NCBI RefSeq assembly: GCF_902769175.1
Contig: NZ_CACXNW010000003.1
Coordinates: 62,001-126,000 of the forward strand
Length of the DNA stretch: 64,000 nucleotides
Origin: an uncultured Methanobrevibacter sp.
GTDB taxonomy: Archaea; Methanobacteriota; Methanobacteria; Methanobacteriales; Methanobacteriaceae
Direction: 5' to 3'
Shown here: one piece after another, positions 1-64,000 of the stretch
How positions within the stretch are numbered: position 1 is the stretch's first letter
Layout: every line of letters starts with the position of its first letter
The notes under the pieces: generated by a model
Told to the model about the DNA's origin: nothing
Seen by the model: the letters and a program-made list of their open reading frames with translations, nothing else
The model's database searches: none
Made by a program: the position numbers and the translations under genes

Positions 1-2
1 AT

Positions 3-17
3 CATTCTAATTCCTCC
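3..17 (-). promoter_or_regulatory. Ribosome binding site and start codon of a gene leaving the left edge
   Basis: On the minus strand a strong GGAGG (positions 17 to 13) lies seven bases before an ATG (5 to 3). The spacing is ideal for translation initiation, so a gene probably begins here and continues outside the window. It would be the next gene downstream of the MATE exporter and could be cotranscribed with it. Only the start codon is visible, so the product cannot be guessed. Confidence 0.5.
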
Positions 18-64
18 ACATTAAATGAACTGTTGGAACATCACCATCTATTTCCTTCACAAGA

Positions 65-1450
65 TTATGATGCAATAGCTTCATTATCATTCTTTGCTCC
101 TTTAATCAATCTGCTGATATACCACTCAATGGCAGCATAACCGATTAGAGAACCAATTCCACCACCTAAAAGCATACCACAGTAGATTCCAAATTCTCCC
201 ATATTGAATACAAATCCTAATAAATAGGAAAATATGAGAACCAATATGAATTCCCTAAATGCAGTTATACCAAAGGAGATTGTTCCCTTTCCAATTCCTT
301 GGAAAACATTAGCGGCACTTGCACCAAATGGAACATAAAGGATGAACAGGCACATTATCTGTATAAAGCTTGTAATCAAAGGCTCTAATTGTGCACTGCT
401 TTCTGAATATGAGAATACAAATGCAATTTGGTTTGCAAATACATTCAATAAAATGCAAACTATAATTGATGCAATCAATGCAACCTTAACAGCACATCTT
501 GCAGTGACCCTTAGATTCTCGTACTTGCCAGCTCCAAATGCCACCCCTGCAACTGAAATTGAAGCAGTACCAATACCAATAGCTGGAAGCATACCTACTG
601 TTATTATTCTCCAACCTGCAGTATAAACAGCAACAGCAATAGGTCCTGAAACTAATGTAAGCATGTAATTGACCACTATGGTTAATGCAGACAATATCAA
701 TTGCTCTAAACTGGCAGGAATACCTACAACTAAAATGTCCTTATACATTGACAAGTCATTGTGGAAGCTTTCCCTATTGTATTCAAGGTATGTGTCCCTT
801 TTTATAAGCATCCAATAAAGCATAGCGGCAAGGGAAAGAAAGTGTGCAATAATGGTTGCCCATGCAGCACCTGCCACACCTAAGCCAAATACATAAATGA
901 AAATAGGATCTATGAACATGTTTATGATAGCTGTGATTGCAATAGGCAATGTTGCCCTTTTAACATCTCCTTCAGCCCTAAATGCTCCACCAAAGATAGG
1001 AGGAAGCAAGACTGCAAATGAAAAGGCAAAAATTATTTGTCCATATTGAATGGCATAATACAAAACGCTTGATGCTCCCATCAACTTAAGCAATGGCTCT
1101 AAAAATATAAGCAAAATTGCAGCAACAAATATGGAAATTATTATTCCTAAAATCAGGTTATGTATCGCAGCATTGTTTGCTGAAGATTTATTTTCAGCAC
1201 CGATATAACGGGAAATAAGGGAATTTCCCCCTGCACCGATACCATTTCCAATTCCAACAAGCACCATGAATAATGGTGTTATGTACCCAAGTGCAGCAAG
1301 TGGGTCTGGACCAAGTCCTGCAACCCATATACTGTCAATAATGTTGTTTGCAAATATTAAGAGCATACTTGCAATAATAGGTAGTGATAATTTGTTAATG
1401 GCCTTTTTAGGGTCTCCTGTAATCATTTCAATATTTGAATTTTTTTCCAT
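65..1450 (-). CDS. MATE family efflux transporter
   Basis: A 461-residue multidrug and toxin extrusion (MATE) family membrane protein, which exports small organic compounds in exchange for Na+ or H+. The translation is hydrophobic throughout, consistent with the usual 12 helices. It begins with a short polar N-terminus and then the helix around 'LSLPIIASMLLIFANNIIDS', with the family's internal pseudo-repeat of two six-helix halves. Length matches the family. The ATG is preceded by AGAGGCAAG. The 229 bases upstream carry a twin palindrome around a TATA-like box, so control by a dimeric repressor (MarR-like, for example) is likely. The substrate is unknown. A second MATE protein at 39667 lies in the peptide-synthetase island. 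Confidence 0.93.
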   Translation of the reverse strand: MEKNSNIEMITGDPKKAINKLSLPIIASMLLIFANNIIDSIWVAGLGPDPLAALGYITPLFMVLVGIGNGIGAGGNSLISRYIGAENKSSANNAAIHNLILGIIISIFVAAILLIFLEPLLKLMGASSVLYYAIQYGQIIFAFSFAVLLPPIFGGAFRAEGDVKRATLPIAITAIINMFIDPIFIYVFGLGVAGAAWATIIAHFLSLAAMLYWMLIKRDTYLEYNRESFHNDLSMYKDILVVGIPASLEQLILSALTIVVNYMLTLVSGPIAVAVYTAGWRIITVGMLPAIGIGTASISVAGVAFGAGKYENLRVTARCAVKVALIASIIVCILLNVFANQIAFVFSYSESSAQLEPLITSFIQIMCLFILYVPFGASAANVFQGIGKGTISFGITAFREFILVLIFSYLLGFVFNMGEFGIYCGMLLGGGIGSLIGYAAIEWYISRLIKGAKNDNEAIAS

Positions 1451-1535
1451 TGCTTGCCTCTTTATAAATAAATAAAAAAATAATAAAATAATAATTTTGA
1501 TAATAAGATAATTGAATAATTAATGCAAAGTATAT

Positions 1536-1580
1536 AACACTTGCATATGCAATTGTCCTATACTTGTATATGCAAGTGTT
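1536..1580 (-). promoter_or_regulatory. Twin palindromic operator over the MATE promoter
   Basis: Two 17-base arms, AACACTTGCATATGCAA (1536-1552) and TTGTATATGCAAGTGTT (1564-1580), form an inverted repeat with one mismatch around an 11-base centre. Each arm contains a 12-base palindrome: TTGCATATGCAA (1541-1552) is perfect and TTGTATATGCAA (1564-1575) has one mismatch. The two palindromes start 23 bases apart, about two helical turns. On the minus strand, TATA-like stretches lie at about 1531-1538 and 1581-1590, so bound protein would occlude the promoter. Binding by a MarR or similar winged-helix dimer is inference. Confidence 0.7.
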
Positions 1581-1679
1581 GATATATAAAAGTTTTGATT
1601 ATTAAAAATATGAAGAAATTCTAAAATCAGTAAAATTAGAAAAAAAATAAAAAAAGAATAGTTTAAAATATTATTTAAA

Positions 1680-2678
1680 CTATTTTAAAGCTTCCTCTAC
1701 AGCTACTGCAACAGCAACTGTTGCACCTACCATAGGGTTATTGCCCATACCGATTAATCCCATCATTTCCACGTGGGCAGGTACGGAACTTGAACCAGCA
1801 AATTGAGCATCAGAATGCATTCTTCCTAAAGTGTCAGTCATACCATAGGAAGCAGGACCTGCTGCCATATTGTCTGGGTGCAAGGTTCTTCCAGTTCCTC
1901 CACCAGATGCAACAGAGAAGTATTTTTTGCCTTCAAGAACACATTCCTTCTTATAGGTTCCAGCAACTGGGTGTTGGAATCTTGTAGGGTTGGTTGAGTT
2001 ACCTGTGATTGATACATCAACACCTTCAAGGTGCATGATAGCTACACCTTCCCTTACATCGTCAGCACCGTAACATCTTACTTTAGCTCTTTCACCATCA
2101 GAATAAGCCTTTTCTCTAACCACTTTCACTTCACCAGTGAAATAGTCAAATTCAGTTTGAACATAAGTGAATCCATTGATTCTTGAGATGATTAAAGCTG
2201 CATCTTTTCCAAGCCCATTTAATATAACTCTTAAAGGCTCTTTTCTAACCTTATTTGCAGAGTTTGCAATACCAATTGCACCTTCTGCTGCAGCAAAACT
2301 TTCGTGACCTGCTAAAAATGCAAAACACTCGGTTTCATCACTTAAAAGCATTGAAGCAAGGTTTCCGTGACCTAAACCTACTTTTCTATCATCTGCTACA
2401 CTTCCAGGAATACAGAATGCCTGCAATGCTTCACCGATTGCAGTTGCTGCATCACTTGCCTTTTTGCAGTCCTTTTTGATTGCAATAGCTGCACCTAAAG
2501 TGTAAGCCCAACAAGCGTTTTCAAAACAGATTGGCTGAACAGACTTTACAATTTCATAAGGGTCAAACCCTTTTTCATTACAGATTGCCTTAGCTTCTTC
2601 AAGATCTTTAATGCCGTATTTTTCAAGGACTGGAACAATTTGATCTATTCTTCTTTCATAACTTTCAAATAAACTCAT
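1680..2678 (-). CDS. GGGtGRT family protein
   Basis: A 332-residue protein of the GGGtGRT family, named for the motif seen near residue 255 in 'ASGGGTGRTLHPDNMAAGP'. The C-terminus is glycine- and alanine-rich ('MGLIGMGNNPMVGATVAVAV'). The biochemical function of the family is not established. The gene starts 11 bases after the stop of the NifU-like gene and has a clear AGGAGGAATAATC-ATG start, so the two form an operon. The pairing suggests a role in Fe-S cluster or metal-sulfur metabolism, but that is inference from context. Confidence 0.88.
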   Translation of the reverse strand: MSLFESYERRIDQIVPVLEKYGIKDLEEAKAICNEKGFDPYEIVKSVQPICFENACWAYTLGAAIAIKKDCKKASDAATAIGEALQAFCIPGSVADDRKVGLGHGNLASMLLSDETECFAFLAGHESFAAAEGAIGIANSANKVRKEPLRVILNGLGKDAALIISRINGFTYVQTEFDYFTGEVKVVREKAYSDGERAKVRCYGADDVREGVAIMHLEGVDVSITGNSTNPTRFQHPVAGTYKKECVLEGKKYFSVASGGGTGRTLHPDNMAAGPASYGMTDTLGRMHSDAQFAGSSSVPAHVEMMGLIGMGNNPMVGATVAVAVAVEEALK

Positions 2679-2689
2679 GATTATTCCTC

Positions 2690-3382
2690 CTATTCCTTCC
2701 TTGGATCAATTTTTTTAACAGCATCTTCAAATCTGCCATATTGACCGCTTGCCTTTTCAATAGCTTCCATTGGATCTGTTCCATCTTTGATTAGGTCAAG
2801 CATAATTCCCAAACTGATGTATTTGTATCCAATGATTTCATCATCTTCATCAAGACCTATTTCAGTAATGTAACCTTCAGTAAGCTCTAAATATCTTGGT
2901 CCTTTTGCTTTTGTTGAATAAATGGTTCCAACTTGGGACCTGTGACCTTTTCCTAAGTCTTCAAGTCCAGCTCCAATTGGAAGACCACCTTCAGAGAATG
3001 CTGATTGGGTTCTACCATATACAATCTGCAGGAATAGTTCACGCATAGCTGTGTTGATTGCATCACATACAAGGTCTGTATTCAATGCTTCAAGGATTGT
3101 CTTCCCAACAAGAATTTCACCAGCCATAGCTGCAGAATGAGTCATACCAGAGCATCCAATAGTTTCAACCAATGCCTCTTCAATGATACCATCCTTAACA
3201 TTTAATGTTAATTTACAGCATCCTTGTTGAGGTGCACACCATCCGATACCGTGAGTGAGTCCGGAAATGTCACTTATTTCCTTGGATTTTACCCATCTTC
3301 CCTCTTCAGGAATAGGTGCAGGACCATGGTCTGCTCCCTTATGAACAGGACACATATTTTCAATTTCTTTTGAGTAAATCAT
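2690..3382 (-). CDS. NifU-like iron-sulfur cluster assembly scaffold protein
   Basis: About 230 residues related to the IscU/NifU scaffold fold, with conserved-looking cysteines in 'GWCAPQQGCC' and 'ETIGCSGMTHSAAMAG' and a third in 'TDLVCDAIN'. Scaffolds of this kind hold a nascent Fe-S cluster before transfer to apoproteins. A GTG four codons upstream (3394) is also in frame, but it overlaps the GGAGAT ribosome binding site that serves the ATG at 3382, so the ATG is preferred. It is the first gene of a two-gene operon with the GGGtGRT protein. Confidence 0.85.
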   Translation of the reverse strand: MIYSKEIENMCPVHKGADHGPAPIPEEGRWVKSKEISDISGLTHGIGWCAPQQGCCKLTLNVKDGIIEEALVETIGCSGMTHSAAMAGEILVGKTILEALNTDLVCDAINTAMRELFLQIVYGRTQSAFSEGGLPIGAGLEDLGKGHRSQVGTIYSTKAKGPRYLELTEGYITEIGLDEDDEIIGYKYISLGIMLDLIKDGTDPMEAIEKASGQYGRFEDAVKKIDPRKE

Positions 3383-3572
3383 TTCAATCTCCACTTAAAA
3401 ATCTTAAAATTATATTAAAATTATTTAAATTATTAAAAATGATAATAAAAAATTTAATAATTTTATAATCAATATGTAATTATATTTGTTTTATTCAGTA
3501 TATAATATTTGATTTTTAAAATTTGGAAGTGAAATTTAAAATTAAAAAAAGAAAAAAGAGAAGAAAACTAAT

Positions 3573-4193
3573 TTATATAAAAACTAAAATTGAAGTATAA
3601 AACAAGTAAATAGCACCAATAATAATCAATACAGAAAATACTTTTGGAACATAACTTGCCTTGGAAATCAATTTCTCCAAATCTATTTTTGAAATTGCCA
3701 AACATAAGACAAGCAAAGTCAATGCAAATCCCAGCACATAGATAATTATGTTTCCAACTGCATATAATGGACTGTTTGAACTTACAAGCAATGTTATAAG
3801 TGAAATGAGATAAGCGCTATAGCAATCTGCCCAAGCGATTGATGTAAAAAATCCTAAAGCAAATGAATTAAGAACTCCACCACCTGATTTGGCACTGATT
3901 GATTTAAATGACAGATTATAATCAAAAAACATCAATATTCCTATAATCAATAATAGAACTGCAGCAATGAGCCTTACATATATGATGTACCTATAGAGCA
4001 TAGCTGTAAAGAATCCAGTCATGAATATGATTATTGTGAAAATGCTGAATAGACCTAATATAAAAGACAATATCTCTGCTTTTGATTTGGTCTTTAAACT
4101 AAAGCCTACAATTATTGGTATGGTAGGTATGATGCAAGGAGACAATATTGAAGCCACCCCTGTGAAAAATGAAATAATCGGCATTATCCCCAT
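3573..4193 (-). CDS. CcdA/DsbD-type transmembrane electron carrier
   Basis: A roughly 206-residue integral membrane protein with about six hydrophobic segments, matching the cytochrome c biogenesis CcdA / DsbD-beta family that moves reducing equivalents across the membrane to thioredoxin-like partners. A proline-flanked cysteine occurs in 'ASILSPCIIPTIPIIVGF' near the N-terminus, and a second in 'SIAWADCYSAYLIS', the pair expected for a transmembrane dithiol. An ATG at 4193 after AAGGGAGATTTTAAA is preferred to an upstream in-frame TTG. It lies 25 bases downstream of the thioredoxin-like gene, evidently an operon of donor and acceptor. Confidence 0.87.
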   Translation of the reverse strand: MGIMPIISFFTGVASILSPCIIPTIPIIVGFSLKTKSKAEILSFILGLFSIFTIIIFMTGFFTAMLYRYIIYVRLIAAVLLLIIGILMFFDYNLSFKSISAKSGGGVLNSFALGFFTSIAWADCYSAYLISLITLLVSSNSPLYAVGNIIIYVLGFALTLLVLCLAISKIDLEKLISKASYVPKVFSVLIIIGAIYLFYTSILVFI

Positions 4194-4218
4194 TTTAAAA
4201 TCTCCCTTCAATCAAATA

Positions 4219-4869
4219 TTAATTACTGATATCTTTCAAATGAGGCAAATATTCCTCTGGAGGTTCAAAACCATCAATTCTACCTAATTCCCTAGCATTT
4301 TCATCAAAAACGACTGTTGTAGGAGTTCCATGAATATTTAATTGAGATGAAAGCTCTGGACTTTCACTTGTATCTGTAATCAATATAATATAATTATCAT
4401 TTATTTCCTTTTGAACACTAGCATCTGTTAAGGTGTCTTCCTTGAGATACTCACAATAGATACATGCAGCTCCATCAAATATGATCATTACATTCCTATG
4501 GTGTGCCTTAGCATCCTTGAATGCCTTATCCAAATCATTGCAGAAATACAATCCATTAATGAAAGATCTATCATAATATTTGGAATCATAATTCATCTTT
4601 TTATCTACACTGTCTTTCTCTTTCATCTTTTTATCCGCATTGTCTTTTTCTTTAGAACTGGATTTTTTAATAGAGTCTGCATGAGTATCATTAGAATCTA
4701 CTAAGCAACTACCATTTTCACAATCGGACTGATTTAGATTTCCAGAATCAGAAACAGGTATTAGAGTCATTGAATCATCAAAAGAAGTAGGAGCCTCCAC
4801 TACCATAATAATTCCGCATACAAAAACAAGAGCTACAATCATAATAAAAATAAGTTTAAATTTTCCCAT
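4219..4869 (-). CDS. Membrane-anchored thioredoxin-like protein
   Basis: About 216 residues: a hydrophobic N-terminal anchor or signal (from 'MGKFKLIFIMIVALVFVCG'), a low-complexity lysine/aspartate/serine linker with near-repeats of 'KEKDxxDKKM', then a thioredoxin fold with active site 'CIYC' and the cis-proline segment 'NIHGTPTTVVFD'. It resembles DsbD C-terminal/TlpA-like proteins acting outside the membrane. The reading frame extends 46 codons upstream to 5007, but GGGGGAGATATC directly before the ATG at 4869 and the signal-like start make 4869 the start. It is cotranscribed with the CcdA-type gene, its probable electron source. Substrates are unknown. Confidence 0.87.
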   Translation of the reverse strand: MGKFKLIFIMIVALVFVCGIIMVVEAPTSFDDSMTLIPVSDSGNLNQSDCENGSCLVDSNDTHADSIKKSSSKEKDNADKKMKEKDSVDKKMNYDSKYYDRSFINGLYFCNDLDKAFKDAKAHHRNVMIIFDGAACIYCEYLKEDTLTDASVQKEINDNYIILITDTSESPELSSQLNIHGTPTTVVFDENARELGRIDGFEPPEEYLPHLKDISN

Positions 4870-5089
4870 GATATCTCCCCCAAACTTATTATGTACATGG
4901 TTATTTAAATAATTTTCTAAATAAATAAAAGGATTTGATAAAAAGGAAAAAACTGAACTTTTGATTTTAAGGAAAAAACTAAACCTATTATTTCTAAAAT
5001 ATGTCACAGCTTAGGAAATATAAAGAAAAAAAAGATATTAAAAATTTAAAAGAAGATAAGCAAATAAAAAAAGAAATAGAATAAAAAAA

Positions 5090-5683
5090 TTATTCTAAAC
5101 TTACAAAGTTCTTAAGTATTTTCAAACCTGGCTCTCCACTTTTTTCTGGGTGGAACTGTGTTGCAAATACATTATCCTTTGAAACTGCAGCAGTTACATC
5201 AAATCCATAATCCGCTGTTGCAGATAGATTTTCAGTATCATCAAGGACTGCATGATAAGAATGTACAAAGTAAAAGTCCTTGCCATCTACTCCATCTAAA
5301 ATAGGACAATTCTTTGTTTGTCTGATTTGATTCCAACCCATATGAGGTATTTTTCTACCTTCAGGAATCTTTGCAACATGTCCTTTGAAGATATCGAGTC
5401 CTTTTACACCGGGAGATTCTTCACTTGAAGATAAAAGAACCTGAAGTCCTAAACAGATACCTAAAAATGGCTTTCCATCATCGATATGCTCAAAAATAAC
5501 ATCCTTATACGGTTCAATGTTTTCCATAGCAGTCCCAAAAGCACCTACACCTGGAAGAACAAGATGTTTTGCATTTGCTATTTCAGCAGGATCATCAGTA
5601 ATAATTGCCTTTGAGCCTATCTTTTTAAAGCTATTAGAAATGCTTCTAAGATTTCCACTTTTATAATCAATAATTGTAATCAT
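5090..5683 (-). CDS. hisH: Imidazole glycerol phosphate synthase glutaminase subunit HisH
   Basis: A 197-residue class I glutamine amidotransferase that supplies ammonia to HisF in the fifth step of histidine synthesis. The nucleophile elbow is 'GICLGLQ' (Cys77), and the His and Glu of the triad are in 'FHPEKS' (about 178 and 180). The oxyanion strand 'LPGVGAFG' is present. Length is standard for the family. It stands alone here, without other his genes, as is common in Methanobacteriales. A GTAGGT lies before the ATG. Confidence 0.95.
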   Translation of the reverse strand: MITIIDYKSGNLRSISNSFKKIGSKAIITDDPAEIANAKHLVLPGVGAFGTAMENIEPYKDVIFEHIDDGKPFLGICLGLQVLLSSSEESPGVKGLDIFKGHVAKIPEGRKIPHMGWNQIRQTKNCPILDGVDGKDFYFVHSYHAVLDDTENLSATADYGFDVTAAVSKDNVFATQFHPEKSGEPGLKILKNFVSLE

Positions 5684-5856
5684 AAAATTACCTACAAAAT
5701 TTGAATTAAATCCTTTATTAAAGTTTAATCTAATAAGTTACAATTTGAAATTAGATTGTTTTTAAGTTTAATATATTAAACTATTTTTAGAAAAAATTAT
5801 TCTATAATTTAAATTAAAATAACGATTAATTAAAATGATAGATAATCAAATAAACA

Positions 5857-6975
5857 TTAATTTTCTTCTAGCTCCCATTCAATTACTGAACGTATCATCA
5901 TACCAAAGTCTGAATCAACTATGCTATCTATACCTAATGTCTTAGAATGAGCATCTAATTCAGCTATCACATGACTGTAGCCTAATTCATTAAGTGGCTG
6001 AACAAGTCTTGGACCGTCTGTAACTGCAATGGTTTCACAGTCAAGCTCCTCTACATACAATGCATGTGGAACACCTGCAACAATGACCAAATCAGGATTG
6101 ATTTCTTTAAGATATTCCTCTGCCTTTCTTGGAGTGATTGGATATTCATCTAATCCTCCGGTAATGTATTCAATATCAATTCCAGTTTCATTTAATTCTT
6201 TGGTAATATTTACTGCATGCTGTCTTATTCTTGGAAGACCTATGTTTTCATCCAAATTAGCTATGAAATGAAGATTTTCAATATCCTTGTTTGAATTTAT
6301 ATTAGAATCATCAAATAATCTTGAAAAGTCACAATTTAGAATATCTGCAAAGAGATAGGAAGTTTCTTTTTTCGCATTCAATACAAATGCAACATTTTTA
6401 CCTTCTTTAACCGCATTTACAATGATTTTTGCAACTTTTTCCTTATTGTCTCCAAAATTAGGCTTGATGTATTTGCCTTGAGCCATACCACGAGTCTTTT
6501 CAACATGTGTTGCAAGCCTTAGCATTTCATTTTGACGGTCTGCCTCTTCTTGAGGAATTACATCATATTCAACAGCAGCGTTAAGCACTGCAATAGCACC
6601 TTCTGTATTGTCTCCTTCACCGAAACCACCATGGGATTCCACTGGCAAAACAACACAATCAAGGCCAAGGTTTTCAATTGGCTCTTTTAAGTCTTCACCA
6701 ATAATCATACTTGCACAGGTTCCTACGATTCCTATCAATTTTGGATTAAAGGTATCATAAGTCTCTTGCAAGGTTTCTTCAAGCTTTTCTGCAGCTCCCA
6801 ATATAAAATCATTTTCAGCCATAGCTGTTGTAACAACCCTTACTCCATCACTTTCAAGAAGCCTGCCGGTTCTAAAGCAACAGCCATGAGGACCATGCAT
6901 GATGATTACATCTGCATTTAAATCCCTTAAAGTGTATAAGGAAGCAGCAATTGGACTTGGACGTGGATGCATCAT
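5857..6975 (-). CDS. cfbD: Ni-sirohydrochlorin a,c-diamide reductive cyclase subunit CfbD
   Basis: A 372-residue nitrogenase NifD-like protein. With CfbC it carries out the six-electron reduction and ring closure that converts Ni-sirohydrochlorin a,c-diamide toward coenzyme F430, the cofactor of methyl-coenzyme M reductase. Probable cluster-ligand cysteines are in 'HGPHGCCF' (about 32-33) and '[14 protein letters not shown]' (about 93). The N-terminus '[16 protein letters not shown]' and the length fit CfbD rather than true NifD. AGGTGA precedes the ATG. No cfbC is nearby. This gene is the clearest marker that the host is a methanogen. Confidence 0.9.
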
Positions 6976-7091
6976 TTTTATTCACCTAATAATAATTAAC
7001 AAATTTTAAATAAACTGTGAATTTTAAAAACATTAATAAAATATTAATAAATAAACTCTGAATTTTAAAAATATCAATTTATTTTAATAAA

Positions 7092-8279
7092 TTAATGAGT
7101 TACAATCTTAATAATATCTCTGTCTTGAAGTTCATAATCACTTGCAATTCTCATGCTCTTTCTTGCATCAACTGCATGCATAAACTTGTCACCTATATCT
7201 GTGTGAATGATATATGCAAATTCACGTGGAGTGGATCCTTTAGGAACTAAGAAAGCATCTGGAAGCACATTTCCCTTTTGGTCTGTTAGCTTATGCTCAT
7301 CTCCTACAGGATAAACAACAATCATGTTTAAAAGATCAAATACTGCAGTATTCAATGCCTTTTGGATTCCAGTGCTGCCATAAACATCAAGAATATTTGT
7401 TTGAATATATTCTAAAGCCTTAATCTGATTGGCATTTAACTTGCTTTCATCTATGATTTCAAAACTGCTGTCTCCTGAAATGTAGGAAATCAATCCTGCC
7501 CTAGTAGCATTCATAAGTGCAAGCTCGGATTCAGCAGATGTTGGAATTACACGAGGATACTTTTCCTGCATTCTTTCAATATTTTCATGTGCTCCAGGTA
7601 AATCTGCATTATTTGCAATGACAAGGGAAGGTTTTGCAATATTCAAGAGATTGCGTACAAATTCAATAAGGTCTTCATCTTCCCATTTGCCGTAATCAGG
7701 ACTGACTGTTCTTAAGGCTTCAATTACATCTTCAATTAAAATTCCAGTACCAGACAATTGGTCAAAAAGGACCTTTGAAATGTCCAAATGTTCAGCTTCA
7801 ACCTTACGGATAAGCCTTACCCAATTCTTGCTTACGATTCCATACATCCACATGACAATTTCATGCTCTAAAAATTCGATGTCTTCCAATGGGTCATGTG
7901 AACCAGGATCAACAGGGTTTCCTTCTGCATCAGTAGACCCTGAAGCATCGATTACATGAATGAAAACTTTAGCTTGCATCAAGTCATCCAAGAACTTGTT
8001 TCCGAGTCCCTTTCCTTCGTGAGCACCTGGAACAAGTCCTGCCACATCTATCAATTCTATAGGAATCAATCTTGTTCCGTCAATGCATTGAGAGTTGTGT
8101 GGATTGCAAGTGACATTCATTTCCTTACAGGGGCATTCGCTTAAAACATGGGCAACAGCCTTATTTGCATCTATGGTTGTAAATGGATAGTTTGCCATTT
8201 CCACTTGAGATGCAGTAGCTGAATTAAAAAATGAGGATTTTCCTACATTTGGTTTACCAGTAACTGCAATTTGAAGCAT
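7092..8279 (-). CDS. YchF/Obg-family redox-regulated ATPase
   Basis: A 395-residue P-loop protein of the YchF subfamily of Obg-like GTPases. The Walker A region 'GKPNVGKSS' is at about residues 8-16 and the G3 motif 'DVAG' at about 70-73. An archaeal-type helical insertion follows, and a C-terminal TGS domain ('[21 protein letters not shown]' region) closes the protein. YchF proteins bind ribosomes and preferentially hydrolyse ATP. GGAATGAT lies upstream of the ATG. The gene is complete, with nothing odd. Confidence 0.93.
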
Positions 8280-8650
8280 ATTATCATTCCTAATTATTAT
8301 AAATGTAAATTTAATTAAATTTTTATTAATTTTTGTAATTTTTAAATGATTAAAATTTAGTTTATTTGAATTTTAAATAAACTTTTAATTATTATAATAC
8401 TTTATTATATCTATTTTACAAAGTATAAAAAATTATTTAAAAAATAGTTTCATAATTATGAAACAGAAAAATGATATGAAGATAATATAATGCAGAGAAA
8501 ATAACTGTTTGATAAGATCAGATATAAAATATATTATAGTGTAGATGGATATTTTGCTAAATATAACCCACTATAGATTATAAAACAACACATCATCTAC
8601 ACTAATCAGGTACAATATTGTATGTGTTTGATATGATCTTGATGCAATCA
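8280..8650. other. Gene-free interval with a 10-bp inverted repeat
   Basis: This AT-rich interval lies between the start of the YchF gene and the 3' end of adhesin 1. AGTGTAGATG (8539-8548) and CATCTACACT (8594-8603) are exact reverse complements around 45 bases. The structure lies about 50-110 bases beyond the adhesin stop and could help end its transcript, or be a remnant of a small element. The rest holds the presumed ychF promoter. No ORF for an immunity-type protein was seen. Confidence 0.45.
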
Positions 8651-11600
8651 TTACAGTTTGGTCGATATAATGCGATCAATTGCACAATCAGTAGTTAACC
8701 TTACATCTACGGTCCTATCATCAAAATACATCTTTCCAAATATACCTTTAAAGCTTATATAACTCACTTCCAGATTAAAGGATTGGCCTTTAGCCAATTT
8801 AACCACTTCCTTGTTATTTGGATCTAATAGATAATCTTTAATTTCATTTAAATCTTCTTTGCTTAAACGAAAACGTAGATTGTTGGTAAATGTTACTTCA
8901 CGTTCTATTTTAGCAGAATTTGCAGATATTTCTTCTGTTTGTTCTGATTTTATGTTTATATTCTCATTTCCTGGTTTGATTATATTTTGATCATTTTTAT
9001 CAACACCATTATTAATAGTTCCCTTAATAGAAGCTTCATCATCATCACCCTTATTACTAGTTCCCTTAATAGAAGCTTCATCATCATCAATTAAAAGGTT
9101 TCTTTTTTCCTCCATTTCAATTTCTTGATCTCTTGAAATAACAGATTTATCATTCCCCTTATTAACCAATGGCCATAGGAATCCACATATTCCTCCAGCC
9201 CAAGCACAAATCACACCAACTGCAGCATAACTGGCAACAATATCAAAACGATTACTATGGTCCCTAGCAGAGCCTCCAATAACAGCATCATCAATAAAAC
9301 CGAAACCTACGCCGATACCGAAACCAAATGCACTAACTGCTACAACATCAATAGCAGCACTAGCAACAGCACCTAAACCAATCAAAGGAATTGCAGCACC
9401 AGCAATAAGATAACCGCATCCAAAAGACAAAATACCGGCAGACCATATTAAAGCAGTACGAATAAGAACCTTCTCTAATTCGGAATACTTTTCATAATCG
9501 TTTACCAAACTACAACCGGAACAATTAAAAAGACCACAATCATCAGTCTCAAAATTCGCAACAGAAACATCACCAGCACCATTAAAAGCCAAATTAACGC
9601 CAGCAAAACTACCATTATAATTATAAATCAAACCATATTCCCCATAGGAATCATTAAAGAAAGTAGAATTGCACATAACTAATGAACCGCCTTCATTATA
9701 AACAAGACAACCGCTATTGCTATTGCCTTCAAAAAGACAATTGGCAAAACTGCAAAGGCCCTTATTCACAACAAGATACTTGGCAAGATTGTCAGTGAAA
9801 TTACAGCCAACAAAACTACAGGAACTTGAAACATTAAAAGCAATGTGATTATAATTACTAAACAGCAAATCAGCAAAAGTGACAGAACCTTTATCAATAT
9901 TTATGGCATTGCCAAAATTGAAATTCACCTTATGCCCGTTTCCAAGAATAAGCAAATCACCATCATAAGCTAATTTAACCAAATCTACATCACAGTCACA
10001 GCTTATGTTCAAAATCAATTTGGAAGGCTCGAAATCTCTAATATCCTCAAGAAGAGTAGGTAAATAATCATTTTTACTTATCAATGCTTCATAAGCTTCA
10101 CAAGACATGCAACTGCTATTATCGCCATCAAAACCAATCCTATAAAAGAATGATCCATTACATAAATCAATGGAAGACTTCAAATCAGAACAAGCCTCAA
10201 CAATAGCCCTGCTAACCTTACCTAAAAACTTGCCATCACAATTAATGAAATTACAAGATTCAAACCTTACAAAACCATTGCTTACATCTAAAGCACCACC
10301 ATTGCCACTGAAACTGCAATTGATGAAATAATTGGAAGCTCCAACACCATACAACACTCCACCAAAACACTTATTATCCAACAAAGAACAATCATTCAAA
10401 ACTAAAGTGCCGTAATTATGGAAAACACCATTGAAATTAGATAAGCTAAGGCCATTCAAGGTTAAAGAACCACCATAACCAATAAATGCAAAATGGTCAT
10501 CAATATTAGTGTGGGCAAGCTTAATCTCAGCACCATTACCATTAATAACAATAGGAACAACACCTACATCCAAAGCATACCTCTCAATCCTATCCGGAAT
10601 ACCGTAATGAGGAACATCAACAGTAGGATGATAAAACTCATCCCTCCAATCCAAAGGTCTAATACAACCATCAGCACAGAGCCAATCACTCTCAATCTCA
10701 TAAACGCCAGGCTGCAAATTAACAACAACTCTCGGACAATTAGGAACCAAGGAATTTAGCAAATAAAGAACACTTTTAAGCTGACCAACATCACTGCAAT
10801 TAAAAACAACCTCACTTCCATTAGATTGGCTAGAGACACTAGACCCACTAGAAACACTAGACACATTAAACTCACTAGAGACACTGCATAAGCAAGCAGT
10901 TGGATCAAAATAGCAATCCCTAAAAATATCACTAAGGTCATCTCTATGATAAATGACAGTCATACTATACTCACAAGCCTTAATAAACCTGGTTCCAGAC
11001 CCTTTAAAGTCACAATCATGAAACATGTTTACAGACTTTGGACCAGCATATAAAATGCCACCCCAAAACTCCCACCATTTACTGAAATCCTTCTCATATG
11101 ATTCCATGGTGGCATGATTTTCCCGGAACACACAATGATCAAAACATGCAGTACCATAATTTGCAATAACACCACCAGAAACAGAAGTAGCCTCATACAC
11201 ATCATTAGGAGTGTCATGATCCTGAGGGTCATTATCAAAGAAATATGAGCCAATGCAATAAACAGTACCCTTGTTCACAACACAATGACGGAAATTCTGC
11301 AAAGTAACATTAACCAAAGAAAGACTGCCTGTGCTTCCAACATAGATAAACTGATTCTCAGCACCATTAACTACAGATCCCATATTACCATTAATGCATA
11401 AGCTAACATGATTTAAATGAAGACAGAACTTATGATAATCACTAAAGCCTGCATCAAAAACCGTATAGGGAGCCAAAGTAACATTAACAAACTTCCAATT
11501 AGCTTTTCCAGTCCCCATAAAATCAAAGAGAGTCTTCAAATCACCACTCTTATCCAGCCAAAAGCTAACGTTCTCCTTATCCAAACTCACATTAGACAAA

Positions 11601-13770
11601 TCATCAAAAACCTTACCTTCTCTCAAATAACTTAATGATAGATGAGTATCTTTAAAATTAACATCTGAACTGAATTCAGGCCCAATATTATGCATATGAA
11701 CAACATTAAGAAAATCTACATCAGACCCATAAACGACACTGGAAAACTCTCCATGATTCAACTCAAAAAAACTATTCACACAACGAACACTACCAGACCC
11801 ACTGTACAATGCACCGCCATTAGCTGCAACATTACCTCTAAAGTAAGAGTAAAAAGGCTTTGTAACATCTTGATCAATATTAACATAAATGTTTTTCACT
11901 GCATAAACAGCACCACCGGAAGGCAAATGTAATATACACTCATTATCCTCAAAGCTAGAATTATAGACAAAGGCATTACTACCAGAGTATACAGCACCAC
12001 CATATGCAGCCATACCAAAATGACTGCCATGTGCAGTATTCTTTTCAAACAAGCTGCCCTTGGAAGTGAAAACACCATCACAACAAATCGCCCCGCCTTT
12101 CTTAAAAGCAGAATTAGAAATGAACAAACCATTATTCAAATATAATGAGCCAGCACAACAGATTGCACCACCATCACCATCATCAACACTATTGCTTATG
12201 AAGCGACATGGATAATCATCACTGATATTATTGATGTAAACACTGCCCTTAGCAAATACTGCATCACCACAATCATCAGCATAATTGCTCTCAAAGAAAC
12301 TGCCATCAACATACACATCAGTATTTGCATATATCGCACCGCCATTATAATCACAGAGATTTGAGCTTCCATCCACATGATTTTTTAAGAATCTGCAGCC
12401 CTTTGCTTTCACTGTTCCAGAACTGTAAACAGCTCCTCCTTTTCCACAAGCTACATTGTCATTAAACTCAGCATAATTGATGATAGCATCACCTTCACAG
12501 TAGATTGCACCACCATCATGATCATCAACCTTATTGCTTATGAAACGGCACAATACACTATTATCATTATAGTTTATGTAAAGTTTGCCTCTTGCATAAA
12601 TTGCACCGCCCCAATCATCAGCATAATTGCTCTCAAATTCACAGCCATCAACATACAAGTCAGCATTTGCATATACTGCAGCACCATTAAAATCATATAA
12701 AGATGAGCTTCCATCCACCTGATTTCTCAAGAATCTGCAGCCCTTTGCTTCGATTGTTCCTGAACAGTAAACAGCACCGCCTTTTCCACGAGCCGCATTG
12801 CCAATAAAACCACAATCAGTAAAGTTTAAAGCAGCTTCACAGTAGACTGCACCACCATCATCAATGCATTATTGCCTTCAAAGCTTGTATTTAAAGCACA
12901 TATTCCTCCTTTTGAGAAAATCGCACCACCATTATCATCATCAGCAACATTGCCTTTAAATAAACAATCCTTAAGGGTTAAAACATTATCAGCCTCATTA
13001 TAAATAGCACCACCATAATCATCAGCCCAATTATTAATGAAACTGCAGTTAATCAAAGTGTATTTAGCAGAACCGGTAATATATATTGCACTGCCCTTAT
13101 CAGTGTAATCGTTATGGCCATTGATAATGCAAAGGTTCTTCAATACAATATTCCCGCTGTTGGAATAGAATGCACTGCATCCTCCTTCACCTAAACAATT
13201 CAAGGTATGGCCATGACCATCAATAGTCAAATCCTTATTAAACTGAATCCTAGAACCATAATTCCCATTATAATCAAAAAACAAATGCAATGTAGAACCT
13301 GAAGAAGCCTTATCTATCTCCCCTTGAAGGACATCAAAAGAAAAAGGCTTAGGACTATGAAAGATTACATCAAAATCACCAATCTTAGGACCATGAATAA
13401 CTAATTCTGTCCCATTTACCACCTTTGGACCTTGAATATTTAATTCAGCACTGTTTTCTTCTTCATCCTTTACCACAGCATCATTAGACTGCAAATCCAA
13501 GTTAGCCATACCCATATTTGAGCTTGAGATATTCTCATCAGCACGAACATTCAAAAGCACAACATCAATCTTAGCTTCTTCATTAGCCATAACACCATCA
13601 TCACAACCAATACCAGAATTAAGACCATCATGAATAATGCCAACATCACATGAATCAAAATTTCCATTAGGAATCAACTCTGCATTTGAACCATTATCCG
13701 CAGCACATACACAATTGATTCCTAATAAAAATACAAGAATTAGTATAAAAAAAGAAATTTTAAATTCCAT
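8651..13770 (-). pseudogene. Adhesin 1: large beta-helix surface protein, reading frame broken once
   Basis: The N-terminal part (13770-12826) starts with a signal peptide ('ISFFILILVFLLGINCVCAAD'). The body is parallel-beta-helix repeats of the form N-C-x-F-x-x-N-x-A-x-D-x-G-G-A-I. Near 12850-12870 the frame changes: the first frame ends in 'MMVVQSTVKLL' while the adhesin continues in another frame as 'DGGAVYCEAALNFTDCGF', leading into the 12730-8651 frame. Joined, it would be about 1,700 residues. The C-terminus has a glycine-rich hydrophobic region (about 9480-9170), a 14-residue tandem repeat (DDDEASIKGT) and a soluble tail of about 90 residues. Surface-exposed adhesin-like proteins of this type are typical of Methanobrevibacter. 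It could be phase-off, decayed or affected by a sequence error. Confidence 0.85.
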
Positions 13771-13790
13771 ATATTTTCACTACCACAAAA

Positions 13791-13918
13791 AAATGTTTAA
13801 ATTCTTTAAAGTTCCCATCATACACTACAAAAACTTATTTTAGGGAACTAAAAAAAATGTTTAAATTCTTTAAAGTTCCCATCATACACCCAAAAAACTT
13901 ATTTTAGGGAACTAAAAA
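13791..13918. repeat. Two tandem 64-bp repeats, each with a hairpin, in the adhesin 1 leader
   Basis: Units 13791-13854 and 13855-13918 are nearly identical. Each contains AGTTCCC and GGGAACT (13810-13816 with 13843-13849; 13874-13880 with 13907-13913) separated by 26 bases, so two identical stem-loops would form in RNA. They lie between the predicted TATA box near 14022 and the ATG at 13770, i.e. in a predicted leader of about 225 bases. The rest of 13771-14289 is AT-rich and holds the promoter. A regulatory role is inference. Confidence 0.75.
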
Positions 13919-14018
13919 AATCAATAATAAGCATACATAAATTAATTATTAAATCCAATATGCCATTTTAATTAATCATAATATAATCATTTTCATATAA
14001 ATTAATATATGTAAAAGA

Positions 14019-14060
14019 GAATATATAAACTATTTCGAGTGCAAGTACTTACTTACATCC
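14019..14060 (-). promoter_or_regulatory. Adhesin 1 promoter with shared adhesin motif
   Basis: Read on the minus strand, TTGCACTCGAAATAG is followed directly by TTTATATATTC, a good archaeal TATA box. The 26-base block (14044-14019) aligns without gaps to those in front of adhesin 2 and adhesin 3. Upstream of it a diverged ATGTAAGTAAGTAC matches the ATGTTA-CAAG element of the other two. A common activator or repressor is implied. Confidence 0.65.
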
Positions 14061-14289
14061 TTAAAAGCTAAAAAAAATAACTACACAACCACATTTTCAA
14101 AAAAAATAATAAAAAAACAGTTTATTTTAGCTATAAATCACTTAAATAAAGTTTTATTAAGCCCTAAATATTTTAAAAAAAAATAGTGCAAAAATAAAAT
14201 CAAAAAGCATATTGAAAAAAAAATAAGAAAAAAAGAAATAGCTAAATAGCTATTAAATTTAAAAATAATATTAAACTTTTTTTAAAAGC

Positions 14290-15081
14290 CTACCCAATGT
14301 ATCTAAGGTCATCTTGAGGTTGTTGTGGTGGCTGTTGACCCATAGCTCTTGAAAACATTTCTTGTTCCATTTGTTGAGCTTGGCTAATCATTTCACGAAC
14401 TTCTTCAGCTTTTGCTTCAAGCTCATCAGTGCTAACTTCAAGTTTCACTAAAATAGCTAATTTTTGCAAAATAGCTTCAGCTGCTTCAGCATCAATGAAA
14501 TATCCAGGAGTTTTGCCCATTAAACAAATTCCTTTCATTCCCCTAAGTCTACCTAAACCTAAGAATAAACCAGAAGCACCAACAATACCTCCATCAGAAG
14601 ATCTGAGTTCAATATCTGCCTCTTTAAGGACTTCAATAGATTCCTCATCAGTTGCAGCTGCTAAAACACGACCGTCTGTACCTTCTAATGGTTGACCGGT
14701 AGCAAGACCACCTAAAGTGAATAGCTCTTTAGCTCCTAATGATTCTACAAAATCAAGTACAGTACCGCAAAGCTCGTATTGACCTTCAGGTGCCAAAGCT
14801 TGACAATTGCCTACTAAAAATATGAAATCCCTTTCATCCGCACCAGCAGATTTCAAGTAGTACATTTCATTTTTCATATCTTCTACAACTCCCCCTTCTC
14901 CAACAAGGACTTGTGGAGGGAAGAATGGAGAATAGATCTCTACAAATTTAGTGGCATCCAATTCATCAATTACATGATCAATTGCTAATTTTCCAACATG
15001 ACCAATTCCAGGAAGTGCTTCTATAAATATAGGGTTATTTAAACTAACTTCTTCTAATACTTTAAATTGAGTTGTTCTCAT
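14290..15081 (-). CDS. PAC2 family protein (proteasome assembly chaperone-like)
   Basis: A 263-residue archaeal PAC2 family member. Motifs typical of the family are '[18 protein letters not shown]' near the N-terminus and '[10 protein letters not shown]' in the middle. The C-terminal 45 residues are predicted helical and Gln/Glu-rich ('QQMEQEM...[10 protein letters not shown]'). The archaeal function is unproven, although eukaryotic relatives help assemble proteasomes. It closes the L44e-S27e-aIF2-alpha-Nop10-PAC2 run on the minus strand, a common archaeal order. The ATG follows GGGGATGATC. Confidence 0.88.
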
Positions 15082-15223
15082 AAGATCATCCCCTAAGAAC
15101 CTTTAATGATAAGATAATAATAAAAATAGAAAAAATAAAAAATAGAATAAATAGTTTAGACTAAACAAAGGATAAAACAAACATTAATCTAATGTTATTC
15201 CATCATGAATAATCAAAAACCTC

Positions 15224-15394
15224 TTATTCCTTATTAAGCATCTCTTTTTTTAATTGTCTACGATATTTTCCATACTTATCCTCAACGGAAAATTTAGGTG
15301 GGTAAATCACTTTCAATTGCCCCCCACATTTTGGACATTGAGTTTTAAGTGTGTAAATATTACAAACAGGACACTTCTTCATTTTCATTTTCAT
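15224..15394 (-). CDS. nop10: H/ACA ribonucleoprotein subunit Nop10
   Basis: A 56-residue zinc-ribbon protein: 'KKCPVCNIYTL' then 'TQCPKCGG', followed by 'YPPKFSVEDKYGKYRRQLKK', the signature of archaeal Nop10. Nop10 binds Cbf5 in the box H/ACA particle that makes pseudouridines in rRNA. Three in-frame ATGs occur at the start (15394, 15388, 15382). The first has GTGA at suitable spacing and gives 'MKMKMKKC'; the third, 'MKKC', is also plausible. It starts 12 bases after the aIF2-alpha stop, so the two are cotranscribed. Confidence 0.93.
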   Translation of the reverse strand: MKMKMKKCPVCNIYTLKTQCPKCGGQLKVIYPPKFSVEDKYGKYRRQLKKEMLNKE

Positions 15395-15406
15395 CTGATT
15401 CACTAA

Positions 15407-16189
15407 TTAGTTTTCAATTTCACGTAAGAATTCTCCTGTACCATCTGCATCCTCTACAATTGAAATAGCTTTTTCAGCTGCTTCCTTCAATTGCTTTTCA
15501 GCAACCAAATAATCTGTAGAAGTTACAGTTATTCTGTAACGAGGAGCTCCAACACATTGAACTTCAATATTTTCAGCTTCAGCTGCCATAAGTGCCTTTT
15601 TAATAACTTCTACACCATCTGGGTTGTAGTTCTTAATGTCTACATATCCACTGATGTGGACTTCAGGTGATTGAATGTTTTTAACAGCAACTTCAGTTAT
15701 AGCATCAGCCCATTCTTGACTAATTCCCTCTTCAGTAAGAGTTTCTGCTCCTTCTTCAGCAGAACTTTCGAAAGCACCATAGATATCTCCAAAGATATCC
15801 ATAATCTCATATCCCACTTCATCATAAGCAGTGTCTAAGTCTTTATCTAAAGATTTAGCAGCTAATTCTAAGAATTTTTCAGCCTTTTGTTCAATTTTCC
15901 ATTGCTGGATTTTTTTAGTCCTTTGGTCTTCTCTGATTCTTTTTAAAGAAGCGTCTACATGACCTTTTTTAGGATTAACTCTTAAAACACGAGCAACAAT
16001 CTTTTGATTTTCTCTTACATGATCTCGAATATTCTTTACCCAACCAGAAGAAACTTCAGAAATATGAATAAAAGCTTCTTTACCTGCATATTCTTCTAAG
16101 TTAGCAAATGCACCATAGTTAAGAACCTTGTAAACAGTTCCTACAATAAGTTCTCCTTCGTCTGGCCATTCTTGACTTTTTCTTACCAA
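15407..16189 (-). CDS. Translation initiation factor aIF2 subunit alpha
   Basis: A 260-residue aIF2-alpha: an N-terminal S1 RNA-binding domain (about 10-85, '[22 protein letters not shown]' region), a helical middle domain and a C-terminal alpha/beta domain ('[20 protein letters not shown]' region). With the beta and gamma subunits it brings initiator Met-tRNA to the small ribosomal subunit. Translation starts at a TTG (16189), ten bases or so after CGGTG; the sequence from '[14 protein letters not shown]' matches family N-termini. It lies between rps27e and nop10. Confidence 0.95.
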
Positions 16190-16367
16190 TTAAAACACCG
16201 AAATAAAAATAGTTTAGATAAATAATTATTAACTGTGATACAAGCATAAACCTCATATCAAAATATAAATTACTTACCTTTATTCTAAGATCACATAATA
16301 ATTGAAATTTTATAAGATTGCAAAAGCAACCTTTAATAAAATAGAACAATTATTAATAATTTTAAGC

Positions 16368-16547
16368 TTAATCTAAAACTTCATCGATGTGAGCCATGAT
16401 TTTAGCTTTTCCACCACGGGATTTAACGATGGTTTTACCGCAGATTATACATTTTACATCAGAAGCTGCACGATCGAAAATGATTTGCTCGTTATCACAA
16501 TCTAAACATTTAACTCTTAAAAAGTTACCTCTACCATTACTTGCCAT
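16368..16547 (-). CDS. rps27e: 30S ribosomal protein S27e
   Basis: A 59-residue zinc-ribbon ribosomal protein. The four cysteines are in '[10 protein letters not shown]' and 'VKCIICGKT'. AGGTGAT lies seven or so bases before the ATG at 16547, which fixes that start over an ATG three codons upstream. The ribosome binding site overlaps the 3' end of the rpl44e remnant, so the two genes were built as a translationally coupled pair. Confidence 0.95.
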
Positions 16548-16556
16548 ACAAATCAC

Positions 16557-16735
16557 CTATTTAGATATCCACTCAGGTTTTCCTACTCTGAAAGATTTTC
16601 TGATGTGGGATTTTCCACATTCTTTACATTTGTATCTTAAATCTAATTTTTTAACCGGCTTGTTACCACCTCTTCGTGCATAGTGTGTTTTTTACAGTGT
16701 GGACAGTACGTTCTTTTTTCTTTAGGCATTTTCAT
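16557..16735 (-). pseudogene. rpl44e: 50S ribosomal protein L44e, internally deleted and out of frame
   Basis: From the ATG at 16735 (after AAGGTGAAGAAT) the frame reads '[21 protein letters not shown]', the start of L44e with its first zinc pair, but stops after 30 residues (16643). A second frame, ending at 16557, reads '[19 protein letters not shown]' and 'SHIRKSF', the L44e C-terminal half with the second zinc pair. About 35 central residues are missing and the halves are out of register. L44e is normally about 92 residues and universal in archaea, so an assembly error or an intact copy elsewhere must be considered. Confidence 0.85.
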
Positions 16736-16935
16736 ATTCTTCACCTTTAATAATTTTCTCTGTTAAAAGACTTTTAGAACTTAATTAACAGATTTTTCAA
16801 ATAATAAGTTAATTACAACAAACCAATTGGAACTGTTTAGGTTTCCATTTAGCATGAGGATGAGTTATAACATACTGATAAGAACATTTTTCAGTTTCCT
16901 ACAAGCATGAGAGTATCTACATTTCCTATAAAAAT

Positions 16936-17027
16936 ATTCATAGTCCTAACTAAGTAGGATAAAAAGTTTTAAAAACCATAAATTCATAGTCCTAGCTAAA
17001 TAGGATAAAAAGTTTTAAAAACTATAA
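16936..17027. repeat. Two tandem 46-bp repeats
   Basis: Units 16936-16981 and 16982-17027 are nearly identical and each carries a small palindrome of the form CCTA-x-CTAA-x-TAGG. They lie upstream of rpl44e in a 745-base interval (16736-17480) that also holds a short coding remnant at about 16822-16905, two inverted-repeat elements and a 66-bp-spaced repeat of ATGCA-Y-TTACATAATAAAAC at about 17356 and 17422, just beyond the adhesin 2 stop. Confidence 0.7.
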
Positions 17028-17163
17028 AAAAAGATTTAGCAAGTGCAAATCTTAGAATCTAATAATTAAAAAAATATTTTAAAATAAGAAAATATCATAT
17101 TATTATAGATACATTAATTATATATGATTATTATCTATATATAAACCTTTTGCAATTAGAGAT

Positions 17164-17255
17164 GAGACTCTTTCAAAAACTTTGTTGATAATGTATTAAA
17201 ATGCAAATTCATATTATGAATAAAAACTAAAATCAACAAAGTTTTTTACAGTCCC
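17164..17255. mobile_element. MITE-like inverted-repeat element, copy 1
   Basis: A 92-bp element whose ends are long imperfect inverted repeats: the left begins GAGACT and runs to AAAACTTTGTTGAT; the right, read inverted, begins GGGACTGTAAAA and reaches the same inner sequence. The flanks share AGAT (17160-17163 and 17256-17259), a possible target-site duplication. It has no coding capacity. A second copy follows within 10 bases. Mobilisation by a related transposase elsewhere is inference. Confidence 0.65.
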
Positions 17256-17262
17256 AGATAAT

Positions 17263-17351
17263 AGGACTCTTTCAAAAACTTTGTTGATAAACTATAAAAT
17301 CTAATTTGGATTTAATCAAAAAAATAAATCAACAAAGTTTTCTAAAGTCTC
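17263..17351. mobile_element. MITE-like inverted-repeat element, copy 2
   Basis: An 89-bp element with the same terminal repeats as the preceding copy (outer AGGACT/GAGACT, inner AAAACTTTGTTGAT) but a different AT-rich centre. The conserved ends and divergent middle suggest either selection on the ends or independent insertions. As RNA the arms would form a strong stem, so it could also affect the end of the adhesin 2 transcript. Confidence 0.65.
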
Positions 17352-17480
17352 AGTAATGCACTTACATAATAAAACCATCATTAGTTAGGTCTTTAGCTCT
17401 TGCTAGAGTATATTTCAAGGAAATGCATTTACATAATAAAACAGTCATCATTCTCTCAGGGATTCCATATGTGTAGTTAA

Positions 17481-20010
17481 TTAACTTGAATCATTCCCTA
17501 AATCAATAAATTGGCAATCATCATCACAAGAAGATTCAAACATGCCCTTAACCTTTGATTTAAAATTACAAAAAAAGGTACAGTTGCGTGCATTAGATTG
17601 ATACATTGCATCACCCCAAATTGCAGTATTGTTGATGAAAGTACAATTGCATGCATTACTACAACTGATTCCTCCACCATAACTACAATAAACGGATGTG
17701 TTGTTGATGAAAGTACAATTGCATGCAGTACCACCATTCATTCCACCACCATTATTCTGAGCCCTGTTGCCTATGAAAGTACAATTCCATGCAGTACCAC
17801 CATTCATTGCTCCAGCATCGTATCCTTCATTGTTTTTGAAAGTGCAATTGTAAGCATCACCATGAGTCATTGCTCCACCCCAAACATATCCAGAGTTGCT
17901 GATGAAAGTACAATTGTATGCATTGCCACCATCGATTCCTCCACCAAACTGTGCGGAGTTTCTGATGAAAGTACAGTTGAATGCATTACCCTTATGAATA
18001 GCTCCACCATCAGTGCATCCTCGATTAGCATTGAAAGTACAGTTGAATGCATTACCTTTATCAATAGCTCCACCGTCCCGATGGGCTATGTTGTTCTTGA
18101 AAGTACAGTTGTATGCATCACCACCAAAAATAGCTCCACCATTACCGCCAATCCTACCATCATAAAAATTGGTTATATTGCTGTCGAAAGTAGAGTTGTA
18201 TGCAGCGCCACCATACATAGCGCCACCATCCAAATAGGCGGAGTTGTTCTTGAAAGTACAGTTGTATACACTACCATCATACATTGCTCCTCCATAATTA
18301 GCACGGTTGTAGAGGAATGTAGAGTTGTATATGCATAAATCTCCATTGGAATAAACTGCACCACCCTGCTTTTCTGCAAAGCATTTTTCAAAGGTACAGT
18401 TGATTATGTTACATTTTTTTTAAGCTTTTAAAGAAGATTGCTCCTCCTTTATCATCATCCTTGTTGAATCCATTGATGAATCTGATGTTTTTAAAAGTAA
18501 CTGATCCGTCAGTGACTTTAAAATAATGATCATGCTTGCTATCTCCAGCTAAATCAATTGTATGACCATGGCCGTCTATGACTATAGATTTATTAATTAT
18601 AATTATTAGCTTATCCTTGATAGTTGCATAATTAGAATTTAGGTTTAAAGTTGAGCCTTCCTTGGCACTGTCAATTAAAAGTTGAAGGCAATAAAGGTTA
18701 CCTGGAAGGCTGGAATCAATTATCTTCACCTTGCCTTTGCCTACAATTGGCTTATCGTCTTTGATAATATTTGGATAAACAGTGAAATTAATTAAACTCA
18801 AATCTTTTCCAGCATAAATTGTTCCAGCAGAATCATCTGCAACATTCCCCATAAAAGAGGAACTATTAACAATTAGATTACCATTGGCCCATATTGCTCC
18901 ACCATCATCATTTGCAGAATTGTTGAAGAAAGCACAAGGGTATATTTCAGCAGTTGAACCTTCAACATCAACAGCCCCCCTACAGTCCTCTGCAACATTG
19001 CCCATAAAATAGGAATTATTAAGAATTAAATTGCCTTTAATCCATATTGCTCCACCATCATCTTTTGCATGATTCCTTATAAAATGACATTTGCATATTT
19101 CAGCAGTTGAACCTTCAACATCAACAGCCCCACTGCAATCACTAGCATTGTTGTTTTCAAATGTACAACCATCTAAATACAAAGAGCCTTTAGAATGGAT
19201 TGCACCTCCATCGTCACCAGCAAAATTACCAATGAAAGAAGAATTGATTACAGTCAATTTGTTTCCAGTCCTATCGGCTATAGCTCCACCATGTTCTTCA
19301 GCCCAACAATTCTCGAAAGTACAGTTGACAATTCTACCTTTGGCATTGCCTTCAAAGGATATTGCACCTCCATTGTCACCATCCTTATTGTAACCGTTGA
19401 TGAAGTTAATATTTTTAAAAATAATATTACCTGATTTCACTACAAAGTAATGGTCATGTTTGCTGCTTCCCTTCAAATCAATAGTATTGCCTTGACCATC
19501 AATAGTGATATCCTTACCACTAGTGATTTTGATTATAAGCTTTTTATCAATTGTTTCAATGTTATTCTTTAAAACAAGAGTGTTGGAATGAACCTTAGGT
19601 ATGTCTGTCTGATACATAACCGCTACCCTTTCACGTAAAGCCTCTCCTGAATCTGTACCGCTGTTATCCATAACTGACACATATAAATTAAGACCATCCA
19701 AATTACTAGCTTCACAGATTACATCAGGAACAGTATCCTTATTTTCCTGTCGATCAGAGCCGTTATCAGAAGAATTATCATCTGATTTTTTATCATAATC
19801 CCTAGGAAGTTCCATTTTTGGCATTTCACCATCATCATTTTCAGAACCAGAACCACTTAAATCAGAACCGGAATCATCCACATCTAAAGATTCATCTTCA
19901 AATTCCGATGAATCCACTACATCAATTTGATTCACATCAGCAGATGAAACAGCACCTGCTGATAAAATAAGCATAATTATAGAAAAAAACAAAATTAGTT
20001 TAAAATTCAT
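17481..20010 (-). pseudogene. Adhesin 2: beta-helix surface protein interrupted at an A8 tract
   Basis: The start is ATG 20010 (after GGAAGGATAT), giving 'MNFKLILFFSIIMLILSAGAVSSAD', a signal peptide; an in-frame ATG at 20028 lacks this site. An acidic, disordered stretch follows, then beta-helix repeats ('NCTFENCWAEEHGGAI' type). At 18414-18421 a run of eight A on the coding strand puts the frame into 'SLKKM' and a stop; with seven A it would read 'SLKKCNIINCTFEKC' and continue to 17481. The second part has about a dozen short repeats 'NCTF-x5-GGAM'. Joined length is about 842 residues. There is no C-terminal membrane anchor. Its N-terminus is nearly the same as adhesin 3, a tandem duplicate. 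Confidence 0.88.
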
Positions 20011-20054
20011 TATATCCTTCCAAAACATAGTCCAATAATACTATTCTAAAAACC

Positions 20055-20152
20055 CCATAAATAAAGTCTTGCAAATGCAAGCATTGTTAACATACTTAAA
20101 TCATAAATAAACTACATAAGAGAGCATTATAAATGCAAACACAATCCAACAT
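20055..20152 (-). promoter_or_regulatory. Adhesin 2 promoter with duplicated upstream element
   Basis: On the minus strand TTGCATTTGCAAGAC runs directly into TTTATTTATGG (block 20080-20055), aligning with the promoters of adhesins 1 and 3. Upstream, ATGTTAACAATGC-TTGCATT (20093 down) is the proximal copy of an element repeated about 60 bases away as ATGTTGGATTG-TGTTTGCATT (20152-20124). Both copies have a TTTAAATCATAAA-like sequence just upstream. The interval up to adhesin 3 has no gene. Confidence 0.65.
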
Positions 20153-20662
20153 TCTTTAAATCATAAAGAAACTGCAGAAAACTTTTTTTATTTTCAAGAA
20201 AAGATGATTTTAGAAAAATATCAGATTAAAAAGGGCCAGGGGATGTATAGCCCTTTTCTTTATAGATATTCTTCTTTGTATAAATTGCATCACCTAGCCA
20301 TTTAATCGGCCTTAACCTGCAAATCAGTGATGAATGTACAATTAATTGTAATAACATAATCATCTACATTGTCACCTTTTTTTGCAATGTTTTTATTAAA
20401 AATACAGTCAGTTGCAGTTCCCATGAACATTGCTCCACCAACATCGGCAGTATTGTTGTTGAATGAACAGTTGTTTGCATAACCTTCACTTAATGCTCCA
20501 CCATACCTTTCTGCAATGTTGCCAGTGAAAACACTATTATTTGCAATGGCTCCATACATAGCACCACCATATAATGCACTGTTGGAATTAAATGTAGAAT
20601 TTTCCACAAAACAACCTTCCATATAAAGCATGAATACAGCTCCTCCATTTGTTCTTGCAATG

Positions 20663-20950
20663 TTGCCAGTGAAATTACAACCTATTACAGATCCTCCATA
20701 GACTGCTCCACCATAATTTGCTGTGTTGGCAAAAAATGAACAATTTTCCACAACACAAGCATATCCATTAGGGGCATATATAGCTCCCCCATCCGCATTT
20801 GCAATGTTGCCAGTGAAAATGCAACCTATTACATATCCTCCATAGACTGCTCCACCATAATTTGCTGTGTTGGCAAAAAATGAACAATTTTCCACAACAC
20901 AAGTATTTTCATAAGGCGCATATATAGCTCCACCTTTATTTCCAACTTCA
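20663..20950 (-). repeat. Two near-identical 144-bp coding repeats in adhesin 3
   Basis: Segments beginning at 20663 and 20807 are almost the same over most of 144 bp and encode 48-residue units containing 'CVVENCSFFANTANYGG'. The period is a multiple of three, so unequal exchange would add or remove a beta-helix rung set without breaking the frame. Confidence 0.8.
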
Positions 20951-21670
20951 TTATACCCATTTCCGTTTAGGAATCTTATGTTCAAGAATTTCACTTGAGC
21001 ACCTTGGCCTATGTTGAATAGGTGTGCCTTATGTAAACAATCTATGCTAAATCCATTACCATTTATAGTCACGGAACGATTAATAGTGATTCCATTAATA
21101 TAACGTGAATCATCAAGATAAGTACTATTAAAAACATAATTGCCTGATAAGGTAACTTCACTGTTTTCATTGCCATTAATCACATCATCTAATGCATAAA
21201 ATGAACCTTTTGATTGGTTTCTGTAAATTTTATCCGCTTTGACAGAATTACCGTCAACAAACACAACATTGCCGTCCAGATAGACATCTTTATATGACCA
21301 ATCACCTTTTGAGAAAATTGCATCACCATCATCATCTGCCTTGTTTCCTGAAAACAATGCATTTTTTACATAGATATCATTCGTACAATAAATAGCCCCA
21401 CCATCATTGTCTCCAGCCTTGTTACCAATGAAAAATGTATTAATTGGTTGATAGTGAGTTTGATTGAAATTTATATAAACCTTAGAAGCATCAACTGCTC
21501 CACCATAATCTGCTGCATAATTATTTTTAAAGGTACAATTATCAATGCATACAATCCTAGCAAAAATTGCTCCACCAGAATTTTGAGACACTAGTTGTCC
21601 AGATGCCCTATTGGAATCAAACAAACAAGTAGTAGCAGACAAATTGCCATTCATAGTAAAAACTGCACCA

Positions 21671-21765
21671 CCTTGCCATTCTGCATTATTTCCCCTAAAT
21701 CATTATGTGTTTGTTGTTGGTGATATTGATGTTGCCCTTGCCATTCTGCATTATTTCCCCTAAAT
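21671..21765 (-). repeat. 30-bp direct repeats flanking the frame-breaking insert of adhesin 3
   Basis: 21671-21700 and 21736-21765 are identical 30-mers. The 35 bases between them (21701-21735) are low-complexity and encode 'HQYHQQQTHN' in the adhesin frame. Recombination or slippage between the repeats would delete exactly 65 bp and restore the reading frame. Confidence 0.85.
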
Positions 21766-23267
21766 ACTGTATTTTTAATACAGGCTTCATAAAGATAATG
21801 AAGTGCACCACCCTCATTGTCTTCAGACTTACTATTAATGAAGAAAGTGTTAAAGGATTGTTTATCTTGATTTTTATTTATATAAATGTAATCGGCATAG
21901 ACTGATCCACCATAATCATCTGAGGTATTGTTTTCAAAGGTACAATTGTCAATATATACAGTTTCTTCAGAAAGTATAGCACCACCTTGACACTGCTGCG
22001 CTAGTGCTCCAGATGCCTTATTGGAATTGAATATTGATCTTATTACATTGACATCTTTTTTACAGAATATTGCTCCACCATCACATTTAGCCTTATTGGA
22101 GTTAAAGAGACAATCTTCAATATTCAAAAGGCCTTTTGAAAAGATTGCTCCTCCATTGTCATCACCTGCACAATTGGATTTGAATATACACTTTTTGAAT
22201 GTTGATGGCTTGTCTGATTCTATATCGATTGCGCCACCATAATCATCTGCATGGTTGTTTTCGAATATGCATCCTTCCGCATACATAGGACCTTTACAAA
22301 AGATAGCACCACCATCGTCATCACTTGCCTTATTTCCTATGAAAGTGGAGTTTATCACTGTTAATTTGTTTCCGGTTCTGTCTGCTATAGCTCCACCGTA
22401 GTCTTCAGCCCAACAGTTCTTGAATGTACAGTTGATTATTGTACCTATAGCTTTATCTTCAAAGGAGATTGCTCCTCCCTTATCACCATCCTTATTGTAA
22501 CCGTTGATAAAGTTTATGTTTTTAAAAATCACATTGCCTGATTTGACTACAAAGTAATGGTCATGCTTGCTGCTTCCCTTCAAATCAATTGTATGACCTT
22601 GCCCATCAATGGTGATGTCCTTACCATTAGTGATTTTGATTATAAGCTTTTTATCTATTGAACGAATGTCCTGCTTTAAAACAAGAGTGTTAGAATGCTC
22701 CTTAGGTATGACTACCTGATACATTCCACTTAATTTTTCACGTATGCTCTCACCTGAAGCGGTACCGCTATTGTCCATAAATGACACATATAAGTTAAAA
22801 TCTTCAAGTTCATAAGCTTCACAGGCCACATCAGGAAGTGACTCCTTAACATTTAACTTTTCCTTAAGCGCATCAATGCTCTGCCTTAAATCAATTGGAA
22901 TAGTGCGTTCCCTTATTATTTTTCCAGAATACTCAGAATCCGCTTTCCAAGATTCTTCATCATCTAAAGAATCGCCATTAGTTTCCATAGCATCCAATAA
23001 ACGTCCTTTGTCACTGTCAACAGAATTGGCAGATTCCTGTAAAATAAGATTATCTTCAACAGCTAAATCTGTGCTTTCAGAAAAATCTCCAACATCTAAA
23101 GATTCATCTCCAAATCCCGACGAATCCACTACATCAATTTGATTCACATCAGCAGATGAAACAGCACCTACTGAAAAAATAAGCAAAATTATAGAAAAAA
23201 ACAAAATTAATTTCAAGTTCATAATATCATCCTAAAGTATAGTATGCTGATATTATTCTAAAAAAAT

Positions 23268-23368
23268 GAATATATAAAGTTTTCCGAATGCAATCGCTTG
23301 ATAACATGCTTTAAAACTTAAATAAACAACATAGAGAAAGAATTATGAATACAAGCACTTGCTAACAT
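23268..23368 (-). promoter_or_regulatory. Adhesin 3 promoter with duplicated upstream element
   Basis: On the minus strand TTGCATTCGGAAAAC joins TTTATATATTC (block 23293-23268), a TATA box about 46 bases before the ATG. The upstream element ATGTTATCAAGCGA-TTGCATTC (23307 down) is repeated 61 bases away as ATGTTAGCAAGTGC-TTGTATTC (23368 down). The arrangement matches the adhesin 2 promoter, so promoter and gene were duplicated together. The rest of 23369-23592 is AT-rich with no gene seen. Confidence 0.68.
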
Positions 23369-23592
23369 TATTAAAACTATAAATAAACTATAAAAAAGCT
23401 TTTTCTATTTTCAACAAAAAAGAATTTAAAAAAATATAAATTTAGAAAAAATATCCAATAAATAAAGGGTTTAAAGAAAAAATAAAGATATTTTAAAAAA
23501 AAGCCATATCCAATAAACAAAGAGTTTAAAAAAAAAGATATAATTTAATAAAAAATAGAATGAGAAACATTATCCAAATCACAAAAAGAAAA

Positions 23593-25221
23593 TTAACATC
23601 TTAGCAAAGTAGCTTTATTGTTATTGATAAGGATTTGAGCATTGATATTCGGAACGATAACAACATCATTTTCTAAAAAAGGACCATAAATCTTTCCATC
23701 TATACCAACCATTTCATCAATGTTTTCACTGATGACAACTGCAGTATTTTTTATTTCATCTTGAGTGAATAATCCTCCTCTTGTTTTGTCAATTGGCTTT
23801 TTAGGAGCATTATCCTTTGGTTTTTCAATAGCTTTACTACTTGTATCAAGATTAGAGACTTTGCCTTCTTTTACATCAATGCCAGATGAAAATCCTAAAT
23901 CAGATTGTGCTGGTGCAGCCTTTTTCAAAGAACCGGAATCACTGTTGAAAGAATCAGACTGTATGGATTCAGCCTTATTTACAGGAGCAGAACCACTATC
24001 ACTTACAGGTTTATTAAATTCATCAGATCCGACTTGATTAAATTGATTACCTTCAGATTTAACTTGATTAAATTGATTATCTCCAGATTTAACTTGAGAA
24101 TCATCAGCTTTAGGCTTTTTAGGTTTTGCAAAAATCATATCAAAGTCATCATCACTTGGAGCAGCATAATTGGATCCTGCAGCGATTGAATCATAGAAAT
24201 TGTCATTATAATCAGGTTCAATATTATCCAAATCGACAAATTGTCTATCAGGGTCTTTAAGAATATCATTTATATCCCCTGATGAGGAACCTTTACTTTT
24301 TGTTTGTTTTTTTTGCTCTACTTGAACTTCTTCCTTAGGTCTTTGAACAGTAGATTGAACTTCCACTTGAGGCTTTTGAACAGAAGATTGAACTCCTATC
24401 TTTGGCTCTTCAACATTAGATTGAACTTGAGGCTGATTAGTGGATTGGACTTCTGCCTTTGGCTCTTCAACAGATGATTGAACTTCAAATTGACTGTCGT
24501 CCTCAACATAAACATCTTCTTGAGATTGAACTTCAGCAGTTTGACCAGGATACATCTGATTAGCTACCTGCTTGTCAATATGTTCACGCTTTTCATCTGT
24601 AACCACTGTAGCATTTTTGATTTCATTAAGCCTATTCAAAACTTCGTCAGACTCTCCAAGAGCATCAGAAATCTCATCTTCCAAGTCTTCGCTAATGCTA
24701 TCAGCATCAGCTTCATTGGATTGGCTTGATTGGTCAAAAGAATCCTCTACAAAAACAGCTTCATCCTCATCCTCATCTAAATCATCATACTCTTCTTCAG
24801 AATCCCTAGTGCTGTCTTCAGCATATTCATCTAAAGCAATTCTATATCTATGATTTTTAAGAACATCCATCAAAGAGAAATATAATGTTTCCTCTTCTTC
24901 TGTAAGGTTTAATGGAGTTGTATCCAATAAATCAAATTGAGGATTGTCCCTTTTAAATAAAAGAAAAGATCTGTAAATATTATTATTGGCCGCTTTAGTA
25001 ATCTTAGATTCTCTTTGTTCGCAGATTTCAGTGGCGATTCTTTGAGCATTGTTCAAAAGCAATTGCTCATTTCCAAAAGGATCACTAGCTACAGACTGCT
25101 CTAGGTCTTTAATGTACTCACGTAATTGCTTATAAAAATCATTATCCACTTTGGATAGTGAAGATTTATTACGTTCCTCCTTTTGAACTCTGCGTAATAC
25201 TTGAAAAAAGTCGCCTTGCAT
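23593..25221 (-). CDS. gins51: GINS complex subunit Gins51 with a very long disordered linker
   Basis: The N-terminal 125 residues ('QGDFFQVLRRVQKEERNKSSL' onward, helical, with 'LPLNLTEEE'-like 'TTPLNLTEEEETLY') match the A domain of archaeal Gins51. The last 50 residues ('VISENIDEMVGIDGKIYGPF', 'ENDVVIVPNINAQILI') match its small beta B domain. GINS joins MCM and a GAN/RecJ-like protein in the archaeal replicative helicase. Between the domains lie about 350 acidic, Ser/Gln-rich residues including repeats of 'VEEPK-VQSS-Q' type, making 542 residues against roughly 150-250 usual. The ATG at 25221 (after AGATGAT) is preferred to 25230. It follows PCNA on the same strand. Confidence 0.82.
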   Translation of the reverse strand: MQGDFFQVLRRVQKEERNKSSLSKVDNDFYKQLREYIKDLEQSVASDPFGNEQLLLNNAQRIATEICEQRESKITKAANNNIYRSFLLFKRDNPQFDLLDTTPLNLTEEEETLYFSLMDVLKNHRYRIALDEYAEDSTRDSEEEYDDLDEDEDEAVFVEDSFDQSSQSNEADADSISEDLEDEISDALGESDEVLNRLNEIKNATVVTDEKREHIDKQVANQMYPGQTAEVQSQEDVYVEDDSQFEVQSSVEEPKAEVQSTNQPQVQSNVEEPKIGVQSSVQKPQVEVQSTVQRPKEEVQVEQKKQTKSKGSSSGDINDILKDPDRQFVDLDNIEPDYNDNFYDSIAAGSNYAAPSDDDFDMIFAKPKKPKADDSQVKSGDNQFNQVKSEGNQFNQVGSDEFNKPVSDSGSAPVNKAESIQSDSFNSDSGSLKKAAPAQSDLGFSSGIDVKEGKVSNLDTSSKAIEKPKDNAPKKPIDKTRGGLFTQDEIKNTAVVISENIDEMVGIDGKIYGPFLENDVVIVPNINAQILINNNKATLLRC

Positions 25222-25537
25222 AAGAATCATCTAAATAAAGTTAAAGTCAGTTATCCTAATTAATTTAATATAATATTAAAATGCTAAATAATATTCATAA
25301 ATAATAATCTAAATTATACTCGCAAATAATATTTATATTATACCTATAAATAATTATTTAAATTATACTCGTAATTAATAATCATAAATAATTTCTTTTC
25401 AATAAAGTCAATAATGTAAGTCAATGTATAAAAATAATAAGATGGTGTAAAACGTGTTGATTGCTAATAAAAAATAATAAAATAAATTAATTTAAAGATA
25501 AATTAATTTATTGAATTTTAGCATTGCTATTGTCTAT
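25222..25537. other. AT-rich interval between PCNA and GINS51
   Basis: About 315 bases without a gene. Four AT-rich phrases of the form AATAATAATTTAAATTATAC-like recur between 25290 and 25390, spaced about 40-45 bases. They probably include the gins51 promoter. Nothing else is recognisable. Confidence 0.4.
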
Positions 25538-26272
25538 TTAGTCTTCAGATTCAATTCTTGGAGCGAGTAGGAAACTAAGTTCCCCATCTTCAGCTAACCT
25601 TTTAAGACTAAGGGTTAATGGCATATCGTTTCCAAGACAGATAGTAGCAATATCAGAGAATTTTTCTGCTTTAAGCATTTCTCTAATCTTTTCTAAAGAG
25701 AAAATAGATTTAGCTTTAGTGTCTATTTTTTCACCATGTAAATATTCAATGTTTGCATCTCCAAACTCACCTTCAGCAGATGCATAGAAGTTTTCCTGAT
25801 CTACCATTAAAGTGATTTTGTCAGAGAAGATATCCATATCTTGAATAGAGTCCTTTAAAAGAGAGAAAGGAATCTCAAATTCAGTAGGATAATCTAATGA
25901 AGGAGGTGCTGGGGAATCATATTCGATATCAATCAATCTGATTTTGAAAGTTCTGGTTGCTTCACCAACAAAGGTGAGAATAAGATTTCCCTCATCTAAA
26001 GACATTAAAACACGATCATTAGATTTAGAACGTTTTAATACTTTCATTAATTCATCAGTGTCAATATTGATCTTTTCAGGTTCATCACAAATGAACTCAT
26101 CAAACATGCTGGATTTGAGTTCGAGATGAACAAAAGTAATATGACTACGGTCTAAGGCATCTAAACGAAAACCTTCACTGTCAGTTTGGATTTGTACTTC
26201 ATCAACAATAGATGAAATAGCATCAAAACTGGTTTTTAAAATACTTGAATCACTTAATTCTGCTTTAAACAT
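25538..26272 (-). CDS. pcn: DNA polymerase sliding clamp PCNA
   Basis: A 244-residue sliding clamp, standard length. '[20 protein letters not shown]' and the interdomain region with '[21 protein letters not shown]' are typical, and the C-terminus '[12 protein letters not shown]' holds the PIP-box docking tail. The homotrimeric ring tethers DNA polymerases, FEN1 and ligase. It is upstream of gins51, part of the archaeal replication/translation gene neighbourhood. Confidence 0.96.
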
Positions 26273-26774
26273 TAAAAATCAACTCTTGATTTAATTTTAA
26301 GCATTGATTATTTATTTTATAAATTAAAATAAGCACATATAGCAATATTTCAATTATAAAAAATTATAAAAATAATGCGTTATAAATTTTTCAATTTGTA
26401 TAAAAATTTATATTTTATTATAATTATAATTTAGTACTTAATCATTTATAAATCTAATTAAATGAAAGAAATTTTTATAAAATTTTAGTGAAAAATAGAA
26501 TAATTTTTGAAAATAGATAATGAAAATTAATAAAAATAGAAAAAGATTAACATACGACCAAATAAATAAAAATAAATATCAAAAAACAGCACAATTACTA
26601 AATAAATACAATTAAAGGTACAACATACAGACTAAGCAAACAAAAAAAATACCAAATAAACAACATACAGACTAAGCAAACAAAAATAAATATCAAATAA
26701 AACGGCATACAGACTAAGCAAATAAAAAAACGAGGATTTCCAATACAAAAAAGAAAAAAATAGAATAAGAAAAA
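26273..26774. repeat. AT-rich interval with three spaced 17-18-bp repeats
   Basis: CATACAGACTAAGCAAA occurs at 26624, 26664 and 26706, i.e. 40 and 42 bases apart, with AT-rich unequal spacers; a degenerate relative CATACGACCAAATAAA is at 26551. The interval lies between the 3' end of the acidic membrane protein gene and the start of pcn, so it may hold a pcn regulatory region. It is not a CRISPR array: only three repeats, short and in low-complexity spacers. Confidence 0.65.
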
Positions 26775-28469
26775 TTAATCTTTTCTTAAGCTATTATCAA
26801 AATTGGTTCCTTCGATTATTCTTCTTTTTTTCTCTGCTAATTCTTCAGCTTTTCTCTGTTTTTCAGCTAATTCCTCTTCAGTTAAAGGGGCTTCTTCATA
26901 TTTTGATAAATCTACAGATTTTTTGAATTTAGGTTTGAAAATAACAGGTTCTTCCACTTCCTCTTCAGAATCCTCTTCAAAATCATATTTTGCATATTTA
27001 TCTTCTAACTCTTTATTTTTATTAGCATTTAAACTGGAATCAGCTTCTTCATCAAAGCTTTCTTCAATAATCTCTTCTTCCTCAACATAATATTCATCAT
27101 CTGAATCATAATCCTCTTGAGAATCCTCTGAAGAGTCATCTTCAAAACCATCATCAGATTGTTTGTCTGTTGTAGAATGAATAGGGCTTATATCATCAGC
27201 ACCATCATCATAGTCCTGTGAAACATCTGTTGAGTCAGCAGTTTCCTGCCCCTTAGAAGAAGATTGATTTTTTTGAGATGTCAAGTTTGATTTGGAATAT
27301 AAGGAACTGATATCATCATCAGAAACTTCATCTTGATCTTTCTCATCCATATCATTAGAATTATCAACAGATTTGCCTTTTTTGTCGTCGTCGGAAAAAT
27401 CAGAGCCTTTATTTCTTTTAAAGATGCTAAAGATAGCATCAAAATCTTCACGAGAGATAGCGTCCTCGGAAAAGTCTTCATAATCAATATTTTTAATGCT
27501 GTTAAACGTATCGATAATAATCGAAGACTTTGAAGATGCAAAGAAATTCAATATGGAAAATACCATTATAATAAGACCAATAATAGCTACAATAATAGCA
27601 AGCCCTGCTGTTTCTCCTGATAAAACATTGTCGACTACCCTATCAGAACTTGAAGCGTAATAGGTTATTCCAATAAGCAAAATAGTTAAACCTATAATAA
27701 AACTAACAATGGAAATAATTGAATTTTTATCAAAAATATCGAAAGATTTTTTAGAATCGGAAGTTTTATCCTTATCATTTATCAATACACCTTGAGCAGA
27801 AGATTTACCAATTTTCTCTTCTATATCTTCATCTGCTACCACATTATCACTATTCTTTTCAATGATAAAATCATCCTCATCCGCTAATGCATCATCACTA
27901 TTTCTTTGGGTGATAAAAGCATCATCATCAATTTCTTCAACACTATCAATAGATTCTCTGGATTTTTCAAAATTATATTTAGAATATTTATCCTCTAAAT
28001 TAGGTTCATCAAAATCAGCTTCACCACCAATAGAATCAGTATTTTCTATAGAATCATATTCCTTTGATTCATTAACATTTTCTTCAGCTAAATCCTCTGA
28101 ATCAGGATTGATTATTATTCCTCCATCAAGAGTTTCTTCAACTGAAGCTTCTGATTTATCTAAATCTTTATATTCATTATGAATAGGAACAATTTCCTCT
28201 ACAGAATCATCTTTCTCATCAGAAGATATGACCTCTTCATCAGCAGATCCATCCTCTTCATTATGAATAGGGATAATCTCATCTACAGAAGACTGATTAA
28301 ATTCAGAAGATGGATCATCTTCCAATTCCAAATCCTTAAAGACTTCTGAGATGGATTTAGATTTAGTAAATCTAGTTTTCTTATTAGAAGTGGAATCATT
28401 TGCCTTGGGAGCAGATTCATCGTTTCCATTAGAAACATCTTCTAATTTACTATTTTTTGAATTAGACAT
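26775..28469 (-). CDS. Acidic membrane protein of unknown function
   Basis: 564 residues, not recognised. About 245 N-terminal residues are extremely acidic and serine-rich with repeats such as 'VEEIVPIHNE' (twice) and 'DKYSKYNFEKS'. Two adjacent transmembrane helices follow (about 250-310, 'IISIVSFIIGLTILLIGITYY' then 'AGLAIIVAIIGLIIMVFSIL'). Then comes another long acidic region with a related 'DKYAKYDFEEDSEEE' and a basic/helical tail ('EELAEKQRKAEELAEKKRR'). Both ends probably sit in the cytoplasm. GGAGAT precedes the ATG. It lies between TFS and PCNA, so a link to transcription or replication at the membrane can be imagined but is unproven. Confidence 0.75.
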   Translation of the reverse strand: MSNSKNSKLEDVSNGNDESAPKANDSTSNKKTRFTKSKSISEVFKDLELEDDPSSEFNQSSVDEIIPIHNEEDGSADEEVISSDEKDDSVEEIVPIHNEYKDLDKSEASVEETLDGGIIINPDSEDLAEENVNESKEYDSIENTDSIGGEADFDEPNLEDKYSKYNFEKSRESIDSVEEIDDDAFITQRNSDDALADEDDFIIEKNSDNVVADEDIEEKIGKSSAQGVLINDKDKTSDSKKSFDIFDKNSIISIVSFIIGLTILLIGITYYASSSDRVVDNVLSGETAGLAIIVAIIGLIIMVFSILNFFASSKSSIIIDTFNSIKNIDYEDFSEDAISREDFDAIFSIFKRNKGSDFSDDDKKGKSVDNSNDMDEKDQDEVSDDDISSLYSKSNLTSQKNQSSSKGQETADSTDVSQDYDDGADDISPIHSTTDKQSDDGFEDDSSEDSQEDYDSDDEYYVEEEEIIEESFDEEADSSLNANKNKELEDKYAKYDFEEDSEEEVEEPVIFKPKFKKSVDLSKYEEAPLTEEELAEKQRKAEELAEKKRRIIEGTNFDNSLRKD

Positions 28470-28871
28470 TTTATCTCCTTACTTAAAAATACTAAGAATA
28501 CTCACTCATAACTTTAATAACACACCATAATATTCTTAGTAAAATCGCTATAAATACGATTAAATGTATAATAAATAAAAAATATTAAATTAAAAACTAA
28601 AATAAACATTAAATAAATTATATTATTAATTGAATGATTAATTGAATAGTTTGAATTACTTATTTGAATTTAAATCAAATTAAACAGATTGTTAAATCAA
28701 ATTATTAAATTAGATAATAATTTAAATAAAAAATTTTGATTAATAATTTAGATTAATTATTTAGATTAAAATTTAATAATAATTTGGATTAAATAATTCT
28801 ATAAATTTATAAAACTATAATTTATAAAATCATAACCCTATTAACTAATCTCTAAATAATCTAAACTATGC
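28470..28871. other. AT-rich interval between TFS and the acidic membrane protein
   Basis: Some 400 bases of very AT-rich sequence with short iterations of TTAAATTAGATAATAATTT-like phrases. It presumably holds the promoter of the acidic protein gene. No ORF, RNA structure or mobile element was recognised. Confidence 0.4.
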
Positions 28872-29297
28872 TTAATCATATCCACGCCATTTGTGATGGC
28901 ATTTATCACAAGTGAAGAAACGAGTAGGTGCTTCATCAGCACTACGAGTTTGAAGCAATTCGTAGGAAGCACGATCATGTCCACATTTAGGACAGATTTC
29001 CCTTACAGTGGATTTCATACCGCTTTCGTCTCCCCTCATAATTACGGTATCTTCACTTTTAACTTTTTTCTCAACTGAATATTCTTCGATAACCTCTTCA
29101 GATAAATCCTTTTTAAAACCGCAAGAGTTACATTTAAGATAGTTTACAGTTTTTGTTTTAGGTTCTTTTTCTTCCCCATCCGCATTTTCTTCAGCTGCAT
29201 CTACAGATTCATCAACATTATCTTCATTGTCCTCTTCAATGACTATTTCCTCTTCAAAAGGAAGCATCATACCTCCACAATCTGGACAAAACTCCAT
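28872..29297 (-). CDS. tfs: Transcription factor S (TFS/TFIIS-like)
   Basis: A 141-residue TFS with an N-terminal RPB9-like zinc ribbon ('MEFCPDCGGMML', then 'YLKCNSCGFKK') and a C-terminal TFIIS-type ribbon ('CPKCGHDRASYELLQTRSADE', 'CDKCHHKW'). The acidic pair in 'RSADE' is the conserved tip that stimulates RNA cleavage by stalled RNA polymerase. An acidic insert of about 35 residues between the two N-terminal cysteine pairs lengthens it beyond the usual 100-110 residues. GGAGAGATGAAG precedes the ATG. Confidence 0.95.
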   Translation of the reverse strand: MEFCPDCGGMMLPFEEEIVIEEDNEDNVDESVDAAEENADGEEKEPKTKTVNYLKCNSCGFKKDLSEEVIEEYSVEKKVKSEDTVIMRGDESGMKSTVREICPKCGHDRASYELLQTRSADEAPTRFFTCDKCHHKWRGYD

Positions 29298-29808
29298 AAC
29301 TTCATCTCTCCTAACATATTAATTAAAAACAGAAATTAAAAATTTTATGAACTATTAAATTTAAACACAAAACAAATTTAATTATAATCTCCGATAATTA
29401 TAATCTTCTACATTTACCTATAATAATCCGACACCATGAAAATCTTTAATTTCAAAGTTTTTAAATATTGTAAATGATTTTACTAATATATTATATACTT
29501 ATAAAATAACTTTAATAAGTCATAGTATTTAAAGTTAATTTAAAAATAGGGTAAAAAATGCCTAAAAATTAAGAAAAATTGTAAAAATTTAGTAAAAAAT
29601 AATAATAATAACAAATTGTAAGTAGATTAAAAAATAGTAAAAAATTTATAATTTTTAGAAAAAAATTTTAATAAAATAGGGGAATTGATTGGAAATTTTT
29701 AAAAAAAAATAATACATTATTATGAAAAAATATGAAAAAATTAAAAAATTAAAAAGTTAATGAAATTAAAAAGTTAAAAAATTAAAAAATTAATAAATAT
29801 AAAAATCT
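29298..29808. other. AT-rich interval upstream of TFS
   Basis: About 510 bases without a gene. AATTATAATCT occurs twice (about 29380-29405), and the stretch near 29740-29810 is a low-complexity run of AAATTAAAAAGTT-like units. It likely contains the TFS promoter; TATA-like sequences are too numerous to choose one. Confidence 0.4.
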
Positions 29809-30222
29809 CTATTTTTCCAAATAATCCTTAATTTCATTTAAAATCATTCTATGATCAAATGCAATATCCAAATTGTCTAAATCTTCAAATGAGTATGTTC
29901 CAATATCCTTTGCATCATCATCTGCTTTTGCATCATCAAAGTTTCCATGAGCCAAATAGAATACAGAAACTGTATGACGTCTTGGGTCACGGTCTGGGTC
30001 TGAATACACATTGAAAAGCTTGATTAATTCAACATCAATTGATGTTTCTTCCTTTGCTTCCCTAATAGCTGCATGTTCAGTTGTTTCACCATAATCAACG
30101 AATCCACCAGGCAATGCCCAACAGTCTTTGAAAGGATCGTTTTTCCTTTTGATAAGTATAAATTCATTGTTTTCATTGAAAATAAAAATGTCTACAGTTA
30201 AAGATGGAATTTTATATTTTAT
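29809..30222 (-). CDS. NUDIX hydrolase with an apparent ATA start
   Basis: The NUDIX box is clear: 'GGFVDYGETTEHAAIREAKEE' spans the G-x5-E-x7-R-E-x2-E-E motif, catalysing hydrolysis of nucleoside diphosphate-linked substrates. Coding clearly extends upstream of the first usable M-type codon: 'KYKIPSLTVDIFIFNENN' and 'FILIKRKNDPFKDCWALPGG' are normal NUDIX N-terminal strands. The only initiator-like codon after the strong GGGGGAG is ATA at 30222, five or so bases away, where relatives would have ATG. Either ATA initiates weakly, the gene is disabled, or the base is wrong. Length from ATA is 137 residues, normal for the family. Confidence 0.8.
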   Translation of the reverse strand: MKYKIPSLTVDIFIFNENNEFILIKRKNDPFKDCWALPGGFVDYGETTEHAAIREAKEETSIDVELIKLFNVYSDPDRDPRRHTVSVFYLAHGNFDDAKADDDAKDIGTYSFEDLDNLDIAFDHRMILNEIKDYLEK

Positions 30223-30448
30223 ACTATCTCCCCCTAAACAATAAAATAAATATTATATATAATCAAACATTCGAATATAAAATAAATAATTAATAGCAAT
30301 CAATGTGGAAAATAACCTAATATTCAAATATAAATTGAATTCAAATAATTCAAATAAAAATAAAGCAGCCAATCTATAAAATAAACTAAAAAATGAAAAA
30401 ATAGAAAGTAGAAAAAGTTATGATTAACCTTTTCCAAAAAGTTCAGCC

Positions 30449-30721
30449 CTAAATACCTTCGAGCAATTCTTTAAATTCAGCAGTTTCTTCTTTTAATCTT
30501 AAAACTGCTTTATTGAGAGAATCTCTAGGTCTTTTTGTTCTTTTAGTTTTAATGGTCATGATAGGTTCACCGGTAAGTGGGTGATCAATACCATAAACTG
30601 CATATTCTACATCATCATCTTCCATGAGATATTTTCTTAAAACATTACAAAGAGAGTGATTTTCCCCATGAATAATCATTTCAAGTTCTAATTTAGTATC
30701 TTTTACAACTTCAATTTCCAT
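30449..30721 (-). CDS. rpoL: DNA-directed RNA polymerase subunit Rpo11 (RpoL)
   Basis: A 90-residue Rpb11-like subunit, full length. The segment 'EMIIHGENHSLCNVLRKYL' with 'DDVEYAVYGIDHPL' is diagnostic. It pairs with Rpo3 (RpoD) to nucleate assembly of the archaeal RNA polymerase. It lies 55 bases downstream of csl4 on the same strand. Confidence 0.95.
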   Translation of the reverse strand: MEIEVVKDTKLELEMIIHGENHSLCNVLRKYLMEDDDVEYAVYGIDHPLTGEPIMTIKTKRTKRPRDSLNKAVLRLKEETAEFKELLEGI

Positions 30722-30776
30722 GTTATCTTTTCCTTAATTAAATGAGCAATCAACTACATTAGGTTTTTTAATAAAA

Positions 30777-31343
30777 TTAATAATCATAATTTTTAGAAAC
30801 TTTCCTTTTTTCCTTTCTATCACATACAGGACAATAAACTTCAGATTCATTACAAGGATCCATAAAAGATCTGCATCTTGTACACATAGCTTTTACTACA
30901 CCGGAAGTAATGTCTTCAGTATTTAAGTCAAGGTTGTCTCCCATGATTTTAACAACTTTTGCTTCAATCAAATCTCCGATTCTGAAAGCATCTGTAAGCT
31001 TATCAATATAACCTGGGGTAACTTGTGAAATGTGAATAGCTGCCATATATGGAAGAGCCAATTCACGTTCAACGCCTTTTTTAGCATAAATGGTTATTAA
31101 TGCTCTTTGACCACGTAAATCTTTCACTTCACCGTATACAATATCTCCAACTTTCAATAAGTTTGGACCACCAGATTTTGATATTACTGAGATTTCCTTT
31201 TCTTCTTCATCTATTAATACATTTCCAGGAACACCTGATTTAACACTTCCATCATCTTCATATGCTCCTTGACCTGGCAAGAACTGTTCACTTACACTTA
31301 AAAAGTCACCAGGCATTACAAAATCTCCAGATTCTATTTTCAT
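30777..31343 (-). CDS. csl4: Exosome RNA-binding protein Csl4
   Basis: A 188-residue Csl4: an N-terminal domain ('SGDFVMPGDFLSVSEQFLPG'), a central S1 RNA-binding domain (about 65-150), and a C-terminal zinc ribbon with cysteines in 'CTRCRSFMDPC' and 'YCPVCDRKE'. It caps the Rrp41/Rrp42 exosome ring that degrades or tails RNA. GAGGTG precedes the ATG. Neighbour rpoL is in the same direction. Confidence 0.94.
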   Translation of the reverse strand: MKIESGDFVMPGDFLSVSEQFLPGQGAYEDDGSVKSGVPGNVLIDEEEKEISVISKSGGPNLLKVGDIVYGEVKDLRGQRALITIYAKKGVERELALPYMAAIHISQVTPGYIDKLTDAFRIGDLIEAKVVKIMGDNLDLNTEDITSGVVKAMCTRCRSFMDPCNESEVYCPVCDRKEKRKVSKNYDY

Positions 31344-31384
31344 CTACACACCTCATAAATGGCAATAAGCCAATTCTTTATATT

Positions 31385-31500
31385 TTATAATTCCGTTTAT
31401 AAAATAAGGACAAATTATCCACTCATAAATTATAACTCCGTTTATAAAATTAGGATAATCATCCAAAAAATAAATTCCATAATTCCATTTACAGAATTTA
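31385..31500. repeat. Three degenerate ~45-bp repeats upstream of csl4
   Basis: TTATAATTCCGTTTATAAAA recurs at about 31385, 31430 and, diverged, 31477, each followed by an AGGA-AAT-ATCC-like stretch. They lie in the 387-base interval 31344-31730 upstream of csl4. No gene is present; a csl4 promoter is expected here. Confidence 0.55.
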
Positions 31501-31657
31501 TAAAATCATATGAAATTAAATTTGAAAAATTTTCATCCATACACTTCAATAAATGAACTTAAATTTTGACAAATAATCATCCATAAAATTAAATTATTTA
31601 TATGTAAATTATTTATGTTTTTTAGTAATATATAAAAAATTCGGTTTTTAGAAATAG

Positions 31658-31765
31658 TTTTAAAAATAACAAACAATTATAGAAGCTCTTTTTTATGATT
31701 GAAAGGAATAATTTTAAAAATAACAAACAATTATAGAAGCTCTTTTTTATGATTGAAATGAATTC
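31658..31765. repeat. 54-bp tandem duplication of a gene 3' end
   Basis: Units 31658-31711 and 31712-31765 are nearly identical. The second contains the last 10 or so codons and stop of the membrane protein gene at 31731; the first is a downstream copy of the same tail and stop. The duplication does not alter the protein. Confidence 0.8.
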
Positions 31766-32186
31766 CAATATGACCAATTGCCAATATTAGACTTGAAATA
31801 ATCAAAAGATAACTATTTGCATAAATTCCTAAAAGGAAAAATGCCAAAACAGGCAAAGTAGCAAGAGGAAGAGGAACTTTTAAGAAATCCTTATAAAAAT
31901 CACCCATTGAATAATCAGAATTGAAGTATCTAATCCAAGCAATCTCATACATTACCATTAAGACAAATGCGATCAGCAATAGTAGGGAATAAGTGAATTC
32001 AGCTCCACAAAACAATGAAAATATTACAACCAAAATTTGGCCAATACGCTCAAAGGCCAATAAAATCCTGCTTTCCCTTTGAGAATACTTATCATAATCC
32101 TTAGGTTGATATTTGGTCCAAATAATATTTGGAACAAATAGCATGATTAGAAACACTAATCCAACAAGCGAAAATTCAAAATTCAT
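31731..32186 (-). CDS. Small multi-pass membrane protein
   Basis: 151 residues with about four hydrophobic helices ('LVGLVFLIMLFVPNIIWTKY', 'ILVVIFSLFCGAEFTYS', 'LLLLIAFVLMVMYEIAW', 'TLPVLAFFLLGIYANSYLL'). Conserved-looking features are 'PNIIWTKYQPKDYDKYSQRES' after the first helix and 'GHIGIHFNHKK' at the C-terminus. It resembles hypothetical membrane proteins of bacteria and archaea with no assigned function. The ribosome binding site is weak. The gene stands alone between csl4 and dph2. Confidence 0.75.
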   Translation of the reverse strand: MNFEFSLVGLVFLIMLFVPNIIWTKYQPKDYDKYSQRESRILLAFERIGQILVVIFSLFCGAEFTYSLLLLIAFVLMVMYEIAWIRYFNSDYSMGDFYKDFLKVPLPLATLPVLAFFLLGIYANSYLLIISSLILAIGHIGIHFNHKKELL

Positions 32187-32328
32187 ATTATCATATCATC
32201 TATACAAGAGAAAATTCAAAATTAAAATTTTCATAGCATTTAGTTATTTAATGAATTAATATCCAATGGGATTTTGACATTTTTATGGATAATTCTTATC
32301 ATTAAAAAAAAATCAATTCATCCCCATT

Positions 32329-33336
32329 CTATTGATAGTATCTATCTTCAAATAAGATTTCATCTAATTGATACTTTTCCCATTCTCTTTTATTTAATAC
32401 AATCTCCAACTCTTTTGGTGTGATGACTGGTTTTTTATACATTTGAGAATCGTCTATAGCTATCCTTGGGCATGCAGTTACAACAAATCCTTCCAATTCC
32501 ATATATGGAAGTAAAACATCAGGGTTTACATGATCCATAAGAAGGATAAATGCTTCCATTCCCTCATCTTCCAATAGCTTTTTAATTTCCTTAGCCAATT
32601 TCATTCTATATTGACCTTCTTTAGAGGAAACGATTATTCCCCATTTTGTAACTTCCCTTGCCTTTACGATTCTTGCAAATCTGATTCTAAAAATCCTGTC
32701 TGCATAAGCGCTCATTTCACGAATGTCACCGCTGTAAGGATCAATAGCTAAAACCGGAGCATTTGTAAATAGGTAAATTCCTAAAGGATGGAAATTGCCG
32801 CTTCCAAGGAATAGGTAAACTTCAGCACCTAAATTCTTTACTGAAGCGAAATTGCAGCCTAAAACCTGACCTTTCCTTGTGCTTCTTGAAGAACCTATAA
32901 CAATTTCCTTTCCATTGTCTTCCAAAAAGTCTACAATCTCATCAAGCAAATGCAAGTGTTGAGCAGTTGTTGCAATAGCCACTTTAGAATAGTCCTGCAA
33001 CTGTTCCAAAGCCTCTTCCAAATAATCCTTTACCTTGACATTTGCTTTAGCTTCTATAAACATTGTAGGAATGCTGTATTTTAGGGGAAGTGGAGTGTGG
33101 CCATAATGAACAATGAAATCCACAATCCCATTCATTTTCCTGTCTGAAACATCACAAGCTCCAAAGCAAGGGTCTGCAGATACAATCACAGTAGCTTCTG
33201 TCTGTTTCTCAATTTCCCTAGCCAGAGCTACAGCTTGCATCTTAAGTCCTTCTGGAAACTGCAATCCTACATTTCTTACATTTAAAGAGTTGATTTTCTT
33301 TATAACCCTTTTAAGTTCCATATCATATAATGCCAT
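32329..33336 (-). CDS. dph2: Diphthamide biosynthesis enzyme Dph2
   Basis: A 335-residue archaeal Dph2, a noncanonical radical SAM enzyme that transfers the aminocarboxypropyl group of SAM to a histidine of elongation factor 2, the first step of diphthamide synthesis. The three 4Fe-4S ligands are visible in 'DPCFGACD' (one of its cysteines), 'VLGCNFAS' and '[10 protein letters not shown]'. Length and the N-terminal '[10 protein letters not shown]' match. GTTGATAAA precedes the ATG. Confidence 0.95.
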
Positions 33337-33628
33337 TTTATCAACTAATAATGAAATGATTTAAATAATAAAAACAGATTTTAATCGCTTTAGAAAAATA
33401 TTTCCTAAAATGATTAAAACAAACATAATAATAAAAATTAATTAATATTTTAAAATTTAATTATATTAAATAAATTTAATCATATCGAATTAAAATAATT
33501 AAATTATTTTGACTAATTGAGCCATTAATTAATTAAAATGATTAAATTAATTGACTAGAGCTTTATTAATTAAAATGATTAAAGTAATCAATCAAATGAA
33601 TTAAATTAAATAAAAGAAAAGAAATCGC

Positions 33629-34195
33629 TTACAATAGTGACTCAGCAACAACTTTTCCATCAACAACATCCAATTTTACAAGAGTCCTGATTTTTTCACC
33701 GGTAGCTTCTTCAACAACGCCTTTGCCTTCTCCTTTTTCAACAGCTACAACAATGTGAACCAGATTTACACCCATCTCCTTTAATTCATTGATTAAAGCA
33801 GTAAGGGTTCCTCCAGTACTTACAACATCATCAACTAAAATGATATTGTCCCCTTCCTTCAAGTCATTGACATATAATTTAGAGGTTGCATAACCGGTAT
33901 GCTTTAATATTTCATGTTCACCTTCCAAACCATATTGTCTTTTACGGATAACCAGGAAAGGAATGCCAGTTTCCAAAGACAAAGCGGTTGCAATGTGAAT
34001 TCCCATCGCTTCAACCCCTACAACCTTATCAACATTGGATAAGTCTAACTTCTCATTTATAACCTCAACGATTTCCTTTAAAACTGCTGGGTCCATTGCA
34101 GGGACACCGTCACTGATACCATGAACAAAATAATCATAATCCCCTTTTTTAACAACAGGCGCATTTCTTAATGACTCAACTAATTTTTCTAGCAT
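33629..34195 (-). CDS. hpt: Hypoxanthine phosphoribosyltransferase (archaeal type)
   Basis: A 188-residue type I phosphoribosyltransferase. The PRPP-binding motif is 'IILVDDVVSTGGTLTAL' (about 118-134). The N-terminal 'KKGDYDYFVHGISDGVP' and 'DKVVGVEAMGIHIATALS' match the methanogen Hpt/APRT-like group that salvages hypoxanthine and guanine. GAGGTTTAAAA precedes the ATG. It is divergent from srp54. Confidence 0.9.
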   Translation of the reverse strand: MLEKLVESLRNAPVVKKGDYDYFVHGISDGVPAMDPAVLKEIVEVINEKLDLSNVDKVVGVEAMGIHIATALSLETGIPFLVIRKRQYGLEGEHEILKHTGYATSKLYVNDLKEGDNIILVDDVVSTGGTLTALINELKEMGVNLVHIVVAVEKGEGKGVVEEATGEKIRTLVKLDVVDGKVVAESLL

Positions 34196-34549
34196 TTTTA
34201 AACCTCAATACCATTATAAACCATTATTGTAATCTTTATAATTTTTGTTAACTTTTTAAAATGAAAATCACATAAATTAGCATATTTTAATAATAATCAA
34301 AACAAAATTTATGTATCCACATCAATAATTATATAATAAAAGATAAATAAACTTTTATATAATATTAATTTATACATTTAACTTTATAAGATAAACTATT
34401 GGTTTGTTTTTTAGTTTTGGAAACAGTTGAGAAATAGTTAATCTATTCAAAATGATTTGAAGGATAATACTTATCCCAATACTGAAATGAAAAAATTAAA
34501 TATTAAATAATATTGATTAATCATCGAAAAGAAATATGGAGGGGAAAAT
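34196..34549. promoter_or_regulatory. Divergent promoter region of hpt and srp54
   Basis: 354 bases separate two genes pointing away from each other, so both promoters must lie here. TATA-like sequences include TTTATATAATATTAA near 34355 (plus strand). The ribosome binding site GGAGGGGAAAAT precedes the srp54 ATG. No operator-like palindrome was seen. Confidence 0.45.
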
Positions 34550-35890
34550 ATGTCAATGTTAGGAAGTTTAGGAGAAAACCTTACAAACACCATGAAAAAA
34601 TTGGCTGGAATGAGTGTTATTGATAAAAAGGTTGTTAAAGAAGTTGTCAAAGATATTCAAAGAGCTTTAATTCAAGCTGACGTAAATATTCAACTTGTTT
34701 TACAATTATCAAAAACAATCGAAGACAGAGCTCTTAACGAAGAGCCTCCAAAAGGAATAACACCAAGAGAGCATGTAATTACAATTATCTATGAAGAAAT
34801 GGTTAAGTTGCTTGGAAGTGAAGCTAAAGAGCTTGAAATCAATAAAAAACCATTTAAAATATTGTTCTTAGGATTGCAAGGTAGTGGTAAAACCACCACA
34901 ATCGGTAAATTATGCAAATACTTGCAGAAGAAAGGTTTCTCACCTGCTGTTGTATGTACAGACACATGGAGACCTGCAGCATATGAGCAGTTAAGGCAAT
35001 TAACTGAAGATATGCAAATCCAACTTTATGGAGACCCAAACAATAAAGATGCTTTAGACCTTGCTGAGAAAGGGCTTAAGCATTTCAAAAATCAAAAGGT
35101 CATTATTTTCGATACTGCAGGTAGGCATAAAAACGAAGAGGATCTTATTGATGAGATGAACAAATTGGATAAGATCATCGAACCAGACGAATCCATTCTC
35201 GTTATTGATGGTACCATCGGTCAACAGGCTGGAGAACAGGCAAAAGCATTTTCACAAGCAACAGATATTGGTTCAATAATCATTTCAAAATTAGACGGTA
35301 CTGCTAAAGGGGGAGGAGCTCTCTCTGCAGTAGCTGAAACTGGTGCACCAATTAAGTTTATTGGTACTGGTGAAAGAATCGATGAGTTTGAAGCATTTGA
35401 CCCTGAAAGATTCATTTCAAGATTATTAGGTATGGGAGACATCAGAAGCCTTGTTGAAAAGGCTGAAGAAGTTATTGATGAAGATGTAGCAACCCAAACC
35501 ATGAACAACATGCTTAGCGGCAAATTCACTTTAAAGGATATGCAAAATCAGTTTGAAATGATGAACAACATGGGACCTATGCAACAGGTCATGAATATGA
35601 TTCCAGGTTTAGGAGGCAAGATACCTAAAGAAGCAAGCCAAATGACTGAAGAAAAGATCAATGAGTTTAAGGTCATCATGTCTTCAATGACTGAAGAGGA
35701 AATGCTAAACCCTAAAATAATCAAACAGTCACGTATACAAAGAATCGCTAGAGGAGCTGGTGTAGATGAAAACAGCGTGAAGGAATTATTGAAATACTAC
35801 AACAATACTAAAAAGGCCATGAAAGGTATTGGACGTAGAGGAGTAGGTGGAGGCGCAATGAATAGACTTATGGGCCAATTTATGAAATAG
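34550..35890 (+). CDS. srp54: Signal recognition particle protein SRP54
   Basis: A 446-residue SRP GTPase: N domain (1-85), G domain with P-loop '[14 protein letters not shown]' (about 103-116), '[10 protein letters not shown]' and '[11 protein letters not shown]', and a methionine-rich M domain (about 305-446) that binds signal peptides and 7S RNA. It delivers nascent membrane and secreted proteins to the translocon. The start has a strong GGAGGGG. It leads the plus-strand run that continues with pus10. Confidence 0.97.
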
Positions 35891-36067
35891 ATTCCAATCT
35901 ATTTCATTAGTTTTTTTATCTATTTTGAATTAAATTTTGAATTTTTCAATGTTTAAACTTATAAAAACAAAAAAACTTAAAACAAACCTTAAATTTTTTT
36001 AATAATCAAATTTAAAAATCATTCTTATTTTATATTATTTACAACATCTTTTTAGAGAGGAATTTAA

Positions 36068-37330
36068 TTGAATCAGGAAATATTAGATAAAGCAGAGCAA
36101 TTAATTAATTATACAAATGGAAATATCTGTAATCACTGCCTTGGACGTAAGTTTTCAGACTGTGTGGACGGAAATGGAAATGAAGAAAGAGGCATTAAGA
36201 TTAGAGAGGCGCTAAATCTGGAACCATATGCTCCTAATGAAAGCAATAGGGAAAAATGCGCTGTTTGCCATGATTTATTTGAAGACATCGATACTAAAGT
36301 TCTTGATTTGGTGAGAGAAAAAATAGAATTCCTCAATGTTGAATTTGACACCTTTGTTGTAGGCTGCAAATTGCCAAAGGAAATCGTTGAAAAGGATCAG
36401 GAAATCAGCGACGAATTTGATTGCAATGTTGAAATAATCAAAAAGGAAGTCAATAGAGAAATTGGAAAGATGCTTGAAGCTAATCTTGAACAGAAAGCTG
36501 ATTTTGATGGGGAAGATGTTCTTGTAATGGTTGACTTTAGAAGAATATTGAATGAAGGACAGGAAAATCCAATTAGAGTCAGACTTCAAATCAATCCAAT
36601 CTTCATTGAAGGAAGATACAGAAAGCTTATTAGAGGCATACCTCAAACCAAATGGCCTTGCACCAAATGTAAAGGAAAAGGCTGTGAAGAATGCAATTTC
36701 ACTGGAAAGCAGTACCCAGAATCAGTTGAAGAGCTTTTATCTGAAGTTGTCCTAAAGCATGCAAATGGTTACGAAGCCAAATTCCATGGTGCCGGTAGGG
36801 AAGACATAGATGTTAGAATGCTTGGTACAGGAAGGCCATTCGTTCTTGAAATAAAAGAGCCTAAGATAAGAAAGATAGACTTTGACAAGATATCCGAAGA
36901 GGTTTCACAAACAGCTAAAGGAAAAACAGAATACCTAAACCTTAAGTTTACAGAAAGAAAACGAAAAGTGGAGATAAAGGGATCATCTCCAGACACCTAT
37001 AAAGTTTATAGGGCTCTTGTCAAATGTGAGGATGACATTAAGGAAGAGGACTTGGAAAAGCTCCAATCCCTCCATATCATTCAGCAAAGAACTCCTATAA
37101 GGGTTTCACATAGAAGGGCAGATAAGATTAGGGAAAAGGAAGTCAAAAATATTGAAGCTAAATTCATAGACTCTAAAACCTTTGAAATGATTATAAAAAC
37201 AGAAGGCGGGTTATATATTAAAGAGCTTATCTCCAGCGATGAAGGAAGATCCAATCCAAGTGTAAGCGAAGTATTAGGCACCCAAGCCATTTGTGCCGAA
37301 CTTGATGTGATTGAAGTTGGAATAAAATAA
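36068..37330 (+). CDS. pus10: tRNA pseudouridine synthase Pus10
   Basis: A 420-residue Pus10 that makes pseudouridine at tRNA positions 54 and 55. The N-terminal THUMP-containing half has cysteine pairs 'CNHCLG' (21-24) and 'CAVCHD', and a zinc insert 'CTKCKGKGCEEC' near 200. The catalytic region is 'GREDIDVRMLGTGRPFVLEI', with the catalytic Asp in 'DVR'. It starts with TTG at 36068 after GAGAGGAATT. It is the last ancestral gene before the accessory island. Confidence 0.94.
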   Translation: MNQEILDKAEQLINYTNGNICNHCLGRKFSDCVDGNGNEERGIKIREALNLEPYAPNESNREKCAVCHDLFEDIDTKVLDLVREKIEFLNVEFDTFVVGCKLPKEIVEKDQEISDEFDCNVEIIKKEVNREIGKMLEANLEQKADFDGEDVLVMVDFRRILNEGQENPIRVRLQINPIFIEGRYRKLIRGIPQTKWPCTKCKGKGCEECNFTGKQYPESVEELLSEVVLKHANGYEAKFHGAGREDIDVRMLGTGRPFVLEIKEPKIRKIDFDKISEEVSQTAKGKTEYLNLKFTERKRKVEIKGSSPDTYKVYRALVKCEDDIKEEDLEKLQSLHIIQQRTPIRVSHRRADKIREKEVKNIEAKFIDSKTFEMIIKTEGGLYIKELISSDEGRSNPSVSEVLGTQAICAELDVIEVGIK

Positions 37331-37438
37331 GTCATACCATTTAACTAAACCAAAGATGCTGTTTAGAAAATAATTAAAAAAAAGGAATAAACAAAAAAAG
37401 GATTATAAAACCTATTTTAAAAACTGTTGAGGACGTGT

Positions 37439-37489
37439 CACAATTATTTTTAGTCAAAATTCGATATAATTATATTAAAAATAATTGTG
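37439..37489. other. Perfect 14-bp inverted repeat after pus10
   Basis: CACAATTATTTTTA (37439-37452) and TAAAAATAATTGTG (37476-37489) are exact reverse complements around 23 bases. It sits 108 bases after the pus10 stop at the left border of the accessory island. It could be a transcript-end hairpin or the footprint of a small mobile element. Confidence 0.6.
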
Positions 37490-37574
37490 GAACATCACCT
37501 ATTTCCAAAAAAAGGGAGAGTTTAAAAAACATTAAAATATAAGTTTATAAAAGAGAAACTATAAAACTGAATAT

Positions 37575-38615
37575 ATGGTTGAAATTTCAGTGATTATACC
37601 CACATACAATATAGAAAAACATATTCAAAAATGTTTAGATAGTGTAATCAATCAAAGCTTTAAAGATCTGGAAATAATATGCATTGATGACAAGTCAACA
37701 GACAATACTCTAAACATATTAAATGAATATGCCTTAAAAGACCCAAGAATAACAGTTTATCCAAAAGATGAAAACAAGGGAATAGGCGATTCAAGAAACA
37801 TATCATTAACACTTGCAAAAGGCAAATACATTTTCTTTTTAGACAGTGACGATTATATAGTGCCTGATGCACTCGAAAAGGCTTATAATATTTCTGAAGA
37901 AAAATCCTTAGACATTTTAATGTTTAAGATGATACATTTCTATGAGGACAGTGAAGACTATTTCAAAATTAGATACACAGAAATGAGATATTTAAAAAAA
38001 ATTGTACAAGATAAGGTCTTCAATTATAAGGATGTAGAGGAATACCTTTTTTACTTATGCGTAAACCTGCAATGCAAACTCTTTAGAAGGGACTTGATTT
38101 GCGATATAAGATTTCCAAATGAAAAAATATTTGAGGACACCCCCTTTTTCATTGAAGCCATGCTTAATGCTAAAAGGGTTTATTTTCTCCAAGAGCATTT
38201 AACCTACAAATGTGAGAGAAGGAGGTCCCTGTCACATACCCATGACTATAAAAATGCAGATATAATTTATATGGCGGATCATGTTAGTGATGTGTTAAAA
38301 AGAAATGACATCTTTGATGAATTAAAAACTAGTTATTTGCAATTTAGAATTAAACACATTACCTATTACTATAGGTATACAAAGTTCAGATATAAATCTA
38401 AATTCTATGTTCGGATGAGAAGGGATTTTATTGACAATAAACAGGAATATGATAAAGCTTACGATGACTTATACAAAATATACCAAATAATCTATGATTC
38501 TTGCATCAAAACGGAAAATGATAAAATATTTATGCTTAGATCCTTTTGTCAATTTTTAATGCATTTTCCAAGATTAATAATAGATTTTATAAGGGAATAT
38601 TTAAAATGGAGTTGA
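37575..38615 (+). CDS. GT2 family glycosyltransferase, copy 1
   Basis: A 346-residue inverting GT-A glycosyltransferase. The N-terminal nucleotide-sugar fold has 'VIIPTYN' (6-12), 'CIDDKSTDNT' with Asp38-Asp39, and the metal-binding 'LDSDDY' (89-94). The C-terminal 200 residues are helical and shared with the three paralogues downstream. No transmembrane helix is evident, so it acts in the cytoplasm or at the membrane surface. No ribosome binding site is obvious. Sugar and acceptor are unknown; surface polysaccharide or peptide glycosylation are both possible. It is the most diverged of the four. Confidence 0.88.
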   Translation: MVEISVIIPTYNIEKHIQKCLDSVINQSFKDLEIICIDDKSTDNTLNILNEYALKDPRITVYPKDENKGIGDSRNISLTLAKGKYIFFLDSDDYIVPDALEKAYNISEEKSLDILMFKMIHFYEDSEDYFKIRYTEMRYLKKIVQDKVFNYKDVEEYLFYLCVNLQCKLFRRDLICDIRFPNEKIFEDTPFFIEAMLNAKRVYFLQEHLTYKCERRRSLSHTHDYKNADIIYMADHVSDVLKRNDIFDELKTSYLQFRIKHITYYYRYTKFRYKSKFYVRMRRDFIDNKQEYDKAYDDLYKIYQIIYDSCIKTENDKIFMLRSFCQFLMHFPRLIIDFIREYLKWS

Positions 38616-38619
38616 TTGA

Positions 38620-39492
38620 TTGAATAAACAAGCAATCCTAATAATTGCCCATAATTATTCAAATTTGGAAATACTTAATAAACAATTAGATGTATTGGAT
38701 AGCGAATGCTTTGACATTTTCATCCATATTGATAGAAAATCAAAAATGAGAATTGAAGATATAAAAAAATGTGAAAACTCAAAGATGCATATTTACAAGA
38801 AATTTAGAACCTATTGGGGACACTCTTCACAAGTTTACTGCGAACTGTTTTTAATAAGAAAAGCATTGGAAACAGAAGAAAAATACGATTATCTTCATTT
38901 GATTTCAGGAGAAGATTTTCCATTGAAAAAGCCGGAAAAAATCCATGCTTACTTCAATAAACATTATGGAAAGGAATTTGTCCATTTTCAATGCTTAAAA
39001 CTAACAGAAAAAAAAGTATACTGGAATAAGTATTATAGATTCATAAGAAATCATAATGATGCATCATGGAGTAGAAGGATAGATATTAAGCTCCTGCATT
39101 TGCAGATGCGACTTAAAATAGATAGAACTAAAAGACGGGATATTAAACTTTATACTGGTGCTAACTGGTTTAGCATAACTGATAAATTCGCTGAATTTGC
39201 AATTTCCAAATCAGAATTAATGAAAAAACTAAGATTCACAGCACACCCAGATGAAATTTATATGCAAACAATTCTTTATAATTCAGAATTTAAGAATAAT
39301 CTCTATTATCAAGGATTTGATGACAATTATGATTCCTGCAAAAGATTGATCGATTGGAAAAGAGGAAAACCATACATATGGAAAATGGAAGATTTAAAGG
39401 AAATAGAGGAATCAAATTTTTTCTTTGCAAGAAAATTTGACATCAATACAGATAGGAAAATAATCGATTACCTAAACAAAAAACTAAAATAA
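38620..39492 (+). CDS. GT14 family (core-2/I-branching-like) glycosyltransferase
   Basis: 290 residues matching the Branch/beta-1,6-N-acetylglucosaminyltransferase family: 'ILIIAHNYSN' at the start, 'IFIHIDRKS' (about 33-41), 'YLHLISGEDFPLKKP' (91-105), 'TGANWFSIT' and 'HPDEIYMQTIL'. The presumed catalytic acid is the Glu of 'HPDEIY'. The TTG start at 38620 overlaps the GT2 stop region and has GGAGTTGAT, so it is translated with the preceding gene. Bacterial members build surface glycans. The acceptor here is unknown. Confidence 0.85.
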   Translation: MNKQAILIIAHNYSNLEILNKQLDVLDSECFDIFIHIDRKSKMRIEDIKKCENSKMHIYKKFRTYWGHSSQVYCELFLIRKALETEEKYDYLHLISGEDFPLKKPEKIHAYFNKHYGKEFVHFQCLKLTEKKVYWNKYYRFIRNHNDASWSRRIDIKLLHLQMRLKIDRTKRRDIKLYTGANWFSITDKFAEFAISKSELMKKLRFTAHPDEIYMQTILYNSEFKNNLYYQGFDDNYDSCKRLIDWKRGKPYIWKMEDLKEIEESNFFFARKFDINTDRKIIDYLNKKLK

Positions 39493-39666
39493 AAAAACAG
39501 ATAGGAAAATATAAACAACATATATGATATAAGTTTATATAAATCATTAAATACTATTTAATAAAAATATAAACTATTGTACTTAAATTGTAATTAAAAA
39601 GATATATAGAAAATATTAGGCAACTTGAAAAATACCTATTAATATTCATAACAAAGAGTGAAAAAA

Positions 39667-41106
39667 ATGGATGATGGCACCAATATTGAAAAAATTTATA
39701 AGGCTAGCGATATTGAAGCAAAATCAGACAGAAACATTGAAGAAATAGCGAAAAACCCAAAATCCGCATTATTTAAATTGGCATTTCCTGCAATTGTTTC
39801 TTTAGGAAGTATTTTCTTTGTTACATTTATGGATTCAATCTGGGTTAGTGGTTTAGGCCATGTAGAAGTTAGTGCAGTAGGATTATCCAGCCCAATATTC
39901 TTATTATTGACTGTTATTGGAATTGGAATTGGTAATTCCGTTAATGTATCTCTCTCAAAGTCTATGGCAGAACAAAATGTCCTGGAATCAAACAGTATTG
40001 TTAAAAATACACTAATAATGATTATTGCTCTAGGCATATTGGTTCCATTGATAGTACTGCCATTTTTAGATAAAATACTCTATGTTGTCGGTGCAGGCGT
40101 AAGCTTTGAGTACTGTTATGATTACTTAACTATTTTAATCTTATGCATGGGTATCTTCTTCACTACAGATATTGCACCATTCTTTTTAAGATTACAAGGT
40201 TATATTAAAGCACCCCTTTATATTACTGCCGCAACCTGTTTATTAAATGTTATCTTAGACCCTATCATGATATATACACTTCACTTAGGAATTAAAGGAG
40301 CTGCAATAGCAACCGTGATTTCAGCAGGTACAAGTGCTATCATTTATATTTTGGTGATAATTAGAAAAAAAGGAAAATATATTTCTGTTGGAAATATTGG
40401 TTATGATATAGATAGAGATTTTAATACCTTAAAAAAGAACTTAAAAATTGCTGGACCAATAATAGGCCAATCAATCATGTCATTGATTTTTACAATTTTA
40501 TTAAACAGATTCTTTATATATGAAGGTTTAGTGTATATTACAGCATACACTTTTAGTGGAAAAATAATGTCTTTCATAAGCATTCCATTATCCGCTTTTT
40601 CTTCATCAATGCTTTCAATCAGCGGATTCCTAATAGGCAGCCACCAATGGGAAGAAATTAGGGAAACTTTCAGATATTCCTTGATTGTAGTTGAGGTATG
40701 TACAATTATCCCTTGTCTCTTATTCTTCGTTGGATCAGACTTTTTAAGCTATACATTATACCAAACAAAGGATATGGTTGTAATAAATCAAATTTCATTA
40801 GCAATAAAATTCTTATCCGCATTTCACATATTCCAAGCAGGTGCCACCTTAGTGGATAGTATGTTCCTTTCAATTGAAAAGCCCTTCAAGTCATTTATAA
40901 TAATATTTGTCGGCATAATTGTAGATCTAATTGTCTTAAGCATAATGGTATACAACTTACATATCATAAATAGTGTTTATTATGTTTTATTGATTGGTTC
41001 ATTTGTGCAAATTACTATATACGGTCATATGCTCCGAAAAGATTTAGATGAGTTTTTAGAGAGAAAAAGGGCAGAAGATGAAGATGCAGATATAACTCCA
41101 AATTAA
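39667..41106 (+). CDS. MATE family efflux transporter of the NRPS island
   Basis: About 479 residues with 12 predicted helices and the two-fold MATE repeat ('NPKSALFKLAFPAIVSLGS', 'FMDSIWVSGLGHVEVSAVGL'). The start is placed at ATG 39667, whose GAGTGA ribosome binding site contains an in-frame GTG at 39658. It lies between glycosyltransferases and 3.9 kb from the 3' end of the NRPS. Pairing of NRPS genes with MATE exporters is common, so export of the peptide product or resistance to it is a reasonable guess. Confidence 0.9.
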   Translation: MDDGTNIEKIYKASDIEAKSDRNIEEIAKNPKSALFKLAFPAIVSLGSIFFVTFMDSIWVSGLGHVEVSAVGLSSPIFLLLTVIGIGIGNSVNVSLSKSMAEQNVLESNSIVKNTLIMIIALGILVPLIVLPFLDKILYVVGAGVSFEYCYDYLTILILCMGIFFTTDIAPFFLRLQGYIKAPLYITAATCLLNVILDPIMIYTLHLGIKGAAIATVISAGTSAIIYILVIIRKKGKYISVGNIGYDIDRDFNTLKKNLKIAGPIIGQSIMSLIFTILLNRFFIYEGLVYITAYTFSGKIMSFISIPLSAFSSSMLSISGFLIGSHQWEEIRETFRYSLIVVEVCTIIPCLLFFVGSDFLSYTLYQTKDMVVINQISLAIKFLSAFHIFQAGATLVDSMFLSIEKPFKSFIIIFVGIIVDLIVLSIMVYNLHIINSVYYVLLIGSFVQITIYGHMLRKDLDEFLERKRAEDEDADITPN

Positions 41107-41259
41107 AGGACTTCCAAATTAAAGGACTGATTGTTTAGACAAAAAACAATCCAAAATTTCTAAAATATTCATTTAAAAAAGATTTTTACAGACCAAAAAA
41201 TTAACACTTTTTAAAACAACCCCTCACTATTTTAAAAAAAATCATAATAAGATCATAAA

Positions 41260-42305
41260 ATGGTAGAAATTTCAGTTTTAATCCCTTCATATAATGTGGA
41301 AAAATATATCCGAGAATGCTTAGACAGCATAGCAAATCAAACCTTCGAGGATATGGAAATAATTTGCATTGATGATGGATCAACAGATTCGATTTTAGAT
41401 ATATTAAATAAGTATGCTTTAAAGGATTCTCGAATAAGAGTATATGAAAACAATGCAAATAAAGGAGTAGCATATACTAGAAACTATTTATTAAGTCTTG
41501 CAAAGGGACAATATGTCTCTTTTATAGATGCTGATGATTATCTTGAATTGGATGCCTCTGAAAAGCTCCATAACTTAGCTGAAGAAAAATCATTAGAAAT
41601 GCTGATGTTTAAGATAAGGCACTTTAATGATTTGACAAAAAAGAATTTGAATTCAATTACAGCGAGATGTATTATTTGGAGAGATTCATTGGAGACAATG
41701 TCTTCACTTTTGAGGATGTTAAGGAATTTGCTGCTGAAATGTGTGTCCATTTGCATGGAAAATTGTTTAGAAGAGACCTGATTCAGGATATTGAATTTCA
41801 AAGAGGACGCATATTTGAAGATTATCCTTTTTTCCTTGAAGCGCTAATCAAAGCAAAAAGAATGTATTTTTTCACAGAACATCTATACCACAAACGTGAA
41901 AGAGAAAAATCAATCATGACAAGTTATGATGAAAGCTATTTGGATTTTGTTGATGTGATAGATTTTTCAAAGGATGTTGCAAAAAGATATGGCATATATG
42001 AAGAATTTAAACCATATCTATTTCAATATTATATTCGTACAAATCAATTTATGATAATGCAATTAAGTTTGAAAACCCGATTGAAGTACTTTAAAAAAAT
42101 GAAGGAAAAATATACCGACTATAAAAATGAAATCGAAGAAATTTATTACGATTTATTCTTTATATATCAGACACTGTTTGATTCATGCCTTAAATCAAGC
42201 AATTACATTACATACGAAATAAGGAAAAACTATCTATTCAGAAAAAATAAAGAAAAATTCTGGCAAGAGAGAAAAATGGAAAATTCAGAGTGGGAAAAGA
42301 ATTAA
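41260..42305 (+). pseudogene. GT2 family glycosyltransferase, copy 2, frameshifted at an A6 tract
   Basis: The N-terminal catalytic part (41260 on, 'MVEISVLIPSYNVEKYIREC') and the C-terminal part (to 42305, 'MYYLERFIGDNVFTFEDVK') lie in different frames. They separate near 41635-41645, where this copy has ACAAAAAAG with six A and copies 3 and 4 have seven. With one more A it would read 'TKKEFEFNYSEMYYLER' and give one protein of about 348 residues like copy 3. The nucleotide-binding 'CIDDGSTDS' and a DxD variant 'IDADDY' (not 'MDSDDY') are present. Frame could be switched by slippage; otherwise the gene is a recent pseudogene. Confidence 0.85.
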
Positions 42306-42414
42306 TCTAAAAAATAGAATTTCGAAAAGTTAATGTGGGAGGAATATAAAAATATTATCAAAAAAGTGAAAAAAAAATTAAACATTTTTCAAAAAAAGGC
42401 AACACGGTAATAAC

Positions 42415-43458
42415 ATGGTTAAAATTTCAGTTTTAATCCCTTCATATAATGTGGAAAAATATATCAGAGAATGCTTAGACAGCATAGTTAATCAAACCTT
42501 CGAGGATATGGAAATAATTTGCATTGATGATGGATCAACAGATTCGACTTTGGATATATTGAATGAGTATGCCTTAAAGGATTCTCGATTGAGAGTGTAT
42601 GAAAACAAGGAAAATAAAGGAGTGAGCTATGCTCGAAACTATTTGTTAAATCTTGCAAAGGGAAAATACATCTTTTTTATGGATAGTGACGATTATCTCG
42701 AACTAGATGCCCTTGAAAAAGCTTATAATCTAACTGAAGAAAAATCATTAGACATCCTAATGTTTAAGATAAGGCACTTCAACAACAAGACAAAAAAAGA
42801 ATTCGAATCTGTTTATACTGAGATGCATTATTTGGAAAAATTCATTGGAGACCGGATTTTCGCTTATGAGGATGTTAAGAAATTTGCTCCCCACATATGC
42901 GTCAATTTACCTGGAAAATTATTGAAAAGAGATTTGATTCAGGATATAAAATTTCCAAATCGAAATATTTTTGAAGATAACCCTTTTTTCTTTGAAGCAC
43001 TTCTCAGGGCAAAAAGAATCTATTTTTTTAGAGAATACCTATGCAACAAACGGGAAAGAAAAAATTCCATTATGGAAAGCAAGGATGAAAGCTATTTGGC
43101 AATAATGGATAAGTTTGACAATATTATAGAGATTGCAAAAAGATATGGTAAATATGAAGAACTGAAACCATATTTTTTTAAACACTGCATATCTGTAAAT
43201 CAACAAAGGATAAGGGAAGTGAATTTAAAAACCAGATTTAAGTTTTTCAAAAAAATGAAACAATATTATATCTGCAATAAAAATGAAATCGAAGAAGTTT
43301 ATGATGAGATTCCCTTCCAGTATCAAACAATGTATGAAGCATGCATTGAATCCGACAATTATATTACATACGAATCAAGAGTATTATATCGTATAAATAG
43401 AAATTTAAAACAATACCGAAAAGATGTGGAAATGGAAAACTTAATTTGGAACAAATAA
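42415..43458 (+). CDS. GT2 family glycosyltransferase, copy 3 (intact)
   Basis: 347 residues, full length: 'VLIPSYN' (6-12), 'CIDDGSTDST' with Asp38-Asp39, 'FMDSDDY' (88-94) and the helical C-terminal half common to the cluster. Nearly identical in its N-terminal 100 residues to copies 2 and 4, so the array grew by recent tandem duplication. This is the only uninterrupted member of the closely related trio. Sugar and acceptor are unknown. Confidence 0.88.
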   Translation: MVKISVLIPSYNVEKYIRECLDSIVNQTFEDMEIICIDDGSTDSTLDILNEYALKDSRLRVYENKENKGVSYARNYLLNLAKGKYIFFMDSDDYLELDALEKAYNLTEEKSLDILMFKIRHFNNKTKKEFESVYTEMHYLEKFIGDRIFAYEDVKKFAPHICVNLPGKLLKRDLIQDIKFPNRNIFEDNPFFFEALLRAKRIYFFREYLCNKRERKNSIMESKDESYLAIMDKFDNIIEIAKRYGKYEELKPYFFKHCISVNQQRIREVNLKTRFKFFKKMKQYYICNKNEIEEVYDEIPFQYQTMYEACIESDNYITYESRVLYRINRNLKQYRKDVEMENLIWNK

Positions 43459-43507
43459 TAATATTATAGTATAAGGTCCTCAAAGGTTCCAATAAATCCA
43501 AACATTA

Positions 43508-43614
43508 GAGTGCTCGCCAAAAATATATTTTTATAAAAATTTATTTCTTTATTTTTAAAATGAATGGTTTTTAGATGTTTTTTTAGATATTTTTCATACT
43601 TTTAGCGGATACTC
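43508..43614 (+). mobile_element. MITE-like element A with terminal inverted repeats and CATTA duplication
   Basis: A 107-bp AT-rich element beginning GAGTGCTCGCC and ending GCGGATACTC, imperfect inverted ends. It is directly flanked by CATTA on both sides (43503-43507 and 43615-43619), a target-site duplication of five bases. A second copy in the opposite orientation is at 44694-44794. No coding capacity. Confidence 0.75.
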
Positions 43615-43615
43615 C

Positions 43616-44661
<1,046 letters not shown>

Positions 44662-44693
44662 TTCAATCTGCACTTATGGGATTTTCATTGACT

Positions 44694-44794
44694 GAGTGTC
44701 CGCCAAAACTATAAAAATTATTTCAAAAACATCTAAAAACCATTAATTTTAAAAATAAAGAAAAAAATTTTTAAAAAAATATTGGCGAGCACTC
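44694..44794 (-). mobile_element. MITE-like element B, inverted relative to element A
   Basis: A 101-bp element beginning GAGTGTCCGCC and ending GGCGAGCACTC. Reverse complemented, it matches element A along its length (for example TTTCTTTATTTTTAAAAT and GGTTTTTAGATGTTTTT). Its flanks show no matching target duplication. Together A and B enclose the decayed GT2 copy 4 like a composite unit. Confidence 0.75.
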
Positions 44795-44839
44795 ATATGA
44801 ATAAAAAAAACAGAAATATCATCAAAAACAGAAAAAAAA

Positions 44840-44938
44840 GAGACTGTAAAATTTTATAGGCTTATTTTAATTTTATTAGATTTCTTTATAAGTTAAAATC
44901 AATATTATGATTTTAAGCCTAAACTTTTTTACAAACTC
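44840..44938. mobile_element. 99-bp inverted-repeat element between the convergent GT and NRPS genes
   Basis: The left end GAGACTGTAAAATTTTATAG leads into GCTTA, and the right end read inverted is GAGTTTGTAAAAAAGTTTAG then GCTTA. An inner pair TTAAAATC/GATTTTAA forms a second stem. The outer GAGACTGTAAAA resembles the ends of the elements at 17164 and 17263. It lies between convergent transcription units, so it may also serve as a two-way terminator. The rest of 44662-45006 holds element B and nothing else. Confidence 0.55.
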
Positions 44939-45006
44939 AAAAAAAGAAACCATAGGAATAAAAAAAAAGGATTTTTAATAATCAATCCTAAAAATAGAAT
45001 CAACCA

Positions 45007-48000
45007 CTAAAAATCACCATTAAAGAAAGGAACCAACTTCCAATAGTCAACCTTCAGTATATCACTATGATTTGTAGACTCAATCAACTTGATTTTATTA
45101 TTCGGAGATATTAAATCTAATTTTTCATTAATTTGCTCAATTGTAAACAATTCGCCAGTTGATAAGTAAAGAACAGGGGAATTCAATCTTGGCTCCTTAA
45201 AGTCAATATTCACATTCTGCAAGGTTATTTCAACAAATTTTTCAAATTTAGTACCTTTTCTTTCAATTCCTACAATGAAATCAAATTCATGGTGCTTCCA
45301 ATGGACAAGTGCATCCTTATACAATGTCTCTCTTGTATAAAGGACATCTTTAAAGGCTAGTAAACCGTCTATAAGTATGCATTTAGCTGTCTTTCCTTCT
45401 TTTTCTAATTTTTCAGCTAAGAGAAGTGAGAATATTCCTCCGGAAGAGTATCCTACAAGAATATCTCCATCGTTGAAAATATCCTTTATCAACTCATAGA
45501 ACTTATCTAAAGTATACTTGCCATGATTCTCCAATGACTTAATTTCCTCTAAAGACAAATTGAATTTAGGATCGTCTATTGCATAAACATTTCCCTCAAA
45601 GTCAATGCTATGGACAAGATTTGAATATTCAAATGAAAATCCTGTCATAGGAGGAATTAAAAACATGTTTTGATCATTAATCCCTTTTTTAATGAGAGAG
45701 CATGAATTGTCACAATCAACATAATCTATTATCTGTGCAATACTATAAGGAGTTCTCTCAAGCAATATGCTCCTTGCATTAAACTCAATATTGTTTTTTG
45801 AAAGAAATGTTGTGACCCTGATTGATTTTAGGGAATCACCTCCCAATTTAACGAAATCATCATAAATGCCTATTTTCTCAAGATTGAAAACGGCTTTAAA
45901 TGCATCTACAACTATCTTTTCAGTTTCAGTTGATGGAGGCACATAATCTGACATCAAGCTTTCAAATTCCACTTCAGGCAAGGCATTCTTATCCACTTTT
46001 CCATTGACAGTTAAAGGAATCTCATCTAACTCAATGACATATGAAGGAATCATATAATGTGGCTTACGTTCAGTAACATGATCCTTCACTGACTTGACAA
46101 CAGGAAGAACATCATCATAAACAACATAGGCCACCAATTCATAATTGTCTCCATTCCTAATTGTTTGGACAGTGACATCCTTTACAAAAGTCAAATCACG
46201 AATTACAGCTTCCACTTCACCTAATTCAACCCGGTTTCCTCTAACCTTTACTTGACCATCCTTTCTTCCGATTATACCAAGGCTTCCATCAGGCAATACC
46301 CTAACCATATCACCAGTACGATACATCTTAGCATACTCTTCAATCTCTTCAAAAGGATTGTCTAAAAATGCATTTGAAGTTCCTTCATCACGATTCAGGT
46401 ACCCTTGGGCTAATTGACGGCCGGATAAGTATAATTCCCCTAATGCACCTATAGGCACCCTTCGAAGTTCCTCATCCAAGACATAGGATTTCATATTATA
46501 GGAAATATAGCCTACAGATGAATGATGGATCTTTTGAGAATTGCTTATATGGGAGACATAGTTGAAAGTTTCAGTTGGACCATAGGAATCAACCAATTGG
46601 TAGTTCTCAGGACTTGCAACATCCCCTAACTTTTCACCGATGACAAAGAGCACATCAAGTGGAGCATCATCAACATCCTCCATAAAGAGCTTTCCAAGCT
46701 GTGTTGTGATAAATGAATGTGTAATGTTCTGACTAATGAAATAATCATTTAATTTAGCCATATTCAGCCTAGCATCCTCTGGAATGACAGACAAGCATGC
46801 CCCAGCAATAATCGATACAGCAATGACAAAAATGCTTACATCAAATCCTATTGCAGTATGCAATCCATAAACGTCATTGCTGTCCAAATCATAATTGTCA
46901 ATATAATATTGGCAAAGGTTAGTGATTGCCTTTCTCCTGCCTAATACTCCCTTAGGCACACCAGTACTTCCACTGGTATAATGAACGCTTACCAAATCAC
47001 CATATTCATATTCCAAATAGCTTAAAGTCCCAATATCTTCCTTAACAATATTAGAGACATTTATAAGAATCAAATCATCAGATAAGGCTTTAGCCCTTTC
47101 ATAGGTATCATCAGTTACAATAAGCACTCTTGAATCAATATCATTTAAAATGAATTTCAAACGTTCATCAGGATGAATGTCGTCTAATGGAACATATATG
47201 GCACCAACAGACAGGATTCCAAGATTTAACAATGGATACCATTCGCTGCGAGGAACCAGGAATGGAACAAAATCACCAGATTGGATGCCTGCTCCATTTA
47301 AAAGCTTTTTAATCTCATTTGCAATAAATGCACCCTCTCCATAAGTATAGGAAATGTCATTATAGGAAACAAGCTTATTGTCAGGACATTTGGCGAGATT
47401 ATCATTAAATGCATCTAAAATATCATCATAGATAATTTCCATTTCCCTTTCGTTATAGCTGTCCAATAGCTCCAAGTCGGAAGAGTCAGTATATTCAATG
47501 TCTGATAATTTTTCAACACACATCATTTGTGATAAGACCCTATTGTATGTCTCCATAAACCTATTTATTGTAGACTTGGAATACTTGCTTGAATACTGGG
47601 CATTTAAAGTATATCCATCATCTTTTTGATTTACGTTCATTATCAAATCCATATTGAAGTCAACAATATTGTCAATTATCTTATTGTCAACATTATAGAA
47701 TAAATCATCCTTGTTTAACCAAGCAGGGAAGAATTGGAATAATATTTCCATATCCAACTCATGATCAAATATCAAATTCCTATAAGGATAATAATTATAC
47801 CGAAGCACATTGTAAATTAAATTAGACATATCCTCAACAAATAAGGAGATTTCCTTATCCTCTGTATCAACCAATAAAGGCAAGGTATTGACATACATTC
47901 CAATTGAGTCAAAATTGTTAAACCTGTCACGACCATGGTCATCAACACAGAATCCAACCTTATTGCTTCCTGTAAATCTAGATAATGTATAGGAAAATAC

Positions 48001-51000
48001 ACTGGTAAAGAAAACATATTCGCTGATTGAATTTTTTCTTAAAAACTCTTCAAGCAAATCACGATCAAAATCCAAATCACAAGATGCGAAGCCTGGACCA
48101 TCAGGCAAAACATCTTCCAATAATTGGCCCGCGCTATCAAAATCTGATAACATGGAACCATAAAACTCCTGAGCATCCTTGTATTGTTCAGTATTTTTAA
48201 TTTGGGTATGGAATGCAGAAACCTTTAAGAATGAATCATCGAATTTGATTGATTCTTCAGAGGAATCTGAAATCAAATCAGCCAATTCTTCATTAGAATA
48301 GGCAATTAAATCAACTCTTTCTTCATCAAATGATGAATTGCTGAAATCAATGTATCCTCCATTCAGGATATGTTTAAAATCATGTTTAAATACATGGATA
48401 GACCTTTCATCAAAAATTAAGTGGTGGAAAACAGAATACAATACATGACCGTCATCATTCTTAACTATTAAAAATCTGCATAAGCTGTCATGCAAATCAA
48501 AAGGATCGGCTAAAAACTTATAAATCTCTATGTCATCAGCATTAGACATAACTGAAATGGAAGGCACTCTGCCTTTTACCATATGAGGAATTTCATAATC
48601 ATCGTTAATGCACATTGAACAAATTGGATGAACCATGAAAAGCATGTTTAAAGCAGTTATTATTTCATTTTCATCAAACTCTTTAGGAATAGGAATTACG
48701 AATGGAATGAAGTAGGAATCTACATCCATCCTTGTGGCAACATCCAAATAAATATTCAGTTGAGACTCATTTAAAGGACAGCCTTCATCTATAGAATAAA
48801 TATCCCACTCAAAAGTATCTTCTGTAATGTTATCTGCAATTGCCTTTGGAGTGCGCAGACTCATAATGTCTGCAGAGGTGACATTGTAATCCTTAAGATA
48901 GGAAATCAATTTAATGGCTATTAATGAATCACCACCTAAATTGGCAAAATCATCAAGCAAACTGATTTTTGACATGTTGAATGCATTTTCAAATGCATTG
49001 ACAATATCCTTTTCAACATCTGTTCTTGGAGCTATATACTCTGTTTTTGAATCATTGAATCCAATATCCAATAATGCCTTCTTATCAACTTTTCCATTGG
49101 CATTTAGAGGAATCCTTTCTAAATTGATGATATGTGAAGGAACCATATAATCAGGCTTGTTTTCACTTATAAACTCTTTAATAGAGTCATTATACTTCTC
49201 ATCACAAACAATATATGCCACCAATTCATGATTATCTCCATTTTGAATCGTTTGAACGCTAAGGTCTTTTACATAATCCAATTGGCGAATAATCGCTTCA
49301 ACTTCTCCCAATTCAAGACGATTGCCTCTGATTTTCACTTGAGTGTCACGACGGCCAATGAATCCAATGGTTCCATCAGGAAGAATCCTAACCATGTCTC
49401 CTGTACGATACATTATGCTATAGCCATCATCGTATGGATTATCAGTAAAAGGATTGTCAAGAAATGCTTCTGCTGTTTTTTCTGGACGGTTTAAGTAGCC
49501 GTCAGCAAGTTGGTCACCTGACAGGTACAACTCTCCAACTGCTCCAACAGGAACCCTGCGTAATTCATCATCAAGGACATAGGATTTCATATTGTAATCG
49601 ATTAAACCTACTGATGAATAGTCAATCTTTTCATTATTTTCAATTGCTGTTACAAATGCAAATGCTTCAGTAGGACCATATGCATCAACCAGCGCATAAT
49701 CTCCAGAATTATCAAATTCCCCTAGCTTTTCACCGATAACAAGCAAAAGATCCAAATAGCTGCAGTCAACATTATTCATGAATAGCTTTGAAACCTGAGT
49801 TGTAATGAAGGCATGGCTAACATTCTGCTCTTTGAAGTATTCGTTCATCCTATGCATGTCAAGCCTGATTTCATCTGGAACCACAGAGAGACAAGCTCCA
49901 GAATAAAGAACTGCATTGATGACAAAAATTGTCACATCAAATCCAATTCCTGAGAAGAGCCCATAAACATCATTTTCATCCAAATCATATTTGTCATTAT
50001 AGAAAGCGCAAACATTTAAAATGGATTTTCTGGTATTTTTAACACCTTTAGGAAGACCGGTAGTGCCGCTGGTATATAATATACAAGCCAAATCATTATA
50101 GGAAACCGACAATTGTGACAATTCTCCATTTACATTAATATCTGCCACATTCAATAAGGTTAAATCAGCAAACAGTTCCTTTGCACGTGGATATGTGCTG
50201 TCATCAACAATAATGACCTTGGAAGAGGTGTCTTCCACCATGAATCTTAGACGCTCATCAGGATGAGAGCTATCCAATGGAACGAAAATGCTTCCACTTG
50301 CTAAAATTCCTAAAATGCTGAACAAATACCATTCACTACGACTAAGCAAGAAAGATACACATTCACCAGATTCAATTCCCAAATCATTTAGATTATTGCT
50401 TATTTGAGATGCAATAAAAGCCCCTTCTGCATAGGAATAGGAACTGTCCTTAAATGAAACCAAGGCATTATCAGGATTTTTAGACAAGTTATCATTAAAG
50501 GCATCTAAAATATCGGCATAATCCATATCCTTTTCTGTTTGATTGAAGGAATCTAAAAATTCCAAATCCTTTTCACAGACATAATTGATGTCAGCCAATA
50601 AGTCAACATCCAAAATTTCCAATGCAATCCTGCTGAAAGCATCAATGAATGACTTGACAAAATCAATGCTGAATTTGTTTGAATGGAAAACCCTAACTGC
50701 AAATCTTCCATCATTGCAATCATATAGATTAAACAATAGGTCGCTGTTTTCATCATGCCTTAACTCTTCAATAGAAAAATTATCGCTTTGAATCATGCTA
50801 GGAAGATATTGGAATAGAATGCTTGAATCCAAATCATATTCATTAGCTAAAACACGGAATGGATACAAGTCGTATTTCATTGCAGAATTAACCATATCTG
50901 CAGAATATCTTAAGAAAGAGCTGACGCTTTGATTCTTGCAATCCAATAGCAAAGGCAAAGTACGAACAAACATTCCTACAGAGTTTGATAAATCGATATG

Positions 51001-54000
51001 TCCTCTTCCATCTTCAAGCAAATTAAACAAGACCTTGGAAGATCCTGTAAATCTGGATAATGCATAAGCAAAAACACTTGAGAAAAATTGATTGTGAGTG
51101 ATTGAGTGGCTTTGCAAAAAGTCTCTTAATTTGCTGTTGTCCATTTCCAAACAGGAGATGATTTCTCTACATTCATTGGAAGATTTCAAGTCAGAAATAT
51201 CTCCATCACCCAAGCTTACAGAAGGCATCAAATCAGAAATATCCTCACCATCAAAACTAACAGAAGGTATCAAATCAGAAACTTCATCACGACTAGCCAA
51301 CATCATATCAAAGAAATCCTGTGCCTCTTTGGAATAGTCTGAATCCAATATGCTCTCTTCAAATGAAATTTGCCTTAAAATACCATCATCAATTGAATTT
51401 ACTTTAGAACCCTGTAAAATTTTTAAAAATGGTTCTGAAAGAACATTGGCAGAAGCACCATCAAAAATTAGATGATGATAATCCATACATAATACTGTTG
51501 AATTTTCAGTGTTTGCTATCAAAAATCTGGATAGATACTTATCCAATTCAAAAGGTTGGACAAACTCATCAATCTCATCAATCGATCCTTCTTTGATTTC
51601 TGGATTGGCATCAAAACTAAGGTATAAATCACCTTCATCATTAACAACACGAGAGGATAAAACAGGATAAACTTCCAATAAACTTTTTATAGCATTTCTT
51701 ATTTCATCTACAGAATAGGAATGATTGAATTCGATTTTAAATGGATTATTATATTCTGTTTTTGCTTCATACCCCATTTCATCAAAATAAACGTTTAATT
51801 GAGACTCAGATAATGGGCATAATCCATCAAATGTATATTTAACATCAATTGTTGTGTGAAGATTCAAATTAAATTTGATTTTGTTTGCAATATTTGCAGG
51901 ATTTCCAAGTTCAATTAGTTCATTGGAAGATAAGGTTACTCCTGTTTTTTCTTTCAATAAGATTTGCATTTTCATTGCAGATAAAGAGTTGCCTCCAAAT
52001 TCCACAAAATCACTATCTATCAAAATAATATCCTGATTTAAAACTTCTTTAAAAGCCTGAATAACAATATAAAGAATCTCATCTTCAATATGATCACTAT
52101 AATTTTGCTTCTTTAACATTTCCTTTATGGAACCCTTATCAATTTTACCATTAACATTTAAAGGAATCTTTTCTAATTCTATAAATAATGAAGGAACCAT
52201 ATAATAAGGCAATTCCATTTTTAAAGCATCTGTTACATCCTCCATATCGACTTCATCATTGATTGTGTAGAAAGCAATGAGAGTATCATGGTCCACATCC
52301 AAATAAATCTCAGAAAACTCATTGAATTCTTTCATAATATTTAAAATCTCATCGGATTCTACCCTAAATCCTCTAACGGATAATTGGTTATCCTCACGGC
52401 CGACAATTTCAATTTCACCATCAAAATTAAAAAAGCCAATATCTCCTGTACGATACATCTTTCCATTATCACTAAATGGATCATCAACAAAGACTTTCTT
52501 GGTTAAATCAGGGTCATTATAATATCCGGAACTTATATACTCACTGGAAATACATATTTCTCCTGGAACGCCTATTGGCATCTGATTAAAATTTTCATCC
52601 AGCACATAAACTCTTTCATTTGGGATTGGTCCACCGATTGATACTTTTTCACTACTTATATCATTTAAATCATAAACTTTCAAAACTCCAATGATTATTT
52701 CAGTTGAACCGTAAATATTGACTAATTTGGTATGTCTCTCTTTTTTAATTAATTCATTTAATTTTGAACCGACTAAACACAAATAATCTAATTTTAAATC
52801 TTCATTTTCATAAATAGGAACCCCTATAGATGGAGGCAAAACTAAACTATTCATAGGATGCTCTTTAAGGGATTTGATCAACAATAAAATATCCTTTTGT
52901 TCCCGTTCATTGAAAATCCTAATGCAACAGCCATAGATTAATGTTACAAATATCAGATATGATGCTATAAAACTAAAGCTAAGGAAACATCCAACAACCT
53001 CACCTGGAGAAATATTAAAAAAATGTGTTATTATAAAGGGCAAGTTAGAAATTTGCTTATTTAAAATCATAACTCCCTTTGGAATATTGCTTGTTCCTGA
53101 AGTGAACATAATGGAAAATAAATCATTGCCCTTAGGGATTATCTCCACATCGACTTCATCATCATAGCTCAAATCTTCAAGAAGTATTGTATCAATATTG
53201 AAATTATTTGAATTTGCAACATCCCTTGTTGTAATGATTTTTTCTATCTGTGCAATATTTATCATATATTCTATACGATTAATAGGCAATAAAAGGTCAA
53301 TTGGAACAAATGCAGCGCCAATTTTATTCAATGCCAATACCAATTCAGGGAAATGATAATCACGAGGAAGCATTAACGCAACATGATCTTTGAAACCAAT
53401 TCCATAATTCTCATGCAAGTCATTAGCAACTGAATTGCTTGACTTTTCCAAATCTCCATAAGAAACCTTATTTACCCCATCATCAACGGCTATTGCATCA
53501 GGATGGGCTAAGGCATAGTCGCGGAAATTTTTTGCAAATACCCCGTCATCATCAATTTCAATTTCCTTTCCCTTGCAAAAATCTGAAAGCAAATCTTTTT
53601 CATTAGGTGAAAGAAGATTAATGTCTTTTAAAAGCTGATTAGGGCAATCAATTAGATCCTTTATCAAAAACTCAATATTTTCTGCCATATGATTCATGTA
53701 AACATCTGAAAAAAGATCCTGACTATAAACTAAATTCAATGAATTTTCATAAACATTTAATGTTAAAGAAGAATTTTCTCCATTTAATACAGTCACATCT
53801 TCAGACAATCCAGTAAAATCATAAATGCCGTATGAATAAAATACAGTATTCAAATAATTGTCAATATCCACTTTTGTATTTTCAGTTGCAAGTTTGTAAA
53901 CTTTCTTAATTTCCTTTAAATAATCAAGGAATGAATAATCTTTAAAAAATTTAATTTTTAAATATGTGCTTTTATCAAATAATCCAAAATCATTGGATAC

Positions 54001-54666
54001 AACAGATTTTAAAATGGAACCAGGAGATCTATCGATTCTAGACAAATATAGTGCAAAAATTGCAGTAAAGAAATTGAATTTAGAAATATCATGCTCATTT
54101 AAAAATTTAGTGGTGGCCTCATTATCAAATGAAATTTCAATATTTCTATAATCATCTGATTTGAGGTTATAGAACTTAACATAATTACCGGCATCTGAAA
54201 AATAATTATTCCAAAAATCAGAATCTCTTTTAAAATCATATGAAGATAAATAATCATCTACATCATCATAATATCCTAAAAGGTCATTTTCAACTGATTT
54301 ATACTGTGGATTATTAAAAATCTCACAAAATTTATTTATTGAAGAATAATCAAAAATCAAATGATGGATATTTGCTAAAATAGTTAATTTTTCATTATTT
54401 TTTAAAACTAAAAATTTGTATAATGGTGAATCAATAACAATATCAAACTTGAAATTAAAGAATGAATCAATTTCCCTATCAATCTCATTAATATTAAAAT
54501 CAGAAACATCGTTAAATTCATAAATTATTTCATCGTTAGTGTAAAAAGGTTTTAAATTTTCATCAAAACGTATATTTAATAAAGATTCAATTCCTTTAAA
54601 AAAATCCGCCAAATAATCATTATCAGCGGGAATATTCTTTATTAAAAATTTAATTTCATTATTCAT
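45007..54666 (-). CDS. Three-module nonribosomal peptide synthetase with terminal thioesterase
   Basis: 3,219 residues, uninterrupted. Order: condensation 1 ('HHLIFDYSS', ~100), adenylation 1 ('FTSGTSNIPKG' ~520, 'YGSTE' ~650), carrier 1 ('FGGNSL' ~889); C2 ('HHLIFDGAS' ~1063), A2 ('YTSGTTGLPKG' ~1529, 'YGPTE' ~1662), carrier 2 ('LGGDSL' ~1908); C3 ('HHLIFDERS' ~2079), A3 ('YTSGSTGVPKG' ~2563, 'YGPTE' ~2694), carrier 3 ('LGGDSL' ~2940); thioesterase ('GYSSGG' ~3072, final His ~3198). The product should be a three-unit peptide or peptide-like compound. C1 lacks about 20 N-terminal residues including the 'LSxxQ' motif. A1 appears to lack the usual pocket Asp. GGTGGTC precedes the ATG. No phosphopantetheinyl transferase is in the window. 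Confidence 0.95.
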   Translation of the reverse strand: MNNEIKFLIKNIPADNDYLADFFKGIESLLNIRFDENLKPFYTNDEIIYEFNDVSDFNINEIDREIDSFFNFKFDIVIDSPLYKFLVLKNNEKLTILANIHHLIFDYSSINKFCEIFNNPQYKSVENDLLGYYDDVDDYLSSYDFKRDSDFWNNYFSDAGNYVKFYNLKSDDYRNIEISFDNEATTKFLNEHDISKFNFFTAIFALYLSRIDRSPGSILKSVVSNDFGLFDKSTYLKIKFFKDYSFLDYLKEIKKVYKLATENTKVDIDNYLNTVFYSYGIYDFTGLSEDVTVLNGENSSLTLNVYENSLNLVYSQDLFSDVYMNHMAENIEFLIKDLIDCPNQLLKDINLLSPNEKDLLSDFCKGKEIEIDDDGVFAKNFRDYALAHPDAIAVDDGVNKVSYGDLEKSSNSVANDLHENYGIGFKDHVALMLPRDYHFPELVLALNKIGAAFVPIDLLLPINRIEYMINIAQIEKIITTRDVANSNNFNIDTILLEDLSYDDEVDVEIIPKGNDLFSIMFTSGTSNIPKGVMILNKQISNLPFIITHFFNISPGEVVGCFLSFSFIASYLIFVTLIYGCCIRIFNEREQKDILLLIKSLKEHPMNSLVLPPSIGVPIYENEDLKLDYLCLVGSKLNELIKKERHTKLVNIYGSTEIIIGVLKVYDLNDISSEKVSIGGPIPNERVYVLDENFNQMPIGVPGEICISSEYISSGYYNDPDLTKKVFVDDPFSDNGKMYRTGDIGFFNFDGEIEIVGREDNQLSVRGFRVESDEILNIMKEFNEFSEIYLDVDHDTLIAFYTINDEVDMEDVTDALKMELPYYMVPSLFIELEKIPLNVNGKIDKGSIKEMLKKQNYSDHIEDEILYIVIQAFKEVLNQDIILIDSDFVEFGGNSLSAMKMQILLKEKTGVTLSSNELIELGNPANIANKIKFNLNLHTTIDVKYTFDGLCPLSESQLNVYFDEMGYEAKTEYNNPFKIEFNHSYSVDEIRNAIKSLLEVYPVLSSRVVNDEGDLYLSFDANPEIKEGSIDEIDEFVQPFELDKYLSRFLIANTENSTVLCMDYHHLIFDGASANVLSEPFLKILQGSKVNSIDDGILRQISFEESILDSDYSKEAQDFFDMMLASRDEVSDLIPSVSFDGEDISDLMPSVSLGDGDISDLKSSNECREIISCLEMDNSKLRDFLQSHSITHNQFFSSVFAYALSRFTGSSKVLFNLLEDGRGHIDLSNSVGMFVRTLPLLLDCKNQSVSSFLRYSADMVNSAMKYDLYPFRVLANEYDLDSSILFQYLPSMIQSDNFSIEELRHDENSDLLFNLYDCNDGRFAVRVFHSNKFSIDFVKSFIDAFSRIALEILDVDLLADINYVCEKDLEFLDSFNQTEKDMDYADILDAFNDNLSKNPDNALVSFKDSSYSYAEGAFIASQISNNLNDLGIESGECVSFLLSRSEWYLFSILGILASGSIFVPLDSSHPDERLRFMVEDTSSKVIIVDDSTYPRAKELFADLTLLNVADINVNGELSQLSVSYNDLACILYTSGTTGLPKGVKNTRKSILNVCAFYNDKYDLDENDVYGLFSGIGFDVTIFVINAVLYSGACLSVVPDEIRLDMHRMNEYFKEQNVSHAFITTQVSKLFMNNVDCSYLDLLLVIGEKLGEFDNSGDYALVDAYGPTEAFAFVTAIENNEKIDYSSVGLIDYNMKSYVLDDELRRVPVGAVGELYLSGDQLADGYLNRPEKTAEAFLDNPFTDNPYDDGYSIMYRTGDMVRILPDGTIGFIGRRDTQVKIRGNRLELGEVEAIIRQLDYVKDLSVQTIQNGDNHELVAYIVCDEKYNDSIKEFISENKPDYMVPSHIINLERIPLNANGKVDKKALLDIGFNDSKTEYIAPRTDVEKDIVNAFENAFNMSKISLLDDFANLGGDSLIAIKLISYLKDYNVTSADIMSLRTPKAIADNITEDTFEWDIYSIDEGCPLNESQLNIYLDVATRMDVDSYFIPFVIPIPKEFDENEIITALNMLFMVHPICSMCINDDYEIPHMVKGRVPSISVMSNADDIEIYKFLADPFDLHDSLCRFLIVKNDDGHVLYSVFHHLIFDERSIHVFKHDFKHILNGGYIDFSNSSFDEERVDLIAYSNEELADLISDSSEESIKFDDSFLKVSAFHTQIKNTEQYKDAQEFYGSMLSDFDSAGQLLEDVLPDGPGFASCDLDFDRDLLEEFLRKNSISEYVFFTSVFSYTLSRFTGSNKVGFCVDDHGRDRFNNFDSIGMYVNTLPLLVDTEDKEISLFVEDMSNLIYNVLRYNYYPYRNLIFDHELDMEILFQFFPAWLNKDDLFYNVDNKIIDNIVDFNMDLIMNVNQKDDGYTLNAQYSSKYSKSTINRFMETYNRVLSQMMCVEKLSDIEYTDSSDLELLDSYNEREMEIIYDDILDAFNDNLAKCPDNKLVSYNDISYTYGEGAFIANEIKKLLNGAGIQSGDFVPFLVPRSEWYPLLNLGILSVGAIYVPLDDIHPDERLKFILNDIDSRVLIVTDDTYERAKALSDDLILINVSNIVKEDIGTLSYLEYEYGDLVSVHYTSGSTGVPKGVLGRRKAITNLCQYYIDNYDLDSNDVYGLHTAIGFDVSIFVIAVSIIAGACLSVIPEDARLNMAKLNDYFISQNITHSFITTQLGKLFMEDVDDAPLDVLFVIGEKLGDVASPENYQLVDSYGPTETFNYVSHISNSQKIHHSSVGYISYNMKSYVLDEELRRVPIGALGELYLSGRQLAQGYLNRDEGTSNAFLDNPFEEIEEYAKMYRTGDMVRVLPDGSLGIIGRKDGQVKVRGNRVELGEVEAVIRDLTFVKDVTVQTIRNGDNYELVAYVVYDDVLPVVKSVKDHVTERKPHYMIPSYVIELDEIPLTVNGKVDKNALPEVEFESLMSDYVPPSTETEKIVVDAFKAVFNLEKIGIYDDFVKLGGDSLKSIRVTTFLSKNNIEFNARSILLERTPYSIAQIIDYVDCDNSCSLIKKGINDQNMFLIPPMTGFSFEYSNLVHSIDFEGNVYAIDDPKFNLSLEEIKSLENHGKYTLDKFYELIKDIFNDGDILVGYSSGGIFSLLLAEKLEKEGKTAKCILIDGLLAFKDVLYTRETLYKDALVHWKHHEFDFIVGIERKGTKFEKFVEITLQNVNIDFKEPRLNSPVLYLSTGELFTIEQINEKLDLISPNNKIKLIESTNHSDILKVDYWKLVPFFNGDF

Positions 54667-55247
54667 ATGACCACCAGTATAATATAATATTTAATCAATA
54701 TACTATATAATTTTTAATTATATTTCTTATATTAATTAATGTTCAATATTGCTGCCTACCACCTTTATATTTCCTAAAAAAAATAAAAGACCACTATTAC
54801 TGCCAAACCACATTCATAGCCCCTATAAAATTTAATTTTTTTAGTTTAACTACAAGGTTTTAATAAAGAGCCCAATTAAAAAAAAAAACATAACATTTAT
54901 TAATATCTTAAGTTATATATTATAATATTATCAAAAATAGAAGATTAGATTATTGCTGAAATCTAGTCATTAAAATTTTATGATATTTTATTATATTTTT
55001 GATATTTTTTTCTTTCAATGTATAATATTTAGATATGTTTTAATCAATTAAACCTACGGTTAGGGCTAAGTCTAAATGAAGATTATGCATTGGCTTTTAC
55101 ACTGAATAGCTAAACCGAAGGGCTTAAGCTATGATATTCAACTTAAATATTGTACTAGGCTACTAGCTATTTAAAAAGATATAAAATGATGGGTTTTATA
55201 TTTTGATACTATTAAATATTAAAAAACAATATTAAAGAGGTATAAAA
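54667..55247. promoter_or_regulatory. Divergent region between NRPS and rpl21e
   Basis: 580 bases. The NRPS side has a TATA-like AATTATATAGTA near 54702-54712 on the minus strand. The rpl21e side has GGTTTTATATTTT near 55192-55204 and the ribosome binding site AAAGAGGTATAAAA. Between them (55048-55165) is a markedly less AT-rich, structured stretch listed separately. No ORF is seen. Confidence 0.5.
55048..55165 (+). ncRNA. Candidate structured RNA upstream of rpl21e
   Basis: GC content is 34 of 90 bases in 55051-55140, against about 12 percent just upstream. Foldable elements are CCTA-CGGT-TAGG (55053-55064), a longer hairpin ATAGCTAAACC-GAA-GGGCTTAAGCTAT (about 55106-55132), and CTAG-GCTA-CTAG (about 55158-55169). 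A TATA-like TATAATATTTAG at 55021 is correctly placed for a transcript starting near 55046. It could be an independent small RNA or the leader of rpl21e. It does not read as a tRNA, and no clear C/D or H/ACA box set was found. Confidence 0.4.
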
Positions 55248-55538
55248 ATGCAAAGATCCAGAGGATTTAAAAGTAGAAGTAGAAAAAAATTGACCAAAAG
55301 AGTAAGACCTGGTCGTTCTAACCCAATCACCAGAAGAATTCAAAAATTTGATAACGGTGCTATGGTTCACATTATCATCGACCCAAGTATCCAAAAAGGC
55401 CAACCTCATTCCAGATTCCATGGAAAAACTGCTAAAGTAGTTGACAAAAAAGGTAAAGCTTACATACTTGCATTAAAAGATGGTAATAAAGCAAAAGAAT
55501 TAATCGTTACTCCTGAACACTTAAAATTACAAGAGTGA
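55248..55538 (+). CDS. rpl21e: 50S ribosomal protein L21e
   Basis: A 96-residue L21e: '[18 protein letters not shown]' start, '[19 protein letters not shown]' middle, standard length. AAAGAGGTATAAAA precedes the ATG. It overlaps or abuts rpb4, and heads the L21e-Rpb4-DUF655-RsmA-HemK2 run, which is conserved in many euryarchaea. Confidence 0.96.
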
Positions 55539-55543
55539 GTACA

Positions 55544-55894
55544 ATGATTGGGAAAAATACATTAGAAACTAAACCAATACCTGCAGCTAAAGTTAAAGAA
55601 ATTCTTGAAGAGTTCTCTGAAAAGCACGAACTTAGCTATGAACAAAACTTAACTTTAGATCATGCAACTAATCTAAATAAACTTTCCCTTGAAGATACAG
55701 AAAAATTAATCGAAGAACTTGAAGCTTATGTTGAATACAAACAAGCTGTACGTATAGCTGATGTTTTACCAAGAGACATGGCAGACCTAAGATTAGTTTT
55801 TGCTAAAGAAAGGAATGCTCCTTCTCAAGATGAAATGAAGGAAATTCTTGAAATTTTAGAAAAATACGATGCTGAAGATGATTTATTCTTATAA
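55544..55894 (+). CDS. rpoF: DNA-directed RNA polymerase subunit Rpo4 (Rpb4-like, RpoF)
   Basis: About 116 residues, helical, with 'LETKPIPAAKVKEIL', the HRDC-like 'KLSLEDTEKLIEELEAY' and 'IADVLPRDMADLRLVFAKE'. Rpo4 pairs with Rpo7 to form the stalk of archaeal RNA polymerase. The ATG at 55544 is preferred to an in-frame GTG three codons upstream because GAGTGAG serves as its ribosome binding site and relatives begin 'MIGK'. Translationally coupled to rpl21e. Confidence 0.92.
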   Translation: MIGKNTLETKPIPAAKVKEILEEFSEKHELSYEQNLTLDHATNLNKLSLEDTEKLIEELEAYVEYKQAVRIADVLPRDMADLRLVFAKERNAPSQDEMKEILEILEKYDAEDDLFL

Positions 55895-56663
55895 AATCTC
55901 TTTTATTCAACTATTTTTCTATTTTTATTCTTCAATGATGACATATTTTACTTTTTTTTACAATTTTTACTACTTTAAACTTTTTTATATATTTTAAACT
56001 ATTTTTAAATATTTTAAACTATTTTTCTATTATTTTAAACTATTTTTTATTATTATAAACTATTTCAAACATTAAAAGGTTTGAATAAATTTTATTTTTC
56101 CATTTTCATCATTCATTTAACAATTATTTTAAAAATTTTAAACCATTTCCAACTGTAAAAGATTTGAATAAATTTTATTTTTCCATTTTCAACATTCATT
56201 TAACAATTATTTTAAAAATTTTAAACCATTTCCAACTGTAAAAAGTTTGAATGAATTTTATTTTTCCATTTTCAACATTCATTTAACAATTATTTTTAAA
56301 ATTTTAATTTTAACAATTAAATTCAACATTTATTTGTTATTCTTTTTTTTTTACAAACCCTATTTTTACAATTAAAAATGTACAATCTTGATTTACAAGA
56401 TATAAACTTTTGACAAAAATCTAACTTAACGATTTTAATTTAACAATACCATGAAAAAATTTCAAATGCCTAGTATTTTTACAATTTTTAACCATTTTTA
56501 GTGAAAAAATAATAAAATTATAAATATTAATAAAATAGAAATATACTAATATTCTATTAAAATTTTGATAATATCTGTAAATTTACAAAACTTAACAAAA
56601 AACAAGAAGGACATAAAAATTAATAAAACTACTAAAAAACATTAAAATTTATGAGGTGAAAAT
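55895..56663. repeat. Intergenic interval with 83-bp tandem repeats
   Basis: Units start at 56081, 56164 and 56247 (period 83), the first two complete and the third about 60 bases; they share TTGAATAAATTTTATTTTTC and TTAACAATTATTTT. Before them, TTTTAAACTATTTTT-like units repeat about four times (55970-56070). The promoter of the DUF655 gene is probably near 56530-56600. No ORF is present. Confidence 0.8.
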
Positions 56664-57410
56664 ATGGATAATCCAAACATTGATAATCCAAATCCAAAGA
56701 AAGAGGAGTACATTATAATTTTAGATTATCTTAAATTTGGGTACGTAAATCCAGAAAAGCCAAATGCTCATGGCAAACCTATTGCACAGGCTATTGGAGT
56801 AGACAAATTCACATTAATCGAAGTTACACCTAAAGGTATTGATTTAGATATTCATGACAAAGTCTATATAGGATCTGGAAAAAGGGACAAAGTAAATAGG
56901 GTAAAAGGATTATTAGACTTTGAAAACTTAACAGCAACCAGTAAAATCGAATTGGAATATGCAATTAAGGAAATCATTTCTGAAAAGGAAGACATCTATA
57001 TAAAATTCTTTAATGAAATAGATTCCCTCAACATTAAAATGCATAAATTAGAGTTAATTCCAGGTATCGGCAAAAAGCATACCCAAATGATTTTGGAAGA
57101 GCGTAAAAAAGAACCTTTCAAAAGCTTTGAAGACTTAAAAGAAAGGGTTCCTCTTCTCGGAGATCCTGTGGATATGCTTGCAAAAAGAGTAAGGTTGGAA
57201 CTTGACACTACCACTGTCAAAAGAGGAAAAAACAAGTATTACATGTTTACCCCAATTCCTAGCAAACATCCTGCCAATAAAAAGAAAAAATACGGAAAAG
57301 GAAAAGGTAAAGGAAAAGGTTATAGGAATAACAGAGGTAGGAAACCTAATAGAAACAATAATAGAGGTAGAAAACCTCAAAACAAGGCTAAAGCTGAAAG
57401 CAAAGAATAA
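56664..57410 (+). CDS. DUF655 family RNA-binding-like protein
   Basis: 248 residues. The N-terminal part ('EYIIILDYLKFGYVNPEKPN', 'GVDKFTLIEVTPKG') resembles an OB-like fold; the middle has a helix-hairpin-helix ('LIPGIGKKHTQMILEERKKEP'). The C-terminal 40 residues are a Lys/Gly/Arg/Asn-rich basic tail. The family is archaeal, found beside rsmA, and probably binds nucleic acid; the precise role is unknown. GAGGTG precedes the ATG. Confidence 0.9.
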   Translation: MDNPNIDNPNPKKEEYIIILDYLKFGYVNPEKPNAHGKPIAQAIGVDKFTLIEVTPKGIDLDIHDKVYIGSGKRDKVNRVKGLLDFENLTATSKIELEYAIKEIISEKEDIYIKFFNEIDSLNIKMHKLELIPGIGKKHTQMILEERKKEPFKSFEDLKERVPLLGDPVDMLAKRVRLELDTTTVKRGKNKYYMFTPIPSKHPANKKKKYGKGKGKGKGYRNNRGRKPNRNNNRGRKPQNKAKAESKE

Positions 57411-57569
57411 TTTTATGAGTAAACTCCAAAAGAGTTTAAACTCATTTCTTTTTTTATTTTTATTTTTTAATCCTAATCCAAATATTAAATGCCATTAATC
57501 AAATATTATCTTTTAAATTATTGCATTTGAAAATAACAATAACTATTCTAATAGCAAAAAGGTGATTGA

Positions 57570-58439
57570 TTGACTGAAAGAATATCCTTAGCTAAAGAGA
57601 CTAAACAAATCCTGCAGGAAAACGGGATTATCCTAAATAAGAATCTAGGTCAAAATTACCTTATAGATGATTTTAAAAGAAAGAAGATTATAGAGTATGC
57701 CAAACTTACAAAAGAGGATACAGTACTTGAAATCGGTCCAGGAATAGGGACACTTACCATTGAACTTGCCAAAAGGGCAAAGCATGTAATTGCCATTGAA
57801 CAGGACACAACTATTTTTAACATTCTAAAAAGGAGACTGGAAAAGGAAGGCATAGATAATGTAGAGCTTATTAATGGAGATGCAGTTAAAGTGGATTTTC
57901 CAGAGTTCAACAAGATTGTTTCAAATCTCCCTTATCAGATATCCTCACCAATTAGCTTTAAATTCCTAAAATATGACTTTGACCTTGCCATCCTAATGTA
58001 TCAGAAGGAATTTGCAGATAGAATGAACGGTAAGGTAGGAACTAAGCAATATTCAAGGCTTTCTGCCATGCTATACTTTAAGGCAGACATTAAGTTCTTA
58101 ACAAAGGTTTCTCCAGAATCATTTATTCCGTCACCTAAGGTAGACTCCTCAGTTGTGGAATTAAAGCCAAAAGAAAACAAAATAGCAGAGGATGATTTTA
58201 AAATCTATTCAAAAGTCGTTAAGGCATTATTCCAACATAGAAACAAAAAGGCACGGAATGCATTAATCGATTCAAGACATATAATCGGATTTAAAGACAA
58301 AAAAGAATTAAAATCCATTTTAAACAATTTGGAAGATGAAAATCCGAGAATCAAAGAATTATTATTGGAAAGAACAATTAATCTATCCCCAGAAAGCATT
58401 ATGGAACTATCTATTTTATTAAAAGAGCATATTAACTGA
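57570..58439 (+). CDS. rsmA: 16S rRNA dimethyladenosine transferase RsmA (KsgA/Dim1)
   Basis: 289 residues of the KsgA/Dim1 family, which dimethylates two adjacent adenines near the 3' end of 16S rRNA. SAM motif I is 'VLEIGPGIGTLTIEL', the acidic motif II is 'VIAIEQD', and the catalytic motif is 'NLPYQISSPISF'. The TTG start at 57570 follows GGTGAT. The 3' end is partly duplicated in the gap to the next gene. Confidence 0.95.
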   Translation: MTERISLAKETKQILQENGIILNKNLGQNYLIDDFKRKKIIEYAKLTKEDTVLEIGPGIGTLTIELAKRAKHVIAIEQDTTIFNILKRRLEKEGIDNVELINGDAVKVDFPEFNKIVSNLPYQISSPISFKFLKYDFDLAILMYQKEFADRMNGKVGTKQYSRLSAMLYFKADIKFLTKVSPESFIPSPKVDSSVVELKPKENKIAEDDFKIYSKVVKALFQHRNKKARNALIDSRHIIGFKDKKELKSILNNLEDENPRIKELLLERTINLSPESIMELSILLKEHIN

Positions 58440-58522
58440 AGATTAAAACAAAAATAGGAAAATTCGAAATAAAAAGAGCATATTAACTGAGGACCAGATA
58501 TGAAAATGGGAAAATTCGAAAT
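58421..58522 (+). repeat. Diverged 51-bp tandem duplication at the rsmA/HemK2 junction
   Basis: Units 58421-58471 and 58472-58522 both carry AAAAGAGCATATTAACTGA (the rsmA 3' end and stop) and GGAAAATTCGAAATA (the start of the downstream gene). The first unit has lost the start codon, so it is a nonfunctional copy of a gene junction. Confidence 0.8.
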
Positions 58523-59090
58523 AGAAACAGATGATTTGGTTTACATTCCTTCAGATGACACTTTTCTTTTAGCTGAAAACCTTGAAATCAAGGAAGGGCA
58601 AAGCGTATTGGAAATAGGAACTGGATCAGGTCTTGTTTCAATGTATGCAAGCTTACTCACAGAGGACATTACAGCAACAGACATAAATTTCAATGCTCTT
58701 GAACTTGCAGAGAAAAACTTCAAGCTAAACAATATCAACAGCATAAAACTTGAGTTCGGCGACATGTTTGAACCTGTAAAAGATAAGAAATTTGATGTTA
58801 TACTATTTAATACTCCATATCTCCCTACTGATTCAGATGATATTATCGATGACGATTTAAATTATGCATTTGACGGTGGATTAAATGGAAGGAAAGTTAT
58901 AGATAGGTTCATTAATGAAGTGTCAAATCATTTAAATGATAAGGGAATTGTCCAGATAATACAGTCCTCACTCTCAGACAATGACAGGACCTTGGATATG
59001 TTTGATCGGAACGGATTTGTAGCTGAAATAGCTGAAAGCGAGAAGTTCTTCTTTGAAGAGATCGTTTTGATCAATGCATATAAGATTTAA
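58500..59090 (+). CDS. HemK2/Mtq2-type protein methyltransferase
   Basis: 196 residues with Rossmann SAM motif 'VLEIGTGSGLVSMYAS' (about 36-51) and 'DVILFNTPYLP', the variant of the NPPY motif that binds a glutamine side chain. The size and missing N-terminal domain fit the archaeal HemK2/Mtq2 group, which methylates the GGQ glutamine of release factor aRF1. The Thr in place of the first Pro is a difference from the usual NPPY. It follows rsmA by 60 bases. An ATG two codons into the frame is an alternative start. Confidence 0.88.
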   Translation: MKMGKFEIETDDLVYIPSDDTFLLAENLEIKEGQSVLEIGTGSGLVSMYASLLTEDITATDINFNALELAEKNFKLNNINSIKLEFGDMFEPVKDKKFDVILFNTPYLPTDSDDIIDDDLNYAFDGGLNGRKVIDRFINEVSNHLNDKGIVQIIQSSLSDNDRTLDMFDRNGFVAEIAESEKFFFEEIVLINAYKI

Positions 59091-59119
59091 CTGTTAAATT
59101 CAATGCTGATTATGATAAA

Positions 59120-59782
59120 ATGAAAAATAAAAACACCACAAGACCACCATTAACAAAAGACATGGAAAGCAAAGACTTTAAGGAATACTATTTTTTAAAA
59201 GAGGAATTAAAGGAATTCTGCAGAAATGAAGGATTAAAGCTTAGCGGAAGCAAAAATCAGCTTGAAGAAAAAATCATTTACTATTTGGATACTGGCAAAT
59301 CATTAGATGAATCAAAAATCAGTGAAAATAATAATGAAAATAATAATGAAAATAATAATGAAAATAATGATAAATTAACTAATTTTAATTCAAATAAATT
59401 TAATTTGAATGATGATGAGTCTGAAATAAGACTGGATTCCCTTTTAGGTGAAAACTTCAAATGCAGTGAAGACAAAAGAGAATTCTTTGAAAGGGAAATA
59501 GGAAAAGGATTCAAATTCAAGGTTAAATTCCAAAAATGGCTAAAGGCTAATCCAGATAAAACATATCAAGATGCAATCAATGCTTATCATGAACTTCAAA
59601 ACTCAAATGAGAAAACTAAAATAGACAAGCAATTCCAATACAATCAATATATTAGAGATTTCTTTGAAGATAATGATGGTAAAACATTAAAGGATGCAAT
59701 CAAGTGTTGGAATTATAAGAAAAGCATTAAAGGGCACAATAAATATGAAAAATCCGATTTAGATATATTAACTGATTTTTAA
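59120..59782 (+). CDS. SAP domain protein (SAP plus DUF6434-like)
   Basis: 220 residues. The SAP-like helix-extension-helix is 'YYFLKEELKEFCRNEGLKLS' and 'GSKNQLEEKIIYYL' (about 28-57), a DNA- or RNA-binding module. An Asn/Glu linker follows, made of a 12-base repeat (ENNN units, 59326-59375). Then two related segments, 'FEREIGKGFKFKVKFQKWLK' with 'NPDKTYQDAINAYHEL' and 'YNQYIRDFF' with 'NDGKTLKDAIKCWN', resemble the DUF6434 repeat. Function is unknown. The ribosome binding site is weak. Confidence 0.78.
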   Translation: MKNKNTTRPPLTKDMESKDFKEYYFLKEELKEFCRNEGLKLSGSKNQLEEKIIYYLDTGKSLDESKISENNNENNNENNNENNDKLTNFNSNKFNLNDDESEIRLDSLLGENFKCSEDKREFFEREIGKGFKFKVKFQKWLKANPDKTYQDAINAYHELQNSNEKTKIDKQFQYNQYIRDFFEDNDGKTLKDAIKCWNYKKSIKGHNKYEKSDLDILTDF

Positions 59783-60031
59783 ATTAAACATTTTAGATAA
59801 ATTAAACTATTAGAAATATTAACTGATTATAAAATCAACATTAGATAAATTAACCTTTTTAGATAAATAAAACATTTTTATAATAAAACTATTAGAAAAA
59901 TTAAATTATTTATAAAAAATTAAACTAAATATAAATGTAGATATTAAATTAATTAAGAAAAATTTTAAAAATTTAAAAATCATATTTAATCATATAATCT
60001 AGCAAAATTAATTAAAATTAGGGATGGTTTA

Positions 60032-60760
60032 ATGAATTTAGAAGAAAAGAATTCAAGGGAAATAGAAGAATTTCTTAAATCAAAAGGTGCAGAAGTAGTA
60101 GGTTTTGCTAGTTTAGAAGGGATTAAAAACGTTCCGAAAGAGTATCCAAACAGCATTTTAATTGGAATTCCAATAGAAAAGGAAGCATTAAAAACCATTT
60201 ATACAGATGACCAGTCAATTTATGTTGAATCTATGAAAAGTCTGGCAATGAAGCTAAATGATATTGTTCTTGAAGGTGAAGATTACATTAAGGAAACTAT
60301 GAATTACAATGCATTGGCAATGTCTCGTGAAAGAGTAGCTAAGGATTTTGAAGGTTTAGCAAGCAAAATTCCCCATAAGACAACTGGAACAAGATCAGGA
60401 CTTGGATGGATTGGAAGATGTGCCCTTCTCATTAGTCCAAAATATGGAGCTGCACTTAGATTATCAACAATCCTAACAGACATGCCTATTAAGACAGGAA
60501 CACCAATTGATGACTCATTATGTGATGACTGTACAGATTGTCAGGATGTATGTCCAGTTGATGCGATAAATGAAGTGAAATGGAATTCCAGAAGGGAAAG
60601 GGAAGAGTACTTCGATGCAGAAAAATGCTTCGAATTCATAAAGAAAGAAATGCAAAGAACTCATGGAAAAAGCTTATGTGCTAAATGTGGACTTGCCTGT
60701 CCTTACACTAAAGAGTATCTTGGAATAAAAACAGATAGGGATTTGATTAAAGAGATATAA
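60032..60760 (+). CDS. QueG-like 4Fe-4S protein
   Basis: 242 residues. Two cluster motifs, 'CDDCTDCQDVCPVDAI' and 'CAKCGLACPYTKEYLG', and the segment 'IGRCALLISPKYGAALRLSTI' match the family of epoxyqueuosine reductase and its ferredoxin-like relatives. It is shorter than QueG (about 380) and lacks the C-terminal HEAT-like part, so a different reduction is likely. GGGATGGTTTA precedes the ATG. It converges with adhesin 4. Confidence 0.85.
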   Translation: MNLEEKNSREIEEFLKSKGAEVVGFASLEGIKNVPKEYPNSILIGIPIEKEALKTIYTDDQSIYVESMKSLAMKLNDIVLEGEDYIKETMNYNALAMSRERVAKDFEGLASKIPHKTTGTRSGLGWIGRCALLISPKYGAALRLSTILTDMPIKTGTPIDDSLCDDCTDCQDVCPVDAINEVKWNSRREREEYFDAEKCFEFIKKEMQRTHGKSLCAKCGLACPYTKEYLGIKTDRDLIKEI

Positions 60761-60845
60761 AATGAAAAAACTAAGAAAAAAACTAAATCAATAGCTAGAA
60801 TAAAAAAAAAATGAAAAAAAACTTAATCAAAAACAACCAAAAATA

Positions 60846-60866
60846 AAAAAAAAAAAAAAAAAAAAA
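60846..60866. repeat. 21-base poly-A tract between convergent genes
   Basis: A run of 21 A lies between the QueG-like gene (stop 60760) and adhesin 4 (stop 60891). On the minus strand it is a T-run placed just after the adhesin stop, so it could act as a T-rich archaeal terminator, or as a slippage-prone site. Confidence 0.7.
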
Positions 60867-60890
60867 TAAGTGAAAAAATTAAGAAAAATC

Positions 60891-63800
60891 TTAATTAATC
60901 ACTGCTGGAATGTCCTTATATAAGTCATCCATATTAAAAGGACACACTTCATTAAAGTTAGCACGTGGAAGAACTTCAGTTACTACTTCAGCAACAAAAT
61001 CGATACCTATGTCAACAAGCCACGCTAAAAACTTTGTTTGTTTGGTAGTTTCAATAAGTCCAACTTTGAAAACATTTTTACTTATAGCATTTGCAGCAGC
61101 ACCTGCAATACCATCCAATATACCTACAATAGCCATCATCATAAAGAGATTGCCCATATGAACATCATGCTCCCAACAAGCATTTTCAATATATTCTTCA
61201 ACTCCAGCTAAGATTGCTCCACCAAAAAAGCAAATAACACCTGCTGCAGCTTCTGAAATACCTATGGAAGAGGTGCTAACTACCAGTACGAGACAGGCAG
61301 AAATTTCAGCAATTCTCAAAGCCCATCTGCCAAACTCACTTGGTATATCTGAAGTAACATTAATTGGTTCCTTTGAAACAATGCCTCCATTATCGCGAAT
61401 GACATATGAATCACCGACAAAAGTGTATTTTGCATCCTCTCCGAAAGCAAAGAAAGCATTTTCATCACTATTTTGAGAATCTTGGATTACGCAACTGTCA
61501 ACTATAATATCACCATAGTCATTATATACTGCATTTCCATCATCAGTGGCATCATCATTTGCAAAGAAGGTATGATTCAATGTCATTTCTCCATAATGAT
61601 TAAAGATAGCACCACCATCTTCAGCAATATTCCCTGTGAAATTACAGCCTTGACAATATACAAGTCCCTTTTCATTATATAATGCTCCACCTTTTTCATC
61701 AGCATGATTGTTATTGAAATTAGAGTTTAGGCAATACGCTGTTCCAACAAAATTATAAATTGCCCCTCCATCACTACGTGCCATATTAGAAGTGAAATTA
61801 CAGAAATTACAAATGAATATTCCCTTTTCATTATATACTGCCCCTCCATATAATGCATTATTGTTATTAAAAGAGGAAAAAGCAACATAAGCATAGGCGT
61901 TTTGATAATTGAAGATTGCAGCCCCATAATCTTTTGTAAGGGTAAGATGATTAATTAAGCTACAGTTAATGGTTGAGTTATACATTTGCAATGTACCATT
62001 ATTTTTAATAGCTGCATTGAATCCAACTAAATTAACACTGTTTATTAAGCAAAAACATCCTGAATCAAGAGTTAAGAATATGCTATCAAATGATTTGTCT
62101 TCATTATCCTTTACATTAACTATTGCACCATTTCCTTGAATAAATAAGTTTTCCACATTAGGAAAATGTAAAGAAGCTGCGAACTTATAAATATTATACA
62201 CCTTTCCTTGAGTGAAATTCAAAATTACGTTTTTGACATAAGGTATTTTATTTATAATAAAATTATAATTGAAATAATCATCCTCATCCTCAATATTTAC
62301 ATATAAAGTTTGATCCCCTAAATTAAAAACTTGACAAAATGCACCTGTGCTTGAATGAATATTGATTTCATCATTATTGGAAAATTGAGGTTTTTGGCTT
62401 TTAAAGGAAGCAACATTATCTTTAAAAATAGGTGAAATGATGGTGGATTGACTTCCAACCTCATTAAAAATTGCACCTCCACTCATTGCCTTATTATTAC
62501 TGAATCGGCAATCCTCGCATTTTAAGACACCTTTATTGTTTATTGCACCACCAAAGCCAATCATAACACCATTTTGCTCAAAACTCACATTTGTTAAATG
62601 GCATGAGCCACCATTAAGAATAGCTGGTGCAAATCCTTTTATGGTAATATTGTTCATTGATAAAGAGGCATTATTAGTGATATTAAACAAAGCGTTATTG
62701 TTCAGGAGAAAAGATTGTATATGAGAGCTTATTGTCGCTCCATTACCCCCTAATAACAATATTTTTAACTAAATCAGTTTTCATTAATACATTTGCCCAA
62801 GAATCAAATTCAAGATTCAAATTTTCCTTAAAGTCAATGAGTACAAAATCATAGGGAATTTTATTATTTGAAATAAAACTTGTTACATTTTTAAAACTTT
62901 CCAAATCATAAACGGCAAATCTATATAGGCTTAAAGTGGCATTATTGTTGAAAGTTAATGAGAATGCATTATCTGATATTTTATTAATGGAATAATTAGT
63001 TGCATTGATGACATCCCCCATTGTAATATTTATATCCTCATCACTTCCAATATTGACTGCATGGGTTTTCCAATGAATTTCACCTAAAACGCAAACAGCG
63101 GAAAGATCCTCACGACTTTGACATTTGTTTTTCTTGAAACTACAATCACATAAGACTATATTATCTACGGAATAAATTGCCGGACCCCACTCTTTAGCTA
63201 CATTACCCTCAAAATATGAATTGCAGATTTCTGAATTAACATGAAGCCAAATTGCTCCTCCCTCATTGTCATTTGCAACATTATTTATGAAGAAGGATGA
63301 AATTGTAGAATCTACTTGATTGACATTTACTTTTACTTCATTTGCATGTATTGCTCCACCATAATCCTCTGCATAATTATTTGTAAATGTGGAATTGGAT
63401 ATATATGCAACATATCTGGCGTATATAGCCCCTACATAACATTGAGAAGCTTTAGCCCCTTCTGCCCTATTGGAATCAAATATGCAGTGATTAAAGTCAA
63501 CATCACGTTCAGAGTAAATTGCTCCCCCATCAACTAGAGCAGTATTTCCTCTGAAGCAAGCATTTGAAGCACTTACAAGGTCTTTTGCTAATATTGCTCC
63601 TCCATTATTGTCTCCTGCAACATTATTAATGAAAAATGTATCAAATCTACCAATGGATTTATTAAAATTTATTCTTACAGTCATTCCATATATTGCTCCA
63701 GCAAAATCCATTGCACGATTATTTATAAAGGTGGAATTGTCTACATATACATCTCCTTTGGAATAAATTGCTCCACCATAGCAGTCAGGATTATCTGTCC

Positions 63801-64000
63801 AATGATAAATGTATTCATACCAAGACCAATCACGAGATTTGACCTCATTGCTACTGAATGTTGAATTTTTAACACGAACATCTCCTTCACTATAAACTCC
63901 TCCCCCATTTTCATCTGCAATATTTGAATCAAAGGAAGAATCTTCAATAGTCACAGTGCTTAGGGAGTAAACAGCTCCACCATGAACATTTATTGCTTTA
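60891..64000 (-). pseudogene. Adhesin 4: beta-helix surface protein, 5' end outside window, frame broken at G5
   Basis: The frame is open from the right edge (64000) to 62743. It reads beta-helix repeats ('NSTFINNRAMDFAGAIYG' type) and ends 'VLMKTDLVKNIVIRG'. The second frame, to 60891, continues 'GGNGATISSHIQSF'. They part at a run of five G on the coding strand (62746-62750); with four G the join reads 'VIRGNGATI', like the 'NGNGAEI' and 'DGHGHTI' of the other adhesins. The C-terminus has two or three hydrophobic glycine-rich segments ('AAAGVICFFGGAILAGVEEY', 'MMMAIVGILDGIAGAAANA') and a 60-residue tail. The signal peptide lies outside the window. Confidence 0.87.

What the first reader, a model, noticed from the sequence alone, without database searches (positions are those of the whole stretch)
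8651..63954. All four adhesins and two of four GT2 genes are frame-broken while the long NRPS and nearly all housekeeping genes are open
A 9,660-bp NRPS frame and nearly every housekeeping gene are uninterrupted, so a general indel error rate does not explain lesions in 4/4 adhesins and 2/4 surface-type glycosyltransferases. Lesions fall in A8, G5, A6 and T8 tracts and a slippage duplication. This suggests a set of phase-variable or rapidly decaying cell-surface loci, a possible antigenic/phage-evasion strategy in a gut methanogen. The damaged rpl44e is the main exception.
Basis: inference. Interest (0 to 1): 0.75.

Follow-up and report, generated by a model that had tools for sequence, protein, structure and literature searches.

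The report
Decaying adhesins and stray CRISPR spacers
In this rumen-type methanogen most surface adhesin genes really are broken while essential genes are largely spared, by ordinary gene decay rather than on/off switching, and one of the four breaks in the window looks like a CRISPR spacer pasted into the gene by mistake, an accident seen at about two dozen places in the third of the genome examined.

Summary
In 1.1 of 3.12 Mb, 52 of 84 adhesin-like (ALP) loci are frame-broken, against about 10 of 213 conserved genes here, 1 of 17 ALPs in finished M. ruminantium M1 and 2 of 16 in a related MAG. Small lesions in conserved genes hit dispensable functions.

Phase variation is not supported. Frameshifts rarely lie in long homopolymers (10 of 68 zones hold a run >=6), ALPs carry fewer runs >=6 than other genes, 19 lesions are nonsense codons, and lesion counts fit one uniform rate (0.35/kb). 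GT2 genes are mostly intact genome-wide (about 3 of 22 loci broken, two of them in this window).

The main discovery: the adhesin-3 "slippage duplication" (21671-21765) is a 30-nt target duplication around a 35-nt insert, the geometry of a misplaced CRISPR spacer. I list 24 such sites in 1.1 Mb (spacing 65-68 nt, repeat mode 30); 2.4 Mb of control DNA holds one pair near that spacing. The genome has one cas1, in a type I-B locus with a 30-nt repeat, 66-nt period and 283 repeats. Insert-free sites occur in relatives. Fifteen of the 24 lie in ALPs. A few putative natural cases are known (recalled); this density appears new.

The parts
8651..13770 (-). ALP1 adhesin-like gene in two frames; net -1 shift near 12862-12866, no homopolymer
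   Evidence: Chlam_PMP repeats in both pieces
17481..20028 (-). ALP2 adhesin-like gene in two frames; +1 relative to paralogues at or beside A8 18414-18421
   Evidence: Chlam_PMP repeats
20302..23222 (-). ALP3 adhesin-like gene broken by a spacer-like insertion
   Evidence: Chlam_PMP repeats
21671..21700 (-). 30-nt target duplication, copy at lower coordinates
   Evidence: exact repeat
21701..21735 (-). 35-nt spacer-like insert; no second full-length copy in the assembly
21736..21765 (-). 30-nt target duplication, copy at higher coordinates
   Evidence: exact repeat
60891..63999 (-). ALP4 adhesin-like gene, runs off the window; +1 relative to a paralogue at G5 62746-62750
   Evidence: Chlam_PMP repeats
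37575..38615 (+). intact GT2
41260..42305 (+). GT2 with a 1-nt loss at A6 41637-41642
42415..43458 (+). intact GT2
43657..44661 (+). GT2 pseudogene: start region missing next to A38, at least two further lesions
16557..16735 (-). rpl44e with a 100-bp internal deletion, junction at 16671/16672

Best explanation
SHOWN: the ALP family, about a quarter of the DNA sampled here without selecting for it, carries frame-breaking lesions at a uniform 0.35 per kb, while conserved genes are largely spared. The lesions are mixed: small indels, nonsense substitutions, and insertions. About two dozen insertions in 1.1 Mb, including the one in ALP3, have the geometry of misplaced CRISPR spacers: a target of about 30 nt duplicated around an insert of about 36 nt, matching the repeat and spacer lengths of the genome's own type I-B array. 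INFERRED: the resident Cas1-Cas2 integrase occasionally inserts spacers outside the array. Mutations and these insertions fall widely, selection removes those in essential genes, and single adhesins are dispensable enough to keep them, so the class contrast reflects selection, not switching. The lesions look young: long frames stay open past them and paralogue dN/dS is still about 0.25.
For: 52/84 ALP loci broken vs 1/17 (M1) and 2/16 (G008); about 10/213 conserved genes broken here, small lesions in dispensable functions. Uniform Poisson: 33.9 intact expected, 32 seen. Nonsense codons of all three kinds. Spacer geometry: 25 repeat pairs at 65-68 nt, repeat length mode 30, against one at 64-69 nt in 2.4 Mb of controls. 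One cas1 in a cas6-8b-7-5-3-4-1-2 locus; array with 30-nt repeats, spacers 35-37 nt, 283 repeats. Empty sites: PINc-ATPase gene in relatives, paralogues for L139, L187 and ALP3. 15 of 24 sites in ALPs, expected 5.8.
Against: One draft assembly, no reads, no second strain. No insert matched a phage record and three gave no IMG/VR match; no target consensus. Only some of the 94 ALP lesions are spacer-like. Counting adjacent ALP pieces uses a rough signal-peptide test. Deletions of 74-100 bp in NrdD and rpl44e suggest that some faults in the assembly exist. M1 has the same cas4/cas1 but none of these insertions in 260 kb, so a further cause is needed.
Confidence: 0.8

Rival explanations
1. Phase variation: ALP and GT2 genes are switched reversibly by slippage in short repeats.
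For: A8, A6 and G5 tracts at three lesions in the window; zones with runs >=6 are 10 of 68, above the 3.6 expected. One ALP shift (L180) lies at A15.
Against: 85% of frameshift zones have no run >=6; ALPs have fewer runs >=6 than other genes; 19 nonsense lesions; several lesions in some loci; the modest tract excess is what ordinary slippage gives.
Confidence: 0.07
2. Assembly or sequencing error: most lesions are not in the organism.
For: rpl44e and NrdD, expected to be essential, have 100- and 74-bp deletions; G008 and G012 show similar deletions in conserved genes; completeness is 88%.
Against: ALP lesion density is several times that of conserved genes; small lesions in conserved genes fall in dispensable functions; nonsense substitutions; same rate at contig starts and interiors; few near-identical ALP pairs to confuse an assembler; an assembler has no reason to fix 30 and 36 nt.
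Confidence: 0.1
3. Archive of silent adhesin copies for antigenic variation by gene conversion.
For: Large family, most members broken.
Against: Only a handful of ALP pairs share a stretch of >=90% identity, and paralogues are old, dS about 1.
Confidence: 0.03
4. The 30/36 structures come from slippage or filler repair, not from Cas1-Cas2.
For: No enzyme has been shown to act; no target consensus.
Against: Both lengths match the resident array; 22 of 23 inserts searched have no second full-length copy in the assembly, and the scan over spacings 40-200 nt peaks only at 65-68.
Confidence: 0.05

Closest known systems
Off-target ('non-canonical') spacer integration by Cas1-Cas2 (Nivala, Shipman and Church 2018; title seen, content recalled, paper not held)
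   Same: A target of repeat length is duplicated around a spacer-length insert outside the array.
   Different: As recalled, shown in E. coli with overexpressed Cas1-Cas2 at sites resembling the array, with a few putative natural cases; here a natural type I-B methanogen genome has about 24 in 1.1 Mb and no site consensus was found.
Methanobrevibacter adhesin-like proteins (M. ruminantium M1, PMC2812497: 105 predicted)
   Same: Secreted proteins with Chlam_PMP-type repeats, many copies.
   Different: Most are broken here; in the M1 sample 1 of 17 is. No frameshift or pseudogene is mentioned in the text of that paper.
Simple-repeat phase-variable contingency genes
   Same: Frameshifts in surface genes.
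   Different: No hypermutable tract in most broken genes; many lesions are not reversible.

Membership tests
Off-target CRISPR spacer integration | Direct duplication of about repeat length flanking an insert of spacer length | tested here: met
Off-target CRISPR spacer integration | Lengths match the resident array | tested here: met
   array repeat 30, spacers 35-37, period 65-68
Off-target CRISPR spacer integration | Insert-free site in relatives or paralogues | tested here: met
   four sites checked: PINc-ATPase, L139, L187, ALP3
Off-target CRISPR spacer integration | Insert derived from an identifiable protospacer | tested here: inconclusive
   one insert matches C23 of the same genome exactly; no phage match
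Off-target CRISPR spacer integration | Sites resemble the leader-repeat junction | tested here: not met
   no consensus over 12 exact sites; recalled as a feature of the E. coli sites, not of the reaction itself
Off-target CRISPR spacer integration | Dependence on Cas1-Cas2 | not testable with these tools
   needs a cas1 deletion
Type I-B CRISPR-Cas | cas8b with cas6, 7, 5, 3, 4, 1, 2 and an adjacent array | tested here: met
   cas4 has ATT where M1 has ATG
Simple-repeat phase variation | Lesions concentrated in hypermutable simple repeats | tested here: not met
   10 of 68 zones with a run >=6
Simple-repeat phase variation | Reversible switching between cells | not testable with these tools
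   needs reads or several isolates
Gene-conversion archive | Recent sequence exchange between copies | tested here: not met
   few shared stretches of >=90% identity in the sampled third
Methanobrevibacter adhesin-like proteins | Chlam_PMP-type repeats in a protein with a signal-like start | tested here: met
   signal-like starts of ALP1-3 read; ALP4's start lies outside the window

The most novel reading that the evidence does not exclude
Off-target Cas1-Cas2 integration is an ongoing genome-wide mutagen in this lineage, part of an unusually active adaptation module (283-repeat array, cas4 without a standard start codon, extra one-spacer array before cas4), and contributes to the decay of its surface genes.
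Probability: 0.35. Interest if true: 0.82.

Novelty: new variant of a known kind. Interest (0 to 1): 0.66.

Why it matters
It would show that CRISPR adaptation can scatter stray spacers through a natural genome at a measurable density (about 70 if the sampled third is typical) and break genes, and would make the fidelity of Cas1-Cas2 integration testable in an archaeon. It also matters for work that targets methanogen adhesins, since in this genome most of those genes are broken.

Tried and rejected
Phase variation. Gene-conversion archive. A G-to-T mutator or oxidative-damage signature: private substitutions in 15 conserved window genes show no G>T excess. Stop-codon recoding: nonsense codons are 7 TGA, 6 TAA, 6 TAG. 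A motif or hairpin at insertion sites. Matching inserts to phage records and three of them to IMG/VR. The first reference-based counts were spoiled by antisense reading frames and were redone. The shifted MetRS gene (L183) may be a natural split, since GGTGA and an ATG follow the shift, so it is not firm evidence of damage.

Full report
THE OBSERVATION. The window is G000:C3:62001-126000 of a 3.12-Mb, 65-contig, 88.46%-complete Methanobrevibacter genome. G011 has the length of M. ruminantium M1 as I remember it, and I treat it as M1. All four ALPs are split between frames and two of four GT2 genes are broken. The 9.66-kb NRPS is open. rpl44e has a 100-bp internal deletion, not a tract slip, and the assembly holds no second copy.

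GENOME-WIDE TEST. I took stretches of this genome (1.1 Mb in all), of MAG G008 (0.88 Mb) and of M1 (0.26 Mb), and built a codon-pair frame model that reports frame changes without a reference. Its sensitivity to simulated indels was similar for ALPs and other genes (56 and 44 of 150 as explicit shifts). ALP DNA gave 30 frame changes in 269 kb and other coding DNA 14 in 617 kb; M1, G008 and other loci gave none in 149 kb of ALP DNA. If adjacent ALP pieces are also joined when the downstream piece lacks a signal-like start, 52 of 84 ALP loci of at least 600 nt are broken, against 1 of 17 in M1 and 2 of 16 in G008. The two G008 cases lie at the ends of neighbouring stretches of one locus and may be a single case. 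Interior stretches chosen without regard to ALPs gave 0.37 lesions per kb. ALPs fill about a quarter of the unselected stretches, against 5-6% in G008 and in the M1 flank.

WHAT THE LESIONS ARE. Nineteen are in-frame stops of all three kinds. Of 68 frameshift zones, 10 contain a run of at least 6 (3.6 expected), and ALPs have fewer runs of at least 6 or 7 per kb than other genes; runs of at least 8 are similar (0.050 against 0.039 per kb). Lesions per locus fit a uniform Poisson rate: 33.9 intact loci expected, 32 seen, dispersion 0.88. Paralogue dN/dS is about 0.25 where one or both members are broken; only three pairs have both members intact. Few ALP pairs share recent sequence. This is decay, not switching or an exchange archive.

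CONSERVED GENES. Against relatives, I judge about 10 of 213 conserved genes broken here and 2 of 255 in G008, the latter by deletions of 53 and 59 bp. The small lesions here hit functions I regard as dispensable: a MacB/FtsX permease, a capsule-synthesis protein, a xanthine/uracil permease, a P-type ATPase and a nicotianamine synthase homologue. The deletions in rpl44e and NrdD, and a different one in rpl44e of G012, look like assembly faults, but I could not prove it. PF00535 hits form about 22 GT2 loci, about three of them broken.

STRAY SPACERS. The ALP3 lesion is an exact 30-nt duplication around a 35-nt insert. A scan of exact direct repeats by spacing from 40 to 200 nt gives 7, 9, 6 and 3 pairs at 65, 66, 67 and 68 nt in this genome and only scattered pairs elsewhere; repeat length peaks at 30. 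The 2.4 Mb of control DNA has one pair at 64-69 nt. I list 24 sites: 15 in ALPs, 8 in other genes, 1 intergenic. The genome has one cas1, in a cas6-8b-7-5-3-4-1-2 locus, followed by an array with 30-nt repeats, spacers mostly 35-37 nt, and 283 repeats. For the PINc-ATPase gene the joined flanks match 19 other genomes; in 18 they cover the whole 100-aa query over 300 nt, and in G012 the match is 48 nt shorter; this genome's copy is split by the insert. Paralogues show insert-free sites for L139, L187 and ALP3. Of 23 inserts searched, 22 have no second full-length copy in the assembly and one matches C23 exactly. No target consensus was found.

MECHANISM. Shown: the structures, their lengths and the resident I-B locus. 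Inferred: Cas1-Cas2 made them. Candidate causes, untested: cas4 has ATT where M1 and G013 have ATG, and a one-spacer array lies between cas3 and cas4. M1 has the same adaptation genes but no such insertion in 260 kb, where about 6 would be expected at this genome's density.

LIMITS. One draft assembly, no reads. The p-values are single tests chosen after seeing the data. The 1.1 Mb includes 13 stretches taken later, most of them because they hold ALP or GT2 relatives.

Noticed in passing
G000:C4:81973 onward (L265): Type I-B CRISPR array of 283 repeats, unusually long.
   Followed up: partly
L266, about 1290-1500: cas4 has ATT where M1 and G013 have ATG, and a one-spacer mini-array lies between cas3 and cas4.
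   Followed up: partly
window 43508-43613 and 44694-44794: Two MITE-like copies with GAGTGYYCGCCAAAA ends in opposite orientation flank the GT2 pseudogene; 5 such ends in 1.1 Mb of this genome, none in the controls.
   Followed up: partly
window 43619-43656: A38 run where the start of a GT2 gene should be.
   Followed up: no
window 16557-16735; L003: rpl44e is deleted internally in this genome (100 bp) and, at an abutting place, in RUG11990 (58 bp).
   Followed up: partly
L142 (G000:C14:1-20000): Another NRPS with three frameshifts and a nonsense codon; neighbouring genes also have stops.
   Followed up: partly
L253 18113-19031: 74-bp deletion in the NrdD gene, removing part of the C-terminal cysteine-rich region.
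   Followed up: no
L186 14287-15000: Second CRISPR array with repeats of about 36-38 nt.
   Followed up: no
window 29809-30237: NUDIX gene without an ATG at the expected start; possible start-codon lesion.
   Followed up: no

What the first reader, a model, noticed from the sequence alone, without database searches (positions are those of the whole stretch)
37331..55247. Glycosyltransferase/MATE/NRPS island inserted between pus10 and rpl21e
SRP54-Pus10 and L21e-Rpb4-DUF655-RsmA-HemK2 look like two halves of one information-processing neighbourhood on the same strand. The 17.9-kb interval has entirely accessory content, a perfect inverted repeat at its left edge, three small inverted-repeat elements, pseudogenes and a poly-A tract: the picture of a horizontally acquired or expanding biosynthetic island.
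Basis: inference. Interest (0 to 1): 0.65.

Follow-up and report, generated by a model that had tools for sequence, protein, structure and literature searches.

The report
Methanogen peptide-synthetase island at conserved junction
One gut-methanogen species carries about 17.5 kb of peptide-synthesis, export and sugar-transfer genes at a spot where all twelve comparable relatives have two housekeeping genes side by side; it is a real lineage-specific insertion of a kind already known from rumen methanogens, and beside it lies a conserved RNA leader that appears undescribed.

Summary
In all 12 genus relatives with both genes on one contig, pus10 and rpl21e are 411-475 bp apart. Only the window genome has 17.9 kb there. 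The interval holds two glycosyltransferases, a MATE exporter, a decaying tandem glycosyltransferase array, two ~100-bp MITE copies, a 38-nt poly-A run and an intact three-module NRPS (C-A-T x3, then TE).
The genome has about ten NRPS loci; relatives searched with this NRPS show none to a few. The nearest kin of the NRPS domains sit in other rumen Methanobrevibacter, and each domain has a different nearest relative, so the gene is a mosaic. No integrase, tRNA, terminal repeat or codon signature marks it as a mobile element or a fresh import from bacteria. Whether the glycosyltransferases belong to the peptide pathway is unproven.
NRPS-MATE clusters in rumen Methanobrevibacter are published (PMC2812497, PMC8241843), so this is a new member of a known kind.
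The last ~350 bp of the interval are not accessory. They are the native rpl21e promoter and a strongly covarying RNA leader, present once upstream of rpl21e in all 15 genus genomes where rpl21e is assembled, and absent from Rfam.

The parts
34550..35890 (+). SRP54 (left flank)
   Evidence: Pfam SRP54 domains
36068..37330 (+). pus10 (left flank; next to rpl21e in relatives)
   Evidence: Pfam Pus10_C; full-length genus homologues 75-90% identical
37331..54870 (.). lineage-specific insertion; exact ends not resolvable because the ancestral spacer is variable
   Evidence: empty site 411-475 bp in 12 relatives
37427..37500 (.). left-edge inverted-repeat element (14-bp perfect arms 37439-37452 / 37476-37489), probably an IS-end remnant
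   Evidence: sequence; 86% copy on contig 40 and 79% copy on contig 7
37575..38615 (+). GT1, GT2-family glycosyltransferase
   Evidence: PF00535; best full-length genus hit outside this genome 43%
38620..39492 (+). Branch-type (core-2/I) glycosyltransferase
   Evidence: PF02485
39658..41106 (+). MATE exporter
   Evidence: PF01554; only other strong match in 139 family genomes is beside the giant NRPS on contig 6 of the same genome, 54% identity
41260..42305 (+). GT copy 2, frameshifted in an A-run (41260-41781 and 41667-42305)
42415..43458 (+). GT copy 3, intact
   Evidence: PF00535; 87% DNA identity to copy 2 over 300 nt
43508..43614 (+). MITE copy a, flanked by the 5-bp direct repeat CATTA
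43619..43656 (+). 38-nt poly-A run
43657..44661 (+). GT copy 4, pseudogene (5' end lost, stop codons)
44694..44794 (-). MITE copy b, inverted relative to copy a
45007..54666 (-). intact three-module NRPS, 3219 aa, C-A-T-C-A-T-C-A-T-TE
   Evidence: Pfam; motifs, third carrier domain and TE read from the sequence
54890..55247 (+). native rpl21e promoter (TTTATTAATATC) and structured leader RNA (from about 54926)
   Evidence: conserved in 15 genus genomes; 12 pairs changed on both sides against 2.7 in shuffles; model search
55248..55538 (+). rpl21e (right flank), followed by rpb4
   Evidence: PF01157, PF03874

Best explanation
An ancestral pus10-rpl21e junction was opened in one Methanobrevibacter lineage by an insertion just upstream of the rpl21e promoter. 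The insert is an NRPS-MATE export cassette (convergent NRPS and exporter genes, as on contig 6 of the same genome) with glycosyltransferase genes beside it, later enlarged by tandem glycosyltransferase duplication and decorated by MITEs. Most likely working (inferred): a phosphopantetheinyl transferase encoded elsewhere in the genome primes the three carrier domains; the first C domain may N-acylate the first residue; three residues are joined; the TE domain releases a short, possibly lipid-tailed, peptide; the MATE protein exports it. The glycosyltransferases probably serve surface polysaccharide rather than the peptide. The NRPS gene comes from a pool shared and recombined among rumen Methanobrevibacter. 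Shown: insertion, domain order, intact motifs, paralogue expansion, mosaic kinship. Inferred: product, export, means and number of insertion events.
For: Empty site in 12 of 12 relatives; adjacency ancestral, kept in three further genera. NRPS complete, with TE and carrier serines. A PPTase (PF01648, 56 bits, over cut-off) on contig 18. About ten NRPS loci in the genome. The window MATE and a 54% paralogue next to the contig-6 NRPS, in the same convergent order, are the only strong matches in 139 family genomes. A2 domain 72% identical to an NRPS in a genome whose Pus10 is only 61% identical; other domains have other nearest relatives. Glycosyltransferases without a close genus counterpart. 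MITEs with 5-bp target duplications.
Against: No transposase, integrase, tRNA or significant terminal repeat explains a one-step insertion. Codon usage is host-like. Other strains of this species could not be examined, so age and fixation are unknown. The genome is a draft of 65 contigs; a misjoin at the glycosyltransferase repeats or the poly-A run would turn 'insertion' into 'rearrangement'. No expression or product evidence.
Confidence: 0.8

Rival explanations
1. The island was assembled stepwise at a permissive junction: glycosyltransferases, exporter and NRPS arrived separately and never formed one pathway.
For: The spacer upstream of rpl21e is occupied by unrelated genes in other genera, including adhesin-like, nucleotide-reductase-like and transposase-like sequence (gene names judged from the translations, not searched). 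The glycosyltransferases have different kin from the NRPS. The array sits between MATE and NRPS, which are adjacent on contig 6.
Against: NRPS and MATE keep the convergent order seen on contig 6, so at least that pair behaves as a unit.
Confidence: 0.45
2. A mobile genetic element (integrative element or plasmid) carried the whole island in.
For: Size, lineage specificity, IS-like remnant at the left edge.
Against: No integrase, transposase or replication gene in the interval, no tRNA in the window, no edge-to-edge repeat beyond chance.
Confidence: 0.07
3. A draft-assembly artefact joined unrelated segments at repeats or at the poly-A run.
For: 38-nt poly-A next to a MITE, tandem repeats, draft of 65 contigs.
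Against: Glycosyltransferase copies are only 61-87% identical, too divergent for easy collapse; MITE a has a clean target duplication; the NRPS coding frame is intact; the family occurs at several other loci of this genome.
Confidence: 0.08
4. The block is ancestral and was lost in all relatives.
For: Strains lacking NRPSs next to strains that have them are reported in rumen Methanobrevibacter (PMC8241843).
Against: All 12 relatives have a short spacer with native promoter and leader, and the same adjacency occurs in three other genera, so many precise losses would be needed.
Confidence: 0.04

Closest known systems
Methanobrevibacter ruminantium M1 NRPS clusters mru_0068/0069 and mru_0351/0352 (PMC2812497)
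   Same: NRPS with N-terminal C domain and terminal TE next to a MatE exporter, in the same genus
NRPS biosynthetic clusters of rumen Euryarchaeota (PMC8241843: average 3.8 clusters per archaeal genome, patchy among close relatives)
   Same: Patchy, lineage-specific NRPS content in rumen Methanobrevibacter, with links to Firmicutes
   Different: No insertion site was found described in the passages read; here the empty and filled sites are defined, and this genome has about ten NRPS loci
NRPSs of rumen Lachnospiraceae (e.g. isolate AC2029, locus L100)
   Same: About 48% identity over a whole C-A-T module
   Different: Domains nest inside Methanobrevibacter clades and are not the nearest kin of this gene
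Archaeal ribosomal-protein leader RNAs (L4, eL15, S15; PMC7247131), for the side finding
   Same: Structured RNA upstream of a ribosomal-protein gene in archaea
   Different: No eL21 leader in that paper's main text and no Rfam match

Membership tests
Modular NRPS (C-A-T with TE) | Condensation, adenylation and carrier domains in modules, with intact motifs | tested here: met
   Pfam domains; HHLIFD-type C motifs x3, A core motifs x3, carrier GG[ND]S x3, GYSSGG of the TE
Modular NRPS (C-A-T with TE) | Priming phosphopantetheinyl transferase available | tested here: met
   PF01648 match over cut-off on contig 18
Modular NRPS (C-A-T with TE) | Makes a peptide product | not testable with these tools
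   Needs expression and mass spectrometry
Methanobrevibacter NRPS-MATE cluster | MatE exporter gene next to the NRPS | tested here: inconclusive
   MATE lies in the same interval but is separated from the NRPS by the glycosyltransferase array; directly adjacent on contig 6
Genomic island | Filled and empty site in related genomes | tested here: met
   17.9 kb against 411-475 bp in 12 relatives
Genomic island | Integrase, tRNA or attachment repeats | tested here: not met
Genomic island | Foreign base or codon composition | tested here: not met
   NRPS codon distance and GC3 within the range of the other window genes; glycosyltransferases slightly lower in GC
MITE | Short non-coding element with terminal inverted repeats, target duplication and several copies | tested here: met
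   ~101-107 bp, GAGTGYYCGCCAAAA ends, CATTA and TTAAC duplications at two copies, 14 end matches genome-wide with 0 in control
Ribosomal-protein leader RNA (side finding) | Covarying structure immediately upstream of a ribosomal-protein gene | tested here: met
Ribosomal-protein leader RNA (side finding) | Binds its protein and regulates it | not testable with these tools
   Needs binding and reporter assays

The most novel reading that the evidence does not exclude
This NRPS family radiated inside rumen methanogens and was passed from archaea to rumen Lachnospiraceae rather than the other way round: in both the A- and C-domain trees the bacterial sequences nest within Methanobrevibacter clades. 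The window genome, with about ten loci, would be a centre of that archaeal expansion.
Probability: 0.25. Interest if true: 0.65.

Novelty: new member of a known kind. Interest (0 to 1): 0.42.

Why it matters
It gives a defined empty and filled site for an NRPS island in a methanogen, so gain, loss and donor can be studied; it points to NRPS modules shuffling between methanogen genera that share a gut and to a link with rumen bacteria. The neighbouring leader RNA would, if confirmed, add an eL21 leader to the very short list of archaeal cis-regulatory RNAs.

Tried and rejected
Mobile element: no integrase, tRNA or significant terminal repeats. Foreign composition: not seen. Recent paralogue of another NRPS of the same genome: rejected, most domains have their best match in another species. 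Single close donor: rejected, 45-72% identity and a different nearest relative per domain. First genome-contig scan with one sequence found nothing; an alignment query found 34 loci. The leader region as a known RNA: no Rfam match at gathering threshold, and at the relaxed threshold only a chance antisense hit to a KRAS model. Substrate prediction from A-domain codes was read by eye and gave no recognisable code, so no substrate is claimed.

Full report
What is there. The window is G000:C3:62001-126000 of a 3.12-Mb draft genome.

Insertion. pus10 and rpl21e are 411-475 bp apart in all 12 relatives with both genes on one contig, and 17,920 bp apart here. Other genera of the family: in the sampled loci the adjacency is kept in two of four g6 genomes and in the g7 and g16 genomes; in g5 and g15 pus10 was not found in the 1.5 kb upstream of rpl21e and other genes stand there in most. 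So adjacency is ancestral and the junction is permissive. The exact ends cannot be fixed because the ancestral spacer outside the promoter is variable.

Content. Left to right: an IS-end-like inverted repeat; GT1 and a Branch-type glycosyltransferase; a MATE exporter; three tandem copies of a GT2-family gene (unit 1.15-1.2 kb), the first with a one-base frameshift in an A-run and the last truncated; two inverted MITE copies around the last one; and a complete NRPS. The MITE has GAGTGYYCGCCAAAA ends and 5-bp target duplications at two copies (CATTA here, TTAAC on contig 6); 14 end matches in the genome, none to the reversed control pattern. In one frame of 3219 codons the NRPS reads C-A-T-C-A-T-C-A-T-TE with the catalytic motifs present. 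A PPTase gene exists on contig 18.

Kinship. The genome has about ten NRPS loci with roughly 28 adenylation domains (counted by me, joining split hits and leaving out five stand-alone ligases; domain maps of most loci). Several of these loci are frameshifted. Of the 18 genus relatives, 8 had a strong match to this NRPS. The window NRPS is not a fresh copy of another one in the genome: its domains are 45-72% identical to their best matches, mostly in other Methanobrevibacter, and the best match changes from domain to domain. A2 is 72% identical to a genome (RUI021) whose Pus10 is only 61% identical, against 75-90% for Pus10 in the genus, which points to exchange between genera. The MATE has one strong relative in 139 family genomes: the one beside the giant NRPS on contig 6, in the same convergent order. 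Hence NRPS plus MATE is taken as the core cassette. Codon usage is host-like.

Bacterial link. Lachnospiraceae, including isolate AC2029 on a 3.86-Mb contig, carry NRPSs about 48% identical over the module. In A- and C-domain trees they nest among Methanobrevibacter sequences. The bacterial sample was drawn with archaeal sequence patterns and the trees used a quick search, so direction of transfer is open; earlier papers favour bacteria to archaea (PMC2812497; PMC8241843).

Native RNA at the right edge. The last ~350 bp of the interval are conserved in the genus. Structure z-score -4.05; 12 pairs with changes on both sides against 2.7 in shuffles, 95.9% of cells paired against 32-46% when slid. 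A model of its 3' part matches 15 of 139 family genomes, exactly the 15 genus members in which rpl21e was found, once each, always upstream of rpl21e. Another genus has its own, different conserved leader. No Rfam match and no eL21 leader in the main archaeal leader paper found (PMC7247131). A leader that regulates rpl21e is the natural reading; this is inference.

Verdict. A genuine lineage-specific insertion of a known kind of gene cluster, with genome-wide NRPS expansion. Mode of entry and product remain open.

Noticed in passing
window 54890-55247: Conserved, covarying leader RNA upstream of rpl21e, one per genome in all 15 genus genomes with rpl21e assembled; no Rfam family. The invariant AAACC and the GGGUUUU of the last hairpin could pair alternatively (not tested).
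   Followed up: yes
L077, L080, L082, L085, L086, L088, L089, L090, L092 (260 nt upstream of rpl21e): A different genus of the family (g5) has its own conserved rpl21e leader with the core GTTACTAGTATTTATGGGC...ATACTAGGTAGCTGATAAC and a possible UGGG-CCCA pseudoknot.
   Followed up: partly
L098-L101, L103, L106, L110: Rumen Lachnospiraceae NRPSs nest inside Methanobrevibacter NRPS clades in A- and C-domain trees; possible archaea-to-bacteria transfer.
   Followed up: partly
L039, L040 (G000:C6:5926-25093): A single 5880-residue open NRPS frame with five adenylation domains, next to the closest relative of the window MATE and with a MITE copy about 1.3 kb upstream.
   Followed up: partly
L053 (G013:C29): A different NRPS plus MATE lies a few kb from the SRP54 side of pus10 in another species, and that assembly breaks between pus10 and rpl21e.
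   Followed up: partly
L086 (G060), 319 nt upstream of rpl21e: The contig end upstream of the rpl21e promoter reads like the end of a transposase gene (by eye), another sign that this junction accepts insertions.
   Followed up: no
window 56032-56307: Three tandem 83-bp AT-rich repeats in the long gap between rpb4 and DUF655.
   Followed up: no
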